A program made the translations under genes and the position numbers. Below the pieces are notes generated by a model, which saw only the letters and a list, made by a program, of their open reading frames with translations, did no database searches and had not been told where the DNA came from. From Knoellia remsis (GTDB lineage: Bacteria > Actinomycetota > Actinomycetes > Actinomycetales > Dermatophilaceae), in the NCBI RefSeq assembly GCF_003002895.1, contig NZ_PVTI01000015.1, positions 1-64,000 on the forward strand: DNA of 64,000 bases, in the 5' to 3' direction. Numbering within the stretch: the stretch's first letter is position 1; the number at the start of each line of letters is the position of its first letter. This document shows, one piece after another, positions 1 to 64,000 of this stretch.

Positions 1-1
1 A

Positions 2-307
2 GTCACCAAGACCTACGACACCGCCGCGACCCCGCTGACCCGCCTCCTACGCGACCACCCCAACCTGGTCGACCCCCACGACGAGCGCGCCCTACACGCC
101 GCGCTGAGCACCGCCAACCCGGCCCAGCTCCGACGCGACATCGACCTCATCCAAGCCAACCTGCTCGAGCTCGCCAAACGCCGAGGCATCGTCGCGACCC
201 GACGCAAAGCCAACGCCACCTACCTCAACAAGACCAAGGTCAAAAGCACCCGACACACGCGGGCATTCACCGATGAGTCAACGACTCACCCCTCGCGGGC
301 ATCTTGA
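2..307 (+). CDS. Transposase (integrase/DDE core type), C-terminal end only
   Basis: An open frame enters from the left edge and ends in TGA at 305-307, so only about 101 C-terminal residues are visible. It begins VTKTYDTAATPLTRLLR and ends DESTTHPSRAS. This resembles the tail that follows the rve/DDE catalytic core in a family of actinobacterial insertion-sequence transposases, where K/R-Y-D-T-A-x-T-P is followed by a helical segment and a Ser/Thr-rich end. The catalytic residues lie outside the window, so activity cannot be judged. The identification rests on remembered family resemblance; a different integrase-like protein is possible. Confidence 0.55.
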   Translation, partial: VTKTYDTAATPLTRLLRDHPNLVDPHDERALHAALSTANPAQLRRDIDLIQANLLELAKRRGIVATRRKANATYLNKTKVKSTRHTRAFTDESTTHPSRAS

Positions 308-318
308 CGTGAGTCAAC
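274..318. repeat. Short direct and inverted repeats at the transposase end
   Basis: TGAGTCAAC occurs at 274-282 and again at 310-318. The complement GACTCAC at 284-290 also makes an inverted repeat with GTGAGTC at 309-315. The first copy lies in the last codons of the transposase and the second just past its stop. Such sequence is expected at or near an insertion-sequence end, but the other end is outside the window, so the true terminus cannot be fixed. Confidence 0.4.
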
Positions 319-388
319 ATGAATCGAGGCCGGAGCGGGCGGCATACCCCCGCCCGTGGCGCGTCGCGCGCCACTCCCCCGCACACGA

Positions 389-424
389 CGACGCCCTCGC
401 GGTCCGTGGTCCGCGAGGGCGTCG
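389..424 (-). terminator. Hairpin terminator after the secreted Ala-rich protein gene
   Basis: A 14-bp perfect GC-rich stem (389-402 with 411-424) encloses an 8-nt loop, 31 nt beyond the stop of the minus-strand gene that ends at 456. There is no clear U-run, as is common in high-GC actinobacteria. It could also stop transcription coming out of the transposase on the plus strand. Confidence 0.6.
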
Positions 425-455
425 CCTCCTTGTCCGTATGCCGCGCGCGGCCTGG

Positions 456-1070
456 TCAGTGCGGCCCGCCGCCGAGGGCGCCGGCGTCGAACGCCTTGAG
501 CACGGACGCCTTGTCCGCCGCGGTCAGGTCGCCGGAGGAGACGGCCTCGTCCAGGCGCTCGCTCAGCTCGGTCCTGCGCTCGGTCTCCCGGTCACCCCTG
601 ATCTCGTCGAGGGCGGTCGTCAGCTTCTCCTCGGAGACGTCGAGCTCCTTGGCGAGGGCCGTGGCGTATGCCGTCTGGCGCGCCTCGCGCTCGGCCGCGG
701 TCGGCTTCTGGCCCTCGGTGGGCGGGGTGGCCGGCTTGGTCGCCGCGCGCACCTTCTCGATGGCGGCCTCGACCTTCGACTCGTCGAGGCCGAGCTTCTC
801 GGCGAGGGCCTCGGCGTCCACGCCCGGGCCCCCGGGACCACGGCCGTGGTGGCCGCCGGGTGCGCCGGGTCCGTGCTCGTCGTCGGCGGACGGGGCGCTC
901 TTGCCGGGGCTTGCGCCGCTGCCGCTCGTGCTGGGCGTCGCGGACGACGAGCTGCTCGACGTCGGCGTACTCGAGTCCGCGAACGCCTGGGAGGCGCCGA
1001 AGCCGGCGACGACGATCGCCGTCGCTCCGGCGACACCCGCGAGCGCGGAGGTGGTGGTGATCCTGGCCAT
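456..1070 (-). CDS. Secreted alanine-rich protein of unknown function
   Basis: The 204-residue product starts MARITTTSALAGVAG, with a hydrophobic stretch ending near ASQAFA. This looks like a signal peptide cleaved around residue 31. A Ser/Thr-rich linker and a Gly/His-rich patch follow. The C-terminal half contains two helical repeats of the type A-L-A-x-x-L-G/D-V-S-E-x-K-L/V, found in many uncharacterised actinobacterial secreted proteins. The start at 1070 is chosen over an upstream one because AGGA lies 6-9 nt before it and it directly precedes the signal peptide. No enzyme motif is visible. Function unknown; possibly cell-envelope associated. Confidence 0.7.
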   Translation of the reverse strand: MARITTTSALAGVAGATAIVVAGFGASQAFADSSTPTSSSSSSATPSTSGSGASPGKSAPSADDEHGPGAPGGHHGRGPGGPGVDAEALAEKLGLDESKVEAAIEKVRAATKPATPPTEGQKPTAAEREARQTAYATALAKELDVSEEKLTTALDEIRGDRETERRTELSERLDEAVSSGDLTAADKASVLKAFDAGALGGGPH

Positions 1071-1214
1071 GGTGGTTCCTCTCGTCCGCGCCCGCCCGGG
1101 TGGCCGGCGCCATGGAAGAAACAGTGCTGCGCTGCGCTGTCGCGACGCCGTGGCGACCCTGTCCCCCACCTGTCAGGTCAGGGCTCGGCCCGGATCTGCG
1201 GCGCTGACCCAGGT

Positions 1215-1310
1215 CTGCGCCGGTGGCGCGACCGGCGCAGAAGCTGACGAGCGGCGCCCCCATGGCGACGCCCCTGGTCCGGACCTGCGCCGGTGGCGCG
1301 AAGGGCGCAG
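1215..1310. repeat. Pair of near-identical palindromic hairpins
   Basis: At 1215-1240 a 10-bp perfect inverted repeat (CTGCGCCGGT/ACCGGCGCAG) encloses GGCGCG. At 1285-1310 the same sequence recurs with a few changes (CTGCGCC...GGCGCAG around the same core). The copies are 70 nt apart. They lie between two minus-strand genes and could act as terminators for the gene starting at 1974. Their near identity also fits a dispersed REP-like palindromic repeat. Confidence 0.55.
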
Positions 1311-1323
1311 GAACTGCGCGCCC

Positions 1324-1974
1324 TCAGACGTCCCCGAGGAGAGTCCGCTCGTCCCACCGGTCGAGCCCGTCACCGGGCTCCACGGCCTCGGCTCCCGGCA
1401 CGTCGGCGAGCACTCGCTCGACGAGCTCACGACCGCCGCCCACCACCGTCGCGACGATGTCGGTGTCCGACCCGACGAGCCAACCCTGCGAGTCCGGCCA
1501 GAACAGGTCCGGTGGCATCGACCACAGAGGTTCGGCGGACAGCGGAGCGAGGTCGTCCAGGACGGCCTCAAAGAGGACGTACCCGCGATGCGGCAGCTCG
1601 AGGCGCGGGGCCTGCTCCACCTCGACCGAGAGCACTCGCGGCACCGGCCCACTCCCGCCGTCGTGGAGATCGAGGTACACCGCGCCCTGACCGAAGAGAC
1701 CGCCGTAGCCCTCCCACAGCCCCGCGCGACAGGACCCGACCGGATCGAGGCCGGCCACCACCTCTCGCAGTGCGGCCAGCGGCCGCGTGCGCGGATCGTC
1801 GCTCGCGGCCGACCCACGCTCGGTCGACACCACGGGATCGGGAAGGACGGCATACGCCTCCCACGTGGCGCCGACGAGACCACCGGCCGTGCCGAACTCA
1901 CCCAGGAGCGGGCGGATCCATGCCCCGTCCGTCGCCGGCGCGGGCGTGAGGTCAGCCCAGCCACGAGGTGTCAC
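1324..1974 (-). CDS. Hypothetical protein
   Basis: Not recognised. The frame supports about 216 residues from a GTG at 1974 (VTPRGWADLTPAPATDG); an upstream GTG at 2058 would add 28 residues of low-complexity sequence. The product is acidic, rich in Gly, Leu and Trp, with no signal peptide or membrane segment. Codon usage is typical of the window, and the composition (LFWPDSQGWLVGSDTDIVATVVGG) looks like a folded cytoplasmic protein, so it is probably real. It sits alone downstream of tuf. Confidence 0.6.
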   Translation of the reverse strand: MTPRGWADLTPAPATDGAWIRPLLGEFGTAGGLVGATWEAYAVLPDPVVSTERGSAASDDPRTRPLAALREVVAGLDPVGSCRAGLWEGYGGLFGQGAVYLDLHDGGSGPVPRVLSVEVEQAPRLELPHRGYVLFEAVLDDLAPLSAEPLWSMPPDLFWPDSQGWLVGSDTDIVATVVGGGRELVERVLADVPGAEAVEPGDGLDRWDERTLLGDV

Positions 1975-2067
1975 GCCCCCATTGGACCAGACGGTCGCCT
2001 CGCACCCGCCCGCCGCGACACAGGCGGGCGGACGGCATACCCCCGACGACGCGCGCACGGCATACGG

Positions 2068-2101
2068 AAGGGCCCCGCCTGCCGAAGCAGACGGGGCCCT
2101 T
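2068..2101 (-). terminator. Terminator of the str operon (after tuf)
   Basis: AAGGGCCCCG (2068-2077) pairs with CGGGGCCCTT (2092-2101), and an inner CTGC/GCAG stem closes on a CGAA tetraloop. It begins 35 nt after the tuf stop codon on the minus strand. The stable stem and placement make it the likely end of the rpsL-rpsG-fusA-tuf transcript. Confidence 0.75.
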
Positions 2102-2135
2102 CTCGGGGCGTCAGTGACGCGACCGAAGCGTCAGA

Positions 2136-3332
<1,197 letters not shown>

Positions 3333-3475
3333 TTGATGTCCTCCTCAGGACTCTTCTTGGTGTTACGCCGTACGACCGGGCAGGACGTGGCGCGTCTTGG
3401 GGGGTTGGTGTTGTTCTGGGGTTTCGGCGGTATGCCGTGTGCTCACCAGATCCGGACCAGCGACCAGTCTAGCGG

Positions 3476-5593
3476 TCACTCGCCTCGGGTCTTGGCGATG
3501 ATCTCCTCGGCCACCGACTTGGGAACCTCGGCGTAGGAGTCGAACTCCATCGAGTAGTTCGCCCGGCCCTGGGTCTTCGACCGCAGGTCGCCGACGTAGC
3601 CGAACATCTCCGACAGCGGGACGAGGCCGCGGACGACCTTGGCACCGCTGATGTCCTCCATGGACTGGATCTGCCCACGGCGCGCGTTGATGTCGCCGAT
3701 GACGTCACCCATGTAGTCCTCGGGGGTACGGACCTCGACGGCCATCATCGGCTCGAGGAGCACGGGGTCGGCCTTGCGGACCGACTCCTTGAGCGCCATC
3801 GAACCGGCGATCTTGAACGCCATCTCGGACGAGTCGACGTCGTGGTACGCACCGTCGAGGAGCGTCGCCTTGATGCCGACGAGCGGGTAGCCCGCGAGCA
3901 CGCCGTACTGCATGGCGTCCTGGATACCGGCGTCGACCGACGGGATGTACTCGCGCGGGACGCGACCACCGGTGACGGCGTTCTCGAACTCGTACAGCTC
4001 ACCGGACTCGGTGGTGTCGAGCGGCTCGAGACGGATCTGGATCTTGGCGAACTGGCCGGAGCCACCCGTCTGCTTCTTGTGGGTGTAGTCGTACTTGTCC
4101 ACGGTGCGACGGATCGTCTCGCGGTAGGCAACCTGCGGCTTGCCGACGTTGGCCTCGACCTTGAACTCGCGCTTCATGCGGTCGACGAGGATGTCGAGGT
4201 GGAGCTCGCCCATGCCGGCGATGATCGTCTGGCCGGTCTCCTCGTCGAGGTGGACCTGGAAGGTCGGGTCCTCGGCGGAGAGCTTCTGGATGGCCGTCGA
4301 CAGCTTCTCCTGGTCGCCCTTGGTCTTGGGCTCGATGGCCACCTGGATGACCGGCTCGGGGAAGGTCATCGACTCGAGCACGATCTGCTCGTTCGGGTCG
4401 CTCAGCGTGTCACCGGTCGTCGTGTCCTTCAGACCGATGGCGGCGTAGATGTGGCCGGCGAGAGCCTCCTCGACGGGGTTCTCCTTGTTGGCGTGCATCT
4501 GGAAGAGCTTGCCGATGCGCTCCTTCTTGCCCTTGGTCGTGTTGATGACCTGCGAGCCCGCGGCGACGCGGCCGGAGTAGACCCGGATGAAGGTGAGCGT
4601 GCCGAAGAACGGGTGCGCGGCCACCTTGAACGCGAGCGCGGAGAACGGGGCCTCCTTGCTCGGCTCACGGGTCATCTCCGTGCTCTCGTCACCCGGCTTG
4701 TGACCGACCATGGCGGCCACGTCGACCGGCGACGGGAGGTAGTCGACGACCGCGTCGAGCATCGGCTGGACGCCGCGGTTCTTGAACGCGGAGCCGCACA
4801 GCACCGGGTAGAGCTCGGAGTTGACGGTGAGCTTGCGGATGCCGGCCTTGAGCTCGGCGACCGTGAGGTCCTCGCCACCGAGGTACTTCTCCATGAGGTC
4901 GTCGTCGGACTCCGCGACGCGCTCGACGAGGGCGTTGCGGTACTCCTCGGCCTTGGCCTGGAGGTCGGCGGGGATCTCCTGGACCTCGTACTTGGCGCCC
5001 ATGGTCACGTCGCCCTTGGCGTCGCCGGGCCACACGAGGGCACGCATCTCGAGGAGGTCGACGACCCCGATGAAGTCGTTCTCGGAACCGATCGGCAGCT
5101 GGAGCACGAGCGGCTCCGCGCCGAGGCGGTCCTTGATGGTGTCGACGGTGAAGTAGAAGTCCGCGCCGAGCTTGTCCATCTTGTTGACGAACGCGATGCG
5201 GGGGACGTCGTACTTGTCGGCCTGACGCCACACCGTCTCGGACTGGGGCTCGACGCCCTCCTTGCCGTCGAAGACGGCGACGGCGCCGTCGAGGACGCGC
5301 AGCGAGCGCTCGACCTCGACCGTGAAGTCGACGTGGCCGGGGGTGTCGATGATGTTGATCTGGGTGCCGTTCCAGAAGGAGGTGACGGCAGCGGAGGTGA
5401 TGGTGATGCCCCGCTCCTTCTCCTGCTCCATCCAGTCGGTCGTCGACGCACCGTCGTGCGTCTCACCGATCTTGTGGTTGACACCGGTGTAGAAGAGGAT
5501 GCGCTCCGTCGTCGTCGTCTTGCCGGCGTCGATGTGCGCCATGATGCCGATGTTGCGGACCTTCGTGAGGTCCGTCAGGACGTCGAGTGCCAC
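3476..5593 (-). CDS. fusA: Elongation factor G
   Basis: This 705-residue translocase GTPase moves tRNA and mRNA through the ribosome. Its G domain carries AHIDAGKT (19-26), [15 protein letters not shown] and NKMDKLGAD. Domain IV contains the [10 protein letters not shown] segment that enters the decoding site. Length and domain order are those of canonical bacterial EF-G. It follows rpsG, from which it is separated by 117 nt holding a strong hairpin, and precedes tuf. Expression is expected to be high and coordinated with the other str genes. Confidence 0.98.
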
Positions 5594-5666
5594 TCGTGTA
5601 TCTCGTCTCGCTCGTTGCGGATAGTGCTCTGGGGTAACGCTGTTCGTTCAACGCCAGGAGCCTGGT

Positions 5667-5705
5667 CGGTATGCCGGCCGCGCGAGGCGCGCGGCCGGCA
5701 TACCG
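5667..5705. terminator. Long hairpin between rpsG and fusA built from GTATGCCG/CGGCATAC
   Basis: A perfect stem of 17 bp (5667-5683 with 5689-5705) contains GTATGCCGGCCGCGC and its complement around a 5-nt loop. It lies 5 nt after the rpsG stop on the minus strand and 73 nt before the fusA start. It may partly terminate or process the str transcript, or protect an RNA 3' end. It is one of several hairpins in the window that begin and end with the same 8-mer. Confidence 0.6.
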
Positions 5706-5710
5706 GAAGG

Positions 5711-6181
5711 TCACCAGCGGTAGTGCGCGAAGGCCCGGTTGGACTCGGCCATCTTGTGGGTGTCCTCGCGACGCTTCACCGCGGCGCCGAGGCCGTTGGA
5801 CGCGTCGAGGATCTCGTTCATGAGGCGCTCGGTCATCGTCTTCTCACGACGCTGACGCGAGTAGCCGACGAGCCAGCGCAGCGACAGCGTCGTGGCGCGG
5901 TTCGGCTTGACCTCGATCGGGACCTGGTAGGTCGCGCCACCGACGCGGCGGGACTTGACCTCGAGCGTCGGCTTGATGTTGTCGAGCGCGCGCTTGAGGG
6001 TCTGCACGGGGTCGGTGCCGGTCTTCTCGCGGCAGCCCTCGAGGGCGCCGTAGACGATCGTCTCGGCGATGGACTTCTTGCCGTCGAGGAGGATCTTGTT
6101 GACCAGCTGCGTGACGAGCGGGCTCTGGTAGACCGGGTCGACGACGAGGGGGCGCTTCGGAGCGGGGCCCTTGCGAGGCAT
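5711..6181 (-). CDS. rpsG: 30S ribosomal protein S7
   Basis: The 156-residue protein is the primary 16S rRNA 3'-domain assembly protein. It shows the typical start [10 protein letters not shown], the [14 protein letters not shown] segment and the C-terminal NRAFAHYRW. Its ATG overlaps the rpsL stop by 1 nt (TAATG), so the two are translationally coupled. Confidence 0.98.
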
Positions 6182-6555
6182 TACTTCTTCTCCTTCTTGG
6201 CGCCGTAGCGGCTGCGAGCCTGCTTGCGGTTCTTGACACCCTGGGTGTCGAGCGAGCCGCGGATGATCTTGTAGCGGACACCCGGGAGGTCCTTCACACG
6301 ACCGCCACGGACGAGCACGATCGAGTGCTCCTGGAGGTTGTGGCCCTCACCGGGGATGTACGCGGTGACCTCGATGCCCGAGGTCAGCTTGACGCGCGCG
6401 ACCTTGCGCAGCGCGGAGTTCGGCTTCTTCGGGGTGGTGGTGTACACACGCGTGCACACGCCACGGCGCTGCGGGGAGCCCTTGAGCGCAGGAGTGGAGA
6501 CCTTGGTGGTCTTGTCCTGCCGGCCCTTGCGCACCAGCTGGTTGATGGTAGGCAA
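6181..6555 (-). CDS. rpsL: 30S ribosomal protein S12
   Basis: The 124-residue decoding-centre protein has the conserved [17 protein letters not shown] and [15 protein letters not shown] stretches. The lysines equivalent to E. coli K43 and K88, whose mutation commonly gives streptomycin resistance, are both present as the wild-type residues. It is the first gene of the str operon, and rpsG overlaps its stop by 1 nt. The upstream 309 nt to the palindrome at 6865 should hold the operon promoter. Confidence 0.98.
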
Positions 6556-6864
6556 CCTGGTTCCTGTTCTGTCTGGTCGATGTCGGCGGCGGGTGCCGCG
6601 CGACTCCTTGTGCTGACCGGCTCGACCCCCGCGCTCGGGTGTGTCGCACCGGTTGCTCTTCCCTGCACTCCCCGCTCACAGCCCGCATCGACGTGGTCGA
6701 CGATGGTGTGGGTGGGGCGCCCGGCAAGAGGTGGGCGGCCGCGCGCTCCCGCGCGCAGCACATGTCGTCCGGTCCTAGCCAGACACGGTTCTCCACGATA
6801 CCGGTATGCCGTGTGCGCACCAAATCGCGCGTGCTCGGCTTTCGTCCCCCGTCACACCTGCCTC
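6556..6864 (-). promoter_or_regulatory. Leader and promoter region of the str operon
   Basis: This 309-nt stretch before rpsL carries no convincing gene on either strand. It must contain the str operon promoter by position. A TAGGAC-like hexamer is present around 6773-6778 on the minus strand, but no confident -35 match was found. One GTATGCCG copy lies near 6806. Confidence 0.35.
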
Positions 6865-6891
6865 AGCATTATCGGGTCACCCGATAATGCT
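6865..6891. promoter_or_regulatory. Perfect 13-bp-arm palindrome upstream of the str operon
   Basis: Arms at 6865-6877 and 6879-6891 are exact complements around a single C, with core ATTATCGGGT / ACCCGATAAT. It is noticeably more AT-rich than its surroundings, unlike the GC-only terminators nearby. That fits a repressor operator or a second terminator for the gene ending at 6943. Confidence 0.5.
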
Positions 6892-6894
6892 CAC

Positions 6895-6923
6895 CTCGAC
6901 CCGAGAAGCCTTCTCGGGTCGAG
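6895..6923 (-). terminator. Terminator of the membrane-anchored protein gene
   Basis: Perfect 14-bp arms (6895-6908 and 6910-6923, CTCGACCCGAGAAG and its complement) lie around one C, 20 nt beyond the stop at 6943 on the minus strand. Because the arms are perfect, the site could work in both directions. Confidence 0.65.
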
Positions 6924-6942
6924 CGGGACGAGCTCGCCGGGG

Positions 6943-7599
6943 TCAGGGCAGGGCCGGGGAATCCCTCGGCTCGTCGCAGAAGATCGGCTTCCAGGGGTGA
7001 CAGCCGAGCGGCATGACCTCGCGATCCGCGGTCGCGGTGACGACGACGAGGTCGCCATCGGGCAGGGCGGCGCCCGCGGGACGTGGCTCGGTGCTGGCGG
7101 TGGCGCCGAACGCCCAGCGTGACGACGGCGTCCGCGGCGCCGGCCCGAGGTCGGCGCAGGCGTCACCGCTGCACTCCTGCACCTCGAGCACGACTGCGCT
7201 CTCCCGCGTCGGGTCGAGCCGCTCGGCCGTCGCGCTCGCGCGTTCGGCGAGGCCGGGAGCGGCACGATAGGCGTCGACGGCCGTGGTCTCGCACCGTTGC
7301 ACCCAGTTCTGGACCATCCAGCCGGCGTCCTGGGAGGTCAGTTCGCACACGACCTGGGTCCACGACGCCACCGGCTCACCGAGGCCCGGTCGGACGGCGT
7401 CGCGGCGCTCGACCGCGGCGGCCGGGTCCTCGGCCATCCGGGCGACCCACTCCCGCGCTGCGTCCGCGTCACGCGAGTTCTGCACGCTCTTCCACGCCCC
7501 CATCGCGAGGTAGGCGAACAGGACAAGGGCCACGGCACCGACGACAAGGCGACCTAGCCACCGCAGGACGCGGCTGCCTGTCCCCTCGCGCGCCGTCAT
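6943..7599 (-). CDS. Membrane-anchored hypothetical protein
   Basis: The 218-residue product has one transmembrane segment near residues 15-36 (LGRLVVGAVALVLFAYLAMG), followed by an extracytoplasmic domain. That domain has several cysteines (VVCELT, QRCETT, ECSGDAC, GCHPWKPIFCDE) that could form disulfides. No enzyme motif or known family is recognised. It is a single gene with its own strong terminator, divergent from the secreted peptidase gene at 7705. A role in the envelope is likely from topology only. Confidence 0.7.
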   Translation of the reverse strand: MTAREGTGSRVLRWLGRLVVGAVALVLFAYLAMGAWKSVQNSRDADAAREWVARMAEDPAAAVERRDAVRPGLGEPVASWTQVVCELTSQDAGWMVQNWVQRCETTAVDAYRAAPGLAERASATAERLDPTRESAVVLEVQECSGDACADLGPAPRTPSSRWAFGATASTEPRPAGAALPDGDLVVVTATADREVMPLGCHPWKPIFCDEPRDSPALP

Positions 7600-7666
7600 A
7601 CGGACAGCGTGTCAGACCGGGCGCCCAGCCAGCGAGCCGCCGTGCGGACCGCGCGCCCGACGTCCT

Positions 7667-7691
7667 AGGTTGGCGGAACCGCAACCAACCT
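7667..7691. promoter_or_regulatory. Inverted repeat just upstream of the peptidase ribosome-binding site
   Basis: AGGTTGG (7667-7673) and CCAACCT (7685-7691) flank an 11-nt spacer. They end 2 nt before the GAAGGA ribosome-binding site of the gene starting at 7705. It could be an operator or an mRNA hairpin that affects translation. Confidence 0.35.
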
Positions 7692-7704
7692 CGAAGGATC
7701 ATCG

Positions 7705-9219
7705 ATGCTCGTTCGACCACACCGTTCCCGAGCCGTGACTGCGGCCGTCGCCGCCGGCGCGGCAGCCCTCGTCGGCTTCTCCTCCCCGACCGCGACCGCG
7801 GCGCCCGTCCCCGGCACGACCGTTGCCACCACCACGACCGCGGTGGCCGCGCCGGTGACAGCCCAGGCCGACATCCTCGACCGCGTCCGGGCTGTTCCCG
7901 GCGTCACCAAGGTGACCGAGGCGACCGCCCCTGAGGGTTATCGCTTCTTCCTCATCGACTTCACGCAGTACCGCGACCAGCGGCACCCCAAGGAGGGCAC
8001 GTTCACGCAGCGCCTCAGCCTGCTGCACAAGAGTGACGACCGCCCGATGGTGATGTACACGAGCGGCTACGGCCTCTCGACGCGCGCCAGCCGCAGCGAG
8101 CCGACCCAGATCGTCGACGGCAACCAGCTGAGCATGGAGTACCGCTTCTTCAACACCTCGATCCCGACGACGCCCGACTGGGACGAGGAGCTGACGATCT
8201 GGCAGGCGGCCACGGACCAGCACCGGATCATCGAGGCGTTCAAGAGCATCTACACCGAGAACTGGCTCACGACCGGCGGTTCCAAGGGCGGCATGACCGC
8301 GACCTACCACCGTCGCTTCTACCCCAAGGACGTCTCGGGGACGATCCCGTACGTCGCCCCGAACGACGTCGTGGATGGTCAGGACGTCTACGACGAGTTC
8401 CTCGCGAACGTCGGCAACGACGCCTCCTGCCGGGACGCCCTCACCGCCGTGCAGCGGCGCGCGCTCGGCACCGACCGGCAGTGGTTCCTCGACCGCCTGG
8501 CCCAGCTGACCAAGGAGGAGAAGCTCACCTGGACGATCACCGGCGGGATGGAGCAGGCCTTCGAGGCGGCCGTCGTCGACTACTACTTCGCGTTCTGGCA
8601 GTACTCGCTCCAGTCCGACTGCGCCGACGTCCCGGACGCCGCGACGGCGACGAACGAGCAGCTGTGGGAACACCTCGATGCCGTCGCGGGCATGAGCTTC
8701 TACGCCGACCAGACGCTGTCGAACTACGTGCCGTACTACTACCAGGCGGCCTACCAGATGGGCTCGCCCGAGCCCTACGAGGACCGGATCGCCGACCTGC
8801 TGAAGTACCCCGGTTTCAACACGGCCGAGAGCTTCGTGCCGTCGGCGCTGCGCCCCGTCGTCGACGACACCAAGGCCATGCCGGACGTCGACCGCTGGGT
8901 GCGCCTGCGCTCCACCGAGATGCTCTACGTCTACGGCAGCAACGACCCGTGGAGTGCGGAGCCGTTCACCTGCGGTCGCGAGGCGTCGGCGGAGCGCCGG
9001 GAGTGCTACCGGTTCTACGTCGATGGCGGCAACCATGGCGCGAAGATCGCGCAGCTGCCCGCCCCCGAGCGGACCTTCGCGACGCAGAAGGTGCTCGAGT
9101 GGGCCGGTCTGACCGACGCCGACCCGGTGGCGAAGAAGGTCAAGAAGAACGGCCGTTGGTCGACCAACAACCAGCTCGACCGTCCTGAGATCCGCGGCCG
9201 CGCACTGGGGCGCCGCTGA
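7705..9219 (+). CDS. Secreted S37-family (PS-10 type) tripeptidyl aminopeptidase
   Basis: The 504-residue exported serine peptidase starts MLVRPHRSRAVTAAVAAG, with a signal peptide ending around residues 31-33 (ATAAP). The alpha/beta-hydrolase core has the nucleophile motif GGSKGGM with Ser193. A likely catalytic Asp lies in YGSNDPWSAEPF and His in VDGGNHGAKIAQ. These match the S37 prolyl tripeptidyl aminopeptidase family known from Streptomyces, which removes N-terminal tripeptides from extracellular peptides. GAAGGA precedes the ATG at a good distance. It is a single gene, closed by the long hairpin at 9236. Confidence 0.82.
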   Translation: MLVRPHRSRAVTAAVAAGAAALVGFSSPTATAAPVPGTTVATTTTAVAAPVTAQADILDRVRAVPGVTKVTEATAPEGYRFFLIDFTQYRDQRHPKEGTFTQRLSLLHKSDDRPMVMYTSGYGLSTRASRSEPTQIVDGNQLSMEYRFFNTSIPTTPDWDEELTIWQAATDQHRIIEAFKSIYTENWLTTGGSKGGMTATYHRRFYPKDVSGTIPYVAPNDVVDGQDVYDEFLANVGNDASCRDALTAVQRRALGTDRQWFLDRLAQLTKEEKLTWTITGGMEQAFEAAVVDYYFAFWQYSLQSDCADVPDAATATNEQLWEHLDAVAGMSFYADQTLSNYVPYYYQAAYQMGSPEPYEDRIADLLKYPGFNTAESFVPSALRPVVDDTKAMPDVDRWVRLRSTEMLYVYGSNDPWSAEPFTCGREASAERRECYRFYVDGGNHGAKIAQLPAPERTFATQKVLEWAGLTDADPVAKKVKKNGRWSTNNQLDRPEIRGRALGRR

Positions 9220-9235
9220 CGCCCTGGGCTCGGAC

Positions 9236-9296
9236 GCTCTGATCTTGCGTCGTCCTTCGGGCCACGGTGGCCCAGAGGACGACGCAAGATCAGAGC
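9236..9296. terminator. Very long intergenic hairpin
   Basis: Arms of 21 bp (9236-9256 and 9276-9296) pair perfectly, and an inner GGGCCAC/GTGGCCC stem continues the structure. The whole 61 nt is almost fully self-complementary. It starts 16 nt after the peptidase stop and serves as its terminator. The acetyltransferase gene on the other strand ends 100 nt further on, so the hairpin could work for both. It is longer than needed for termination and may derive from a small palindromic repeat. Confidence 0.65.
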
Positions 9297-9395
9297 ACGC
9301 AGGAGGGTCACTCGGCGTGCGGCTCGCTGAGCGTGCCCGCCCTTGCCGAACGCCGGATGCCGGCCGGCAGCCGCCAGCAGCCGCCGGCCGGCGAA

Positions 9396-9929
9396 TCAAT
9401 CCTCGAGGCGCTCGAAGGCCGGCGCATACCGGAACGCACCCGCCCGCTCCGGCCGCCAGGCACGCAGCGTCTTGACCTGGAAGTAGCGGTCCTCCCACGG
9501 CCCTGGCGACTCGATCCCCAACCCGGACGCGGGGACAAAGCCGAAGTGTCCGTAGTACTCGGGGTCGCCGAGCAGGACGATCTCGGCGTCCCCACGCTGG
9601 TCGGCCGAGGCGATGACCGAGGCCATGAGCGCAGCCCCGATCCCCTGCTGCTGTAGGTCGGATCGCACCGCGATCGGCCCGAGACCGACCGATGGCGCCT
9701 CCCCCAACGTCGCGCGCGAGCACGTCACCTGACCGACGATCTCACCGTCGAGCTCGGCGACGAAGCTCAGCTCGTCGATGACGTCGCCGTCCCCGCGCAG
9801 CTCGTCGACGAGGCCGGACTCCACCGAGCGGGCGGCCCCCTCGACCCGTGGGAACGCGTCGTCGATGACGGCCGCGATGGAGGCATGGTCCTCGGCGCGC
9901 TCGCGCCGGATGATGAGGTCGTCACGCAT
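9396..9929 (-). CDS. GNAT-family N-acetyltransferase
   Basis: The 177-residue protein has the GNAT fold signature. IIRRERAEDHASIAAVIDDAF is strand 1-helix 1, LGPIAVRSDLQQQGIGAAL is the acetyl-CoA pyrophosphate-binding V-x-x-x-x-Q-x-x-G-I-G motif, and LLGDPEYYGHFGFVPA follows. The pattern is that of YhbS-like acetyltransferases. The substrate is unknown and cannot be deduced from the sequence. It is an isolated gene between rpoC and the peptidase gene. Confidence 0.85.
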   Translation of the reverse strand: MRDDLIIRRERAEDHASIAAVIDDAFPRVEGAARSVESGLVDELRGDGDVIDELSFVAELDGEIVGQVTCSRATLGEAPSVGLGPIAVRSDLQQQGIGAALMASVIASADQRGDAEIVLLGDPEYYGHFGFVPASGLGIESPGPWEDRYFQVKTLRAWRPERAGAFRYAPAFERLED

Positions 9930-9964
9930 GCCGCCAGCCTCTCATCCGCGGGCAAGATACGACG

Positions 9965-10009
9965 AAGGGCGGGTATGCCGCGTGGTGACCACGCGGCATA
10001 CCCGCCCTT
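9965..10009 (-). terminator. Terminator of the rpoBC operon, 22-bp perfect stem
   Basis: Arms 9965-9986 and 9988-10009 are exact complements around a single G. The arms contain GTATGCCG and CGGCATAC. It begins 27 nt after the rpoC stop codon and is clearly placed to end the rpoBC message. The perfect symmetry should also terminate transcription from the other side. Confidence 0.8.
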
Positions 10010-10036
10010 GTCGTTCTGGCGGCTCAGCCCAGAGCG

Positions 10037-13966
<3,930 letters not shown>

Positions 13967-14032
13967 GTGGTTCCTTCTCTCGTGTCTCTTGCTGTAAGTC
14001 GTGTCTGTGGGTCGTCAGGGGTTCGTGGTCTC

Positions 14033-14084
14033 GTATGCCGGCCGCGCGAGGCGCGCGGTCCGCGTCGGCGCGCGGCCGGCATAC
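14033..14084. terminator. Hairpin in the rpoB-rpoC intergenic gap
   Basis: Arms 14033-14048 and 14069-14084 (16 bp, starting GTATGCCGGCC) are perfectly complementary around a GC-rich 20-nt loop. The stem begins 3 nt after the rpoB stop. Since rpoC must be transcribed from the same message, it is more likely a processing, pausing or stability element than a full terminator. It is nearly the same sequence as the hairpin at 5667. Confidence 0.55.
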
Positions 14085-14087
14085 GGA

Positions 14088-17000
14088 TCAGACCTCTTCG
14101 ACCGAACTGGGCTCGCGGCGGGACAGGTCGATGCCGAGCTCCTCCGCGGCGCGGAAGACGTCGTCCTCGGCCTCACGCATCTCGATGGCCTGGCCGTCAC
14201 TGGACAGGACCTCGACGTTGAGGCAGAGCGACTGCATCTCCTTGATGAGCACCTTGAAGGACTCGGGGATGCCCGGCTCCGGGATGTTGTCGCCCTTGAC
14301 GATCGCCTCGTAGACCTTGACGCGGCCGTTGACGTCGTCGGACTTGATCGTGAGCAGCTCCTGCAGCGCGTAAGCGGCGCCGTACGCCTCGAGGGCCCAG
14401 ACCTCCATCTCACCGAAGCGCTGGCCACCGAACTGGGCCTTACCGCCGAGCGGCTGCTGGGTGATCATCGAGTACGGACCCGTGCTGCGCGCGTGGATCT
14501 TGTCGTCCACGAGGTGGTGCAGCTTGAGGATGTACATGTAGCCCACCGACACCGGCTCCGGGTACGGCTCGCCGGAGCGGCCGTCGAAGAGCTGGGTCTT
14601 GCCGGAGCCGTCGATGAGACGGACACCGTCACGGGTCTCGCGGGTGCTGTCGAGCAGGCCGACGATCTCGTTCTCACGGACACCGTCGAACACCGGCGAG
14701 GCGACGCGGGTGCCCGGCTCGGCGCTGCGCGCGTCCGCCGGGATGAGCTCGGCCCACTCCGGGTTGCCCTCGATGTCCCAGCCGCGGCTCGCGGCCCAGC
14801 CGAGGTGCAGCTCGAGGATCTGGCCGATGTTCATACGACCGGGGACGCCGAGCGGGTTGAGCACGACGTCGACCGGCGTGCCGTCCTCGAGGAAGGGCAT
14901 GTCCTCGACCGGAAGGATCTTGGAGATGACGCCCTTGTTGCCGTGGCGGCCGGCGAGCTTGTCGCCGTCGGTGATCTTGCGCTTGTTGGCGACGTAGACG
15001 CGCACGAGCTGGTTGACGCCCGGGGGCAGCTCGTCGCCGTCGTCCTTGTCGAAGACCTTGACCGCGATGACCGTGCCGGTCTCGCCGTGCGGCACCTTGA
15101 GGGAGGTGTCGCGGACCTCGCGCGCCTTCTCACCGAAGATCGCGCGGAGCAGACGCTCCTCCGGCGTCAGCTCGGTCTCACCCTTGGGCGTGACCTTGCC
15201 GACGAGGAGGTCGCCGTCGCGGACCTCGGCGCCGATACGGATGATCCCGCGCTCGTCGAGGTCGGCGAGGACCTCGTCGGAGACGTTGGGGATGTCGCGG
15301 GTGATCTCCTCGGGGCCGAGCTTGGTGTCGCGGGCGTCGACCTCGTGCTCCTCGATGTGGATCGAGGAGAGGACGTCGTCCTGGACGAGCCGCTGGCTGA
15401 GGATGATCGCGTCCTCGTAGTTGTGGCCCTCCCACGGCATGAACGCCACGAGGAGGTTGCGGCCCAGGGCCATCTCGCCACCGTCGGTCGCGGGACCGTC
15501 GGCGATGAGGGCGCCCTGCTCGACACGGTCACCCTCGGAGACCACGACGCGCTGGTTGTAGCTGTTGCCCTGGTTGGACCGGGTGAACTTGTCGATCCGG
15601 TAGGTGCGGCTCGTGCCGTCGTCACCGGCGACCGTGACGAGATCCGCGGAGACCTCGGTCACCACGCCGGCCTTCTCGGCCACGACGACGTCACCGGAGT
15701 CGACCGCCGCGCGGAACTCCATGCCGGTGCCGACGAGCGGGGCCTCGGCCTTGACCAGCGGCACCGCCTGACGCTGCATGTTCGAGCCCATGAGCGCACG
15801 GTTGGCGTCGTCGTGCTCGAGGAACGGGATGAGCGCGGTCGCGGCCGAGACCATCTGGCGCGCGGAGACGTCGATGTAGTCGACCTCCTCGGCCGGGACG
15901 TACTCGACCTCACCACCCTTGACGCGCACGAGGACGCGCTCGTGGGCGAAGCGCTCGCCGCTCTCGTCGAGGGTCGCGTTCGCCTGGGCGATGACGTGCT
16001 CGTCCTCCTCGTCCGCCGAGAGGTAGTGGACCTCGTCGGTGATGCGACCCTTGGTGACCTTGCGGTACGGGGTCTCGATGAAGCCGAACGCGTTGATGCG
16101 GCCGTAGGACGCGAGCGAACCGATGAGACCGATGTTCGGGCCTTCCGGCGTCTCGATCGGGCACATGCGGCCGTAGTGCGACGGGTGGACGTCACGGACC
16201 TCCATGCCGGCACGGTCACGGGAGAGACCACCCGGGCCCAGCGCGGACAGACGACGCTTGTGCGTCAGCCCCGAGAGCGGGTTGTTCTGGTCCATGAACT
16301 GCGACAGCTGCGAGGTGCCGAAGAACTCCTTGATCGACGCCACGACGGGGCGGATGTTGATCAGGGTCTGCGGCGTGATGGCCTCGACGTCCTGGGTCGT
16401 CATGCGCTCGCGGACGACGCGCTCCATCCGGGACAGGCCGGTGCGGACCTGGTTCTGGATGAGCTCGCCGACGTTGCGCAGGCGACGGTTGCCGAAGTGG
16501 TCGATGTCGTCGGTCTCGACGCGGATCTCGACCGGCTCGCCCTTGCGGGTGCCCGCGATCGTCTCGTCACCGTTGTGCAGGGCGACGAGGTACTTGATCG
16601 TCGCGACGATGTCGTCGATCGACAGGGTCGAGTTCGACAGCTCGCCGTCGATGCCGAGCTTCTTGCCCAGCTTGTAGCGGCCGACCTTGGCGAGGTCGTA
16701 GCGCTTGCCGTTGAAGTAGAGGTTGTCGAGCAGGTTCTGCGCGGCCTCACGGGTCGGCGGCTCGCCCGGGCGGAGCTTGCGGTAGATGTCGAGGAGGGCC
16801 TCGTCCTGGGTGGTCGGGCCGTCCTTCTCGAGGGTGAGCTCGATGGACTCGTAACCGGCGAACTCCTCGCGGATCTGCGCCTCGGTCATGCCGAGCGCCT
16901 TGAGGAGGATCGTCACGGACTGCTTGCGCTTGCGGTCGACGCGCACGCCGACCATGTCGCGCTTGTCGACCTCGAACTCGAGCCAGGCACCGCGGCTCGG

Positions 17001-17576
17001 GATGATTTTCGCGGTGTAGATGTCCTTGTCGGACGTCTTGTCGGGCGTGCGCTCGAAGTAGACGCCCGGGCTGCGGACGAGCTGCGAGACGACGACGCGC
17101 TCGGTGCCGTTGATGATGAAGGTGCCGCGCTCGGTCATGAGCGGGAAGTCGCCCATGAAGACGGTCTGGCTCTTGATCTCACCGGTGGTGTTGTTCATGA
17201 ACTCCGCGGTGACGAACAGGGGCGCGGAGTAGGTCTGGTCGCGCTCCTTGCAGTCCTCGATGGAGTACTTGACGTCCTCGAAGCGGTGGTCGCGGAACGA
17301 GAGCGACATCGAGCCGCTGAAGTCCTCGATCGGGGAGATCTCCTCGAAGATCTCCTCGAGGCCGGACCGCTCCGGCACGTCGTCACGGCCGTCTTCGAGC
17401 GCCTCGGCGACGCGCTCCTGCCAGCGCTCGTTGCCGAGCAGCCAGTCGAAGCTCTCGGTCTGAAGGGCGAGGAGGTCAGGGACCTCCAGGGGCTCACGGA
17501 TCTTGCCGAAGGAGAGACGGCCCGACGCCGTCTTTGCGGTGGTCACGGTCTTGGACGCGGTGCGCGAGGCAGCCAA
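14088..17576 (-). CDS. rpoB: DNA-directed RNA polymerase beta subunit
   Basis: The 1162-residue subunit is read from a TTG start at 17576 ([19 protein letters not shown]), preceded by GGAAGGACC. Upstream in-frame ATGs lie in non-conserved sequence. The rifampicin-binding cluster is wild type: [18 protein letters not shown] then [13 protein letters not shown]. The residues equivalent to E. coli D516, H526 and S531 are unchanged, so rifampicin susceptibility is predicted. It lies 460 nt downstream of rplL, with a promoter candidate in that gap. Confidence 0.97.
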
Positions 17577-17745
17577 GGATGGTCCTTCCACTGGCCATGT
17601 GTCGTAAACGGAGGTCGCACGGCCCATGCCGCCGCACGTGCTCGACGGACCAGCGGAGCATCGTGCAGGAGCCGGGATGCGGCGGGGACACGACAGAGAG
17701 CCACTGAGACGAGCAGACGACAGGACATGGACAGGGCAAAGCACA

Positions 17746-17775
17746 AGTCTAGGTCATGGAGGGCATGCCTGTCCA
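17746..17775 (-). promoter_or_regulatory. Candidate rpoB promoter
   Basis: On the minus strand TGGACA (17770-17775) and TAGACT (17746-17751) are separated by 18 nt. This matches a housekeeping sigma promoter about 170 nt upstream of the rpoB TTG. A second TTGGACA-like hexamer lies just upstream. The remaining leader down to 17577 holds no gene. Confidence 0.5.
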
Positions 17776-17970
17776 ACCCTGTCCAATCGAAGGCGCTGGC
17801 CTCGATGCGGGTCCGGTCAGCCGTCGCATGCGGCAGGCACGCGGTGTGACCCGGAAAGGATGACTGGCGAGGGCGCCCACGTCAAGCGGGCGGACGGCAT
17901 ACGACGGCGTGTCGCGGTGCCGGAGCAGAGGAACGGGCGAGCCCGGCGCACTGCGGGGGCCGACGCGAAC

Positions 17971-18000
17971 GGGCGGGGCGGACCGTGGTCCACCCCGCCC
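17971..18000 (-). terminator. Terminator or attenuator after rplL
   Basis: GGGCGGGG and CCCCGCCC (17971-17978 with 17993-18000), plus an inner GGACC/GGTCC stem, form a strong hairpin 36 nt after the rplL stop. It probably ends much of the rplJL message, with partial read-through into rpoB as is usual at this junction. Confidence 0.65.
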
Positions 18001-18036
18001 GATCGGCTGGGAATCACGCCCCTGACGGGGCGAGGC

Positions 18037-18429
18037 TCACTTGAGCTCGACGGTGGCGCCGGCGCCCTCGAGCTGCTCCTTGGCCTTCTCGGCCGCAGCC
18101 TTGTCGACCTTCTCGAGGACGGGCTTGGGGGCGCCGTCGACGAGGTCCTTGGCCTCCTTGAGGCCGAGGGAGGTCAGCGCGCGGACCTCCTTGATGACGG
18201 CGATCTTCTTGTCGCCGGCAGCGGTGAGGATGACGTCGAACTCGTCCTGCTCCTCCGCGCCGCCAGCGGCGTCGCCGCCACCGGCCGGGGCAGCGGCACC
18301 GGCGACCGCGACGGGCGCGGCGGCGGTGACGTTGAAGGTCTCCTCGAACTGCTTGACGAACTCGGAGAGCTCGATGAGGGTCATCTCCTTGAAGGCCTCA
18401 AGGAGCTCGTCGGTGCTGAGCTTGGCCAT
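18037..18429 (-). CDS. rplL: 50S ribosomal protein L7/L12
   Basis: The 130-residue stalk protein recruits translation GTPases. The N-terminal dimerisation helix [25 protein letters not shown], an Ala/Gly/Pro hinge (about 35-55) and the C-terminal domain with the factor-binding [21 protein letters not shown] are all present. Length is normal. It lies 72 nt after rplJ. An AAAGGA ribosome-binding site precedes the ATG. Confidence 0.98.
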
Positions 18430-18501
18430 GATGGCGTCCTTTCGTGTTCTTTCGTATGCCGTGAGTGGCGGTGTGGTGGTGGAGCCGGGTCCGGGACGGA
18501 C

Positions 18502-19146
18502 TCAGCTCTGCTCGTCGCCACCCGTGGCGACGTCTTCGGTGGCCTCGGCCGCGGGCGCGGCGTCGGCGGGGGCCTCCTCGGCAGCCGGCGTCTCGTCGGC
18601 AGCGGCCTCGGGGGCAGCGGCGACGGGGCCCTCGGCCTCGACCTTCGCACGCAGCGCGTCGACGACCCGAGCGGTCTGCGACAGCGGCGCGGCGAAGAGG
18701 TAGACGGCCTTGCTGAGCGAGGCGTTCATGGCGCCGGCCAGCTTGGCCAGGAGAACCTCGCGGGACTCGAGGTCCGCGAGCTTGGTGATCTCCTCGGCCG
18801 AGAGCGCCTTGCCGTCGAGCAGGCCGCTCTTGATCACGAGGAGGGGGTTTGCCTTGGCGAAGTCACGCAGGCCCTTGGCGGCCTCGACCGGGTCGCCGTC
18901 GACGAAGGCGATGGCGGACGGACCGACGAGCTGACCGTCGAAGGCCGTGACTCCGGCCTCCTTCGCGGCGAGCTCGGTCAGCGTGTTCTTGACCACGGCA
19001 TAGGTCGCGTTGCCACGCAGGGCTCCACGAAGCTCGGTGATCTGGGCCACCGAGAGTCCGCGGTACTCCGTGAGAACGGTGGCGTTCGAGCTCTTGAACT
19101 TCTCGGCGAGCTCGGCGATCGCCGCCTGCTTGTCAGCACGGGACAT
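18502..19146 (-). CDS. rplJ: 50S ribosomal protein L10 with acidic C-terminal tail
   Basis: L10 anchors the L7/L12 dimers at the ribosomal stalk. Residues 1-170 are canonical ([56 protein letters not shown]). The last 40 or so residues form an Ala/Glu/Pro-rich acidic tail ([20 protein letters not shown]), making the protein 214 residues against about 165-175 in most bacteria. Tails of this sort occur in other actinobacteria. The upstream leader is discussed separately. Confidence 0.96.
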
Positions 19147-19361
19147 TCGGACCTCCTTCTGCAGTCTGGGGACCTTCGGCGAAGGAGGCGGGAAAAGGAA
19201 CGAGCCCCGGCGCAGGGCGCGGGGCTCGGGCGGGCGGCGGACGGCATCCGTCCACGTCGTGCTCGGTACTCACACCTGCGCAGGCCGTCCGTTCTCACGG
19301 AACCTTCGATCCGGTGCGGGTGCACCGGACAACCGGCGGTCTTCGGTCGGAGCAACGATAG
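19147..19361 (-). promoter_or_regulatory. rplJ leader region, likely L10-autoregulated
   Basis: The 215 nt before rplJ hold no gene. A 9-bp hairpin (CGAGCCCCG 19201-19209 with 19220-19228) lies about 55 nt before the start codon. The position is that of the L10(L12)4-binding leader that represses translation in most bacteria. I did not confirm the kink-turn consensus by eye. Confidence 0.4.
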
Positions 19362-19404
19362 ACGCCCGGGGCGCCACCGACCAAATCGGTGACGCCCCGG
19401 GCGT
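19362..19404 (-). terminator. Terminator of the mce/lipoprotein operon
   Basis: ACGCCCGGGGCG (19362-19373) pairs with CGCCCCGGGCGT (19393-19404), and an inner ACCGA/TCGGT stem extends it. It starts 22 nt after the lipoprotein stop at 19427 and separates the mce operon from the ribosomal rplJL unit. Confidence 0.75.
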
Positions 19405-19426
19405 TCCAGCGGGGAGCCGGTGGCGG

Positions 19427-20212
19427 TCAGCCGCCGGCGCCGGGGAAGCTCATCGGGCCGACCTGGTCGGCCGGGGGCGCCTGGATGTCGACCTTCTTGC
19501 CCCAGTCGCTGTAGCTCACCTTGCTGTCCCGGCCCATGACGGCCGCGGACATCGTCACCGGACGGTCGTCGCCGTCGAGGACGTAGGTGACGGCGACCTT
19601 CTGCGGGGAGGCGCTGGCGCTCGGGCTCGCTGACGGCGACGCGGACGGGCCACCCAGGAGCGTCGAGGGATCCACGGTCATCTCGTAGGTCGTGTTGCCG
19701 CCCTCGACCGACTTCACCGTCGCCTCGGAGCCCTTGAGCTTCTCGGCGAGCTTCGTCGGGCTGGTCAGGCCACCCTCGACCATGCCCTTGAACATCTGGC
19801 TCACGGGGTCGGAGGCGTTCGGGTCGATCTTGACCCACGGCTTGGACTGGCCGGGGATGCCCTTGAGGTAGATGAGCTTGTCGACGGAGATGACCTCCAT
19901 CGACTGGCCGTCGACGGGCATCGACATCTTCTGCTCGAGGCGGCCGTCGACGAAGCGGAAGTCGCCGGTCGCCTTCTCGCCGGCGACCTCGATGGTCATG
20001 GCGCCGCTGCCGGCCTTCTCCATGGCGGCGATCATGCGCGAGGCGACCTCGCCACCGTCGACCTTGGCGCCGACCTTGACGTCAGCGGCCTGCGACTGGC
20101 TCGAGCCCTTGGAGCCCGCGTCGTCGGAGGAGCCGCAGGCGCCGAGCGCGAGCAGGCCCGCGAGGGCGAGGGCAGCACCGCTCGTGCGGCGCGCAGTGTG
20201 GTTCATGGTCAT
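19427..20212 (-). CDS. LppX/LprAFG-family lipoprotein
   Basis: The 261-residue protein has a signal peptide with the lipobox LALGAC, so Cys26 or so is lipidated. A Ser/Gln-rich linker follows, then an LppX_LprAFG-type domain with segments such as ASRMIAAMEKAGSGAMTIEV and VDKLIYLKGIPGQSKPWVKID. Members of this family hold lipids in a hydrophobic cavity and shuttle them across the envelope. A Ser/Pro/Ala repeat stretch (GPSASPSASPSASAS) interrupts the domain near residues 190-205. It is the last gene of the mce cluster, 88 nt after the Mce-associated gene, which supports a lipid-carrier role. Confidence 0.82.
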   Translation of the reverse strand: MTMNHTARRTSGAALALAGLLALGACGSSDDAGSKGSSQSQAADVKVGAKVDGGEVASRMIAAMEKAGSGAMTIEVAGEKATGDFRFVDGRLEQKMSMPVDGQSMEVISVDKLIYLKGIPGQSKPWVKIDPNASDPVSQMFKGMVEGGLTSPTKLAEKLKGSEATVKSVEGGNTTYEMTVDPSTLLGGPSASPSASPSASASPQKVAVTYVLDGDDRPVTMSAAVMGRDSKVSYSDWGKKVDIQAPPADQVGPMSFPGAGG

Positions 20213-20300
20213 GGGTTTCCCTCCCTGGTTGGGGTTCGAGCCTAACGACGTGTGCTGGGAGTTGGCCGACCGGGGACGCGGGCGGGCGGTCGCGGCACGG

Positions 20301-21101
20301 TCAGTAGGCCTTGAGCTGGGAGACGAGCCACTTGTTGCCGACCTGGGTCAGCGTCGCGATGACGCGGTTCTGGTCGATGGCCGGCTCCTTCTGCCCCTCG
20401 CGGGTGCTCGCCTGGTTGACGAAGGCCTGGACGGTGACCGTGTCCTCGGTCTGTGACATGACGCCGACCTCGTAGACGCGGGCCTGGACGACGGTCTTCT
20501 CCTTCTGGGCGAGCGGGACGATGGTCTTGGTCATCGTCTGGCCGAACTCGTCCTTGAACTTCCCGGTGAGCAGGGCCTGGTTCGCCGGGAGCTGCTTGGT
20601 CATCGTCTCGAAGTTGTAGCTGAGGATCTGCTCGAGCGTGCCCTTGGCCGTGGCGGCGGCGGCGCTGGCCTCGCGTCCCCGCTCGGCCGGGTCCTGACGG
20701 GTCACGACGAGCACGGCGGAGAGCAGGGCGAGCGCGAGGACGAGGGCGGCGACCGGGACGAGCAGGGCGCGTCGTGGCCCCCGCTCCCCCATCGCTGCCG
20801 GTTCGCGGTCGCCGTCGTCACCGGACTCGGCGGGTCCGTCGGATGTGTCGGACCTGTCGGTGTGGCTGCCTTCGTCGACCGTGTCGGCCTCCGTCGGTTC
20901 GCCCACCTCTCCGGTGTCGGGGGTGTCGGCATCGAGGAGGTCGCGGTCCCCGTCGTCACCGGAGTCGGCGGGTTCAGTCGCCCCGGGGGCCGCCGTGGTC
21001 GGCTGATCGGGCGTGCCGCTGCTGCGCACCTCGTCCCGGGACGGGCGCGGGCGACGCCGCTCGCCGGCGACGCGGGGGCGGCGGTTAGCCGACGAACTCA
21101 A
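20301..21101 (-). CDS. Mce-associated membrane protein (second copy)
   Basis: This 266-residue protein starts from TTG at 21101 and overlaps the preceding gene by 17 nt. Residues 1-130 are a charged low-complexity cytoplasmic region rich in Asp, Glu, Arg and Pro. One transmembrane segment (LLVPVAALVLALALLSAVLV) follows. The external domain then has the Mce-associated pattern (AAATAKGTLEQILSYNF ... LLTGKFKDEFGQTMTKTIVPLAQ ... VGNKWLVSQLKAY), shared with its upstream neighbour. Such proteins stabilise or assist Mce complexes. Confidence 0.82.
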   Translation of the reverse strand: MSSSANRRPRVAGERRRPRPSRDEVRSSGTPDQPTTAAPGATEPADSGDDGDRDLLDADTPDTGEVGEPTEADTVDEGSHTDRSDTSDGPAESGDDGDREPAAMGERGPRRALLVPVAALVLALALLSAVLVVTRQDPAERGREASAAAATAKGTLEQILSYNFETMTKQLPANQALLTGKFKDEFGQTMTKTIVPLAQKEKTVVQARVYEVGVMSQTEDTVTVQAFVNQASTREGQKEPAIDQNRVIATLTQVGNKWLVSQLKAY

Positions 21102-21576
21102 GACGCTCCACCTTCCATTCGTCGCCGACGAGCCGGAGCCCGAGCTTGGTGCGGTAGGTCTTGGTCTCCCCCTTGGGGACGACGGTGTTGGTCGTCGGGG
21201 CGACGATGCCGACGATGACCGTCGCGGAGTCGCGGTCGCCGGTGACGAGCCCGGCCTCCGCGCGCTCGACCTTGCTCACGGACTTGTTGTCGACGATGAC
21301 CTTCTTCAGCTCCTCGAGCTGGCTCGTGTAGCTCGACAGGAACTCGCCGGTCGCGCCGTCCTTGACGCGGCTCGTGTCCTCGTCGACCTTGCGGTAGTCG
21401 ATCGTCGCGAAGTTCACGGCGAGCTGCTTGCCGGCCGCGAGCGCGGCGTCCTGCGCCTGCTCGACCTGTCGAGCCTCCCACCAGTCGCGCCCACGGGTGG
21501 CGCCGAGAGCGATGGTCGCGGCGAGCACGACGACAGTGAGGGCCCACAGGATGCGGGCCGGGGTGAGCCACCTCAT
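21085..21576 (-). CDS. Mce-associated membrane protein (first copy)
   Basis: The 163-residue protein starts MRWLTPARILWALTVVVLAATIALG, with a single N-terminal membrane anchor. An external alpha/beta domain of the Mce-associated (SnoaL/NTF2-like) type follows. The start overlaps the last MCE gene stop by 4 nt (ATGA). It pairs with the larger paralogue that follows it. Confidence 0.85.
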   Translation of the reverse strand: MRWLTPARILWALTVVVLAATIALGATRGRDWWEARQVEQAQDAALAAGKQLAVNFATIDYRKVDEDTSRVKDGATGEFLSSYTSQLEELKKVIVDNKSVSKVERAEAGLVTGDRDSATVIVGIVAPTTNTVVPKGETKTYRTKLGLRLVGDEWKVERLEFVG

Positions 21577-22844
21577 CGGGCCGCTTCCTCCATGATCCAC
21601 GACCACGAGTCTGCACCGGAGGCGCCACCGGTCGGCGCGAGGGGGGTCGACACGAGTGGCATGCCCTCGCTCACGGCCTTGTTGCCGAGCGGCACCATCT
21701 GGCCGCCCATGGCCACGGGGTACGACGAGGCGACACCGCTGCGCGGCGCCGGCGCGTTCTGGGCGCCACGGACGTTGGACGCCGAGCCGCGCGGGAGGGT
21801 GCAGCCGGCCTTGGTGTTGAGCGGAGGCAGGTTCGTGGTCTGGTTGGGGTCGGTCTTCTTCGTGCCCTCGTAGCCCTTGGTGCACGTCGGCGGCTGCTCG
21901 GCGAGCTGCATGCCGAAGTGCGCCGTGCCGTCGCCGGGGACGACGGTGTACCCGCCGATGACGACCTCGGGGTAGGTGACGAGCATCTGCTCGATGCCGT
22001 CGATCCGAGAAGTCGTGACCTGGCCGATGGTGATGAGGTTCGCGATGAGCACTCCGAGGTTCTGCTGGTTCTCCTTGACAAGCGTCTCGAGCTCCTTCGA
22101 GGCCACGACGCCGCGATCGAGGATGAGCCGGAGGTCGGCATCGGAGGCCTGGAGTGTCTCGGAGAGGTTGGCGAAGTCGGTCGCGAAGTTCTTGATCTCC
22201 GGTGAGGTGGCGCGCTGGGTGTCGAGGACCGTCTTGCTCGCCCGGAGCAGGCCGATCGTCTCGGGCAGGGCGTCGATGGCGGCCTGGGTGAGCAGGTCGC
22301 CGTTGTCGATCAGCCGTGACAGGTCGGGACCCGCGCCGTCGAAGGCCGTGCCGAGCTCGTCGACGACGGTGCGCAGGTCGTCCTTGTCGACGGAGGCGAC
22401 GGTGCGGTCGAGGTCGAGGAGCAGCTGGTCGACGCGCAGGGGGTATGCCGTGTCCTTGCGCGAGATGGTGTCGCCGGACGCGAGGACGGGGCCGCCGAAC
22501 GAGCGGGGCTGGAGGTCGAGGTACTGCTCACCGACGGCGGAGCGGTTCTCGACGACGGCGCGCGTGTCCTTGGGGACCTTCGTGCCCCGGTCGAGCAGGG
22601 CCTCGACGAGGACGCCGTCCTTCTCGAGCTCGAGCCCGGTCACCCGGCCGACCTTGACCCCGCGGTAGGTGACCTCGGAGCCGACGAAGATGCCGCCGGA
22701 CTGCGCGAAGCTCGCCTTGATCCGTGGGCCGCCACCGAGCAGCCTCTCGGTGAGGCCGACGTAGTTCGCCGAGAGGATGGACACGCCGACGATGGTGATG
22801 ATGGCGAAGGCCGCGAGCTGGGCCTTGGTGAGCGCGCGGATCAT
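21573..22844 (-). CDS. MCE family protein (MceF position)
   Basis: The 423-residue protein starts MIRALTKAQLAAFAIITIVGVSIL, an N-terminal membrane anchor. The MCE/MlaD beta-barrel domain follows at about residues 38-115 (IKASFAQSGGIFVGSEVTYRGVKVGRVTGLEL), then a long helical needle-forming region. It lacks a lipobox. It is the sixth MCE gene and overlaps its neighbours by 4 nt on both sides. Six different MCE subunits are expected to form a hetero-hexameric periplasm-spanning tube for lipids. Confidence 0.9.
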   Translation of the reverse strand: MIRALTKAQLAAFAIITIVGVSILSANYVGLTERLLGGGPRIKASFAQSGGIFVGSEVTYRGVKVGRVTGLELEKDGVLVEALLDRGTKVPKDTRAVVENRSAVGEQYLDLQPRSFGGPVLASGDTISRKDTAYPLRVDQLLLDLDRTVASVDKDDLRTVVDELGTAFDGAGPDLSRLIDNGDLLTQAAIDALPETIGLLRASKTVLDTQRATSPEIKNFATDFANLSETLQASDADLRLILDRGVVASKELETLVKENQQNLGVLIANLITIGQVTTSRIDGIEQMLVTYPEVVIGGYTVVPGDGTAHFGMQLAEQPPTCTKGYEGTKKTDPNQTTNLPPLNTKAGCTLPRGSASNVRGAQNAPAPRSGVASSYPVAMGGQMVPLGNKAVSEGMPLVSTPLAPTGGASGADSWSWIMEEAAR

Positions 22845-24079
22845 GCGCCACCACCGCCGTAGAGCGTCGTCCAGGAGGTGTCGCGTCCCGTCGAGTCACT
22901 CGCACAGAGCGGCGGGCACAGCGGGTTGGCGGGCGCCGTCGGCGCCGGCACGGGCAGCGACGGCGTGACGCCGGGCAGCCGGGGCGCCGCGCCGCCGCTC
23001 GGCACCGGCACGGGCAGGCCCGGGATGGCCAGGTCGGGCAGCGGCGCGCCACCGGGGAGCCCGTTCTCGAGGATCTTGATCTGCGAGAGGTCGAGGTCCA
23101 TGGTGATCGCGAGGTTCGCGTAGTCGCCCTTGACGACGTCGAGGACGCCGTCGGGGAACGGGTAGGTGAGCAGCAGCTCGAGGGACTTGGGCAGGTTGTC
23201 GCCCGCCTTGTTGAGCTGGGTGAGGATCGGCGCGAGGGCCTTGAGGTTCGCGAGCGTGTCCTCCTTGGAGCCCTGGATGACCTTGGTGCCGACCGCACCG
23301 AGGCGGCTCAGCGCCTGCAGCATCTGGGTCAGCTGGATCCGCTGGTCGGCGAGGACCTTCAGTCCCTTGGGCATCTCCTGGAGCGTCTTCGCGATGAGAT
23401 CCTTCTGCGCGGCGAGCCGGGCGGAGAGGACGTCGACCATGTCGATGGCCCGGACGATCTCGGCCTTCTGGGCCTCGAGCCCACCGATGAAGGTGTTGAG
23501 CTGTCCGATGAGGCTCTTGATCTCGTCGGTGTTGCCGCGCAGGGCATTGTTGAGCTCGCGCTCGATGATGCCGAGCTGGGCGATGCCGCCACCGTTGAGG
23601 AGCAGCGACATGGCCGAGAGGACCTCTTCAACCTCGGGGTTGCGGTTGGTCCGGTCGATGGGGATGAGGTCGCCGTCGGAGAGCTGGCCGACACTCTCCC
23701 CTTGGAGCGGACCGGACAGGGCGACGTACTTCTCGCCGAGGAGGCTGGACTGTTTGAGCTCGGCGGTGGCGTTGTCGGGCAGCTTGGTCGACTTCGGGAT
23801 CGAGAGGGTGACCCGGGCGGTCCAGCCGTTGAGCTCAATCTCCTCGACCTGCCCGACGGCAAGATCGTTGATCTTCACCGCGGACTTGGGCACGAGGTCG
23901 AGGACGTCGGCGAAGTCGACCTTGATCCGCATCGACGGGCCGTCGCCCTTCGCCCCGCCGGGCAGGGGCAGGTCGTAGGCGCCCTTGCACGACGACAGGG
24001 TGAGGACGGCGACGACCGCGAGAGCGACGACACGAAGGGCGCGCGACACCCACGTACGGGACGGGACGGCATACGTCAT
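22841..24079 (-). CDS. MCE family lipoprotein (MceE/LprK position)
   Basis: The 412-residue MCE protein has a lipobox (VLTLSSC), the hallmark of the fifth (MceE/LprK) subunit of mycobacterial mce operons. The MCE domain follows (IKVDFADVLDLVPKSAVKINDLAVGQVEEIEL). The rest is helical and ends in a Pro/Ala-rich tail. The start and stop each overlap the neighbours by 4 nt. Confidence 0.9.
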   Translation of the reverse strand: MTYAVPSRTWVSRALRVVALAVVAVLTLSSCKGAYDLPLPGGAKGDGPSMRIKVDFADVLDLVPKSAVKINDLAVGQVEEIELNGWTARVTLSIPKSTKLPDNATAELKQSSLLGEKYVALSGPLQGESVGQLSDGDLIPIDRTNRNPEVEEVLSAMSLLLNGGGIAQLGIIERELNNALRGNTDEIKSLIGQLNTFIGGLEAQKAEIVRAIDMVDVLSARLAAQKDLIAKTLQEMPKGLKVLADQRIQLTQMLQALSRLGAVGTKVIQGSKEDTLANLKALAPILTQLNKAGDNLPKSLELLLTYPFPDGVLDVVKGDYANLAITMDLDLSQIKILENGLPGGAPLPDLAIPGLPVPVPSGGAAPRLPGVTPSLPVPAPTAPANPLCPPLCASDSTGRDTSWTTLYGGGGA

Positions 24080-25359
24080 GGCGTGTCCTTGGGCAGGAGA
24101 CCACCGAGGGTGGGGTCGGCGCCACGGATGGTGACCGTGGCGTCCGTCGCCGACGGCTTCTCGGCCGTGGCAGGAGCGGTGGACTTGGCTGGCGCCGCGG
24201 CCGTGGCGGGGGCTGTCGACGGCGCGGTCTTGGCGGCCGCAGCGGCCTGGGTGTAGGCCTGCGGCACGGCGGACAGCCCGGGCAGGTTGATCAGGCCCGG
24301 CAGCAGTCCGCCCTCGGGGATGAGCTGCTGGAGGGTGCTGCAGAGGCCGGTGTTGCCCGTGTTCGTGGCCCCGGTGATGAGCGAGCAGAGCAGCAGTGCC
24401 GGGTCCGAGAGCGGACCGAGGATGTTGGCGCGGGTGTCGAGCGTGCCCGACGCGGGGTTGTAGGCGAGCTGGAGGTTCGACAGGGCGACGGGGGCGTTGT
24501 CGAGGGTCTCAGCGAGGGTGTCGCGTTTCGCCGCGACCGCGCTCGTGAGCTTGGTCAGCTTGTCGATGTCCTCGGTGAGGACCGTGCGGTTGTCCTTGAC
24601 GAAGGTCGAGATCTCGTTGAGTGCGACGGCGAGGTTCTTCAACGCCGCCGAGAGGTCGTCGCGCTCACCGTCGAGCTGGTCGGACACCTTGGACAGGTCG
24701 ACGTTGAGGCGGCGCACCTGCGCGTCGTTCTTGGCGAGCATGCCGGTGAACGTCTCGAGGTTCTTCACGGTCTCGAAGAGGTCGCCGCGGCCCTCGGCGA
24801 AGGTCTGCACGGCCTGCGAGAGGCTGCGGTTCATCTCATGGAGGTTGGCGCCGTTGCCCTCGAGGTTGCGGGCGCTCGTGTCGAGCACGCGGGTCAGCGC
24901 ACCCTCCTTGTTGGCGCCTTCGGGGCCGAGCGCGACGAGGAGGTCGTCGAGGGTCTGCGAGATCCGGTCGAGCTCGACCGGGACCGCGGTGCGCTCCTTG
25001 GGGATCGTCGCCCCGTCGCGCATCACCGGACCGGAGGTGTATGCCGGCAGCAGCTGCACATAGCGGTCGCTCACCAGCGACGGCGCGACGATCGCGGCCT
25101 TGGCCTGCGCGGGCACCTTGACGTCGGGATCGACCTCGAAGGTGACCCGGACGGTCTGACCGCGAGGTTCGACGCGGGTGACCTCACCGACCCGGACACC
25201 GAGGACCCGCACGTCGCTGCCGGCATACAGGCCGACGGCGCGGGTGAAGTCGCTCGTCACGGTGACCCCGTCGGGACGGGGCCACCACAGGTAGGCGCCC
25301 GCGGCGAGCGCGAGGACCGCCATCGCGGCGACGATCTTGTTGAGGACGGCGTTGGTCAT
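24076..25359 (-). CDS. MCE family protein (MceD position)
   Basis: The 427-residue protein has an N-terminal anchor (MTNAVLNKIVAAMAVLALAAG) and an MCE domain (VTVTSDFTRAVGLYAGSDVRVLGVRVGEVTRVE). An extended helical region of about 220 residues follows. The C-terminus is rich in Ala, Pro and Thr, as in mycobacterial MceD. It overlaps the genes on either side by 4 nt. Confidence 0.9.
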   Translation of the reverse strand: MTNAVLNKIVAAMAVLALAAGAYLWWPRPDGVTVTSDFTRAVGLYAGSDVRVLGVRVGEVTRVEPRGQTVRVTFEVDPDVKVPAQAKAAIVAPSLVSDRYVQLLPAYTSGPVMRDGATIPKERTAVPVELDRISQTLDDLLVALGPEGANKEGALTRVLDTSARNLEGNGANLHEMNRSLSQAVQTFAEGRGDLFETVKNLETFTGMLAKNDAQVRRLNVDLSKVSDQLDGERDDLSAALKNLAVALNEISTFVKDNRTVLTEDIDKLTKLTSAVAAKRDTLAETLDNAPVALSNLQLAYNPASGTLDTRANILGPLSDPALLLCSLITGATNTGNTGLCSTLQQLIPEGGLLPGLINLPGLSAVPQAYTQAAAAAKTAPSTAPATAAAPAKSTAPATAEKPSATDATVTIRGADPTLGGLLPKDTP

Positions 25360-26327
25360 CGGCCCGGCACCCCGATCGGGACGGTGAGGTTCTGGATGTA
25401 GGTGTCGAACCAGTGGCCGGTGCCGAGCGCGCTGGCGAAGACCCGGGTGAACGGCGCCATGGCATCGATCGTCTGGGTCAGCGCCTCCTCGTGCTTGCGG
25501 AGGGTGTCGAGCACCCCGCGCAGCTGGGTCAGGGCCGGGCCGAGGGCGGCCCGGTTGTCACGCACGAGCCCGGTCAACTGGACGGCCATGGCGCTGGTGT
25601 TCGTGAAGAGCGTGTGGATGGCGTCGCGGCGCTCGTAGAGCTCCTGGAGCAACAGGTCGGCGTCCTGGATGATCTTCTCCACGACCTTGTTCTGGTCGGC
25701 GAGCGTGGCGGAGACCGAGTTGCTCGCCCGCAGCAGCGCCTTGAGCTCGGCGTCGCGGCTCGCCACGGTCTTCGACAGGCGGGTGAGGCCGTCGAGGGCG
25801 GTGCGGACGTTCTCGGGAGTGTTCTTGAACTCGGCCGCGATCGTGTCCAGCGACGTCGCGAGCTGCTTGGTGTCGATGCGTTCGGTCGTCTCGGTGAGGT
25901 CGGAGAAGGCGTTGATGATGTCGTAGCTCGACACCGTGCGGGACGTCGGGATCGTCGTCCCCTCGGGCATCTGCCCCCGCCCCCGCGGCTCGAGCGAGAG
26001 GAACTTCTGCCCCAGCAGGGTGCGCATGCGGATCGACGCGCCGGACTCGGGGCCGAAGGCGACGTCCTCGGTGATCCGGAAGTCGACGTTGACCTTGTTG
26101 CCGTCGAGGGTGATGTCGGTGACCTTGCCGACGCGCACGCCGGCGATGCGGACCTCGTCACCGGAACGCAGGCCACCGGCTTCGGTGAAGTCCGCGGCGT
26201 AGTTCTGGCCGCCACCGATGATCGGCAGGCTCGCGGCGTTGAAGGCGCCCAGCAGCACCAGGGCGATGGCGGCCAGACCCGCGATGCCGATCGGCAGCGG
26301 GTTCCGGGCACGGAACGGAGTGCTCAT
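25356..26327 (-). CDS. MCE family protein (MceC position)
   Basis: The 323-residue protein starts MSTPFRARNPLPIGIAGLAAIA at 26327, where ATGA overlaps the previous stop. An in-frame upstream extension would run into the neighbour and is rejected. It has an N-terminal anchor, an MCE domain (YAADFTEAGGLRSGDEVRIAGVRVGKVTDITL) and a helical tail. It is among the shorter MCE subunits of this set. Confidence 0.9.
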   Translation of the reverse strand: MSTPFRARNPLPIGIAGLAAIALVLLGAFNAASLPIIGGGQNYAADFTEAGGLRSGDEVRIAGVRVGKVTDITLDGNKVNVDFRITEDVAFGPESGASIRMRTLLGQKFLSLEPRGRGQMPEGTTIPTSRTVSSYDIINAFSDLTETTERIDTKQLATSLDTIAAEFKNTPENVRTALDGLTRLSKTVASRDAELKALLRASNSVSATLADQNKVVEKIIQDADLLLQELYERRDAIHTLFTNTSAMAVQLTGLVRDNRAALGPALTQLRGVLDTLRKHEEALTQTIDAMAPFTRVFASALGTGHWFDTYIQNLTVPIGVPGR

Positions 26328-27358
26328 CCCTTGCCACACCTCGCCGACGAGACGTTGTAGCCGAGGCCCCCGGGCAGGGGCCCGGTGGGCAGGATCAGGT
26401 TCTCCACGTCGAAGCGGCAGAGATAGAAGTTGAACCACGAGCCATAGGTGGCCGTGCGCGTGATCGTGTTGATCTTGTTCGGCGCACCGGTGATGAACTG
26501 CTCGTAGCGCTGGGTGTTCTCGGGCTTGTTGAGGTTCTTGGCGAGCTGGCCGAGCTGGGCGACGTCGGTCTTGATGTCCGGGCGCCCGGCCGCGAGCAGC
26601 TGGGCGGTCTCGTCCGCGAGGGAGTTGATGTTGGTCAGCGAGGCGCCGATGGCCTTGCGGTCGGCGGCGAGGCCGGAGACGAAGCGCTGCAGCTGGATGA
26701 GCAGCTCGCCGAGCGCGGTGTCGTTCTGCTCGACCGTCGTGAGGATGGTCGTGAGGTTGGTGATGACGCGACCGATGACCTTGTCGCGGTCGGCGATGGA
26801 GCTCGTCAGCGAGGCGGTCTGGCCGAGGAGGGAGTTGATGTTGCCGCCCTCCCCCTGGAGCACCGAGATGATGAGCTGGGAGAGCTCGTTGACGTCCTTG
26901 GGTGACAGCGCGGCGAAGAGCGGCTTGAACCCGTTGAAGAGGACGGTCAGGTCGAGGGCCGGCTTGGTGCGCTCGAGCGGGATCGTCGCCCCGTCCTTGA
27001 GCGGCGTCGCCTTGCCGGGCCCCTGGGTCAGGGAGATGTAGCGCTCTCCGACGAGGTTGCGGTACTTGATCGTCGCGATCGTCCCCTCGGTTAGGACGCT
27101 CGTGTCGAGGACGTCGAACTCGACGTTGGCACTCGTGCGGTCCTTGGCGACCGCGATCTTCTTGACCGTGCCGACGCGCACCCCGGCGATGCGGACCTCA
27201 TGGCCCTTGGCGAGACCGGTGACGTCCTTGAAGATCCCGGTGTAGGTGTTGCGGTCACCGGGCTGGATGTTGGCGATCGTCGCCGCGAGCGTCGCGGTCG
27301 CCAGCACTGTGACGACGGCGAAGGCGATGAACTTCACGAGGCTGGCCGAGGTCTTCAC
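26324..27358 (-). CDS. MCE family protein (MceB position)
   Basis: The 344-residue protein starts from a GTG at 27358 (VKTSASLVKFIAFAVVTVLAT), where GTGA overlaps the MceA stop. The N-terminal anchor is followed by an MCE domain (YTGIFKDVTGLAKGHEVRIAGVRVGTVKKIAV) and a helical region. The longer upstream frame is a shadow of the previous gene. Confidence 0.9.
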   Translation of the reverse strand: MKTSASLVKFIAFAVVTVLATATLAATIANIQPGDRNTYTGIFKDVTGLAKGHEVRIAGVRVGTVKKIAVAKDRTSANVEFDVLDTSVLTEGTIATIKYRNLVGERYISLTQGPGKATPLKDGATIPLERTKPALDLTVLFNGFKPLFAALSPKDVNELSQLIISVLQGEGGNINSLLGQTASLTSSIADRDKVIGRVITNLTTILTTVEQNDTALGELLIQLQRFVSGLAADRKAIGASLTNINSLADETAQLLAAGRPDIKTDVAQLGQLAKNLNKPENTQRYEQFITGAPNKINTITRTATYGSWFNFYLCRFDVENLILPTGPLPGGLGYNVSSARCGKG

Positions 27359-28665
27359 TGGTTCACCACCGTCCCACGCATCATCGGGCCCGCGAGGAGC
27401 GTCGCGAGGCCGGGGTCGCGGTCGGCCGGCAGGCCGACGAGGGCGCCGACGAGCTGCTGCTCCTCGGCGGTCCCGGCGAGACCGGCCTCCACCGACGGGA
27501 TCCGCGCCCCCTCTGGCGAGGTGAAGATCGACGGCAGGCTCGAGAAGGTCGCATAGGTCGGCGCGCCATCGGTGCCGTCGTCGAACTTGGACCCGGCCCG
27601 GGGGTTGTCCTGGGTGCTCGCGCTCGTGTCCGGGAGGCCCTTGCAGTCGGGGGCCCGCTTGTCCCGCCACTGCGGTTCCTCGCCCGGGTGGTAGGGCTTG
27701 GTCTGCGGGGGCAGCTCGAGCGTGATGTGGAAGTTTCCGGTGGCGACGACGCCCTTGACGCGCGGCAGCCAGTTGACGAGGCCCTCGGTGAAGCACGGGT
27801 AGATCGGCGAGTGCTTGGCCAGCACCGCCAGGGTGGGACGCTGGACGCGACCGACCTGGATGATCCGGTTCTGGTGGGTCTCGAGGAAACCTGCCGTGGT
27901 GTTCGCGAATCCCGCTGTCCCGGCAAGGAACCCGGCGAGCTCCTTCTGCTTCTCGACGATCGTCGTGTTCGTCGTGAGCAGCGCCTTGGCGGCGCGCAAC
28001 AGCTCTGGCGCGGCCACGGCATACGTGCTCGCGAAGTCGGCGAAGCCGGAGATGTCGGCCTGGATGAGGGGCACGTAGGGGTTGATCTTGGTGAAGTACT
28101 CGTTGACGAGCACGAGGTTCTTGCCGAGCTTCTCGCCGCGGCCGTCGAGGGTCGTCGCGAGCGCGTTGAGGGTGGCCGAGAGCTTCGCGGGATCGACGGC
28201 GCGCAGCAACGGCAGGAGGTCCTCGAAGACCTGCTCCAGCTCGATGGCCACGCTCGTGCGGTCCTGCGGGATGACGTCGCCGGCCTTGATCGCGGGGCCG
28301 GCGTCGCCCTCCGGGGGCACGAGGTCGACGTAACGCTCACCAAAGAGGGTCTTGGGCAGCAGCCGGGCGCTGACCTTGGCCGGGATGAGCGAGACCATCT
28401 CGGGCTTGAGCGCCAGGGTCAGGGTGGCGCCCTCGAGGTCGGCATCGATCGTGCGCACCTCGCCGACGATGAGACCGCGGATCTTGACGTCGGCGGCCTC
28501 CTGCATCTGGCTGCCGATGCGGTTCGTCTTCAGGGTCACCTCCACGACGTCGGTGAAGACCTTCTTGAACGACGCGATGGAGAGCGACAGCAGCAGCGCG
28601 ACGACGAGGATGAACGCCACGCCGTAGGTGCGGTGTCCGAGTCGCGACATGGTGGATCCGGCCAT
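27355..28665 (-). CDS. MCE family protein (MceA position)
   Basis: The 436-residue protein starts MAGSTMSRLGHRTYGVAFILVV, 2 nt after the second permease gene; MSRLG at 28650 is an alternative start. A membrane anchor precedes the MCE domain (VEVTLKTNRIGSQMQEAADVKIRGLIVGEVRTI), a helical region, and a C-terminal extension of about 110 residues. It is first of the six MCE genes, as in mycobacterial mce operons. Confidence 0.9.
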   Translation of the reverse strand: MAGSTMSRLGHRTYGVAFILVVALLLSLSIASFKKVFTDVVEVTLKTNRIGSQMQEAADVKIRGLIVGEVRTIDADLEGATLTLALKPEMVSLIPAKVSARLLPKTLFGERYVDLVPPEGDAGPAIKAGDVIPQDRTSVAIELEQVFEDLLPLLRAVDPAKLSATLNALATTLDGRGEKLGKNLVLVNEYFTKINPYVPLIQADISGFADFASTYAVAAPELLRAAKALLTTNTTIVEKQKELAGFLAGTAGFANTTAGFLETHQNRIIQVGRVQRPTLAVLAKHSPIYPCFTEGLVNWLPRVKGVVATGNFHITLELPPQTKPYHPGEEPQWRDKRAPDCKGLPDTSASTQDNPRAGSKFDDGTDGAPTYATFSSLPSIFTSPEGARIPSVEAGLAGTAEEQQLVGALVGLPADRDPGLATLLAGPMMRGTVVNQ

Positions 28666-28667
28666 GG

Positions 28668-29495
28668 CTATCCCGCGATCCTCACCGTCGTCGTGGCACC
28701 CCACACGGCGAGCGAGAAGAAGAAGTCGACGAGGTTGACCGCGACGATCGAGGTGCGCACGGCCCGGCCCACCGCGACGCCGACCCCGGCCGGACCGCCG
28801 CTCGCGGTGTACCCGTAGTAGCAGTGGATCAGGATGACGATCACCGCGAAGACGAGGACCTTGAGGAACGAGTAGAGGATGTCCATCGGCGGTAAGAACA
28901 GATGGAAGTAGTGGTCGTAGGTGCCCTTGGACTGCCCGAAGTAGTCGGTCACGATGAACCGCGTCGCGGCATACGACGACAACAGCCCGAGGACGTAGAG
29001 CGGGATGACCGCGACGAAACCGGCGATCATCCGCGTCGTCACGAGGAACGGCAGCGACGGGATGCCCATCACCTCGAGCGCGTCGACCTCCTCGGAGATC
29101 CGCATCGCACCGAGCTGGGCGGTGAAGCCGCAGCCGACGGTCGCCGCGAGCGCGAGACCGGCGACGAGCGGCGCGATCTCACGGGTGTTGAGGTAGGCCG
29201 CGAGGAACCCGGCGAAGGCGCCCGTGCCGAGCTGGTTGAGTGAGGAGTAGCCCTGCAGGCCGACCTGGCTGCCGGTGAAGAACGCCATGAAGGTGAGGAC
29301 GCCGACGGTGCCGCCGATGACGGAGAGGGCGCCGGTCCCGAGGGACACCTCGGCGAGGAGGCGCATCACCTCCTTCTTGTAGCGGCGCAGGGTGCGTCCG
29401 CTCCACGCGAGCGAGCGCACGTAGAAGTGCATCTGGTCGCTCAGGCCGTCGAGGACCTCGCCGGGCTTGGCGGCCAGCGTGCGGGTGCGGCTCAT
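28668..29495 (-). CDS. MlaE/YrbE-type ABC transporter permease (YrbEB position)
   Basis: The 275-residue integral membrane protein has five to six hydrophobic segments and the MlaE-family core GFTAQLGAMRISEEVDALEVMGI. This is the EQ-loop-like region that contacts the ATPase. It lies 15 nt after the first permease gene. Together the two permeases form the heterodimeric membrane part of the Mce importer. Confidence 0.93.
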   Translation of the reverse strand: MSRTRTLAAKPGEVLDGLSDQMHFYVRSLAWSGRTLRRYKKEVMRLLAEVSLGTGALSVIGGTVGVLTFMAFFTGSQVGLQGYSSLNQLGTGAFAGFLAAYLNTREIAPLVAGLALAATVGCGFTAQLGAMRISEEVDALEVMGIPSLPFLVTTRMIAGFVAVIPLYVLGLLSSYAATRFIVTDYFGQSKGTYDHYFHLFLPPMDILYSFLKVLVFAVIVILIHCYYGYTASGGPAGVGVAVGRAVRTSIVAVNLVDFFFSLAVWGATTTVRIAG

Positions 29496-29510
29496 CGTCG
29501 GTTCACCTCC

Positions 29511-30278
29511 TCACACCTTCTGCGGGACGACCTGGAAGTAGATCGCGGAGACGACGAAGTTGATGACGAACAGGAGCATGAAGGTGATGACGACGCTCTG
29601 GTTCACCGCGTCGCCGACGCCCTTCGGCCCACCGCCGGCGGTGAGTCCCTTGTATGACGCGACGACGGCCGCGACGAGACCGAACAGCAGCGCCTTGATC
29701 TCGGAGGTCCACAGGTCGGCGAGCTGCGCGAGCGCGGTGAACGAGGCGAGGTAGGCACCGGGTGTGCCGCCCTGGATGACGACGTTGAAGAAGTACCCGC
29801 CCGCGACGCCGACGACGGAGACGAGTCCGTTGAGGAGCACGGCGACGAGCATGCAGGCGAGGACCCGGGGCACGACGAGGCGCTGGATCGGGCTGATGCC
29901 GAGCACCTCCATCGCGTCGATCTCCTCGCGGATCTTGCGGGAGCCGAGGTCGGCGCAGATGGCCGAGCCGCCGGCACCGGCGACGAGGAGGGCGGTGACG
30001 ATCGGCGACGCCTCACGCACGACGGCGAGCACGCTCGCCGCGCCCGTGAAGGACTGGGCGCCGAGCTGGCGGGTCAACGTGCCGAGCTGGAGCGCGATGA
30101 CCGCGCCGAAGGGGATCGACACGAGCGCGGTCGGGACGATCGTCACCGACGCGATGAACCAGCACTGCTGGATGAACTCCTTGGTCTGGAACGGCCGCTT
30201 CGGCAGGGCCCGCATGACGTCGAGGAAGAGCGCGAAGAACGCGCCGGCCTGCTTGAGGGGGCTGACGAGGACGTTCAT
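29511..30278 (-). CDS. MlaE/YrbE-type ABC transporter permease (YrbEA position)
   Basis: The 255-residue protein starts MNVLVSPLKQAGAFFALFLDVM at 30278, where ATGA overlaps the ATPase stop. It has multiple membrane segments and the family core AICADLGSRKIREEIDAMEVLGI. The longer upstream frame is an out-of-frame reading of the ATPase gene. Confidence 0.93.
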   Translation of the reverse strand: MNVLVSPLKQAGAFFALFLDVMRALPKRPFQTKEFIQQCWFIASVTIVPTALVSIPFGAVIALQLGTLTRQLGAQSFTGAASVLAVVREASPIVTALLVAGAGGSAICADLGSRKIREEIDAMEVLGISPIQRLVVPRVLACMLVAVLLNGLVSVVGVAGGYFFNVVIQGGTPGAYLASFTALAQLADLWTSEIKALLFGLVAAVVASYKGLTAGGGPKGVGDAVNQSVVITFMLLFVINFVVSAIYFQVVPQKV

Positions 30279-31300
30279 GACGCCGCACCGTGGTCGAGGC
30301 TGGCGCCGACGTCGAGCTCGGGACGCTGGTCGAGGGTGCGCTCGGGCACCTGGACCGAGGTGTGCGGCCCCTGGAAGGAACCGGGCGGCGGGATGACGCC
30401 GTTGGCGCGGCACCACTCCCCCGCGGGTCGCTCACCGCGACGGGGCTCACCGTTGCTCGTGCCGAGCTGCGGCGCGATCGGCGGGAGTGGCGGCAGCTGC
30501 TGCCCGGAGGCCGCCTCGGCGGCGAGCTCGTCGGCGTCCTTCTCCTCGGACATGCCGATGGGCCCGACGGTCTGGGCGTTGAGGAACTGGCGCACGACCG
30601 GCTCCTCCGAGCTCAGCAGCATCTCGCGGGGCCCGAACATGGCGAGGTGCTTGTGGTAGAGCAGGCCGATGTTGTCCGGCACGGTGCGGGCGGTGTTGAT
30701 GTCGTGCGTGACGATGAGAAACGTCGCGTCGATCTGCGCGTTGAGGTCGATGAAGAGCTGGTTGATGTAGGAGGTGCGCACCGGGTCGAGGCCGGAGTCC
30801 GGCTCGTCGATGAGCAGGATCTCGGGGTCGAGGACGAGCGCGCGGGCGAGGCCGGCACGCTTGCGCATGCCACCGGAGATCTCGCCGGGCAGCTTGTCCT
30901 CGGCGCCCTGGAGACCGACGAGCTCCATCTTCTCGAGGGAGATCTTGCGGATCTCGGACTCGGTCTTCTTCGTGTGCTCGCGCAGCGGGAAGGCGACGTT
31001 GTCGAAGAGGTTCATCGACCCGAAGAGGGCGCCGTCCTGGAAGAGGACGCCGAAGAGCTTGCGCACCTCGTAGAGGTCGTGCTCCTTGAGCGTGACGAGG
31101 TCGGCGCCGTTGATGACGATGGAGCCCTTGTCCGGCTTGAGCAGGCCCACGAGGGTCTTGAGGAACACGGACTTGCCCGTACCCGACGGGCCGAGCATGA
31201 CCGAGATCTCTCCGGCCGGGAGAGTCAGCGTGACGTCGTTCCAGATGAGCTGGGACCCGAAGGACTTGGTCAGTCCCTGGACGTCGATCGCGACACCCAT
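30275..31300 (-). CDS. ABC transporter ATP-binding protein of the Mce system (MceG/Mkl type)
   Basis: The 341-residue ATPase has the Walker A GPSGTGKS (37-44), Q-loop FQDGALF, signature ISGGMRKRAGLARAL, Walker B ILLIDEPDSGLDP and H-loop THD. A C-terminal extension of about 90 residues, rich in Pro, Gly and charged residues, follows the nucleotide-binding domain. It energises the permease pair encoded just downstream. In mycobacteria the corresponding gene (mkl) is also near rpoB but apart from the mce operons; here it leads the operon. Confidence 0.93.
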   Translation of the reverse strand: MGVAIDVQGLTKSFGSQLIWNDVTLTLPAGEISVMLGPSGTGKSVFLKTLVGLLKPDKGSIVINGADLVTLKEHDLYEVRKLFGVLFQDGALFGSMNLFDNVAFPLREHTKKTESEIRKISLEKMELVGLQGAEDKLPGEISGGMRKRAGLARALVLDPEILLIDEPDSGLDPVRTSYINQLFIDLNAQIDATFLIVTHDINTARTVPDNIGLLYHKHLAMFGPREMLLSSEEPVVRQFLNAQTVGPIGMSEEKDADELAAEAASGQQLPPLPPIAPQLGTSNGEPRRGERPAGEWCRANGVIPPPGSFQGPHTSVQVPERTLDQRPELDVGASLDHGAAS

Positions 31301-31393
31301 GCAGCACCCTCACTCTCACCGGCCCGGTCGCGCGGCAGGGGGGACATCACCACGGCAGGGGGCCGGTAGCGACGGTGCGACAGGGCTTCAGCG

Positions 31394-31422
31394 AAGTTAC
31401 CTCCCAGTCAAACAAGACACAA
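31394..31422 (-). promoter_or_regulatory. Candidate promoter of the mce operon
   Basis: On the minus strand TTGTGT (31417-31422) and TAACTT (31394-31399) are 17 nt apart, about 94 nt before the ATPase start. The stretch is more AT-rich than its surroundings. This is a pattern match by eye only. Confidence 0.35.
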
Positions 31423-31481
31423 GCGCGCCAGCCCATGAAGACGTGCAGGTCACATTCTGGGCAGGTCAGCGGCACTACCCG

Positions 31482-31567
31482 GTATGCCGCCTCTCGGGTA
31501 TGGCGTCCCCTCACTCGTGCGTATGCCGTCCCCTCACTCGTGGGTAAGTCGTCCCCCCGCCTCGCGG
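31482..31567. repeat. Degenerate 23-bp tandem repeats upstream of the mce operon
   Basis: Units starting at 31498 and 31521 differ at only two positions across 23 nt (GTATGGCGTCCCCTCACTCG and GTATGCCGTCCCCTCACTCG). A degenerate unit at 31544 and a truncated one at 31482 flank them. The array lies between the rplA terminator and the mce promoter candidate. It may be a regulatory array or slippage around the GTATGCCG motif. Confidence 0.6.
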
Positions 31568-31602
31568 GCAGGCGCGCCTGCGTTCGGGCGTTCCGGACAT
31601 GC

Positions 31603-31642
31603 GACGCGGCCCCCGCCTCGCGAAGGAGGCGGGGGCCGCGTC
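31603..31642 (-). terminator. Terminator after rplA
   Basis: A 17-bp perfect stem (31603-31619 with 31626-31642, GACGCGGCCCCCGCCTC and its complement) begins 25 nt after the rplA stop. It insulates the ribosomal unit from the downstream mce operon. Confidence 0.75.
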
Positions 31643-31666
31643 GGTGCCGTGGTGAGGCGCGCCGGC

Positions 31667-32422
31667 TCAGGCGTCGGCGTCAGCCTCGGCCGCGTCGGCC
31701 TTGGCCACCGGGGAGGAGTCCTCCTCGGTGAGGCCCTTGGTGCGGGTGAAGTCGAGCGGGACGCCCGGGCCCATCGTCGTCGACAGGGTCGCCTTGGAGA
31801 TGTAGCGGCCCTTCGAGCTGGCCGGCTTCAGGCGCAGGATCTCCTCGAGCGCCGCGGCGTAGTTCTCGACGAGCTGCTTCTCGTCGAAGGACGCCTTGCC
31901 GATGATGAAGTGGAGGTTCGCGTGCTTGTCGACGCGGAACTCGATCTTGCCGCCCTTGATGTCGGAGACGGCCTTGGCGGTGTCCATGGTGACGGTGCCG
32001 GTCTTCGGGTTCGGCATGAGGCCGCGCGGACCGAGGACCTTGCCGAGGCGACCGACCTTGCCCATCATGTCGGGCGTCGCGACGATCGCGTCGAAGTCGA
32101 GCCAGCCACCGGCGACCTTCTCGAGGAGGTCGTCGGAACCGACGTAGTCGGCACCGGCGGCCTTGGCGGCCTCGGCCTTGTCGCCGTTGGCGAAGACGAG
32201 GACGCGGGCGGTCTTGCCCGTGCCGTGCGGCAGGTTGACGGTGCCGCGGACCATCTGGTCGGCCTTGCGCGGGTCGACACCGAGGCGCATCGCGACCTCG
32301 ACGGTCTCGTCGTACTTGGCCTTGGCGCCCGACTTCGCGAGGCGGACGGCCTCGAGCGGGCTGTAGGCCTTGCCGTCCTGGATCTTCTCCGCTGCGGCGC
32401 GGTAGTTCTTGCTGCGCTTCAT
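31667..32422 (-). CDS. rplA: 50S ribosomal protein L1
   Basis: The 251-residue L1 stalk protein starts [14 protein letters not shown] at 32422, preceded by AGGAG. The conserved [15 protein letters not shown] segment contacts 23S rRNA. The last 15-20 residues are an acidic, alanine-rich tail ([15 protein letters not shown]) beyond the usual end. It is separated from rplK by 225 nt containing two hairpins. Confidence 0.97.
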
Positions 32423-32482
32423 GTGCTGCTCCTGGTGTTCTTCGGTGGAGGTGTGGTGCGGGCCAGCGCGGGCCCTCCCACG

Positions 32483-32569
32483 CACCTCACGGTCGTGAGG
32501 TGTCGTTCTGTGCCGGTATGCCGTCCGCGCGCCGCGCGCGGTCCGCCGCGGCGAGCGGACGGCATACCG
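32483..32569. repeat. Two hairpins in the rplK-rplA gap
   Basis: A small hairpin (CACCTCAC 32483-32490 with GTGAGGTG 32495-32502) is followed by a large one (32514-32528 with 32555-32569). The large one's arms start CGGTATGCCGTCCGC. They lie 60-165 nt before the rplA start on the minus strand. They could process or partly terminate the rplK message, or be involved in ribosomal-protein autoregulation. Confidence 0.5.
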
Positions 32570-32610
32570 AAATCGTGTGGTCCCGTCTCACCACTGCTGC
32601 CCCGGAAGGC

Positions 32611-32630
32611 GTTCAATTGGTGACTTTTTC
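32611..32630. repeat. Dispersed 20-bp intergenic element, copy 1
   Basis: GTTCAATTGGTGACTTTTTC lies 18 nt after the rplK stop (minus strand). It matches 19 of 20 positions at 52556-52575, again just after a minus-strand stop. It is AT-rich against a GC-rich background. Confidence 0.6.
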
Positions 32631-32647
32631 ACGGGCCCCAGTTCCGC

Positions 32648-33082
32648 TCAGTCGAGCTTGGTCTCGATGCCCATCTGGCGGGCGGTGCCGGCGATGATCT
32701 TCATCGCGGCGTCGATGTCGTTGGCGTTGAGGTCCGGCATCTTCGTCTCGGCGATCTCGCGCACCTGGTCCTTGGTCAGCGTGGCGACCTTGGTCTTGTG
32801 CGGCTCGCCGGAGCCCTTCTGGACGCCCGCGGCCTTCTTGATCAGCTCCGACGCCGGCGGCGTCTTCGTGATGAAGGTGAAGGAGCGGTCTTCGTAGACG
32901 GTGATGACGACGGGGATGATGTTGCCCCGCTGGGCCTCCGTCGCAGCGTTGTACGCCTTGACGAACTCCATGATGTTGACGCCGTGCTGACCGAGGGCGG
33001 GGCCCACGGGGGGAGCCGGGGTGGCGGCACCTGCCTGGATCTGCAGGTTGATGTAGCCGGCGACCTTCTTCTTGGGAGGCAT
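32648..33082 (-). CDS. rplK: 50S ribosomal protein L11
   Basis: The 144-residue protein of the GTPase-associated centre has [35 protein letters not shown] and the C-terminal rRNA-binding [12 protein letters not shown] region. Length and sequence are standard. It follows nusG by 71 nt. Confidence 0.98.
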
Positions 33083-33153
33083 TGCTGTGGTGGTTCCTTA
33101 TCTGGTGGTGGGCCCACGCCGTGGGCGATGACCCGGTTGCAGTGCTGGCGCGC

Positions 33154-34332
33154 TCAGATCTTGGCGACCTGGGTGAACGACAGCTCGACCGGGGTCTCCC
33201 GGCCGAAGATGGAGACGAGCACCTTGAGCTTCTGGCTCTCGGCGTTGATCTCGGAGATCGTCGCCGGCAGGGTCTCGAATGGACCGTCCATGACGGTGAC
33301 CGACTCGCCGACCTCGAAGTCGACGACGGCGGGCTCGGGGGTCGCGCCGGCACCCGCGGCCGCGCCACCGGCGGCCGTCGCCGCGGCGGGCGTCTCGAGG
33401 TCGGCCGGCTTGATCATCGTGTAGACCTCGTCGAGACTCAGCGGCACCGGCTGGTGCGCGTTGCCGACGAAGCCGGTGACACCGGGCGTGTGGCGCACAG
33501 CGCCCCACGACTCGTCGGTGAGATCCATGCGGACGAGGACGTACCCGGGCATCCGGACACGGCGGACGAGCTTGCGCTGACCGCTCTTGATCTCGGTGAC
33601 CTCTTCCATCGGGACCTGCACCTCGAAGATGTAGTCCTCCATGTTGAGGGACTGGGTGCGGTTCTCGAGGTTGGCCTTCACGCGGTTCTCGTAGCCGGCG
33701 TAGGAGTGGATGACGTACCAGTCGCCGAACTTGCTCGCGAGGTCGTCCTTGAACGCCTGGACCGGGTCGACGTCGGTGGGGAGGACGTCGCCGTCCTCGT
33801 CGACCTCGCCCGCCGGAGCCGCGGCGGCATCCGTGTCGGCGCCGGTCGAGGTGTCGGCGTCGCTGAACGCGGCAGTGGCGTCCTGCTCGGCGACCGCGTC
33901 GGAGTCACCGGCGGCGACGACCTCCTCGTCGGACTCGACACCGTCCGCGGTGTCCTCGAGCTCCTGGTCGACCTCGACGGTCTCGGGCTGCTCGACCTCG
34001 CCACCGAACGCGGCGGCGGCGTCGTCCTCGGCGCGCTGGTGCACGTCACCCTCGGGGGTGACCTCACCCTCGACAACCGGGCCGCGGCCTTCGTCGACGA
34101 TCGCCTCGTCGACGACGAGCGTCTCGGGCTGCTCGACCTCGCCACCGAACGCGGCGGCGGCGTCGTCCTCGGCGCGCTGACCGGTCTCGCCCGCGGGCGT
34201 GACCTCCTCCTGCGACTCGACGCCGTCCGGGGTGTCGACGAGGACCTGGTCGACGTCGACGGCCTCGGGCTGCTGGGCCTCGGGGTCGACGGAGCTCGAC
34301 TCGGCGTCCTGGGACGTCCACTGGTCGGACAC
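33154..34332 (-). CDS. nusG: Transcription termination/antitermination factor NusG with long acidic N-terminus
   Basis: The NusG core is at the C-terminal end: NGN domain ([21 protein letters not shown] ... [16 protein letters not shown]) and KOW domain ([21 protein letters not shown]). It is preceded by about 200 residues of acidic, Val/Ala/Gln-rich sequence containing the 20-mer [20 protein letters not shown] twice. A Gly/Ala-rich linker separates NGN and KOW. The GTG at 34332 is chosen because a GGAAGTAGG sequence precedes it; a start at 34434 would overlap secE. The 392-residue product is longer than many NusG proteins; long N-termini are known in actinobacteria. Confidence 0.94.
33980..34179. 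repeat. Perfect 59-bp direct repeat inside nusG
   Basis: Bases 33980-34038 and 34121-34179 are identical over 59 nt and lie 141 nt (47 codons) apart, in frame. Both encode the acidic 20-residue unit of the NusG extension. Identical DNA, including third codon positions, indicates a recent duplication. Confidence 0.9.
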
Positions 34333-34402
34333 GTGCTGACCTACTTCCTGTACCGCGTTCGTTGGGTTCACCTGGCTGCGGGCGCGCTCGGCCCGGCCGG
34401 TG

Positions 34403-34660
34403 TCACTCGCCGTTGCCGAAGACGAGGCCGACAAGCTTGCTGAAGCCGAAGTCCATGCCCGACACCAGCGCCATCATCACCGTGACGAAGACGATGACGA
34501 CGAGCGTGTAGTTCCACAGCTCGGAGCGCGTCGGCCGGACGACCTTGCGCAGCTCGTCGAGGATCTGGCTGATGAACAGGCTCAGCCGGGACAGGGGGTT
34601 GCCCTTGTCCGACCGCTTGTTCGTCGGCCGCGAGTCGCGGGACGCGCCCACTTCCGTCAC
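34403..34660 (-). CDS. secE: Preprotein translocase subunit SecE
   Basis: The 85-residue protein starts from GTG at 34660 with AGAGGA before it. It has a charged amphipathic helix ([23 protein letters not shown]) and one transmembrane segment ([21 protein letters not shown]), as in single-span SecE. It stabilises SecY in the translocon. It lies between tRNA-Trp and nusG in the usual arrangement. Confidence 0.95.
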
Positions 34661-34729
34661 GATTCCTCTTCTCGCTGGTTGATCCGTCGCCGGTGATCGC
34701 TCACCAGCGCGACGTCACTGTCGAACGTG

Positions 34730-34802
34730 CAGGGCAGGAGGGACTCGAACCCCCAACCGCCGGTTTTGGAGACCGGTGCTCTACCAATTGAGCCACTGCC
34801 CT
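34730..34802 (-). tRNA. tRNA-Trp (anticodon CCA)
   Basis: The minus strand reads AGGGCAGTGGCTCAATTGGT and onwards, with a CTCCAAA anticodon loop and a GGTTCGAGTCC T-arm. It closes with CTGCCCT, giving a complete cloverleaf of 73 nt. The 3' CCA is not encoded. It lies upstream of secE, as in many actinobacteria. Confidence 0.95.
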
Positions 34803-34933
34803 AGGAACGCACCTGTTGGGGTGGTGGTTCCGGAGGTGGTCACAGGCATGACGAATCATGGTGCAATCACCGAAGGATCAGCATACGGGACGCCCCCGGC
34901 CGACGCGAAACCGCCGGGAGGCCATGCACGCCG

Positions 34934-35377
34934 TCAGCGGGGGCGCAGCTCGACGATGGGGATCTGCCGGGTCGTGCGCTTCTGGTATGCCGTGTAGCGG
35001 TTCGCGTTGACGCCGTTGACGATCTCCCAGCGGCGCGCGTAGTCGGGGTCGTCCGGCAGGGTCACGCGGGCACGGACCGGGGTGCGGCGCGGGCCGACGT
35101 TGATGTCGGCGTCCGGGTTCGCCCGCAGGTTGTGCAGCCAGGCGGGAGCCTTGGGAGCGCCGCCGTTCGAGGCGACGACGAGCCAGGCGTCGCCGTCGCG
35201 GCCGTAGGTGAGGGCGTTGGTCCGCTGCTGCCCGGTCCTGGCGCCCACCGTGTGGAGCAGGAGGGTCGGGTTGCCGAACAGCAACTTGTGCCCGACCTTG
35301 CCGCCGGTCTTCTCGTAGAGCCATTGGTGCCCCTTGAGGACCTGGAGGCCGACCTGCTCGATCCGCGAGAGAGCCAT
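34934..35377 (-). CDS. Deazaflavin (F420)-dependent nitroreductase-family protein
   Basis: The 147-residue protein matches the Ddn-like split-barrel family of actinobacteria: LLLHTVGARTGQQRTNALTYGRDGDAWLVVASNGGAPKAPAWLHNL and ADINVG. The family binds reduced F420 and reduces varied substrates, and some members act in quinone protection. The precise substrate is unknown. It is a single gene. No F420 biosynthesis genes are in the window. Confidence 0.85.
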   Translation of the reverse strand: MALSRIEQVGLQVLKGHQWLYEKTGGKVGHKLLFGNPTLLLHTVGARTGQQRTNALTYGRDGDAWLVVASNGGAPKAPAWLHNLRANPDADINVGPRRTPVRARVTLPDDPDYARRWEIVNGVNANRYTAYQKRTTRQIPIVELRPR

Positions 35378-35445
35378 GGCCCCGACGCTACGAAGGTTCT
35401 ACGTCTGTAGCAATAGGGCGGCGGTGGTGGTGCGCGTGATGTCGG

Positions 35446-36294
35446 TCATCGTCCGGGCGTCGGCGCAGGCTCACGCTCGACCCGGTCGAGCCAGTCGGTG
35501 AGCAACGCCTCGGTCAGCTCGAGCCGCTCGTACTGGGCGTTGTGCCCGGCCCGGTCGAGGACCGCGAACGTCGCCCTGGGGTAGTGCTCGAGCAGCTCCC
35601 ACTGGTCGCGGTAGCCGACCGCGGAGTCCTGCCGACCGAGCAGCCACAGGGTGGGCCGGTCGTACGTGCGGCCCTCCTCGGGCAGCCGGCCCAGGTCCCA
35701 GCGGCGATGGATCCGGGCCATCCCCTCGGCATCCGCGGCCGCAAGGCCGGGTGCGACGTCACGCGCGAACGCGGCATACGTCTCCTCGGTCTGGACGACG
35801 GCGCCGTCCTCGAACTCCGCCCGCAACTGCGGGTCGAGGGTGTCGAGGAACGCCTCGTCACGCTCGAGCACGACCTCGGGCGGGCGGGTCCGCGCGGTCT
35901 TGGCGACGACCGGGCCGATCGGGCAGATGAGGGCGAGCCCCACCACCTGGCCGGGGCGGCGTCGCACCAGCTCGCGGGCGACGTACCCACCGTAGGACTC
36001 CCCCACGAGCAGGAACGGCTCGTCCGCGATGCGCTCACCGACGAGCCGTTCGACGCGGTCGACGACGTCGGAGGTCGAGGCGGCGTCGCCCACCGGCGAC
36101 TGTCCCATGCCGGGCAGGTCGGGGTAGATGCGGCGGTATGCCGCACCCGCTGCGGGTCTCGTCGGGTCGCCTCCGAGGACGGGCTCGAGGATGCCCGTCA
36201 TGAGCCGGTGGTCGGGGCTCCAGCCGTGGATCGCGAGCACCGGGATGCCGTCCTCTGGCCCGTGCTCGACGACGTGGAGTTCACTCGCTGACAT
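35446..36294 (-). CDS. Alpha/beta-fold hydrolase
   Basis: The 282-residue protein is read from MSASELHVVEHGPEDG. It has an oxyanion-region motif AIHGWSPDHRL, nucleophile elbow LVGESYGGY, an acid in WLLGRQDSAVGY and a catalytic His in DRAGHNAQYE. This is a complete triad of the hydrolase/haloperoxidase-like superfamily. No signal peptide is seen. The substrate cannot be inferred. It is divergent from the aminotransferase gene, sharing a 31-nt gap. Confidence 0.85.
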   Translation of the reverse strand: MSASELHVVEHGPEDGIPVLAIHGWSPDHRLMTGILEPVLGGDPTRPAAGAAYRRIYPDLPGMGQSPVGDAASTSDVVDRVERLVGERIADEPFLLVGESYGGYVARELVRRRPGQVVGLALICPIGPVVAKTARTRPPEVVLERDEAFLDTLDPQLRAEFEDGAVVQTEETYAAFARDVAPGLAAADAEGMARIHRRWDLGRLPEEGRTYDRPTLWLLGRQDSAVGYRDQWELLEHYPRATFAVLDRAGHNAQYERLELTEALLTDWLDRVEREPAPTPGR

Positions 36295-36325
36295 GGGTCG
36301 ATCGTGGCATGCCGGGTCTGGGACG

Positions 36326-37681
36326 ATGAGGGGCGTGACCGAGCAGACTCTTACCCGGCCCCTGACGTCCCTCCCGCCCGCGGACCTCGAGACGTTCCTC
36401 GAGACGCAGCGCATGGCATACGAGGATCTCAAGGCACGAGGGCTGAAGCTCGATCTCACCCGCGGCAAGCCGTCGGTGGAGCAGCTCGACCTCAGCAACG
36501 AACTGCTGAGCCTGCCGCGGGGCCACAAGGACGGCTCGGGCACCGACGTCCGCAACTACGGCGGGCTCGAGGGGCTGCCCGAGCTGCGCGCGATCTTCGC
36601 CGACCTGCTGTGGGTCGAGCCGGCGCAGGTCGTCGCCGGCGGCAACGCGAGCCTGACGATGATGCACGACTGCCTCGTCCAGCTGCTGCTGCACGGCGGG
36701 CCGGACTCGCCGCGGCCGTGGTCGCAGGAGGAGAGCGTGAAGTTCGTCTGCCCCGTGCCGGGCTACGACCGTCACTTCACGATGCTCGCCAGCTACGGGA
36801 TCGAGATGCTCACGGTGCCGATGCACGACGACGGCCCGGACGTGGCTGCGGTGCGCGAGCTCGTGCGCGACCCCGCGGTCAAGGGCATGTGGATCGTGCC
36901 GACGTACGCCAACCCGTCGGGCTCGGTCGTGACCCAAGAGATCGCGAGTGCCCTGGCGTCGATGGACACGGCCGCGCCGGACTTCCGGATCTTCTGGGAC
37001 AACGCGTATGCGTTCCACCACCTCACCGAGGACGAGGCCAAGAGCGCCGACATCATCACACTCGCGTCGGCCGCGGGGCACCCGAACCGGCCGCTGATGT
37101 TCGCGTCGACGTCGAAGATCACCTTCGCGGGGGCCGGGGTGGCGTTCCTGGCCGCGTCGGAGGCGAACGTGAAGTGGTACCTGTCGCACCAGAAGTTCGC
37201 GTCGATCGGTCCGGACAAGGTCAACCAGCTGCGGCACGTGCAGTTCTTCGGGTCCGCGGCGGGGGTGCGCGAGCACATGGCGCGCCACCGCGAGATCCTC
37301 GCCCCGAAGTTCGCGGCGGTCGACGCGGCGCTGTCGTCGGCGCTGGACGGGCGCGAGGTGGCGACGTGGTCGAAGCCGTCGGGCGGGTACTTCGTCAACC
37401 TCGACGTGCTGGACGGGACGGCGACGCGGGTCGTCGAGCTGGCCCGCGAGGCCGGGATCGTCCTGACGCCGGCGGGTGCGTCCTTCCCCCACGGCGTGGA
37501 CCCGCGCGACCGGAACATCCGGTTGGCGCCGTCGTTCCCGACGCTGGACGAGGTCGAGACGGCGATGGCCGGGGTCGCGACGTGCGTGCTGCTCGCCGCG
37601 GCGGAGAAGCTCGCCGCTGGTTCGGGCGCCGGCTCCGCCGCCACGGACCCCGACACGGACCGCGACGGCGTGCAAGGCTGA
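36326..37681 (+). CDS. Class I/II aminotransferase (aspartate aminotransferase-like)
   Basis: This PLP enzyme of about 451 residues has VCPVPGYDRHFTMLASYGIEM, FWDNAYAFHHL and the PLP-lysine segment FASTSKITFAGAGVAFL. That pattern is shared with the Corynebacterium-type (subgroup Ic) aspartate aminotransferases. It transfers the amino group between aspartate or related amino acids and 2-oxoglutarate. The start at 36326 or a GTG at 36335 is possible. It leads an apparent operon with the acidic protein and adenosine deaminase. The last 30 residues are a low-complexity tail. Confidence 0.85.
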   Translation: MRGVTEQTLTRPLTSLPPADLETFLETQRMAYEDLKARGLKLDLTRGKPSVEQLDLSNELLSLPRGHKDGSGTDVRNYGGLEGLPELRAIFADLLWVEPAQVVAGGNASLTMMHDCLVQLLLHGGPDSPRPWSQEESVKFVCPVPGYDRHFTMLASYGIEMLTVPMHDDGPDVAAVRELVRDPAVKGMWIVPTYANPSGSVVTQEIASALASMDTAAPDFRIFWDNAYAFHHLTEDEAKSADIITLASAAGHPNRPLMFASTSKITFAGAGVAFLAASEANVKWYLSHQKFASIGPDKVNQLRHVQFFGSAAGVREHMARHREILAPKFAAVDAALSSALDGREVATWSKPSGGYFVNLDVLDGTATRVVELAREAGIVLTPAGASFPHGVDPRDRNIRLAPSFPTLDEVETAMAGVATCVLLAAAEKLAAGSGAGSAATDPDTDRDGVQG

Positions 37682-37685
37682 GCCC

Positions 37686-38216
37686 ATGAGCGACATGAAC
37701 GACCAGAACCTCGGCGACACCGGCTCCGACGACAACCTGGACTTCGAGGATCTCGGTCGGGACCGCACGATCGACGAGCTCGAGGACACGGACGTGCCGG
37801 CGAGCGACCTCGACTCGATCGACTCCGAGCGCGACCTCGAGCTGACCGAGCAGGAGCTCGGCGGTCTCGACTCCGACGTCGACCGTGACGGCGAGGAGCT
37901 CGAGGAGGTGTCGCTGGACGAGGAGGCCGACCAGGCCGACGACTACCTCGACGACTCGAGCGAGACTGACGACCTGCCGGTGACGCCGGCGGAGTCGCGG
38001 CCGATCAACGCCGAGATCGCCTTCGACAGCCCCGACGGGGACACGGAGGAGACGATCGACCAGCGGATCAACCAGGAGGAGCCGGAAGCCGGGTCGGCCT
38101 ACGGCAAGCCCGAGGACGGTGTCGACGACCGGCGCGAGAAGTACGGCCTCGGGGACCCGGATGACGAGGACGTGGACGAGCCCGCCGAGGAAGCGGCGCT
38201 GCACGTCGAGGAATGA
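37686..38216 (+). CDS. Acidic DUF5709-like protein
   Basis: The 176-residue protein is extremely acidic (Asp/Glu over one third) with no membrane segment. A C-terminal segment ETIDQRINQEEPEAGSAYG resembles the conserved signature of DUF5709 proteins in actinobacteria. Function unknown. It begins 4 nt after the aminotransferase stop, and its stop overlaps the adenosine deaminase start by 4 nt (ATGA), so it is co-translated. Confidence 0.7.
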   Translation: MSDMNDQNLGDTGSDDNLDFEDLGRDRTIDELEDTDVPASDLDSIDSERDLELTEQELGGLDSDVDRDGEELEEVSLDEEADQADDYLDDSSETDDLPVTPAESRPINAEIAFDSPDGDTEETIDQRINQEEPEAGSAYGKPEDGVDDRREKYGLGDPDDEDVDEPAEEAALHVEE

Positions 38217-39274
38217 GCCTCGAGCCGGCGGCTGCCGGTTCCGATCGGGCGACGGCAGACCTGCCGAAGGCGCACCTGCACCTGCACTTCACCGGCTCGA
38301 TGCGGATCGGGACCGTGCGGGAGATGTCGGCCGCGCACGGGCTGCGGCTGCCCTCGGCGCTCGAGGGCGACTGGCCGGTGACGTTCGAGACCCGCGACGA
38401 GCGCGGGTGGTTCCGGTTCCAGAGCCTGTATGACGCCGCGCGTGCCTGTGTGCGCTCGGAGGCGGACATGCGGCGCATCGTGCGCGAGGCGGCATTGGAC
38501 GACGGGGCCGAGGGGTCGCGGTGGCTGGAGCTGCAGGTCGACCCGACGTCGTATGCGCCGCACGTCGGCGGGATCACGCCGGCGCTCGAGATCGTGCTGG
38601 ACGAGGCTGCGGCGGTGTCGCGGGAGCCGGGGGCGGCGCAGGTGGGGATCGTCGTCGCGGCCTCACGGATGCGACACGAGCTCGAGGCGCGGACGCTGGC
38701 GCGCTTGGCGGCGCGGTATGCCGGCGAGGGGCCGGGTGCGGTCGTCGGGTTCGGGCTGAGCAACGACGAGCGGCGTGGGGACACGGGGGCTTTTGCGCCG
38801 GCGTTCCGGATCGCGCGACGGGCGGGGTTGGCCCTGGTGCCGCACGCCGGTGAGCTGTTGGGGCCGGCTGCGGTGGAGCGGACCTTGGATGCCATCGAGC
38901 CGGACCGGCTGGGGCACGGGGTGCGGTCGGTGGAGGACCCGCGGGTGCTGGAGCGGGTGGTGTCCGAGGGCGTGGCGCTCGAGGTGTGCCCGGGCAGCAA
39001 CATCTCGCTCGGGGTCTATGACGAGATCGACGACGTGCCGCTGCGTCGGCTCGTCGACGCCGGGGCGACGGTGGCGCTGGGGGCCGACGACCCGCTCATC
39101 TTCGGGTCGCGACTGGTCGAGCAGTACGAGGTCGCCCGGCTGCTCGACTTCTCCGACGCCGATCTCGCGGAGCTGGCGCGAGGCTCGGTGCGCGCCTCTC
39201 GCGCGCCCGCCGACGTGCGCAGCCAAGCCCTCGCCGACATCGACAGCTGGCTCGAGTCCCCGCCGGAGGGCTGA
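38213..39274 (+). CDS. Adenosine deaminase family protein
   Basis: The 353-residue metal-dependent hydrolase has the zinc-binding KAHLHLHFTGS near the N-terminus and the catalytic VPHAGE with the essential Glu. RLGHGVR, NISLGVY and the C-terminal LGADDP with the paired aspartates complete the set, all required by the adenosine/AMP deaminase fold. It probably converts adenosine to inosine in purine salvage. A related substrate is possible because the HFTGS motif deviates from the usual HLDGS. The gene is coupled to the acidic protein upstream. Confidence 0.88.
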   Translation: MSLEPAAAGSDRATADLPKAHLHLHFTGSMRIGTVREMSAAHGLRLPSALEGDWPVTFETRDERGWFRFQSLYDAARACVRSEADMRRIVREAALDDGAEGSRWLELQVDPTSYAPHVGGITPALEIVLDEAAAVSREPGAAQVGIVVAASRMRHELEARTLARLAARYAGEGPGAVVGFGLSNDERRGDTGAFAPAFRIARRAGLALVPHAGELLGPAAVERTLDAIEPDRLGHGVRSVEDPRVLERVVSEGVALEVCPGSNISLGVYDEIDDVPLRRLVDAGATVALGADDPLIFGSRLVEQYEVARLLDFSDADLAELARGSVRASRAPADVRSQALADIDSWLESPPEG

Positions 39275-39419
39275 CCGAGCGACGTCCGGCCACCCCGAAC
39301 CACCCCGCTCCGAAGAGTGCCTTTGCTCCAAGCAGCCGGAGCACTGGCGTGAGTTGCGTCGACAGGGTGAAGCACAGGAACGTCTCGTGGCGGTGATGGT
39401 TGCCAGCGAGCACGGGCGG

Positions 39420-39457
39420 CTGTCCACACCCGACGTTCGCGGGGTCGGTTGTCCACA
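39420..39457. other. Two DnaA-box-like 9-mers
   Basis: CTGTCCACA (39420-39428) and TTGTCCACA (39449-39457) lie in the 234-nt gap before the XRE-type gene. The second is an exact match to the actinobacterial DnaA-box consensus. Two boxes are not an origin, but they could be a DnaA-binding regulatory or titration site. The rest of the gap shows no gene. Confidence 0.35.
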
Positions 39458-39508
39458 GATGCTCCGCACCCACTGGCGCCCTCCCACAGCGACATTCATC
39501 GTCGGTTC

Positions 39509-40036
39509 ATGAATCCAGACCAACTCAACGACAAGATCACCGCCGAGCTCGAGCAAGCCGCGAGTCGCCTCACGGTCGCCGACGCCGTCGGACTCGCCCT
39601 GCGCGACCATCGGCGCCGGCTCGGGTTGTCCCAGCGCGCCTACGCAGCCATGCGACATCTCGGCGCCTCGACCGTGGCCCGACTCGAGACCATGGCCGGA
39701 GTCTTCCGGCTCGACACCGTCGTCGGCGCCCTCGACGGCACCGGCTACTCCCTCGCCGTCGTCCGCCTCGGTGAGGGCGAGTCGGGTGAGCTGGCCGCCG
39801 TCGTCCAGCCGACCGACTGGTCGACCACCGAGCTACTCGCTCGGGTGCGCGGAGACTCACGCCGCTTCCCCGCACATCACGAGACGATGCCGGTGACGTT
39901 CCCGCCACGCTGGTGGTGGCACCGCGAGTTCTTCACCAACGCCGGGCCGGAACCTCGGTGGTACGCCCCTCGACCCCCGCGCACGAGCCTGCCGACGGCA
40001 CAGCCCGACGAGGACGAAGCCTCACCCGCCGCGTGA
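39509..40036 (+). CDS. XRE-type helix-turn-helix DNA-binding protein
   Basis: The 175-residue protein is read from MNPDQLNDKITAELEQAASRL. The HTH at about residues 35-85 reads GLALRDHRRRLGLSQRAYAAMRHLGASTVARLETMAG. The C-terminal half (WSTTELLARVRGDSRRFPAHHE, PPRWWWHREFF) is not recognised. The start could be an upstream TTG at 39449, but no better ribosome-binding site is seen there. It is a single transcription regulator with unknown targets. Confidence 0.75.
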   Translation: MNPDQLNDKITAELEQAASRLTVADAVGLALRDHRRRLGLSQRAYAAMRHLGASTVARLETMAGVFRLDTVVGALDGTGYSLAVVRLGEGESGELAAVVQPTDWSTTELLARVRGDSRRFPAHHETMPVTFPPRWWWHREFFTNAGPEPRWYAPRPPRTSLPTAQPDEDEASPAA

Positions 40037-40045
40037 GAGGCCCCC

Positions 40046-41116
40046 TCAGAGCTCGTGACCCACGAAGACCGGCTCGTTGACGAGAGTGACCCCGAACCGG
40101 TCACGCACCCCGTCCCGAACCTCCCGCGCCAGCGCCACCACGTCCGCCGCCGTGGCACTCCCCCGGTTCGTCACCGCGAGGGTGTGCTTCGTCGACAAGG
40201 CGGCCGGGCCCGGCATACCGAAACCCTTGCCGAAGCCGGCCCTGTCGATGAGCCAGGCAGCGCTCGTCTTGACGTCACCGCTCGCGTCCGCGAACCGCGG
40301 CGGAGCGAGATCCTCCCCGAGCGCGTCCCCCACCCGCCCCTCGAGCTCGGCGAAGCGCGCCGCCGACATGATCGGGTTCGTGAAGAACGACCCGCAGCTC
40401 CACGTGTCGTGGTCAGCCGGATCCAGCACCATTCCCCGCCGGCGCCGCTGCTCCAGCACCGCCTCCCGCGCGTCGGCCAGCGGCACTCGCGCCCCCACCT
40501 CGACGCCCAGACCGCGGGCAAGATCGGCATACGCGATCGGCTGCGACCGATCCGACAGCGCGAGCTGGAAGAGCACGTCGAGGACGACGTAGCGCGTCGA
40601 CGCCTTGAAGACCGAGTGCCGATAGGTGAACCCGCACTCCGACGCGGCGAGCGTGCGCACCTCCTGGGTCTCCCGGTCGAAGACCCGCACCCGCGCGATG
40701 GTCTGCGCGACCTCCTGACCGTAGGCCCCGACGTTCTGCACCGGCGTCGCACCCGCCGACCCCGGGATTCCCGACAGCGCCTCGACCCCGGACCACCCCT
40801 CGTCGACGGCACGACGCACGACGTCGTCCCACACCTCCCCGGCGGCCACCCGCACCATCGCGCCACCGCACGAGTCGGCCGACTCGACCTCGACACCCGA
40901 GGTCGCCACGCGCACCACGGTGCCGGCAAACCCTGCGTCGGCGATGACGAGGTTCGACCCGCCACCGACGACGAGCAGCGGCTCGTCCGCATCGTCGACC
41001 TCACGGATGGTGTCGACGAGCTCGTCGATCGTCTCGGCGACGACGAGCCGGCGCGCGGGTCCTCCCACCCGCATGGTCGTCAGCTCGGCGAGCGGGGCGT
41101 CGTGGAGCTCCTGCAT
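40046..41116 (-). CDS. murB: UDP-N-acetylmuramate dehydrogenase
   Basis: The 356-residue flavoenzyme reduces UDP-GlcNAc-enolpyruvate in peptidoglycan synthesis. The FAD-binding LLVVGGGSNLVIADAGF, ALSGIPGSAGATPVQNVGAYGQEV, and the catalytic-Ser region WSCGSFFTNPIMS are present. The C-terminal substrate domain has the HTLAVTNRGSATAADVVALA region. This is the type I domain arrangement. The start overlaps the hadB-like stop by 1 nt. Confidence 0.96.
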   Translation of the reverse strand: MQELHDAPLAELTTMRVGGPARRLVVAETIDELVDTIREVDDADEPLLVVGGGSNLVIADAGFAGTVVRVATSGVEVESADSCGGAMVRVAAGEVWDDVVRRAVDEGWSGVEALSGIPGSAGATPVQNVGAYGQEVAQTIARVRVFDRETQEVRTLAASECGFTYRHSVFKASTRYVVLDVLFQLALSDRSQPIAYADLARGLGVEVGARVPLADAREAVLEQRRRRGMVLDPADHDTWSCGSFFTNPIMSAARFAELEGRVGDALGEDLAPPRFADASGDVKTSAAWLIDRAGFGKGFGMPGPAALSTKHTLAVTNRGSATAADVVALAREVRDGVRDRFGVTLVNEPVFVGHEL

Positions 41117-41538
41117 CAGTCGAGCTGCACGACGGCGGTGCAGCGACCGAGGACCTTCGCACCGGCCGAGCTCGCCGTGATCTCGACGGTCGCGCGTCGC
41201 GACTCGGCATCCACAGCCGTGACTCGCCCGTCGACGAGCAGCTCGGCGCCCGCGGCCGGCACGACGACGGGCTTGGTGAAGCGCGTCCCGAACTCGACGA
41301 CCCGGCCAGCCTCACCCACCCACTCGGCGACGACGGCACCGGCGGCACCCATCGTCCACATGCCGTGGGCGATGACGTCGGGCAGTCCGACCTGCTTCGC
41401 GAACTCCTCGTCCTGGTGGATGGGGTTCTGGTCACCGGACGCGGCGGCGTACGCCACCAGCGTCTCGCGGGTGACCGGGATCGTCTTCGGGCCGACGAGG
41501 TCACCGACCACGGTCTCGGCTGCGGTACGGACGGTCAT
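41116..41538 (-). CDS. MaoC-family (R)-hydratase/dehydratase, HadB-like
   Basis: The 140-residue hot-dog fold protein has the hydratase-2 motif AAASGDQNPIHQDEEFAKQVGLPDVIAHG, with the catalytic Asp/His pair. By synteny with mycobacterial hadA-hadB next to rpmG it is the catalytic subunit of a (3R)-hydroxyacyl-ACP dehydratase in fatty-acid elongation. It overlaps hadA and murB by 1 nt (TGATG) on each side. Confidence 0.88.
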   Translation of the reverse strand: MTVRTAAETVVGDLVGPKTIPVTRETLVAYAAASGDQNPIHQDEEFAKQVGLPDVIAHGMWTMGAAGAVVAEWVGEAGRVVEFGTRFTKPVVVPAAGAELLVDGRVTAVDAESRRATVEITASSAGAKVLGRCTAVVQLD

Positions 41539-41990
41539 CAGTCCTCCCCTCCCCGGACGACGATGGTGCTCGTCGACGTGCAGACCGGCTCGGCGCCGGC
41601 AGTGAGCTCCGTGCGGGTCGTGATCATCGCGTGGCCGCCGGCCATGCGGATCGAGTCGACGGTCAGCTCACCCGTCAGTTCATCGCCCGCCGTGATGGGG
41701 CGGTGGTGGACGAACCGCTGCTCGCCGTGGACGACCCGGCTGTAGTCGATCCCGGACTCGGGGTCCATGACGTAGGCGCGATCACACTGCTGCGCGATCG
41801 TCACCGCGAACGTCGGCGGCGCGATGACATCGGCGTGCCCCGCAGCCCGCGCGACCTCGGCGTCTCGGTGCACCGGGTCGTCGGCGCCCACCGCGTCGGC
41901 GAACGCGGCAATCTCAGCCGCGCTCACGGCATACGGACCGCTGGGCGGATAGGTCCGCCCGACGAAGTCTTGGTTCACGCCCTCACTCAT
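41538..41990 (-). CDS. MaoC-like N-terminal dehydratase subunit, HadA-like (FAS1_DH)
   Basis: The 150-residue hot-dog protein starts MSEGVNQDFVGRTYPPSGPY. It lacks the full hydratase-2 motif of its neighbour (DAVGADDPVHRDAEVARAAGHADVIAPPTF) and fits the substrate-stabilising HadA subunit. The pair is expected to form a heterodimeric acyl-ACP dehydratase. The longer upstream frame runs into rpmG territory and is rejected. Confidence 0.87.
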   Translation of the reverse strand: MSEGVNQDFVGRTYPPSGPYAVSAAEIAAFADAVGADDPVHRDAEVARAAGHADVIAPPTFAVTIAQQCDRAYVMDPESGIDYSRVVHGEQRFVHHRPITAGDELTGELTVDSIRMAGGHAMITTRTELTAGAEPVCTSTSTIVVRGGED

Positions 41991-42047
41991 GGCGACCACT
42001 CTAGAGACCCCGCCGCTGCGGCTGCGCTCCCCGCTCGCCCCGGGAAC

Positions 42048-42087
42048 GACGAAGCCGCCCGGCACCGAGCGGTGGGGCGGCTTCGTC
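42048..42087 (-). terminator. Terminator after rpmG
   Basis: GACGAAGCCGCCC (42048-42060) pairs with GGGCGGCTTCGTC (42075-42087) over 13 bp, 28 nt beyond the rpmG stop on the minus strand. It separates rpmG from the hadA gene that follows. Confidence 0.7.
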
Positions 42088-42115
42088 AGACGCGAGTGCG
42101 TCGCGGACGCGGAGG

Positions 42116-42283
42116 TCAGCGGGTCTCGCGGTGCTCCGTGTGCTTCTTGCAGCGCGGGCAGAACTTCGCAAGCTCCAGGCGGTCCGGGTCGTTGCGACGG
42201 TTCTTCTTGGTGATGTAGTTGCGCTCCTTGCACACCGTGCACGCCATGGTGATCTTGGGGCGGACGTCAGTGGCCTTGGCCAT
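42116..42283 (-). CDS. rpmG: 50S ribosomal protein L33
   Basis: The 55-residue protein has the two CxxC pairs (ACTVC, CPRC) of the zinc-binding form, and [28 protein letters not shown] is typical. It starts [15 protein letters not shown] at 42283. Placement between tRNA-Met and hadA is the usual actinobacterial order. Confidence 0.96.
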
Positions 42284-42426
42284 CGGGGCAACCTGCTCTC
42301 GGAAAGTCGTACGTGGTGGTGACGTGTAGGCGTCGCGCCGGTCTCGCAGCAACGCGGGCCGCGGGCGCGCGACGGTCGACACAACAGGGTACGCGACCTC
42401 GGGTATTCCCCGAAATCGCGTCCTTG

Positions 42427-42500
42427 TAGCGGGAGCGGGGCTCGATCCCGCGACCTCACGATTATGAGTCGTGCGCTCTAACCAGCTGAGCTACCCCGCC
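42427..42500 (-). tRNA. tRNA-Met (elongator, anticodon CAT)
   Basis: The minus strand reads GGCGGGGTAGCTCAGCTGGT, has the anticodon loop CTCATAA, and closes with TCCCGCT plus discriminator A. The 1:72 pair is G-U, not the C-A mismatch of an initiator tRNA, so this is the elongator type. A lysidine-modified Ile tRNA cannot be fully excluded. CCA is not encoded. Confidence 0.93.
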
Positions 42501-42544
42501 TTGGGGGTCGTGGGCCGCCACCTGTCGGTGATGGCCCGGACCTG

Positions 42545-42617
42545 AGCCCCCTGTCGGAATCGAACCGACGACCTTTTCCTTACCATGGAAACGCTCTGCC
42601 GACTGAGCTAAGGGGGC
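42545..42617 (-). tRNA. tRNA-Thr (anticodon GGT)
   Basis: The minus strand reads GCCCCCTTAGCTCAGTCGGC, has the anticodon arm TTTCC-ATGGTAA-GGAAA, T-arm GGTTCGATTCC and 3' arm AGGGGGC. This is a complete cloverleaf of 73 nt. CCA is not encoded. It is 44 nt from tRNA-Met, probably one transcript. Confidence 0.95.
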
Positions 42618-42744
42618 GTCCTCGGCGCCGGGTCGAGGTCTCTCGAGCTCCGGGCTGAGTGCGTCGGAGAGACTACACGGGGACCCGTCCGCCGACGAAA
42701 TCCGGTGACGTCCGCTCGAGCGGGCGCGTTCGCGTGTCCGTGTC

Positions 42745-42768
42745 GTATGCCGTGTCGTATGCCGTTCG
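42745..42768. repeat. Tandem pair of GTATGCCG motifs
   Basis: GTATGCCGTGTC is followed immediately by GTATGCCGTTCG, a 12-nt tandem repeat in the 210-nt gap between tRNA-Thr and the ankyrin lipoprotein gene. No other structure is seen in that gap. Confidence 0.6.
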
Positions 42769-42827
42769 CGCACCTCACCCGTGACGCGCGGGTCTCGCTG
42801 CGGGAGGCTGGGAACGAGGAGGAACCC

Positions 42828-44096
42828 ATGACATCGACACCGTTCGGCGTGGCAGGAGTCGCGCTCGCGGCCCTGGTCGCCCTCACCGCGTGCTCCTCGC
42901 CGTCGCCGACCGGTCGAGCAACGCCGACGGGCGACCGCTCCGCCTCCGAGGACCGTTCGCGCAGCGGCGGGCCCGCGACGAGCGGTGACCAATCGCTCGA
43001 CCAGCAGCTGCGGGACGCCGCGTGGAAGAACGGCGTCGCGACGGCGACCCGTCTCATCGAGAAGGGCGCGGACGTCAACGCCAAGGACGAGACGCAGCAG
43101 TCGGCCTACCTCATCGCGACGAGCGAGGGCCACCTCGACCTGTTGCGGCTCACCCTCGCGAACGGCGCGAAGGTCGACGACAAGGACAGCTGGAACGGCA
43201 CCGGCCTCATCCGTGCCGCCGAGCGGGGACACGCGCTCGTCGTCGGCGAGCTGCTGCGGGCCGGGATCGCGAAGGACCACGTCAACCGCATCGGCTACCA
43301 GGCGATCCACGAGGCGATCTGGCTCGGTGAGGACACCGATGCCTACGCCGACACGGTGCGGGTGCTCGTCGCCGGCGGCGTGCAGCTCGACAAGAAGTCC
43401 GGACAGGAGGGGCTGACACCGCTCGAGATGGTGCGCGAGCGCGGGTATGGCCGCGTGCGTCCGGTTCTGGAGAAGGTCGCCTCGGGTGGGGCGCCGGCTG
43501 CCGCTGATGCGAATTCGGCTCTGCTGCAGGCGGTTTCGGCCGGTGACGCAGACATGGTCGCCCTGGCTCTGCGGGCGGGGGCAGACCTCGAGACGCGGGA
43601 CTCGAGCGACCGGACGGCGCTGCTGCTCGCCGCCACGGAAGACCGCGTCGACGTCGCGCGACTCCTCGTCGCGATGGGCGCCGACCCCGACGCCCGTGAC
43701 AACCGACAGGACACTCCCTGGCTCGTCACCGGCGTGACCGGCAGCGTGGCGATGCTCGAAGCGCTGCTGCCCGCACGACCGGACCTGACCCTGCGCAACC
43801 GCTACGGCGGGGTGTCGGTCATCCCGGCGAGCGAGCGCGGCCACGTCGACTATGTGAGGCGGGTCGTGCAGACCGGGATCGACGTCAACCACGTCAACGA
43901 CTTGGGCTGGACGGCTCTTCTGGAGGCGGTCATCCTCGGCGACGGTGGCCCGCGGCACCAGGAGATCGTGCGGATCCTGCTCGAGGCGGGGGCCGACGCC
44001 GGCATCGCGGACAAGGACGGCGTCACTGCGCTGGAGCACGCCCGCGCCAAGGGACAGGACGCGATCGTGAGGATCCTCGAGGCCGCCGAGGACTGA
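42828..44096 (+). CDS. Ankyrin-repeat lipoprotein
   Basis: The 422-residue protein starts MTSTPFGVAGVALAALVALTACSS, a signal peptide with lipobox LTAC. A Ser/Thr/Gly-rich linker follows, then eight to ten ankyrin-like repeats (for example DAAWKNGVATATRLIEKGADVNAK, LLLAATEDRVDVARLLVAMGADPDA). AGGAGG precedes the start by 5 nt. Ankyrin repeats bind partner proteins; a secreted lipid-anchored form suggests an envelope scaffold or interaction role. The partner is unknown. Confidence 0.85.
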   Translation: MTSTPFGVAGVALAALVALTACSSPSPTGRATPTGDRSASEDRSRSGGPATSGDQSLDQQLRDAAWKNGVATATRLIEKGADVNAKDETQQSAYLIATSEGHLDLLRLTLANGAKVDDKDSWNGTGLIRAAERGHALVVGELLRAGIAKDHVNRIGYQAIHEAIWLGEDTDAYADTVRVLVAGGVQLDKKSGQEGLTPLEMVRERGYGRVRPVLEKVASGGAPAAADANSALLQAVSAGDADMVALALRAGADLETRDSSDRTALLLAATEDRVDVARLLVAMGADPDARDNRQDTPWLVTGVTGSVAMLEALLPARPDLTLRNRYGGVSVIPASERGHVDYVRRVVQTGIDVNHVNDLGWTALLEAVILGDGGPRHQEIVRILLEAGADAGIADKDGVTALEHARAKGQDAIVRILEAAED

Positions 44097-44173
44097 CGAC
44101 CCCCGCGCGGCTGGCCGCTGGGGAACGGCCGGATCGAGCGACAGCTCTCAGGCTCCCGTGGCAGGGTGGCTGG

Positions 44174-44692
44174 ATGAGCGACGACATGGCGGTCGAGAGC
44201 CCTGAGGACGAGCGGGTTCGCACCTTCTGGGACATCGCGCGAGCGCAGGCGCGGCTCAACGCCGTCCCGGCGTACTTCGGGCCGAACGCGCTCGACTCGG
44301 TCCCGCCGCCGGCATGGTCGTTCGGCGCCACCGACGCCCAGGCGGACGAGCTGCTCGCCCTCGTGCTGACCGGCGCGAAGACGGCCACCGCCGGGGCCCT
44401 GTGGGACTACGAGGCCGAGGGCGAGGCCCTGCCGTCACGCGGCGCTCTGGCGATCGTCGTCGACGGGTCGGGCCGTCCGCGTGCCCTCATCGAGACGACG
44501 TCGGTGGAGATCGTGCCGTTCGACGAGGTGTCCGCGGAGCATGCGCGGCTCGAGGGTGAGGGCGACCTGTCGCTCGAGCATTGGCGCGAGGTGCACGAGC
44601 GGTTCTTCACGCAGAACGCGACCCACGACCGCGGGTTCGCGCGGGACATGCCGGTCGCGCTCGAGCGCTTCCGCGTCCTCTACGCCGACTGA
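44174..44692 (+). CDS. ASCH domain-containing protein
   Basis: The 172-residue protein has the ASCH pattern: LALVLTGAKTATAGALWDYEAEGEALPSRGALAIVVDGSGRPRALIETTSVEIVPFDEVSAEHARLEGEGDLSLEHWREVHERFF. The fold is related to PUA domains and binds RNA, and some members hydrolyse N4-acetylcytidine. Function here is unproven. It lies 77 nt after the ankyrin gene on the same strand. Confidence 0.85.
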   Translation: MSDDMAVESPEDERVRTFWDIARAQARLNAVPAYFGPNALDSVPPPAWSFGATDAQADELLALVLTGAKTATAGALWDYEAEGEALPSRGALAIVVDGSGRPRALIETTSVEIVPFDEVSAEHARLEGEGDLSLEHWREVHERFFTQNATHDRGFARDMPVALERFRVLYAD

Positions 44693-44735
44693 CCGGGGTC
44701 CCGATCTCACCCCATTGGACGCTTCGGGACTCTCG

Positions 44736-45500
44736 TCACCGGTCGATGGTGTCGCGCGCGGTCACGAGTGATGGGCCGTACCACGTGATGAGCCGACCGC
44801 TCACGAGCCGGGTTCCGATGTGCGAGAACGCCTCCGGCCCATCGTCGGCGGTGAAGACGTAGGGCTCGTCGGGCAGCAGCGCGACGTCGGCGAGAGCCGT
44901 GTCATCGAGGTCGGCGAGGTCCGCGTGCGGATAGCGGCCCTCGGCACCGGAAGGTGCGCGGACGGCATACCCGAGACGCGCGAGCAGGTCGGCCGTGAAG
45001 GTGGGCTGCGCGACGACCATCCACGGGTCGCGCCAGATCGGCACGACGACACGGGTGTGGGGCTTCGGGACGGGGCCGGACCAGAGGCGGTCCGCGTCGT
45101 CGAGCCACGCCGGCGCGGGCCAGCCGCACGCGTCGACGAGCAGGCGGCGCATCGAGGTGAGCGCCTGCGGCACCGTCTCGATGTCGGTGACCGAGACCGG
45201 TATGCCGTCCGCGCGCAGGCGTTCGACGTCCAGCTCGCGGTTCTCCTCCTTGTTCGCGATGACGAGGTCGGGGGTGAGGTCGGCGATGGCGCGGCGGTCG
45301 GGGTTCTTGGTGCCGCGGACGCGGGGCACGTCGAGGTCGGCGGGGTGGGTGCACCAGTCGGTCGCGCCGACGAGGGCGTCGCGATGCGTCGCGGCGACGG
45401 CCTCGGTGAGCGAGGGCACGAGTGAGACGACACGGGCGACGGGCCCCTCGGGCAGGTTGACCTCGTGGCCGAGGTCGTCCGCGAGGGTGCGGGCCATCAT
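44736..45500 (-). CDS. Helical-backbone metal receptor (BtuF/FecCD-binding-protein like), no signal peptide
   Basis: The 254-residue protein has the periplasmic-binding pattern RVVSLVPSLTEAVAATHRDALVGATDWCTHPADLDVPRVRGTKNPD and IADLTPDLVIANKEENRELDVERL. That is typical of cobalamin- or metal-receptor domains. It lacks a signal peptide and lipobox, so it is probably cytoplasmic, unlike transporter-linked BtuF proteins. It lies 8 nt after a methyltransferase gene with a His-rich N-terminus, with which it may be co-transcribed. The ligand is unknown. Confidence 0.78.
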   Translation of the reverse strand: MMARTLADDLGHEVNLPEGPVARVVSLVPSLTEAVAATHRDALVGATDWCTHPADLDVPRVRGTKNPDRRAIADLTPDLVIANKEENRELDVERLRADGIPVSVTDIETVPQALTSMRRLLVDACGWPAPAWLDDADRLWSGPVPKPHTRVVVPIWRDPWMVVAQPTFTADLLARLGYAVRAPSGAEGRYPHADLADLDDTALADVALLPDEPYVFTADDGPEAFSHIGTRLVSGRLITWYGPSLVTARDTIDR

Positions 45501-45507
45501 GGTGACC

Positions 45508-46194
45508 TCAGGCCCGACCGACGGCGAGGAACATCGAGAAGGTCCCTCGACCTTGGTCGTCGCCGCCGAGCTCCTTCTCGACCGAGCCGGCGTCGGTCAG
45601 GGTGACATCGCGGAATCCGTTGGCGCGCAGGCGTTCTGCGAAGCTGTCTCGGTCGAAGCCGTGGTGGCCGTCGAAGTCATCATGATGCGCGTGGAAGGCC
45701 CCGGCACGGTCGTCGTCGAGCTCGACGACGGCGAACCAACCGCCCGGCTCGAGGGTGTCGTGGACGCGGGCGAGCAGGTCGTCGATGCCGCGGACGTGGT
45801 GCAGGGCAAGCTGGGACCAGACACCGTCGAAGGAGTCGGCCGGCGGCTCGTCGCTGAGGAGGTCGAGCCGCTGGGCGACGAGGCGGTCGGTGAGGCCGGC
45901 GCGCTCGATGTTGGCGCGGGCGACCTCGACCATCCCGGCGGAGGCATCGGTGACGAGGACGGAGCCGACGCGGTCGGCCAGCGCAAGGCTCAGCTGGCCG
46001 GTGCCGCCGCCGATCTCGAGGACACGCTCGGTGCCCTGCAGGTCGAGGGCGTCGGCGAGGAGTGCCGCGGTGGAGCGGGCGCGTTCGACCTTGGCCGGGT
46101 CGTCATCCCACGTCGCCGCCGCCTCGTCGAAGTGGCTGTGGCCGCGCCCATTGGGGTGGTCGACGTGGTCGTGGTCGTGGTCAGGGTGGCTCAT
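45508..46194 (-). CDS. Class I SAM-dependent methyltransferase with His-rich N-terminus
   Basis: The 228-residue protein starts MSHPDHDHDHVDHPNGRGHS, a probable metal-binding stretch with eight His in 22 residues. The methyltransferase core follows: motif I VLEIGGGTGQLSLAL, SVLVTDASAGMVEVA, WSQLALHHV. The substrate is not known. It is upstream of the metal-receptor-like gene and likely in the same transcript. Confidence 0.83.
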   Translation of the reverse strand: MSHPDHDHDHVDHPNGRGHSHFDEAAATWDDDPAKVERARSTAALLADALDLQGTERVLEIGGGTGQLSLALADRVGSVLVTDASAGMVEVARANIERAGLTDRLVAQRLDLLSDEPPADSFDGVWSQLALHHVRGIDDLLARVHDTLEPGGWFAVVELDDDRAGAFHAHHDDFDGHHGFDRDSFAERLRANGFRDVTLTDAGSVEKELGGDDQGRGTFSMFLAVGRA

Positions 46195-46226
46195 CGCTCC
46201 AGCCTGTCACCCGGCGCGCGCCCGCG

Positions 46227-46988
46227 TCAGCGGGGCGACATGCGGAGGGCGCCGTCCATGCGGATCGTCTCGCCGTTGAGGTAGTCGTGGTCGACGATCG
46301 CGAGGGCGAGCTTGGCGTACTCCTCGGGCTTGGCGAGGCGCTGCGGGAACGGCACGCCCGCGGCGAGGCCGGCGCGGAACTCTTCGGAGACGGTCGCGAG
46401 CATTGGGGTCTCGACGATGCCGGGGGCGATGGTGCAGACGCGGATGCCGTACTGCGCGAGGTCGCGCGCGGCGGGGAGGGTGAGGCCGACGATGCCGCCC
46501 TTGGACGAGCTGTATGCCGCCTGGCCCACCTGGCCGTCGAAGGCGGCGATGCTCGCGGTGTTGATGACGACGCCGCGCTGCCCGTTCTCGTCGGGCTCGG
46601 TCTGGGCGATGGCCTCCGCGGCGACGGTGAGGACGGTGAAGGAGCCGACGAGGTTGACCTCGATGATCTTGCGGTAGAGCGAAAGGTCGTGCGTGCCCTT
46701 CTTGCCGAGGATGCGGGCGCTCGGTCCGATACCGGCGCAGTTGACGACGATCCGGAGGGGGGCGCTGGCGTCGCCGCTCGCCTCGGTGACGGCGTCGCGA
46801 ACTTGCTGCTCGTCGGTGACGTCGGTCGCGACGTAGGTGACCCCGTCGACGGCGGGGGCCTGCTCGATGCTCTGGGCGAGGTCGAGCGCGTAGACGCTGG
46901 CACCCTGCGCGGCGAGGGCGGCGGCGGTGGCGGCGCCGAGGCCGGAGGCTCCGCCGGTGACGATGGCTGAGGTCGAGTCGATCTGCAT
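46227..46988 (-). CDS. Short-chain dehydrogenase/reductase (3-hydroxyacyl-CoA dehydrogenase-like)
   Basis: The 253-residue SDR has the cofactor motif [13 protein letters not shown], and the catalytic YSSSK (Y-x-x-x-K) with Ser in INTASIAAF. The pattern resembles HSD17B10-type 3-hydroxyacyl-CoA dehydrogenases of beta-oxidation. An ATG 9 nt upstream (46997) is an alternative start. It is a single gene. Confidence 0.85.
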
Positions 46989-47098
46989 GGGCGTCATCTT
47001 GTCATCGCACCCGATGCACTCGGTCCTGGGTAGCGGACCTACTCCTCTGCACGCGCCGGCGACACGTTCCGCAGCCCTTCAATGGCACGGCGTCGGGC

Positions 47099-48292
47099 TC
47101 ACCCACGGCGCGCTCGGGCAGCGAAGGCATCCAGTGCCTCGACAACGTCCGTGGCCACATAGACGACATTGCGTCGGGCGTCACCGCTCCTCTGCAGGAT
47201 GCGGGCATCCACCAGCTGCCGGAGGGCGTTGTCAGCCGTGGGCTGAGAGATGCCCGCGCGCTCCTGGAGCGTCGCCGACGTGAGGGCCGGCTGGCTCAGC
47301 AACAGCGGCAGGACTCGCCAGACGGACGCGTGACGGCGCGCACTCACGCGACCGGACCACGCGGCATACACGGTCTCGAGATCACGCGCCAGGCGCCGAC
47401 CGTTGTCGACGGCGGCGAATGCCGCGTGGGTGAACTGCGCGACGATCGGTCCCGGATCGCCCAGGCGATAGGCGGTGAGCGCGTCGAAGTACGCGTCCGT
47501 GTCCTTCAGCAGCCCCGCTGACACGGGCAGCGTCGTCCGGGTGGTGGCACCTCCTGCCTTCAGCAGCGCGTGCATGAGGGCCCGTCCCGTCCTGCCGTTG
47601 CCGTCGTTGAAGGGGTGGATCGTCTCGAACTGGGCGTGGGCAATCGCGACGTGCGTCAGGAGGGGAAGGTCGGTTCGTTCCGTGAAGACGCACAGGTCAT
47701 CGATGCCTGCCGCGACCCGGTCATGGTGCGGGGGGACGAAGAGTGCGCCATGGGGGGTCGGAGACGGCCCGATCCAGACCTGCTCGTCGCGAAACCGGCC
47801 GGGGCGCGCGTAGTCCTCATCGCGCATGAGTGCCTCGTGGATGTCGAGGATCGCCTGAGGAGTGACGCGGTCGGCCAGGGCCACGGCGCGGTTCATCGCG
47901 TCGACATTGGCCGCGACGAGTGAGGCGTTGCTGCCGTATCTGGCCGCACCGATCTCGGCAAGGGCAAGGGCTCGCGCGCCCGTCGTGATGTTCTCGATCT
48001 GCGAGGACGACGCCGACTCGGTGCGCAGCAGGACCGAGGACAACGGCGCGAACTCGCTCGGGAACATCGCCGACAGCTCGGTGTCGAAGCGAGCGATCGC
48101 GTCTCGCGCGTCGTCGGCCTCGGCCGCCACGACGGAGTCGATGGCGAACTCCATGGTGGCGATGTCGGCCGGCACGGCAGCGGCATACGTCGGCTGGATC
48201 CTGGCTCGCTGAGCTCGCGACAGCGGCTGCTCGGACGTCGGCTCCCAGCGGATCTCTTCCCACCGGAGCGCCAGTGCAGCGGCATCAGCCAC
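47099..48292 (-). CDS. Fic family protein with C-terminal winged helix
   Basis: The 397-residue protein has the Fic catalytic loop HPFNDGNGRTGR (226-237), the N-terminal inhibitory motif SSQIEN (96-101), and a flap region. A C-terminal winged-helix domain (ATLQERAGISQPTADNALRQLVDARIL) follows. Fic enzymes AMPylate or otherwise modify target proteins; those with an HTH often control their own transcription. The GTG start is preceded by GAGG. An operator-like inverted repeat lies about 40 nt upstream. Confidence 0.88.
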   Translation of the reverse strand: MADAAALALRWEEIRWEPTSEQPLSRAQRARIQPTYAAAVPADIATMEFAIDSVVAAEADDARDAIARFDTELSAMFPSEFAPLSSVLLRTESASSSQIENITTGARALALAEIGAARYGSNASLVAANVDAMNRAVALADRVTPQAILDIHEALMRDEDYARPGRFRDEQVWIGPSPTPHGALFVPPHHDRVAAGIDDLCVFTERTDLPLLTHVAIAHAQFETIHPFNDGNGRTGRALMHALLKAGGATTRTTLPVSAGLLKDTDAYFDALTAYRLGDPGPIVAQFTHAAFAAVDNGRRLARDLETVYAAWSGRVSARRHASVWRVLPLLLSQPALTSATLQERAGISQPTADNALRQLVDARILQRSGDARRNVVYVATDVVEALDAFAARARRG

Positions 48293-48323
48293 GACGCCAC
48301 CTCTCAGACGAGGGAGTTACATA

Positions 48324-48342
48324 GGGTTTCTCAAGTAAACCC
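48324..48342. promoter_or_regulatory. Inverted repeat in the Fic promoter region
   Basis: GGGTTT (48324-48329) and AAACCC (48337-48342) flank a 7-nt spacer. An outer GTTA/TAAC pair at 48316-48319 and 48346-48349 is symmetrical about the same point. It is the most AT-rich stretch in the area and could be the operator for the Fic protein's own winged helix. Confidence 0.5.
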
Positions 48343-48390
48343 ATTTAACGCCGTCACGGCAAGTGACTTCGGGAGAGGACGGTGCCGGGC

Positions 48391-51300
48391 TCAGACGTTG
48401 CGGCGGTACTGGCCGCCGACCTCGAAGAACGCGTCCGTCACCTGCTGCAGGGTGCACACCCGCGCGGCATCCATGAGCACCGCGAACACGTTGTCGCCGT
48501 TCATCGCGGCCTCGCGCAGCCGCTGCAGCGCCGCTTCGGCCTCTTCGCGGTGCTCCTCGCGATAGGCCCGGACGCGCGTCAGCTGCGACTCCTTCTCGGC
48601 CTCCGACGCCCGCGCCAGCTCGATGTGCTGCGGGGTGCCGCCGTCGTCACCCGACGGCTTGCGGAAGGTGTTGACGCCGATGATCGGCAGCGACCCGTCG
48701 TGCTTGCGGTGCTCGTAGAGCAGCGACTCGTCCTGGATCTTGCCGCGCTGGTAGCCGGTCTCCATCGCGCCGAGCACTCCCCCGCGCTCGTTGATCCGGT
48801 CGAACTCCTCGAGGACGGCCGCCTCGACGAGGTCGGTGAGCTCGTCGATGACATAGGACCCCTGCAGCGGGTTCTCGTTCATCGCCAGCCCCCACTCACG
48901 GTTGATGATGAGCTGGATCGCCAGCGCCCGCCGCACAGAGTCGGCGCTCGGCGTCGTCACGGCCTCGTCGAAAGCGTTGGTGTGCAACGAGTTCGCGTTG
49001 TCGTAGATCGCGATGAGCGCCTGCAGCGTCGTGCGGATGTCGTTGAAGTCCATCTCCTGCGCGTGCAGGCTCCGGCCACTCGTCTGCACGTGGTACTTGA
49101 GCTTCTGCGACCGCTCGTTCGCGCCGTACTTCTCCTTCATCGCGACCGCCCAGATGCGGCGCGCGACCCGGCCGATGACCGAGTACTCCGGGTCCATCCC
49201 GTTGGAGAAGAAGAACGACAGGTTCGGCGCGAAGTCGTTGATGTCCATCCCGCGCGCGAGATACGCCTCGACGTAGGTGAACCCGTTCGCGAGGGTGAAC
49301 GCGAGCTGGCTGATGGGGTTCGCCCCGGCCTCGGCGATGTGGTAGCCGCTGATCGACACCGAGTAGAAGTTGCGCACCTTCTGCTCGATGAACCACTCCT
49401 GGATGTCGGCCATCATCCGCAGCGAGAACTCCGTCGAGAACAGGCACGTGTTCTGCCCCTGGTCCTCCTTGAGGATGTCCGCCTGCACGGTGCCGCGCAC
49501 CGTCGACAGCGCCTGTGCCCGTATGCCGTCCGCCTCCTCGGCGTTCGGCTCGCGCCCCTCGCGCTCGCTGAACTTCGCGACCTCGGCGTCGATGACGGTG
49601 TTGAGGAAGAAGGCGAGGATCGTCGGAGCCGGGCCGTTGATCGTCATCGACACACTCGTCGACGGCGACGTGAGGTCGAACCCGTCGTAGAGCGCCTTCA
49701 TGTCGTCGAGCGTCGCCACGGACACGCCGGAGGTGCCGACCTTGCCGTAGATGTCCGGACGCGGGTCGGGGTCGCGCCCGTAGAGCGTCACGGAGTCGAA
49801 CGCCGTCGACAGGCGCGTCGCCGGCTGGCCCTCGGAGAGCAGCTTGAACCGCCGGTTCGTCCGGAACGGGTCGCCCTCCCCGGCGAACATGCGCGCCGGG
49901 TCCTCGTTGTCCCGCTTGAACGGGAAGACCCCCGCCGTGAACGGGAAGTACCCGGGCAGGTTCTCACGGCGGAGGAAGGTCACGAGGTCGCCGTTGTCGG
50001 CGAACGTCGGCACCGACACGCGGCGAATCTTGTTGCCGGACAACGACTCCTTGACCAGCGACGTGTGGAGCTCCTTGTCGCGGATCTTCACGACCTGCTC
50101 GTCACCCGAGTATGCCTCCACGACTCCCGGCCAGCGCTCGATCGCCTCACCGACCTCGGTCGGCAGCTCCTTGCGTGCCTCCGCCAGCAGCCCGTCCACC
50201 GCATGGTCCTCGTACCCCGCGGCAGCCAGCTCGTCGTCCACGAACTCGAGCCGCTGCACGCGACGCGCCTGCGCGGCATACCTCTCGGTCTGCTCGTGGT
50301 AGCCGCGGACGGTGTCGGCGATCTCGGAGAGGTAGCGCACCCGCGAGGTCGGGACGACCTGGCGGATCGTCGACGAGTGCCGCACGTCGACCGTGGGCAG
50401 CACACCCTCGGCGAACTCAAGCCCCTTCTCCGACAACAGGTTTCGCAGCTCCTGGTAGAGCGCGGTCACTCCGTCGTCGTTGAACGTCGCGGCCGAGGTG
50501 CCGAAGACCGGCATGTCCTCGGGCTTCTTGCCGAACGCCTCCCGGTTGCGCACGAGCTGGCGCCCGACGTCGCGCAGCGCGTCCATCGCGCCGCGACGCT
50601 CGAACTTGTTGATGGCGACGACGTCGGCGAAGTCGAGCATGTCGATCTTCTCGAGCTGGCTCTGTGCGCCGAACTCCGGCGTCATGACATACATCGACAC
50701 GTCCGCGAACGGCACGATCGCGGCGTCGCCCTGACCGATGCCGGGGGTCTCGATGATGATGAGGTCGTATGCCGCGACCTTGAGGATCGTGATGACGTCC
50801 TCGAGCGCTTCGGGCACCTCGCGGCCACCGCGGGTCGCGAGCGAGCGGAAGAAGATCCGGTCCCCGTCGAGGGAGTTCATCCGGATCCGGTCACCGAGGA
50901 GGGCTCCACCACCGCGGCGCCGGGTCGGGTCGACGGCGACGACCGCGACGCGCAGCTTGTCCTGCTGGTCGACGCGCAGCCGGCGGACGAGCTCGTCCGT
51001 GAGGCTGGACTTGCCCGAACCGCCGGTGCCGGTGATGCCAAGGACGGGGACGTGCCGGCCCTCGGCGGCCTTCGTCAGCTCGGCCCGGTCGGCCTCCGAG
51101 AGCTTGCCCGTCTCAGCGCCGGTGATGGCCCGGGCCACGGCGGTGCGGTCCCCGGAAAGAACGGCGGACACGTCCGCCGCGCGGACGGCATACAGGTCGG
51201 TGTCGGCATCCTTGACGACCTGGTTGATCATGCCGACGAGGCCCATCCGCTGGCCGTCCTCGGGACTGAAGATCGTGACCCCGGCGTCGCGCAGGCGGGC

Positions 51301-51636
51301 GATCTCGTCGGCGACGATGACACCGCCGCCACCGCCGACGACCTTGACGTGGCTCGCGCCGGCCTCGCGGAGGAGCTCGACGAGGTACTCGAAGTACTCG
51401 ACGTGCCCGCCCTGGTACGACGAGACGGCGACCGCCTGCACGTCCTCCTCGATCGCCGCGTCGACGACCTCCTGCACGGAGCGGTTGTGGCCGAGGTGGA
51501 TGACCTCGGCGCCCTGGCTCTGCATGATGCGCCGCATGATGTTGATCGACGCGTCGTGGCCGTCGAAGAGGCTCGAGGCGGTGACGATGCGCACCGGGTT
51601 CGTGGGCACGTGCAGCTCGGGGGACGTCGCAGTCAT
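48391..51636 (-). CDS. icmF: Fused isobutyryl-CoA mutase (IcmF)
   Basis: The 1081-residue fusion catalyses carbon-skeleton rearrangement of isobutyryl-CoA to n-butyryl-CoA (some homologues also act on pivalyl-CoA) using adenosylcobalamin. In order: B12-binding domain with LFDGHDASIN (His27 as lower ligand), a MeaB-like GTPase (Walker A GITGTGGSGKSS at 200-211), and the large mutase TIM-barrel domain. It contains chaperone and mutase in one chain. The start at 51636 is the first ATG after an operator-like palindrome. Confidence 0.93.
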   Translation of the reverse strand: MTATSPELHVPTNPVRIVTASSLFDGHDASINIMRRIMQSQGAEVIHLGHNRSVQEVVDAAIEEDVQAVAVSSYQGGHVEYFEYLVELLREAGASHVKVVGGGGGVIVADEIARLRDAGVTIFSPEDGQRMGLVGMINQVVKDADTDLYAVRAADVSAVLSGDRTAVARAITGAETGKLSEADRAELTKAAEGRHVPVLGITGTGGSGKSSLTDELVRRLRVDQQDKLRVAVVAVDPTRRRGGGALLGDRIRMNSLDGDRIFFRSLATRGGREVPEALEDVITILKVAAYDLIIIETPGIGQGDAAIVPFADVSMYVMTPEFGAQSQLEKIDMLDFADVVAINKFERRGAMDALRDVGRQLVRNREAFGKKPEDMPVFGTSAATFNDDGVTALYQELRNLLSEKGLEFAEGVLPTVDVRHSSTIRQVVPTSRVRYLSEIADTVRGYHEQTERYAAQARRVQRLEFVDDELAAAGYEDHAVDGLLAEARKELPTEVGEAIERWPGVVEAYSGDEQVVKIRDKELHTSLVKESLSGNKIRRVSVPTFADNGDLVTFLRRENLPGYFPFTAGVFPFKRDNEDPARMFAGEGDPFRTNRRFKLLSEGQPATRLSTAFDSVTLYGRDPDPRPDIYGKVGTSGVSVATLDDMKALYDGFDLTSPSTSVSMTINGPAPTILAFFLNTVIDAEVAKFSEREGREPNAEEADGIRAQALSTVRGTVQADILKEDQGQNTCLFSTEFSLRMMADIQEWFIEQKVRNFYSVSISGYHIAEAGANPISQLAFTLANGFTYVEAYLARGMDINDFAPNLSFFFSNGMDPEYSVIGRVARRIWAVAMKEKYGANERSQKLKYHVQTSGRSLHAQEMDFNDIRTTLQALIAIYDNANSLHTNAFDEAVTTPSADSVRRALAIQLIINREWGLAMNENPLQGSYVIDELTDLVEAAVLEEFDRINERGGVLGAMETGYQRGKIQDESLLYEHRKHDGSLPIIGVNTFRKPSGDDGGTPQHIELARASEAEKESQLTRVRAYREEHREEAEAALQRLREAAMNGDNVFAVLMDAARVCTLQQVTDAFFEVGGQYRRNV

Positions 51637-51644
51637 ACCCAAAA

Positions 51645-51662
51645 TAGTAGGACGTCCAACTA
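51645..51662. promoter_or_regulatory. Palindromic operator candidate upstream of icmF
   Basis: TAGTAGGACGTCCAACTA is an 18-bp near-perfect palindrome (one mismatch) centred on GGACGTCC. It ends 9 nt before the icmF start. Size, symmetry and place suit a TetR-type repressor that controls branched acyl-CoA metabolism. No such regulator lies next to it. Confidence 0.55.
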
Positions 51663-51703
51663 ATACTGGGAAGTCACCAGCAACGCGACGCCGCGGGCGC
51701 CTG

Positions 51704-51871
51704 TCAGATGCCGCCGCCCCAGTGCTTGTCCCGTACCGCCTGGCCCCGAGCGATGGCGCTCTCGACGGTGTCAGTGGAGGGGCTACCGCTCACGCCGGTG
51801 CTGCCGCGTCGACCCAGCCACCAGGCCGTCACGGCGATGAGGACGACGATGCCCAAGACGATCCACCACAT
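51704..51871 (-). CDS. Small single-span membrane protein (twin B)
   Basis: The 55-residue protein starts MWWIVLGIVVLIAVTAWWLGRRG, an N-terminal membrane segment. A short Ser/Thr/charged tail ends IARGQAVRDKHWGGGI. It starts 4 nt after the stop of a similar small gene, which supports that both are real. Function unknown. Confidence 0.65.
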   Translation of the reverse strand: MWWIVLGIVVLIAVTAWWLGRRGSTGVSGSPSTDTVESAIARGQAVRDKHWGGGI

Positions 51872-51875
51872 GGGG

Positions 51876-52046
51876 TCAGGCGCCTCCGCCGCCGCCCAAC
51901 CAGTTCTGCTGCTGGTGCGGACTGCGGCCGAGCTCGCCGGCCTCCGTGTCCGAGTGACCGCTCGAGCCGAGCCCACCCGAGCCGCGGCGCCACAGGATGA
52001 TGGCGAGCACGGCGACGATGACGACCAGTGCGATGAGGACCTTCAT
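51876..52046 (-). CDS. Small single-span membrane protein (twin A)
   Basis: The 56-residue protein starts MKVLIALVVIVAVLAIILWRRG, an N-terminal membrane anchor with an Arg pair. A hydrophilic tail ends QNWLGGGGGA. Its start overlaps the aroQ stop by 4 nt (ATGA), with GGGGAG ahead of it. It is too short for most gene-length cutoffs. The shared anchor-plus-WGGGG/GGGGG-type tail makes it a likely paralogue of the following gene. Function unknown. Confidence 0.65.
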   Translation of the reverse strand: MKVLIALVVIVAVLAIILWRRGSGGLGSSGHSDTEAGELGRSPHQQQNWLGGGGGA

Positions 52047-52489
52047 GACGTACTCCCCTGCTCGGCGACCCAGCTGATGGCCTCAGCGTAGCCCTGCACG
52101 CCCCGGCCGATGATCTGTTCGTCGGTCACGGCGGTGAGGTAGCTGTGCCGCCGGAACTCCTCGCGCGCGTGGATGTCGCTGATGTGCACCTCGACCCGCG
52201 GCACGGTCACCGCCGCCAGCGCGTCGTGCAGCGCCACCGAGGTGTGCGTGTAGCCGGCCGCGTTGATGACGATGCCCGCGATGCCACGGCGCCCCTCCTG
52301 CACCCAGTCGACGAGCGTGCCCTCGTGGTTGCTCTGCCGGAAGTCGAGCGTCAGCCCGGCCACCTCGCACGCCGCGCGGCACAGCTCCTCGACGTCGGCG
52401 AGGGTGTCGCTGCCGTAGACCTCGGGCTGCCGCTCACCGAGGAGGTTGAGGTTCGGGCCGTTGAGGACGAGCACGGTCGTCGAGTCCAT
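52043..52489 (-). CDS. aroQ: 3-dehydroquinate dehydratase, type II
   Basis: The 148-residue enzyme of the shikimate pathway has VLVLNGPNLNLLGERQPEVYG, the catalytic-Tyr region, FRQSNHEGTLVDWVQ, INAAGYTHTSVALHDAL and VEVHISDIHAREEFRRHS. All are conserved in type II (dodecameric) dehydroquinases. The start at 52489 is supported by the conserved N-terminus. It is first in a small operon with the two small membrane proteins. Confidence 0.95.
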   Translation of the reverse strand: MDSTTVLVLNGPNLNLLGERQPEVYGSDTLADVEELCRAACEVAGLTLDFRQSNHEGTLVDWVQEGRRGIAGIVINAAGYTHTSVALHDALAAVTVPRVEVHISDIHAREEFRRHSYLTAVTDEQIIGRGVQGYAEAISWVAEQGSTS

Positions 52490-52500
52490 GCGGTGAGTAT

Positions 52501-52535
52501 GCCGTCCGCTCGCCGAGTAGGCCGTCCGCTCGCCG
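52501..52535. repeat. 15-bp direct repeat next to a GTATGCCG motif
   Basis: GCCGTCCGCTCGCCG occurs at 52501-52515 and 52521-52535. The first copy is fused to GTAT to give the motif GTATGCCGTCCGCTCGCCG. The same GTATGCCGTCCGCTC run occurs on the opposite strand at 32553-32567. Confidence 0.65.
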
Positions 52536-52555
52536 TCGCCGTTCGCGCCGCTCCC

Positions 52556-52575
52556 GTTCAATTGGTGAGTTTTTC
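52556..52575. repeat. Dispersed 20-bp intergenic element, copy 2
   Basis: GTTCAATTGGTGAGTTTTTC matches the copy at 32611-32630 in 19 of 20 positions and is AT-rich. It lies 23 nt beyond the minus-strand stop at 52598. Confidence 0.6.
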
Positions 52576-52597
52576 CCGCGAGCAGCGCGTATGCCGG

Positions 52598-55294
52598 TCA
52601 GTCACCTTGCGGGGCCGCGACCGGGACGTAGCCGGTCCCGAAGGTCGAGCAGAAGGCCGGATCCGGAGCGACGGTCAGCCCCTCGACGGCGTTGCGGGCC
52701 TGCGTCCGGCCGACACTCCACGAGAAGACGTCGTCACCTTCCGCAACCCTCGTCATGGCGCGCCCACCGAGGACGCAGGCCGCCTGCTGCTCGGACAGGC
52801 CGTCGACGATCGCCGGGGTGGCGTCCGGGCTGAGCCCGGCGAGGTAGTGCGTGTCGAGCTTGCCCGTCTCGTGGAACCGCTCGATGTTGCGGGCGGCGAC
52901 CCAGCCGTCGGGGTTCATCACCGCGAACCCGAGGAAGAACAGCGCGCCGGTGACGAGGGCCGCCCGCGGCAGCCACGAACCGTTGAGCCGGACGACGGCG
53001 ACGATCATGAGGACGAGCAGCAGTCCCAGCCACAGCTCGAACCCGTCGACGAAGACGCGCACGACCGTGTAGCCGTAGGCCTCCTGGTAGAGGCTCATCC
53101 GGTAGAGCGCCGACGCGACGACGGCCAGCGTCAGCACACACAGCGTGATGAGCGACGCGCGGAGCCACAGCCGGTCCGAGGCCGTCTCCTGAGGAGCCTT
53201 GCGGGTGGCCAGCCCGATGACGACGAAGGTGAAGAAGGTCGCCACGGTGAGCTGGCCGAAGCCCTGGTGGACGTACTCGGCATACGTGAGACCCGTTGTC
53301 TCCCTGAGGTATTCGTGGCCTCCCCACATCGCCGTGGCCTGGGCGACGAGGAACATGGCGAACAGGGCGGTGACGACGCCGAGCGGCACGAGCCACTCCC
53401 AGCGGTGCCGGACCGGCGCACCGCGCGGCACGTCGAGGTCGGCGATGCGCGGCGGGTTGAGCGCGAGGTACGACCCGGCCAGTGCGACACCGGCGACGAA
53501 GACGAAGACGAAGATCCGCGCGATGATCGAGTCCCACCGCAGGTCGGGCACGAGCGAGCTCGCCCACGACCCGAAGAGCGCGTCACCGGAGGCGAACAGG
53601 CCACCGAAGAGGACGAGCCCGACGAGTGCGATCGCCGCCGTCCGCAGCACCGGCCAGAGCAACGACATGCGGCTCGTCGCGGTGAGCGTCCGCCCGAGCA
53701 GCGGCAGCCCGCGCAGGCCCGCGAGCACCCAGGACATCGCGGACAGCGGGATGCTGAGGACTGACCTGGCGCCGGTCACCGCGGCAGCCAGCAACAGTGC
53801 GGCGAGCATGGTGCCGAGCACGGCGACCCACTCGGCCGCCCGGATCGCGGTCATCGCGGTCAGAGCCACCCCGAGCCCCACGGCGAGGACACGCCACAAG
53901 CTTCGCCGCTCAGTGGACGCGGAAAGGATGAGCGCGGCGGCGAGCATCGCGACGAGCCCGGCCGCGATGCCGATGCGCCGCTCCGGCAGGGTGAGCGCTC
54001 CGAGCAGCCCGATGCCCAGCGCACCGAGGAGGAGCCGTGGCTGCGGGCCGAGGCTGGACTCGGGCCAGAAGCGACCGAAGAGCTGGTCGGTCCATGGTTC
54101 CGGCGTCGGTCGAGCGGAGCCCTTGGCCGGCTGCGTCGAGGGTCGAGACGGTGGCGTGGTCGCAGAGGGCGGGACGGCCTTGGTCATGGTTTCCTCCTGT
54201 GCCACAAGGGCATTCGTCGATCCTGAGCTGTGGGTGATCGCGACGGCGGGCGTCGCGGCGGTGACGGTTGCGTGAGCGGTCGTATGCCGCGGCAGGACCG
54301 CGCGCAGCCGCGCGCCTCGTCCGCCGGGCGGAGTCGGGACGACGGCGATCGAGCCGCCGTGGAGCTCGGCCACCCATGAGGCGATGGCCAGGCCGAGACC
54401 GGTGCCACCGCCGGAGTCGTCGCCGGTGCCGAAGCGGCGGAAGACGTCGGCGGCCTTCTCTGCCGGGATGCCCGGGCCCTCGTCGACGAACTCGAGGGAC
54501 CACGTCCGGTCGTCGAGAACCGTTGCCACGAGTGCGATCTCGCCACCGGCGGGCGAGTGGCGGGCGGCGTTGTCGAGCAGGTTCGCCACGAGCTGCGCGA
54601 GCCGCGCGGGGTCGGCGGTGACCGAGAACTCCTCGGGGAGCACCCGGCATACGAAACGGACGTCGCGCGAGCCGAGCTCGGCCTCGCTGACCGCTGCACG
54701 CAGCAGGTCACCCACGCGCACCTCGCCGAGGCGCAGGGGCGCGACGCCGGCATCGATGCGGGAGAGGTCGAGCAGGTCGCCGACGAGGTCGCTGAGGCGC
54801 TCGGACTGGGTGAGCGCGCCACGCAGCGCGGCGTCGTCGGGCTGGACGACGCCGTCGACGAGGTTCTCGAGGAGGGCGCGCTGGGCGGTGAGGGGCGTGC
54901 GGAGCTCGTGCGACACGGTGGCGATGAGCTGGCGGCGCTGCTGGTCGGAGTCGGCGAGGTCGGCGGCCATGGCATTGAAGGCGCGCGACAGCTGGCCCAC
55001 CTCGTCGGTCGACGCGGTCGAGACGCGCTGGGCGTAGTCCCCCGCAGCCATCGAGCTCGCGGCGCGGGTCATCTCACGCAGCGGCGCGGTCATGCCTCGC
55101 GCGAGCCACTGGACGACCGCGAGCGCGACGGCGACGGTCACGGGCAGGGTGACCCAGAGCGGCATACCCGCCCGGTCCCCGATCGTCGCGAACAGCGCGG
55201 CCACGACGACGCTCGCGCCGACGAGGACGCCGAGCTTGACCTTGATCGAGCCGACCCGTTCGAGCGGCTCGCGCGGGGCGCCGCCGGGGCTCAC
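52598..55294 (-). CDS. Histidine kinase in frame with a DUF4153/4173-like membrane protein
   Basis: The 898-residue frame has two halves. Residues 1-345 are a sensor kinase: two membrane segments, HAMP, H-box ATVSHELRTPL with His129, N-box LVANLLDNAARHS, and FVDEGPGIP and GGGTGLGLA ATP-lid motifs. Residues about 415-810 form a polytopic domain with about a dozen membrane segments, like DUF4173 proteins, with a C-terminal external region containing cysteines. An ATG at codon 370 has its own AGGAGG, so a separate membrane protein may also be made. It overlaps the response regulator by 4 nt. Confidence 0.82.
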   Translation of the reverse strand: MSPGGAPREPLERVGSIKVKLGVLVGASVVVAALFATIGDRAGMPLWVTLPVTVAVALAVVQWLARGMTAPLREMTRAASSMAAGDYAQRVSTASTDEVGQLSRAFNAMAADLADSDQQRRQLIATVSHELRTPLTAQRALLENLVDGVVQPDDAALRGALTQSERLSDLVGDLLDLSRIDAGVAPLRLGEVRVGDLLRAAVSEAELGSRDVRFVCRVLPEEFSVTADPARLAQLVANLLDNAARHSPAGGEIALVATVLDDRTWSLEFVDEGPGIPAEKAADVFRRFGTGDDSGGGTGLGLAIASWVAELHGGSIAVVPTPPGGRGARLRAVLPRHTTAHATVTAATPAVAITHSSGSTNALVAQEETMTKAVPPSATTPPSRPSTQPAKGSARPTPEPWTDQLFGRFWPESSLGPQPRLLLGALGIGLLGALTLPERRIGIAAGLVAMLAAALILSASTERRSLWRVLAVGLGVALTAMTAIRAAEWVAVLGTMLAALLLAAAVTGARSVLSIPLSAMSWVLAGLRGLPLLGRTLTATSRMSLLWPVLRTAAIALVGLVLFGGLFASGDALFGSWASSLVPDLRWDSIIARIFVFVFVAGVALAGSYLALNPPRIADLDVPRGAPVRHRWEWLVPLGVVTALFAMFLVAQATAMWGGHEYLRETTGLTYAEYVHQGFGQLTVATFFTFVVIGLATRKAPQETASDRLWLRASLITLCVLTLAVVASALYRMSLYQEAYGYTVVRVFVDGFELWLGLLLVLMIVAVVRLNGSWLPRAALVTGALFFLGFAVMNPDGWVAARNIERFHETGKLDTHYLAGLSPDATPAIVDGLSEQQAACVLGGRAMTRVAEGDDVFSWSVGRTQARNAVEGLTVAPDPAFCSTFGTGYVPVAAPQGD
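54185..54199 (-). promoter_or_regulatory. Strong internal ribosome-binding site and ATG inside the kinase fusion
   Basis: On the minus strand AGGAGG is followed after 4 nt by ATG at 54185-54187 (MTKAVPPS), exactly at the junction between kinase and membrane domain. A signal this good at the domain border suggests separate translation of the 529-residue membrane protein in addition to, or instead of, the fusion. Confidence 0.6.
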
Positions 55295-55980
55295 GCGGTC
55301 TCCAGGGCGTAGCCGACGCCGTGGACGGTGCGGACGCGGGCGGCACCGATCTTGGCGCGCAGGGACTTGACGTGGCTGTCGAGCGTGCGGGTGCCGGACG
55401 CGTCGGACCAGCCCCAGACCTCGCTCATGAGGTCCTCACGGGAGCGGACCGTGCCGGGGCGGGCGGCGAGCGCGGCGAGGAGGTCGAACTCGAGCGGGGT
55501 GAGGTGGACGTCGGTGCCGTCGACGGTGACGCGGCGGGCCGGGCCGTCGATCTCGAGCCCGCCGAACGTCGACGTCGGCGCGGGCGTGGCAGCCAGCTCG
55601 GCGGCGCGTTCGACGCGGCGCAGGAGGGCGTGGGTGCGGGCGACGACCTCGCGCATGCGGAACGGCTTGGTGACGTAGTCGTCGGCGCCGACGCCGAGCC
55701 CGACGAGGATGTCCGTCTCGTCGTCGCGGGCGGTGAGCATGAGGACGGGCACGGGGCGGACGGCCTGGATGCGGCGGCACACCTCGAGCCCGTCGAAGCC
55801 GGGGAGCATGACGTCGAGGACGACGAGGTCGGGTTCGTGCGTCTCGAACGCCGTGACCGCCCCGGGCCCGTCGTGCGCCTGGTGGACCTCGTAGCCCTCG
55901 GCCCGGAGCCGGTCGGTGACGGCCTGGTTGATCGTCGGCTCGTCCTCGACCACGAGAACCGTCGCACCCTTGTCGCTCAT
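55291..55980 (-). CDS. OmpR-family two-component response regulator
   Basis: The 229-residue protein has a receiver domain (VLVVEDEP, VLDVMLPGFDG with the phosphorylated Asp, KPF). A winged-helix DNA-binding domain follows (LTPLEFDLLAALAARPGTVRSREDLMSEVWGW, RTLDSHVKSLRAKIGA). GTGA overlap with the kinase gene shows that the two are partners. The signal is unknown. Confidence 0.93.
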   Translation of the reverse strand: MSDKGATVLVVEDEPTINQAVTDRLRAEGYEVHQAHDGPGAVTAFETHEPDLVVLDVMLPGFDGLEVCRRIQAVRPVPVLMLTARDDETDILVGLGVGADDYVTKPFRMREVVARTHALLRRVERAAELAATPAPTSTFGGLEIDGPARRVTVDGTDVHLTPLEFDLLAALAARPGTVRSREDLMSEVWGWSDASGTRTLDSHVKSLRAKIGAARVRTVHGVGYALETA

Positions 55981-56059
55981 GGGAACGACAGTAGGAGTCC
56001 CCGCGTGGCGTGCGCGGGCACGACCTGTGCAGATCGTGTGAAGAACCGCGCCTCCAGGG

Positions 56060-57016
56060 TCAGGCGGTGGCGCGGTGGCGGGTGCGGAACACCGTCGGTG
56101 TCAGGCCGGTGCACTTGGTGAAGTGGTGGCGGAGCAGCGCGGCCGTGCCGAACCCGACCTCACGCGCGATCTGCTCGACGGGCAGGTCGGTCTCCTCGAG
56201 CATCTCGCGGGCACGCAGCACCCGCTGGTCGACGAGCCACTGGTGCGGGGTCGTGCCGGTCTCGGCCCCGAACCGGCGCGCGAACGTCCGCGGCGACATC
56301 GCGGCATACTGCGCGAGCTCGGCGACGGTGTGCGTCTCGGCGAGGTTCTCGAGCATGAACGCGAGCACCGGCCCGAGGCTGTCGGCGTCGGTCACCGGCA
56401 CCGGCCGGTCGATGAACTGGCGCTGCCCGCCGTCGCGGTGGGGCGAGACGACCATCCGCCGCGCGATCCGGTTGGCGACCGTGGCGCCGAGCTCGTGCCG
56501 CACGAGGTGCATACAGGCGTCGAGGCCGGCCGCGGTGCCGGCGCTCGTGATGACGTTGCCGTCGTGGGCATAGAGGACGTCGGGGTCGACCTTGAGGTTC
56601 GGGTATGCCGCCGCGAGACGATCCGTGTACCTCCAGTGCGTCGTGCACTCGCGTCCGTCGAGAACCCCGGCCTCGGCGAGGGTGAAGGCGCCCGAGCAGA
56701 CCGACAGCACCCAGGCGCCACGCTCGACCGCGTCACGCACGGCGGCCTTGACCGCCTCGGACGGCTCGTGGGCTGACTCGCTGGCCGGGATGGCGAGCAG
56801 GTCGACGTCGGCGGCGGCGTCGAGCCCGTCCTCGACCGCGACCCGCACTCCCGCTTCGCTCGCGAGCGGGCGGCCTGGGTGCTCGGTCACGACCCGGAAG
56901 TCGAACGCCGGGACACCGTCGTCGACGCGGTCGACGCCGAAGACCTCGCAGAGCACGCCGTACTCGAAGGTCGCGACGGGGTCCTGGAGCAGGACGGCGA
57001 TGGAACGCAGGGCCAT
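56060..57016 (-). CDS. GlxA-family transcriptional regulator (DJ-1/PfpI plus AraC HTH)
   Basis: The 318-residue protein has an N-terminal DJ-1/GATase1-like domain (SVCSGAFTLAEAGVLDGRECTTHW with the nucleophile-position Cys) and a C-terminal AraC double HTH (SPRTFARRFGAETGTTPHQWL, VEQIAREVGFGTAALLRHHFTKCTG). Similar proteins regulate small-molecule catabolism. Divergent from the small gene at 57108, with direct repeats in between that could be its binding site. Confidence 0.9.
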   Translation of the reverse strand: MALRSIAVLLQDPVATFEYGVLCEVFGVDRVDDGVPAFDFRVVTEHPGRPLASEAGVRVAVEDGLDAAADVDLLAIPASESAHEPSEAVKAAVRDAVERGAWVLSVCSGAFTLAEAGVLDGRECTTHWRYTDRLAAAYPNLKVDPDVLYAHDGNVITSAGTAAGLDACMHLVRHELGATVANRIARRMVVSPHRDGGQRQFIDRPVPVTDADSLGPVLAFMLENLAETHTVAELAQYAAMSPRTFARRFGAETGTTPHQWLVDQRVLRAREMLEETDLPVEQIAREVGFGTAALLRHHFTKCTGLTPTVFRTRHRATA

Positions 57017-57034
57017 GGGTGCGATCCTCGCAGG

Positions 57035-57091
57035 GTGGCAGCATCTTGTGCAAGAGCGTCAGATCTGCCACTCGTGGCAGGATGTGGTGCA
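57035..57091. promoter_or_regulatory. Direct repeats in the promoter between the GlxA-type regulator and the next gene
   Basis: GTGGCAGCATCTTGTGCA (57035-57052) and GTGGCAGGATGTGGTGCA (57074-57091) differ at 3 of 18 positions and are 39 nt apart. This is the arrangement used by AraC-type dimers. A TGCCAC/GTGGCA palindrome overlaps the second copy. Confidence 0.5.
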
Positions 57092-57107
57092 GCGACAAAC
57101 TCGTGCC

Positions 57108-57341
57108 ATGACCTCGATCATCAGCTCCGTCGCCCCCGCCATCCCCGCACTCATCCTCACCGCGCTCTTCCTCTGGGCGCTCGAACGCAACCACCGCCGC
57201 AACGCCACGCCTCCGTGGACCGACGACTTCCGCAACCACGTCGAGCACGACGCCGACGCCCGCCGCGGCCTGCACGACTGGGAGTCGCGCGGCGGGGGGT
57301 CGCGCGGCGGACACCAGGGCGACTGGGGCCGCGCCGCCTGA
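57108..57341 (+). CDS. Small membrane-anchored hypothetical protein
   Basis: The 77-residue product starts MTSIISSVAPAIPALILTALFLWALERNHRRN, an N-terminal membrane segment. A hydrophilic Arg/Asp/Gly-rich tail follows (DADARRGLHDWESRGGG). It has no recognised family. It faces the GlxA-type regulator across a possible shared control region and is followed by a strong terminator. Confidence 0.55.
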   Translation: MTSIISSVAPAIPALILTALFLWALERNHRRNATPPWTDDFRNHVEHDADARRGLHDWESRGGGSRGGHQGDWGRAA

Positions 57342-57349
57342 GCCACCCG

Positions 57350-57388
57350 CCCGTCCCGAACCGTCCACTGGGGTGAGTTCGGGACGGG
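57350..57388. terminator. Bidirectional terminator
   Basis: CCCGTCCCGAAC (57350-57361) pairs with GTTCGGGACGGG (57377-57388) over 12 bp. It sits between the convergent small gene (stop 57341) and the desaturase gene (stop 57420) and can serve both. Confidence 0.7.
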
Positions 57389-57419
57389 AGGTGACTGACC
57401 GGCATACGCCGGAATGCGA

Positions 57420-58643
57420 CTAGCGACCGCGGCGGGGCGGGAGGGCGAGCCGGCCGATCTTGCGGAAGACCGAGCCGAGCTGGTGGCCCAGCGAGCCGGT
57501 GTTGTACGGCAGGCCGTAGCGCTCGCACGCCTCCCGGACCTCGGCCGCGACCTGCGGGTAGCGGCGCGCGGGGATGTCCGGGAAGAGGTGGTGCTCGATC
57601 TGGTGCGAGAGGTTGCCGGACAGAACGTGGAAGAGCTCGCTGCCGGTGATGTTCGCCGAGCCGAGCAGCTGGCGGACGTACCACTGGGCGCGCGTCTCGT
57701 TCTCGGTCTCCTCCATCGAGAACGTCGCGACGCCCGTCGGGAAGTGCCCGCAGAAGATGATGTTGAAGGCCCAGATGTTGCGCACGAGGTTCGCGACCGC
57801 GTTGCCGGCGAACGTCAACGGGAACAGCGGGCCGGTGAGCGCCGGGAAGAGGACGTAGTCCTTGAGGACCTGGCGCCCCATCTTGCGGCGGATCCGGCGC
57901 AGCACCGGCTTGGTCTCGGCCCAGCCGCGCTCCCCCGAGGCGATGTTCTCGACCTCGAGGTCGTGCAGCGCGACGCCCCACTCGAAGAACACCATGAGCA
58001 GGAAGGCGTTGACCGGGTTGAGCAGGTGGTGCGGCCGCCACTTCTGGTCGTCGTCCATGCGCAGGATGCCGTAGCCGATGTCGCGGTCCTTGCCGACGAT
58101 GTTGGTGAAGGTGTGGTGCAGGTAGTTGTGCCCGTACTTCCAGTTCTCGGCGGGCGCCATCGTGTCCCACTCGAACATGCGCGACGACAAGCCGGGGTCG
58201 CCCATCCAGTCGTACTGGCCGTGCATGACGTTGTGGCCGATCTCCATGTTGTCGAGGATCTTGCTGATCGACAGCGACGCGACGGCGAGCGGCCAGGCGG
58301 GCGGCACGTAGAACAGCGCGCGTCCGGCGACCTCGAATCCCCTCTGCCACTTCACGATTCGGCGGATGTATGCCGCGTCCTCGTCTCCGAGGGAGGCGAT
58401 CACCTTCTCGCGGATCGCGTCCATCTCGGCGCCGAACGCCTCGAGCTCCTCGGGGCTGAGCAGGTCGCTGATCGAGGTGGTGTGCTCGGTCGAGACCGGA
58501 GGCGTCGTGAACGCTTCGGGAGTATGCCGGGTGCTCGCGTCGTCGGTCGATGTGGCCGCTGCGGGCGTGGCCGGCTTCGGGGTGCGAACGGGCGTGGTGC
58601 GCGCCGGCGGGCTGTCCGCCGGGCGGGTTGCGGTGAGAGTCAT
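57420..58643 (-). CDS. Membrane fatty-acid desaturase
   Basis: The 407-residue enzyme has the three His boxes of membrane desaturases: HNVMH (137-141), HNYLHH (172-177) and HQIEHH (347-352). Two membrane hairpins are present. The QIEHH form is typical of acyl-CoA/acyl-lipid desaturases. It needs electrons from the ferredoxin-reductase type protein encoded just upstream. Start at 58643; a much longer frame upstream is a shadow of the reductase gene. N-terminal 60 residues are Pro/Thr/Ala-rich. Confidence 0.9.
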   Translation of the reverse strand: MTLTATRPADSPPARTTPVRTPKPATPAAATSTDDASTRHTPEAFTTPPVSTEHTTSISDLLSPEELEAFGAEMDAIREKVIASLGDEDAAYIRRIVKWQRGFEVAGRALFYVPPAWPLAVASLSISKILDNMEIGHNVMHGQYDWMGDPGLSSRMFEWDTMAPAENWKYGHNYLHHTFTNIVGKDRDIGYGILRMDDDQKWRPHHLLNPVNAFLLMVFFEWGVALHDLEVENIASGERGWAETKPVLRRIRRKMGRQVLKDYVLFPALTGPLFPLTFAGNAVANLVRNIWAFNIIFCGHFPTGVATFSMEETENETRAQWYVRQLLGSANITGSELFHVLSGNLSHQIEHHLFPDIPARRYPQVAAEVREACERYGLPYNTGSLGHQLGSVFRKIGRLALPPRRGR

Positions 58644-58692
58644 GGCTGAGTTCCCTTCTCTCGCATGGCTGGTGGGGTGGATGTCTGTGCGG

Positions 58693-59754
58693 TCAGAGGT
58701 CGACCGTGCAGTCGCCGACGGGGGCGTTGACGCAGATGCGGATGTCGTCGTCGGGCATGGCGTTCTCCTCACCATTGACGACGTTGCGCACCGCGCCCTC
58801 GGGCTTGCGGGCGGTGCAGGTGAAGCAGATGCCCATGCGGCAACCGAACTCGGGGGTGAGCCCGGCGGCCTCGGCCTGCTCGAGGATCGTGGCGCCGCTG
58901 TTGGCGACCCGGGTTCCGCTGCGGGAGAACGTGATCGTGCCCTCGGCGTCCCCCGACGCCGCCGAGGGGACGCGGAAGTACTCGACCCGCAGACGGTCGC
59001 TCCCGGCATACGCCTCCTGCACGGTCTCGATGAGACCGGCGGGGCCGCAGGCGAAGGTGTCGACGTCGGCGAAGTCGGGGACGAGCCGCGCGAGTGCATC
59101 ACGGGTGAAGCGCTCGCCGCCGGCGCGGGTGTGGACGAGGTGGACGTGGACGTTGGGCGGCAGGGTGGCGATCTCGTCGGCGAAGATCTGGTGCTGGGCC
59201 GAGCGGGCGTAGTGCAGGAACGTGATGGTGCCGCCGTAGCCGCGTCGCATGAGGGTGCGGACCATCGACATGACGGGCGTGATGCCGGAACCGGCGGAGA
59301 TGAGGATGAGCCGGGACGGCAGCGGTTCGGGGAGGGTGAACTCACCCTCGGCCTGGCCGAGGTGGACGAGCGCGCCGGGTCGGGCGAGCTCGGCGAGGTG
59401 GGCCGAGACGGCGCCCTCCTCGCGGGCCCGCACGGTAATGGTGATGTCGTCGCCGGGACCGGACTCCGGGGAGGAGATGGAGAACGCCCGGGTGAGCCGG
59501 CGGGCGGTGCCGAGCTCGATGCCGAGCTGGACGTGCTGGCCGGCGCGGTGGCCGCGCCACGTGTTCGACGGGCGCAGGCGCAGGGTCGTGACGGGGGCTC
59601 CGGCGCGGGTCTCGCGGGTGACGTCGACGACGCGGGCGCGAACCTCGTGCGCCGCCCAGAGCGGGTTGACGATCTCGAGGTAGCGGTCGATGCCGTGCGG
59701 TGACGCGAGCGCGGTGACGACCGGCGAGCGAAGCAGGGACTGAACAACACTCAT
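58693..59754 (-). CDS. Ferredoxin-NAD(P)H reductase fused to a plant-type [2Fe-2S] ferredoxin
   Basis: The 353-residue protein has an FAD-binding barrel (RAFSIS, 89-94), an NAD(P)-binding part (GSGITP 155-160, CGP 236-238), and a C-terminal [2Fe-2S] domain with Cys305, Cys310, Cys313 and Cys341. It transfers electrons from NAD(P)H to the desaturase. This pairing resembles mycobacterial DesA3 with Rv3230c. AGGAGGT precedes the start. It heads the operon 49 nt ahead of the desaturase. Confidence 0.92.
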   Translation of the reverse strand: MSVVQSLLRSPVVTALASPHGIDRYLEIVNPLWAAHEVRARVVDVTRETRAGAPVTTLRLRPSNTWRGHRAGQHVQLGIELGTARRLTRAFSISSPESGPGDDITITVRAREEGAVSAHLAELARPGALVHLGQAEGEFTLPEPLPSRLILISAGSGITPVMSMVRTLMRRGYGGTITFLHYARSAQHQIFADEIATLPPNVHVHLVHTRAGGERFTRDALARLVPDFADVDTFACGPAGLIETVQEAYAGSDRLRVEYFRVPSAASGDAEGTITFSRSGTRVANSGATILEQAEAAGLTPEFGCRMGICFTCTARKPEGAVRNVVNGEENAMPDDDIRICVNAPVGDCTVDL

Positions 59755-59774
59755 GGTGACCTCCTTCGGATTGA

Positions 59775-59790
59775 GTGAATAACTGTTCAC
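59775..59790. promoter_or_regulatory. TetR-type operator 1 of the desaturase operon
   Basis: GTGAATAACTGTTCAC is a 16-bp inverted repeat (GTGAA/TTCAC arms) 21 nt upstream of the reductase start. It matches operator 2 in 12 of 16 positions. Confidence 0.65.
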
Positions 59791-59876
59791 TGACATGATG
59801 AACACATGCGTTGTCTCTTGGCAAGTCAGATCCATGCGTGAACTGCCACACACGGGCATGTCTCGTCGCTCAGTCG

Positions 59877-59892
59877 ATGAACAACCATTCAC
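59877..59892. promoter_or_regulatory. TetR-type operator 2, next to the regulator gene
   Basis: ATGAACAACCATTCAC lies 20 nt upstream of the tetR start, in the same register as operator 1. Two copies in the divergent promoter suggest that the regulator controls both itself and the desaturase operon. Apart from these operators the 157-nt gap shows no gene. Confidence 0.6.
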
Positions 59893-59911
59893 ATCCGACT
59901 AAACTGGGCTC

Positions 59912-60643
59912 ATGCCCAAGGCCCCCGTCACCCGTCAGGCGCGCAAGGAGCGGACCCGCACCTCGATCCTCGACTCCGCCCTGCGCCTCAGCGAGGAGGG
60001 TGGGCTCGCCAAGCTCTCGCTGCGTTCGGTGGCCAAGGACGTCGGCATCGTGCCGGCGGCGATCTACCGCCACTTCGCCTCGGTCGAGGAGCTCGGGCTG
60101 GCCCTGCTCGACGACTCCTTCGGCGCGATGCGGCAGACGATGCGCGAGGTGCGCCGCGACACCGACCTCGACTCGATGATCGAGGGCTCCATCGCCATCC
60201 TCGCCAAGAACGTCGCCGACCGGCGCGCGCACTTCCTCTTCCTCGCACGGGAGCGCATCGCCGGGCCGCCGCTCGTGCGCGACGCGCTGCACCGTCAGAT
60301 GGAGCTCTTCGAACTCGAGCTCGCCATGGACCTCAGCCGCCTCCCGCAGGTCAACCGCTGGCCGAGCGAGGACGTGCGCACCCTCGCCGCGCTCATCGTC
60401 ACGACCGTGACGGGTCTCGTCGAGGCACTCGTCAGCTCCCCGGGCGACCGCTCGAGCCGGCAGCACGACGAGGAGGCCGTTGCCCGCACCCAGAAGCAGC
60501 TGCGGATGATCATCGTCGGCGCCGCCAACTGGGAGCCGCCGCAGCCCGAGCCCGCCCGCGGCCGCCGCGGCCGTGGAGCCCGCAGCCAGAAGGCCGCCGC
60601 ACCCGCCGCGGCATCCACGGGCACAGCGGACGAGTCGGACTGA
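59912..60643 (+). CDS. TetR-family regulator of the desaturase operon
   Basis: The 243-residue protein has an N-terminal TetR HTH (ILDSALRLSEEGGLAKLSLRSVAKDVGIVPAAIYRHFASVEEL). A helical ligand domain and an Arg/Ala-rich disordered tail of about 40 residues follow. It is divergent from the desaturase genes with two matching operators in between. It resembles the FabR-like regulators of unsaturated fatty-acid synthesis. Confidence 0.9.
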   Translation: MPKAPVTRQARKERTRTSILDSALRLSEEGGLAKLSLRSVAKDVGIVPAAIYRHFASVEELGLALLDDSFGAMRQTMREVRRDTDLDSMIEGSIAILAKNVADRRAHFLFLARERIAGPPLVRDALHRQMELFELELAMDLSRLPQVNRWPSEDVRTLAALIVTTVTGLVEALVSSPGDRSSRQHDEEAVARTQKQLRMIIVGAANWEPPQPEPARGRRGRGARSQKAAAPAAASTGTADESD

Positions 60644-60646
60644 GCC

Positions 60647-61231
60647 TCACACGTCGGCCGGGCGGTCGACGTCGCGCCCGGTCGCGAGGTCGCCGCACTC
60701 GACGAGGTGAGGGCGGTGGGTGTCGAACCAGTCGCGCGCCCCGTGATCCCCCACCGCGTGGGTGCGCACGGAGGTCCAGTGGTCGCGCCCGATGAGGACC
60801 GGGTGCCCGCCTCGCCCGTCGTATGCCGCCCGCACCAGGGCGCCGTCGAGGTCACCGTCGACGGCGTCGAGGAGCCGGGCGTGGACGTCGCTGCCGACGT
60901 CGGGCAGATCGACGAGCATGAGCACGACCGCTCTCGCGTCACCGCCTTCGAGGGAGTCCAGACCGCGGCGCAGCGAAGCCCCAGCACCCTCGTCCCAGTT
61001 CGCCGCCTCGACGACCGTGCCGCCGACCGCCTGCGCCCGTCGCGTGACACTGGGCGCGGCGGAGCCGACGACGACGTGCACGTCCGTGACCCCGGCGTCC
61101 CGCAGCCGCGACACGGTGAGCTCGACGAGGGACGGCCCGGACGGCGAGAGCCGGAGCAGCGCCTTGGGGCCGCCCATGCGGCGCCCCGCCCCCGCCGCGA
61201 GGACGAGCCCGGCCACCGCGGCGTCACTCAT
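60647..61231 (-). CDS. MobA-like nucleotidyltransferase
   Basis: The 194-residue protein has the NTP-transferase signature GLVLAAGAGRRMGGPKALLRL, the metal-binding MLVDLPDV and GGHPVLIGRDHW. It belongs to the molybdenum-cofactor cytidylyl/guanylyltransferase-like family (NTP_transf_3). No Mo-cofactor genes are nearby, so the acceptor is unknown. It converges with tetR, with a 3-nt gap. Confidence 0.87.
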   Translation of the reverse strand: MSDAAVAGLVLAAGAGRRMGGPKALLRLSPSGPSLVELTVSRLRDAGVTDVHVVVGSAAPSVTRRAQAVGGTVVEAANWDEGAGASLRRGLDSLEGGDARAVVLMLVDLPDVGSDVHARLLDAVDGDLDGALVRAAYDGRGGHPVLIGRDHWTSVRTHAVGDHGARDWFDTHRPHLVECGDLATGRDVDRPADV

Positions 61232-61276
61232 CGGACCACCATGGCAGAGGAGCCGGGTGGGTGGGGCGCCGCGGCA

Positions 61277-62863
61277 TCACTTCGTGGCGATCTCCCAGAG
61301 AGTGGTCGTCCCGGAAACCTCGTTGCCGACGGCAAGGAGCGGCGTGCCCGTGGGGCTGTCCTCGCCAGCGATGAAGAGGATCCCCTCGGGCCCGAGGTCA
61401 CCTGCCGTGCCGGCCTCCGGGTCGCCGCTCTTGTCCCGGTTGCTGCCGTAGCCGGCGATGCGCCCGTTCGCCGGGTCGGTGACGTCGACCGCCACGATGC
61501 CGCTGTTGCGCTCCAGTCCGACGAAGGCGTAGGTGCGACCGCCGAGCTTGCCGAGGTCGAGACCCTCCGGCTCGGGACCCTTGTTGTCGCTGCGCTTGTC
61601 GAAGCCGTTCTCGGTGTGGTCGGCGTTGAAGAGCTCCGGGTCGACCGTGGCCGTGAGCTGCTCGAGGGCGTCACCGGAGTCCCAGAGGAGGGTGCCGTCG
61701 GCGGCGCGGACGCTGACGGAGCGACCGCCGAAGACCTGCAGCTCGGTGTAGCCGTTCGGTCCCTTCGGCGAGGTCGCCGTCGACATGTTGAGCCGGCCGA
61801 TCGCCGAGTCCTGCTGCAGCGCAGCGGCATTGGGGAACGCGGCCGGGTCGAGGGTGACGTCCTTGATGCGCTCCTCCTCGGAGAAGCAGTCGTAGTCGCG
61901 GGCGTCGCCCTCGTTCGCGGTGACGAGGTAGCTCTGGCCCTTCACGGCATACGCGGCGATGGCGTCGGGCTGGTACATGCCCTTGACCGGCCACTGCGCG
62001 ATGGCGATCTTCTTGTCCTTGTCGGAGGCGTCGAGGCCCTGGCCCGCGAGCGAGTGGTCCTTGAGCCCGAGCGGTGCGATGTCGGTGACCGTCGCGGTGC
62101 GGACGTCGACGGTGGCGATGGCGTTGGCCTCCTGCAGGGTGACCCACGCGGTCTTCCCGTTCGTCGAGGTCGTGATGTATTCGGGCTCGAGGTCCTGCGC
62201 CACGGTCGCGCCAGGCCCGAAGATCCGCACGCCCTGCGCGCGCAGCGCGTCGACCTCGTCGTTGTATGCCGTGAAGCCGGCGGTCTTCGCGCTCGCCTTC
62301 TCGGCGCCCTGGCGGAGGTCGATGACGGAGACGCTGCCCTCGGGGTCGACCTGCCCGGCGCAGTAGCCCTCCGGCTCGCCCTCGTTCGCGACGAGCGCCC
62401 ACTCGCCGTTGCCGGTGAAGGTGACCATGTCGGGGAGCGAGCCGACGGTGACCCGGCCGCGGACGGCATACGTCGCGGCGTCGAAGAAGGTGACCGAGCC
62501 GGGGTCGGTCTTGGTGTCGGCCTGCTGCGCGACGGCGACGAGGCCACCACTCACGGCGACGCTGTTGGCGCCGGGGGTGGCGAGCGCGGTGAGCTTGACG
62601 GGGTTGCGCGGGTCGCGGATGTCGAGGACGTCGACGGTGCCGGCCTGCGCGTTGACGACGAAGAGCCGCTGACGGGTCGGGTCGTGGGCGACGATCTCGG
62701 ACGCGCCCTCGTCGAAGGCGCCGGTGGCGTAGGTGCCGATCGGGGTCAGCGTGACCTCGGGCGCGGGCGGTGCGGCGACGGCGGACGTGCCGGCCGTGGA
62801 GACGAGTGCGGTGGTCGCGGCAGCGGCGACGACGACGCTGGCAAGGGTGCGGGAAGAGAGCAT
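61277..62863 (-). CDS. Secreted choice-of-anchor I family beta-propeller protein
   Basis: The 528-residue exported protein starts MLSSRTLASVVVAAAATTALVSTAG, a signal peptide ending near AVAAPP. The rest is a beta-propeller with repeats such as GASEIVAHDPTRQRLFVVNAQAGTVDVLDIRDP and the family marker EGDARDYDCFSEEERIKDV. EPEGLDLGKLGGRTYAFVGLERNSGI and GPEGILFI follow. Choice-of-anchor I proteins are extracellular and of unclear function, some linked to phosphatases. It is a single gene with the ATG at 62863. Confidence 0.88.
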   Translation of the reverse strand: MLSSRTLASVVVAAAATTALVSTAGTSAVAAPPAPEVTLTPIGTYATGAFDEGASEIVAHDPTRQRLFVVNAQAGTVDVLDIRDPRNPVKLTALATPGANSVAVSGGLVAVAQQADTKTDPGSVTFFDAATYAVRGRVTVGSLPDMVTFTGNGEWALVANEGEPEGYCAGQVDPEGSVSVIDLRQGAEKASAKTAGFTAYNDEVDALRAQGVRIFGPGATVAQDLEPEYITTSTNGKTAWVTLQEANAIATVDVRTATVTDIAPLGLKDHSLAGQGLDASDKDKKIAIAQWPVKGMYQPDAIAAYAVKGQSYLVTANEGDARDYDCFSEEERIKDVTLDPAAFPNAAALQQDSAIGRLNMSTATSPKGPNGYTELQVFGGRSVSVRAADGTLLWDSGDALEQLTATVDPELFNADHTENGFDKRSDNKGPEPEGLDLGKLGGRTYAFVGLERNSGIVAVDVTDPANGRIAGYGSNRDKSGDPEAGTAGDLGPEGILFIAGEDSPTGTPLLAVGNEVSGTTTLWEIATK

Positions 62864-63013
62864 GCGGGTCAAGGTAGGAACGCAGCCTCGGAAGCGCGGG
62901 TGGAACGGGTGAACATCTCATGTCCACCAGTCGACGACTTCAAGGCGGGGCCGGCCGCGTGAGTCGGGGCACGAACCGCGCTGTGCGGCACCACGATGGG
63001 AGAGGATCGCTGC

Positions 63014-64000
63014 ATGTCCGTGCAGACCCGAGCCGCAGTGCTGCGTGAGCCGACCGACGAGCACCCCTTCGCGACGTCCGCGCCGCTCGGCGTCGAGACC
63101 GTCACCCTCGACGGACCCGGCCCGGGTGAGGTCCTCGTCCGCATCGAGGCCGCCGGGCTGTGCCACTCCGACCTCTCCGTCGTCAACGGCGACCGGCCCC
63201 GCCCGGTCCCCATGGTGCTCGGGCACGAAGCCGCCGGTGTCGTCGAGGAGGTCGGCGCCGGGGTCACCGACGTGGCACCGGGTGACCGGGTCGTGTGCTC
63301 CTACGTCCCGTCGTGTGGCCACTGCGCGAACTGTGCCGGTGGCAACCCGGTCCGCTGCGCCGACGCCCAGGCCGCGAACCGGGAGGCGCGCCTCGTCACC
63401 GGTCGCCGTCCGTTCCGCGACGCCGACGGTGCCGAGCTGCACCAGCACCTCGGTGTCAGCGCCTTCGCCGAGCGGACCGTCGTCTCCCCTCGCTCGCTCA
63501 TCAGGGTCCCGGACGAGGTGCCGCTCGACGTGGCGGCGGTCTTCGGGTGCGCCGTCCTCACCGGCGCCGGCGCGGTCCTCAACACCGCCGCCGTGCGACC
63601 GGGCGAGTCCGTCGCCGTCGTCGGCCTCGGCGGCGTCGGCATCTCGGCCGTCATGGCCGCGGCTCTCGGCGGCGCGCACCCCGTCATCGCCGTCGACACC
63701 GTCGAGTCCAAGCTCCAGTCGGCCCGCGACGTCGGCGCGACCCACACCGTCCTCGCCTCGGACACCGCGGTCGAGGAGATCAAGGACCTCACCGGCGGCG
63801 GAGCCGCCGCCACGATCGAGGCCGCCGGCCACCCCGCGGCACTCGCCACGGCATACGGAGCAACGAAGGTGGGCGGCCGCGTCGTCGTCGCCGGTCTCCC
63901 GCACCCGCGCCACGAGATCGCCGTCCCGATCGCGGCGCTCGTCGGCGAGGAGAAGTCGATCCTCGGCTCCTACATGGGCAGCTCGGTGCCGCGGCGCGAC
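63014..64000 (+). CDS. Zinc-dependent alcohol dehydrogenase (3' end beyond window)
   Basis: The 329 visible residues start MSVQTRAAVLREPTDEHPFA at 63014, with AGAGGA upstream. The catalytic zinc ligands are in AAGLCHSDLS and LGHEAAGVV. The structural zinc cysteines are at CGHCANCAGGNPVRC. The nucleotide-binding site VGLGGVGI is followed by an acidic Asp (VDTVE), suggesting NAD preference. The pattern is the class III/mycothiol-type medium-chain ADH group. The substrate is not known. The C-terminal end is outside the window. Confidence 0.9.
   Translation, partial: MSVQTRAAVLREPTDEHPFATSAPLGVETVTLDGPGPGEVLVRIEAAGLCHSDLSVVNGDRPRPVPMVLGHEAAGVVEEVGAGVTDVAPGDRVVCSYVPSCGHCANCAGGNPVRCADAQAANREARLVTGRRPFRDADGAELHQHLGVSAFAERTVVSPRSLIRVPDEVPLDVAAVFGCAVLTGAGAVLNTAAVRPGESVAVVGLGGVGISAVMAAALGGAHPVIAVDTVESKLQSARDVGATHTVLASDTAVEEIKDLTGGGAAATIEAAGHPAALATAYGATKVGGRVVVAGLPHPRHEIAVPIAALVGEEKSILGSYMGSSVPRRD

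What the first reader, a model, noticed from the sequence alone, without database searches (positions are those of the whole stretch)
341..63860. Over-represented 8-mer GTATGCCG / CGGCATAC throughout the window
Scanning by eye I find roughly sixty copies on either strand, in genes and between genes, often extended to (C/A)GTATGCCGT or ACGGCATACG. Random expectation for an 8-mer in 64 kb on both strands is about two. Both orientations are common, with no obvious strand bias. In coding regions it fits several reading frames (TAY, YA, GI, SM), so it is not simply one peptide or codon-pair effect. Possible roles include a DNA-uptake or genome-iterated signal, a methyltransferase or nucleoid-protein site, or a chromosome-architecture mark.
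Basis: seen in the sequence. Interest (0 to 1): 0.75.

Follow-up and report, generated by a model that had tools for sequence, protein, structure and literature searches.

The report
Genome-wide DNA word in soil bacteria
The chromosome of this soil bacterium repeats one exact eight-letter DNA word about once every thousand letters, and some related genera use slightly altered versions of the word, which looks like a "this is our own DNA" signal of the kind some other bacteria use when taking up DNA.

Summary
Confirmed and strengthened. CGGCATAC/GTATGCCG occurs 62 times in the window (31 per strand; 1.3 expected) and 3,277 times in the 3.57-Mb genome (Knoellia). Codon usage does not explain it: 503 copies in coding sequence against 37 after synonymous-codon shuffling. 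One-mismatch relatives are not enriched beyond 1.9-fold. Copies are 3.4 times denser between genes. Some form inverted pairs that fold into strong hairpins just past genes. A 41.5-kb stretch without copies is mostly an integrated conjugative element. Of 71 genomes of the family, 39 carry CGGCATAC at high density; others carry one-base "dialects", CGGCATCC (3), CGGCGTAC (5) or two at once (1); 23 pass no cut-off. At the orthologous rpoB-rpoC hairpin both arms carry the host's own dialect in the two dialect genomes checked. The pattern fits the DNA uptake sequences of Neisseriaceae and Pasteurellaceae better than Chi, KOPS, HIP1 or restriction sites. My best explanation is an uptake/self-recognition word for natural transformation through a Tad (Flp) pilus and ComEA/ComEC. 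Uptake is untested and no receptor is identified. Against it: no PilM (T4a pilus) in the genus, no graded enrichment of mismatched forms, and com/tad genes too common to discriminate.

The parts
340..347 (+). iterated octamer CGGCATAC, intergenic
436..443 (-). iterated octamer, intergenic
666..673 (-). iterated octamer
1848..1855 (+). iterated octamer
2033..2040 (+). iterated octamer, intergenic
2058..2065 (+). iterated octamer, intergenic
3430..3437 (-). iterated octamer, intergenic
5669..5703 (.). inverted pair GTATGCCG..CGGCATAC forming a hairpin just after the stop of gene 5711-6181(-); octamers at 5669-5676(-) and 5696-5703(+)
   Evidence: fold -43.3 kcal/mol, z -7.7
6804..6811 (-). iterated octamer, intergenic
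9973..10001 (.). inverted pair forming a hairpin downstream of rpoC (10037-13966, -); octamers at 9973-9980(-) and 9994-10001(+)
   Evidence: fold -46.2 kcal/mol, z -10.0; exact pair kept in 3 of 5 other Knoellia
10139..10146 (-). iterated octamer inside rpoC
14033..14084 (.). inverted pair forming a hairpin in the rpoB-rpoC gap; octamers at 14033-14040(-) and 14077-14084(+)
   Evidence: fold -52.7 kcal/mol, z -6.2; same place in all 5 other Knoellia examined, and in the host's own dialect in G033, G047 and Nocardioides jejuensis
17895..17902 (+). iterated octamer, intergenic
18454..18461 (-). iterated octamer, intergenic
22443..22450 (-). iterated octamer
24067..24074 (+). iterated octamer
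25039..25046 (-). iterated octamer
25221..25228 (+). iterated octamer
28017..28024 (+). iterated octamer
28967..28974 (+). iterated octamer
31482..31489 (-). iterated octamer, intergenic
31521..31528 (-). iterated octamer, intergenic
32516..32567 (.). inverted pair forming an intergenic hairpin; octamers at 32516-32523(-) and 32560-32567(+)
   Evidence: fold -54.1 kcal/mol, z -6.7
34985..34992 (-). iterated octamer
35772..35779 (+). iterated octamer
36136..36143 (-). iterated octamer
38716..38723 (-). iterated octamer
40211..40218 (+). iterated octamer
40525..40532 (+). iterated octamer
41927..41934 (+). iterated octamer
42745..42752 (-). iterated octamer, intergenic
42757..42764 (-). iterated octamer
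44963..44970 (+). iterated octamer
45200..45207 (-). iterated octamer
46512..46519 (-). iterated octamer
47362..47369 (+). iterated octamer
48181..48188 (+). iterated octamer
49521..49528 (-). iterated octamer
50274..50281 (+). iterated octamer
50767..50774 (-). iterated octamer
51186..51193 (+). iterated octamer
52497..52504 (-). iterated octamer, intergenic
52589..52596 (-). iterated octamer, intergenic
53278..53285 (+). iterated octamer
54282..54289 (-). iterated octamer
54645..54652 (+). iterated octamer
55160..55167 (+). iterated octamer
56302..56309 (+). iterated octamer
56603..56610 (-). iterated octamer
57400..57407 (+). iterated octamer, intergenic
58368..58375 (-). iterated octamer
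58522..58529 (-). iterated octamer
59004..59011 (+). iterated octamer
60821..60828 (-). iterated octamer
61945..61952 (+). iterated octamer
62264..62271 (-). iterated octamer
62464..62471 (+). iterated octamer
63849..63856 (+). iterated octamer, intergenic

Best explanation
CGGCATAC is a genome-wide self-recognition word. Most likely it is a DNA uptake sequence for natural transformation in Knoellia and related genera of its family, with one-base dialects in other genera. Proposed mechanism: DNA released by kin is bound at the word by a surface receptor of a Tad (Flp) competence pilus, pulled in through ComEA/ComEC, and recombined into the chromosome. Segments that carry the word are taken up more often, so copies accumulate and are kept in permissive places: intergenic DNA, hairpins past gene ends and synonymous codons. 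Newly arrived conjugative DNA lacks them. A change in receptor specificity shifts the dialect genome-wide. Shown here: the exact word, its non-codon origin, its distribution, its conservation, the dialects, the two-arm shift at an orthologous hairpin, and the presence of comEA/comEC and tad genes.
For: Enrichment: 3,277 copies in 3.57 Mb, reversed-pattern control 276. Codon shuffle 37 vs 503. One-mismatch variants between 0 and 1.9 times expectation, CGGCGTAC depleted to 45 vs 122. Intergenic 2.31/kb vs genic 0.69/kb. Inverted pairs: 17 in the order GTATGCCG..CGGCATAC within 100 bp in 464 kb, 14 with both copies intergenic; the four in the window fold strongly. Conservation in 5 congeners: motif codons kept in 52 of 65 comparisons vs 87 of 212 for the same codons elsewhere (comparisons share sites). 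Dialects at whole-genome level and above codon shuffle in G033, G047, G106. Two-arm dialect shift at the orthologous rpoB-rpoC hairpin. A 41.5-kb motif-free stretch that is mostly an ICE. comEA-comEC and a tad locus in the genome. At most 2 T2SSF hits in 0 of 43 motif-rich vs 8 of 22 motif-poor genomes at least 90% complete. TadC orthologue missing in 3 of 43 vs 10 of 22. Dialects, two dialects in one genome, inverted pairs at terminators and location in permissive regions are described for DUS in PMC3630211 (passages), and tad-dependent transformation in the actinobacterium Micrococcus luteus in PMC4322843 (abstract).
Against: No uptake, competence or receptor data. ComEC (111 of 117 genomes) and T2SSF (116 of 117) are nearly universal, so their presence does not discriminate. 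The Tad correlation is not corrected for phylogeny; G003, G008 and G054 are motif-rich without the TadC orthologue. G009 and G060 share a genus and both have Tad, yet G009 is just over the CGGCATCC cut-off (382/Mb) and G060 is not (175/Mb). Mismatched forms are not enriched, whereas Bakkali 2007 (PMC1939737, passages) reports graded over-representation for known uptake sequences. PilM, a T4a-pilus marker, is absent from all 9 genomes of the genus and most of the family; it matches in 3 of 71 family genomes, one of them motif-rich (G032). Intergenic excess is missing in G047 (1.09 vs 1.05/kb) and reversed in G106 (0.57 vs 1.52/kb). In named Homoserinibacter and Agromyces, which have related enriched words, the rpoB-rpoC gap has no such pair. 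The word is looser than tabled in G031 and G061, whose samples favour CGACGTAC-like words.
Confidence: 0.58

Rival explanations
1. HIP1-like methylation mark: a conserved orphan DNA methyltransferase modifies the word (or a core of it), and the modified sites are kept for repair, replication timing or nucleoid organisation.
For: Density and exactness resemble HIP1 of cyanobacteria, which is linked to orphan methyltransferases (PMC4390886, passages). The Knoellia genome has one PF01555 and one partial PF00145 match.
Against: HIP1 is a palindrome and this word is not. In 71 genomes of the family PF01555 occurs in 30 and PF00145 in 40; 10 motif-rich genomes at least 90% complete (G002, G011, G013, G015, G028, G029, G033, G042, G053, G055) have neither. 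Other methyltransferase families (for instance PF02384, PF07669, PF02086) were not searched.
Confidence: 0.13
2. Binding site of a nucleoid-associated or chromosome-organising protein, spaced about 1 kb apart, whose specificity drifts between genera.
For: Near-random spacing over the regions read and equal strands; conservation; intergenic excess; absence from new mobile DNA fits any slowly acquired chromosomal mark.
Against: No candidate protein. Close inverted pairs at gene ends and repeated loss or re-wording of the signal between related genera are less expected for an essential architectural protein.
Confidence: 0.17
3. Recombination or replication signal such as Chi or KOPS.
For: Chi and KOPS are over-represented words of about this size (recalled; Chi is mentioned in PMC4390886).
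Against: Both are oriented with replication (recalled); here strands are equal genome-wide and show no consistent bias in 24 bins of up to 20 kb.
Confidence: 0.04
4. Mutational by-product or codon effect, for example deamination of GTACGCCG to GTATGCCG, or codon-pair preference for Ala-Tyr/Tyr-Ala.
For: CGGCGTAC, one transition away and the synonymous neighbour in both main frames, is depleted (45 vs 122).
Against: Codon shuffle gives 37 vs 503; density is highest outside genes; the precursor looks too rare to supply the copies (CGGCGTAC is 62-209 per Mb in motif-poor family genomes, against 917 CGGCATAC per Mb here); CGGCATCC or CGGCGTAC is the enriched word in other genera; no copies in a 41.5-kb stretch, mostly ICE.
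Confidence: 0.04
5. Dispersal of a REP/MITE-like element or of terminator hairpins that contain the word.
For: Intergenic copies have an extended GC-rich flank; some lie in 64-68-bp tandem units with CCAATTGG, and in hairpins.
Against: 513 of 742 copies in 847 kb are genic, with flank information close to background at most positions; orthologous hairpins change word in step with the host genome.
Confidence: 0.04

Closest known systems
DNA uptake sequence (DUS) of Neisseriaceae, with dialects (PMC3630211, passages)
   Same: About one copy per kb, exact short word, dialects differing by one or two bases between genera, two dialects in one genome (here G051), inverted pairs at gene ends, location in permissive regions, atypical distribution in integrated conjugative elements (compare PMC7371117, abstract)
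   Different: Actinomycetes with Tad genes and no PilM in the genus; word unrelated in sequence; no uptake data; mismatched forms not enriched
Uptake signal sequence (USS) of Pasteurellaceae (PMC1939737, passages)
   Same: No strand bias, non-coding excess, about two thirds of copies in open reading frames (65% quoted there for H. influenzae; 69% here)
   Different: Different phylum and envelope; the word here is different; graded mismatch enrichment reported there, not seen here
HIP1 of cyanobacteria (PMC4390886, passages)
   Same: Exact octamer, thousands of copies (HIP1 counts recalled)
   Different: HIP1 is palindromic and tied to orphan methyltransferases; the two families tested here do not track the word
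Tad/Flp pilus-dependent transformation of Micrococcus luteus (PMC4322843, abstract)
   Same: Actinobacterium; tad genes needed for transformation, from two tad islands together; here too more than one tad locus is suggested in motif-rich genomes (T2SSF counts)
   Different: I saw no uptake word described for it (abstract only read)

Membership tests
DNA uptake sequence (DUS/USS) | Short exact word at about one per kb, far above chance | tested here: met
DNA uptake sequence (DUS/USS) | No strand or replication orientation bias | tested here: met
   (1655/1622); origin not mapped
DNA uptake sequence (DUS/USS) | Excess in non-coding DNA | tested here: met
   met in this genome and in G033, G055, G024 samples; not met in G047 and G106 samples
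DNA uptake sequence (DUS/USS) | Inverted pairs in hairpins past gene ends | tested here: met
DNA uptake sequence (DUS/USS) | Related dialects in related genera | tested here: met
DNA uptake sequence (DUS/USS) | Mismatched forms over-represented in graded fashion | tested here: not met
DNA uptake sequence (DUS/USS) | T4a pilus with ComP-like minor pilin receptor | tested here: not met
   PilM (PF11104) absent from all 9 genomes of this genus; minor pilins themselves not searched; Tad genes present
DNA uptake sequence (DUS/USS) | Competent cells prefer DNA carrying the word | not testable with these tools
   needs uptake assay
HIP1 | Palindromic octamer | tested here: not met
   sequence itself
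HIP1 | Associated orphan DNA methyltransferase | tested here: inconclusive
   two families do not track the word; others not searched
Chi / KOPS | Oriented with replication | tested here: not met
   origin not mapped

The most novel reading that the evidence does not exclude
The first DNA uptake (self-recognition) code outside the two proteobacterial families known to have one: a code in actinomycetes with at least three related dialects (CGGCATAC, CGGCATCC, CGGCGTAC) and possibly unrelated words (CGAAGGGGG, CACCGCATC), read by a Tad-type competence pilus, that limits gene exchange between genera.
Probability: 0.5. Interest if true: 0.92.

Novelty: new variant of a known kind. Interest (0 to 1): 0.82.

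Why it matters
Uptake words are known (to my recall, and in the papers read) only from Neisseriaceae and Pasteurellaceae, and why they evolve is debated. A third, independent origin in Gram-positive bacteria, with many genera that have changed or lost the word, would give a natural experiment on how such codes spread and switch. It would predict which of these bacteria can be transformed and with what DNA, and would mark foreign DNA in their genomes. If uptake is wrong, an unexplained octamer kept at 3,000 copies with genus-specific spelling still needs a reader protein.

Tried and rejected
Rejected: chance, codon usage, strand-oriented signals, T4a-pilus-based uptake in this genus (PilM only), a shared PF01555 or PF00145 methyltransferase.

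Led nowhere: exact-string paper searches for the word (58 papers, 20 listed; 13 papers, 13 listed); no listed title is about such a repeat, and I opened none of them. Broader paper searches: (200 papers, 20 listed; 14 papers, 13 listed; none; 1) showed no title on such a word in actinobacteria; the library holds open-licence papers only. ComEC and T2SSF are too common to discriminate. A ComEC tree (28 of the 30 loci kept from 111 matches; 22 family members, 6 outgroups) needs 7 changes for all labels against a shuffled mean of 14.7; several deep forks are open. A first tree attempt failed.

Dropped before counts: 6 of the 40 loci were under 10 kb and not scored; one search scored 45 of 80 loci; G061 and G022 could not be gene-called properly, so they have no valid coding test; G035, G036, G037, G038, G040 and G062 (under 90% complete) are out of the 43 vs 22 comparison.

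Full report
Observation. The window (64 kb, 69.6% G+C) holds 62 exact copies of CGGCATAC/GTATGCCG, 31 in each orientation, against 1.3 expected from an order-2 Markov model. In the whole genome (3.57 Mb, 62 contigs) there are 1655 + 1622 copies; the reversed-pattern control gives 276. Spacing is close to random, with a small excess of pairs 10-30 bp apart. One-base variants are not comparably enriched: in coding sequence 503 copies stand against 39 expected in the same run, while its 24 neighbours lie between 0 and 1.9 times expectation and CGGCGTAC is depleted to 0.37. The signal is therefore essentially these eight bases, with a soft preference for A before them.

Host. G007, given as the same genus as the window's genome, has a contig of 351,309 bases carrying rpoC; Knoellia sinensis KCTC 19936 contig2 has the same length. 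The genus is therefore taken as Knoellia. The family name (Dermatophilaceae, formerly Intrasporangiaceae) is recalled; the tool labels it f1.

Not codon usage. With my own simple gene calls, 847 kb of the genome hold 742 copies: 513 genic (0.69/kb) and 229 intergenic (2.31/kb). Shuffling synonymous codons within each gene leaves 37 copies against 503 observed (in 464 kb 18.2 vs 264 over 30 shuffles). Most genic copies spell Ala-Tyr or Tyr-Ala (220 of 270 in 464 kb).

Anatomy. In 464 kb there are 17 close pairs (under 100 bp) in the order GTATGCCG..CGGCATAC, 14 with both copies intergenic, 9 in the opposite order and 28 direct (several direct ones are 64-68-bp tandem units). Several inverted pairs are near-perfect hairpins past gene ends. 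Four lie in the window, including one after rpoC and one between rpoB and rpoC (rpoC, rpoB), folding at -43 to -54 kcal/mol with z-scores of -6.2 to -10.0. Density is lower between divergent genes (1.31/kb) than between tandem (2.93) or convergent ones (2.76). Strands show no consistent bias over 24 bins of up to 20 kb. Intergenic copies have a longer GC-rich flank than genic ones.

Conservation. Against the syntenic regions of five congeners (34 to 42 of the 59 called window genes aligned, 84-86% amino acid identity), 62 of 108 site comparisons keep the word. Where the amino acid is kept, the motif codon (TAT or GCA) is kept in 52 of 65 comparisons against 87 of 212 for the same codons elsewhere (Fisher P 3e-8, overstated because the five comparisons share sites).

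Foreign DNA. In 847 kb the longest motif-free stretch is 41.5 kb (C2:118563-160054; about 36 copies would be average; next longest 10.5 kb). I scanned 20 of the 35 genes called in and beside it (10 with Pfam, 10 with PHROGs): a TrwC relaxase, a TraG/TraD-type coupling protein, an ArdC-like domain, ParB-like and primase genes were found, so most of it is, by inference, an integrated conjugative element; its far end holds dprA and an integrase-family gene that I take for xerC. Of four further motif-free stretches of 7-10.5 kb, one holds two phage-type integrases, one glycosyltransferases, and two gave an ABC transporter or a TPR protein and unknowns. Motif-free stretches of up to about 6 kb are no more common than chance; that covers the gaps at rpoB and rpoC.

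Phylogenetic range and dialects. I searched 117 relatives for CGGCATAC, CGGCATCC and CGGCGTAC, the last two because 20-kb samples of motif-poor relatives showed them. With hand-set density cut-offs, the 71 family genomes divide into 39 with CGGCATAC, 3 with CGGCATCC, 5 with CGGCGTAC, 1 with CGGCATAC and CGGCATCC (G051: 1217 and 2195) and 23 under all cut-offs. G026 (209 CGGCGTAC per Mb) is intermediate and counted as none; G009 is just over its cut-off. Of the 46 genomes of 19 other families in the order, none is high for CGGCATAC. Three pass another cut-off: G106 (f19) with 4,491 CGGCATCC, G090 (f19) with 1,548, and G108 (f5, 73% complete) with 770 CGGCGTAC in 2.5 Mb (control 74). In a phylum-wide draw of 346 genomes, high CGGCATAC counts appear only in the family; a weak excess outside is G386 (161 vs control 30). 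Sampled sequence confirms dialects over codon shuffling: G033 CGGCATCC 66 vs 10, G047 CGGCGTAC 75 vs 14, G106 CGGCATCC 112 vs 25, with smaller samples of G055 (15 vs 4) and G024 (7 vs 3) in the same direction. Intergenic excess holds in G033, G055 and G024, is absent in G047 and is reversed in G106. Samples of G031 and G061 favour CGACGTAC-like words over CGGCGTAC, so the word there is looser than the table says. Among motif-poor genomes, G044 and G045 have CGAAGGGG(G) instead and G064 CACCGCATC, while G017, G018, G052, G014, G027, G043, G048 and G056 show nothing comparable in 20-40 kb.

The clearest single piece of evidence is one orthologous hairpin, in the rpoB-rpoC gap (14 sequences). All six Knoellia examined have GTATGCCG..CGGCATAC; G033 has GGATGCCG..CGGCATCC; G047, and Nocardioides jejuensis from another family (recalled), have GTACGCCG..CGGCGTAC. 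G018, Janibacter limosus, Homoserinibacter, Agromyces and Cellulosimicrobium have none of these. In the first nine, both arms agree with the word that is enriched in that host. Downstream of rpoC the exact pair is kept in three of five other Knoellia; G008 has a GTGTGCCG version and G004 another hairpin.

Mechanism. The set of features (about one per kb, no orientation, permissive places, hairpins at gene ends, dialects, two dialects in one genome, absence from an ICE) is that of DNA uptake sequences (PMC3630211 passages; PMC1939737 passages; PMC7371117 abstract). The genome has a comEA-like gene (HHH and SLBB domains) beside comEC, and a locus with T2SSE, two T2SSF-type, TadE and Tad proteins beside a peptide-chain release factor gene. 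ComEC is in 111 of 117 genomes, T2SSF in 116 of 117, PilM in 22 of 117, 3 of them in the family (G027, G032, G063; G032 is motif-rich) and none in this genus. Motif-rich genomes at least 90% complete never have fewer than three T2SSF matches (0 of 43 with two or fewer) while 8 of 22 motif-poor ones do (genus level 0 of 33 vs 5 of 16). The TadC orthologue of that locus is missing in 3 of 43 vs 10 of 22. In Micrococcus luteus two tad islands together make the competence pilus (PMC4322843 abstract). None of this is corrected for phylogeny, and G003, G008 and G054 are exceptions.

Rivals. PF01555 and PF00145 methyltransferases are scattered (30 and 40 of 71 genomes), and ten motif-rich genomes have neither, which weakens but does not exclude a methylation mark. 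Balanced strands argue against Chi- and KOPS-like signals. A nucleoid-protein site remains possible. The lack of graded enrichment of mismatched words is a real difference from known uptake sequences; it would need a strict receptor.

Verdict. It works like an uptake-sequence code, but I do not file it as a DUS or USS: a T4a pilus and graded mismatch enrichment were tested and not met, and uptake is untested. My paper searches listed no description of it in the open-licence library; only listings were seen there.

Noticed in passing
G000:C2:118563-160054 (loci L246-L249): Motif-free 41.5 kb containing what looks like an integrated conjugative element (TrwC relaxase, TraG/TraD-type protein, ArdC-like, ParB-like, primase) beside dprA and an integrase-family gene.
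   Followed up: partly
G000:C1:93247-93400, C2:46-190, C3:286-430, C3:22621 and window 52497-52596: Intergenic 64-68-bp tandem units carrying CCAATTGG together with the octamer; CAATTGG is itself about 46 times over-represented (51 vs 1.1 in 400 kb). A CAATTGG also lies between the two window copies at 52497 and 52589.
   Followed up: no
L117, L209, L210 (G045), L116, L295 (G044), L002 (Janibacter limosus): A different iterated word, CGAAGGGG(G), enriched in genes and between genes where CGGCATAC is absent; it also forms an inverted pair after rpoC in Janibacter limosus.
   Followed up: partly
L294 (G064): Another enriched word, CACCGCATC / CCGCATCG, in a motif-poor genus (13 vs 0.6 and 25 vs 3.8 in coding sequence).
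   Followed up: no
L139, L205, L206 (G090); L024 Homoserinibacter; L025 Agromyces; L023 Gryllotalpicola: Relatives of the CGGCATCC word (GGCATCC, CGGATGC) are enriched in these genomes outside the family.
   Followed up: partly
L207, L208 (G061); L113 (G031): CGACGTAC-like words are enriched (CGACGTAC 18 vs 1.4 in G061; CGTACGTC 12 vs 1.3 in G031), a looser variant of the CGGCGTAC dialect.
   Followed up: no
   Followed up: no
window 52598-55294 (-): One open frame joins HAMP, HisKA and HATPase domains to a DUF4153 domain, an arrangement that looks unusual to me.
   Followed up: no
G000:C3:50224-53753 (L098): Two adjacent phage-type integrases in a motif-free stretch directly beside the tad locus.
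   Followed up: no
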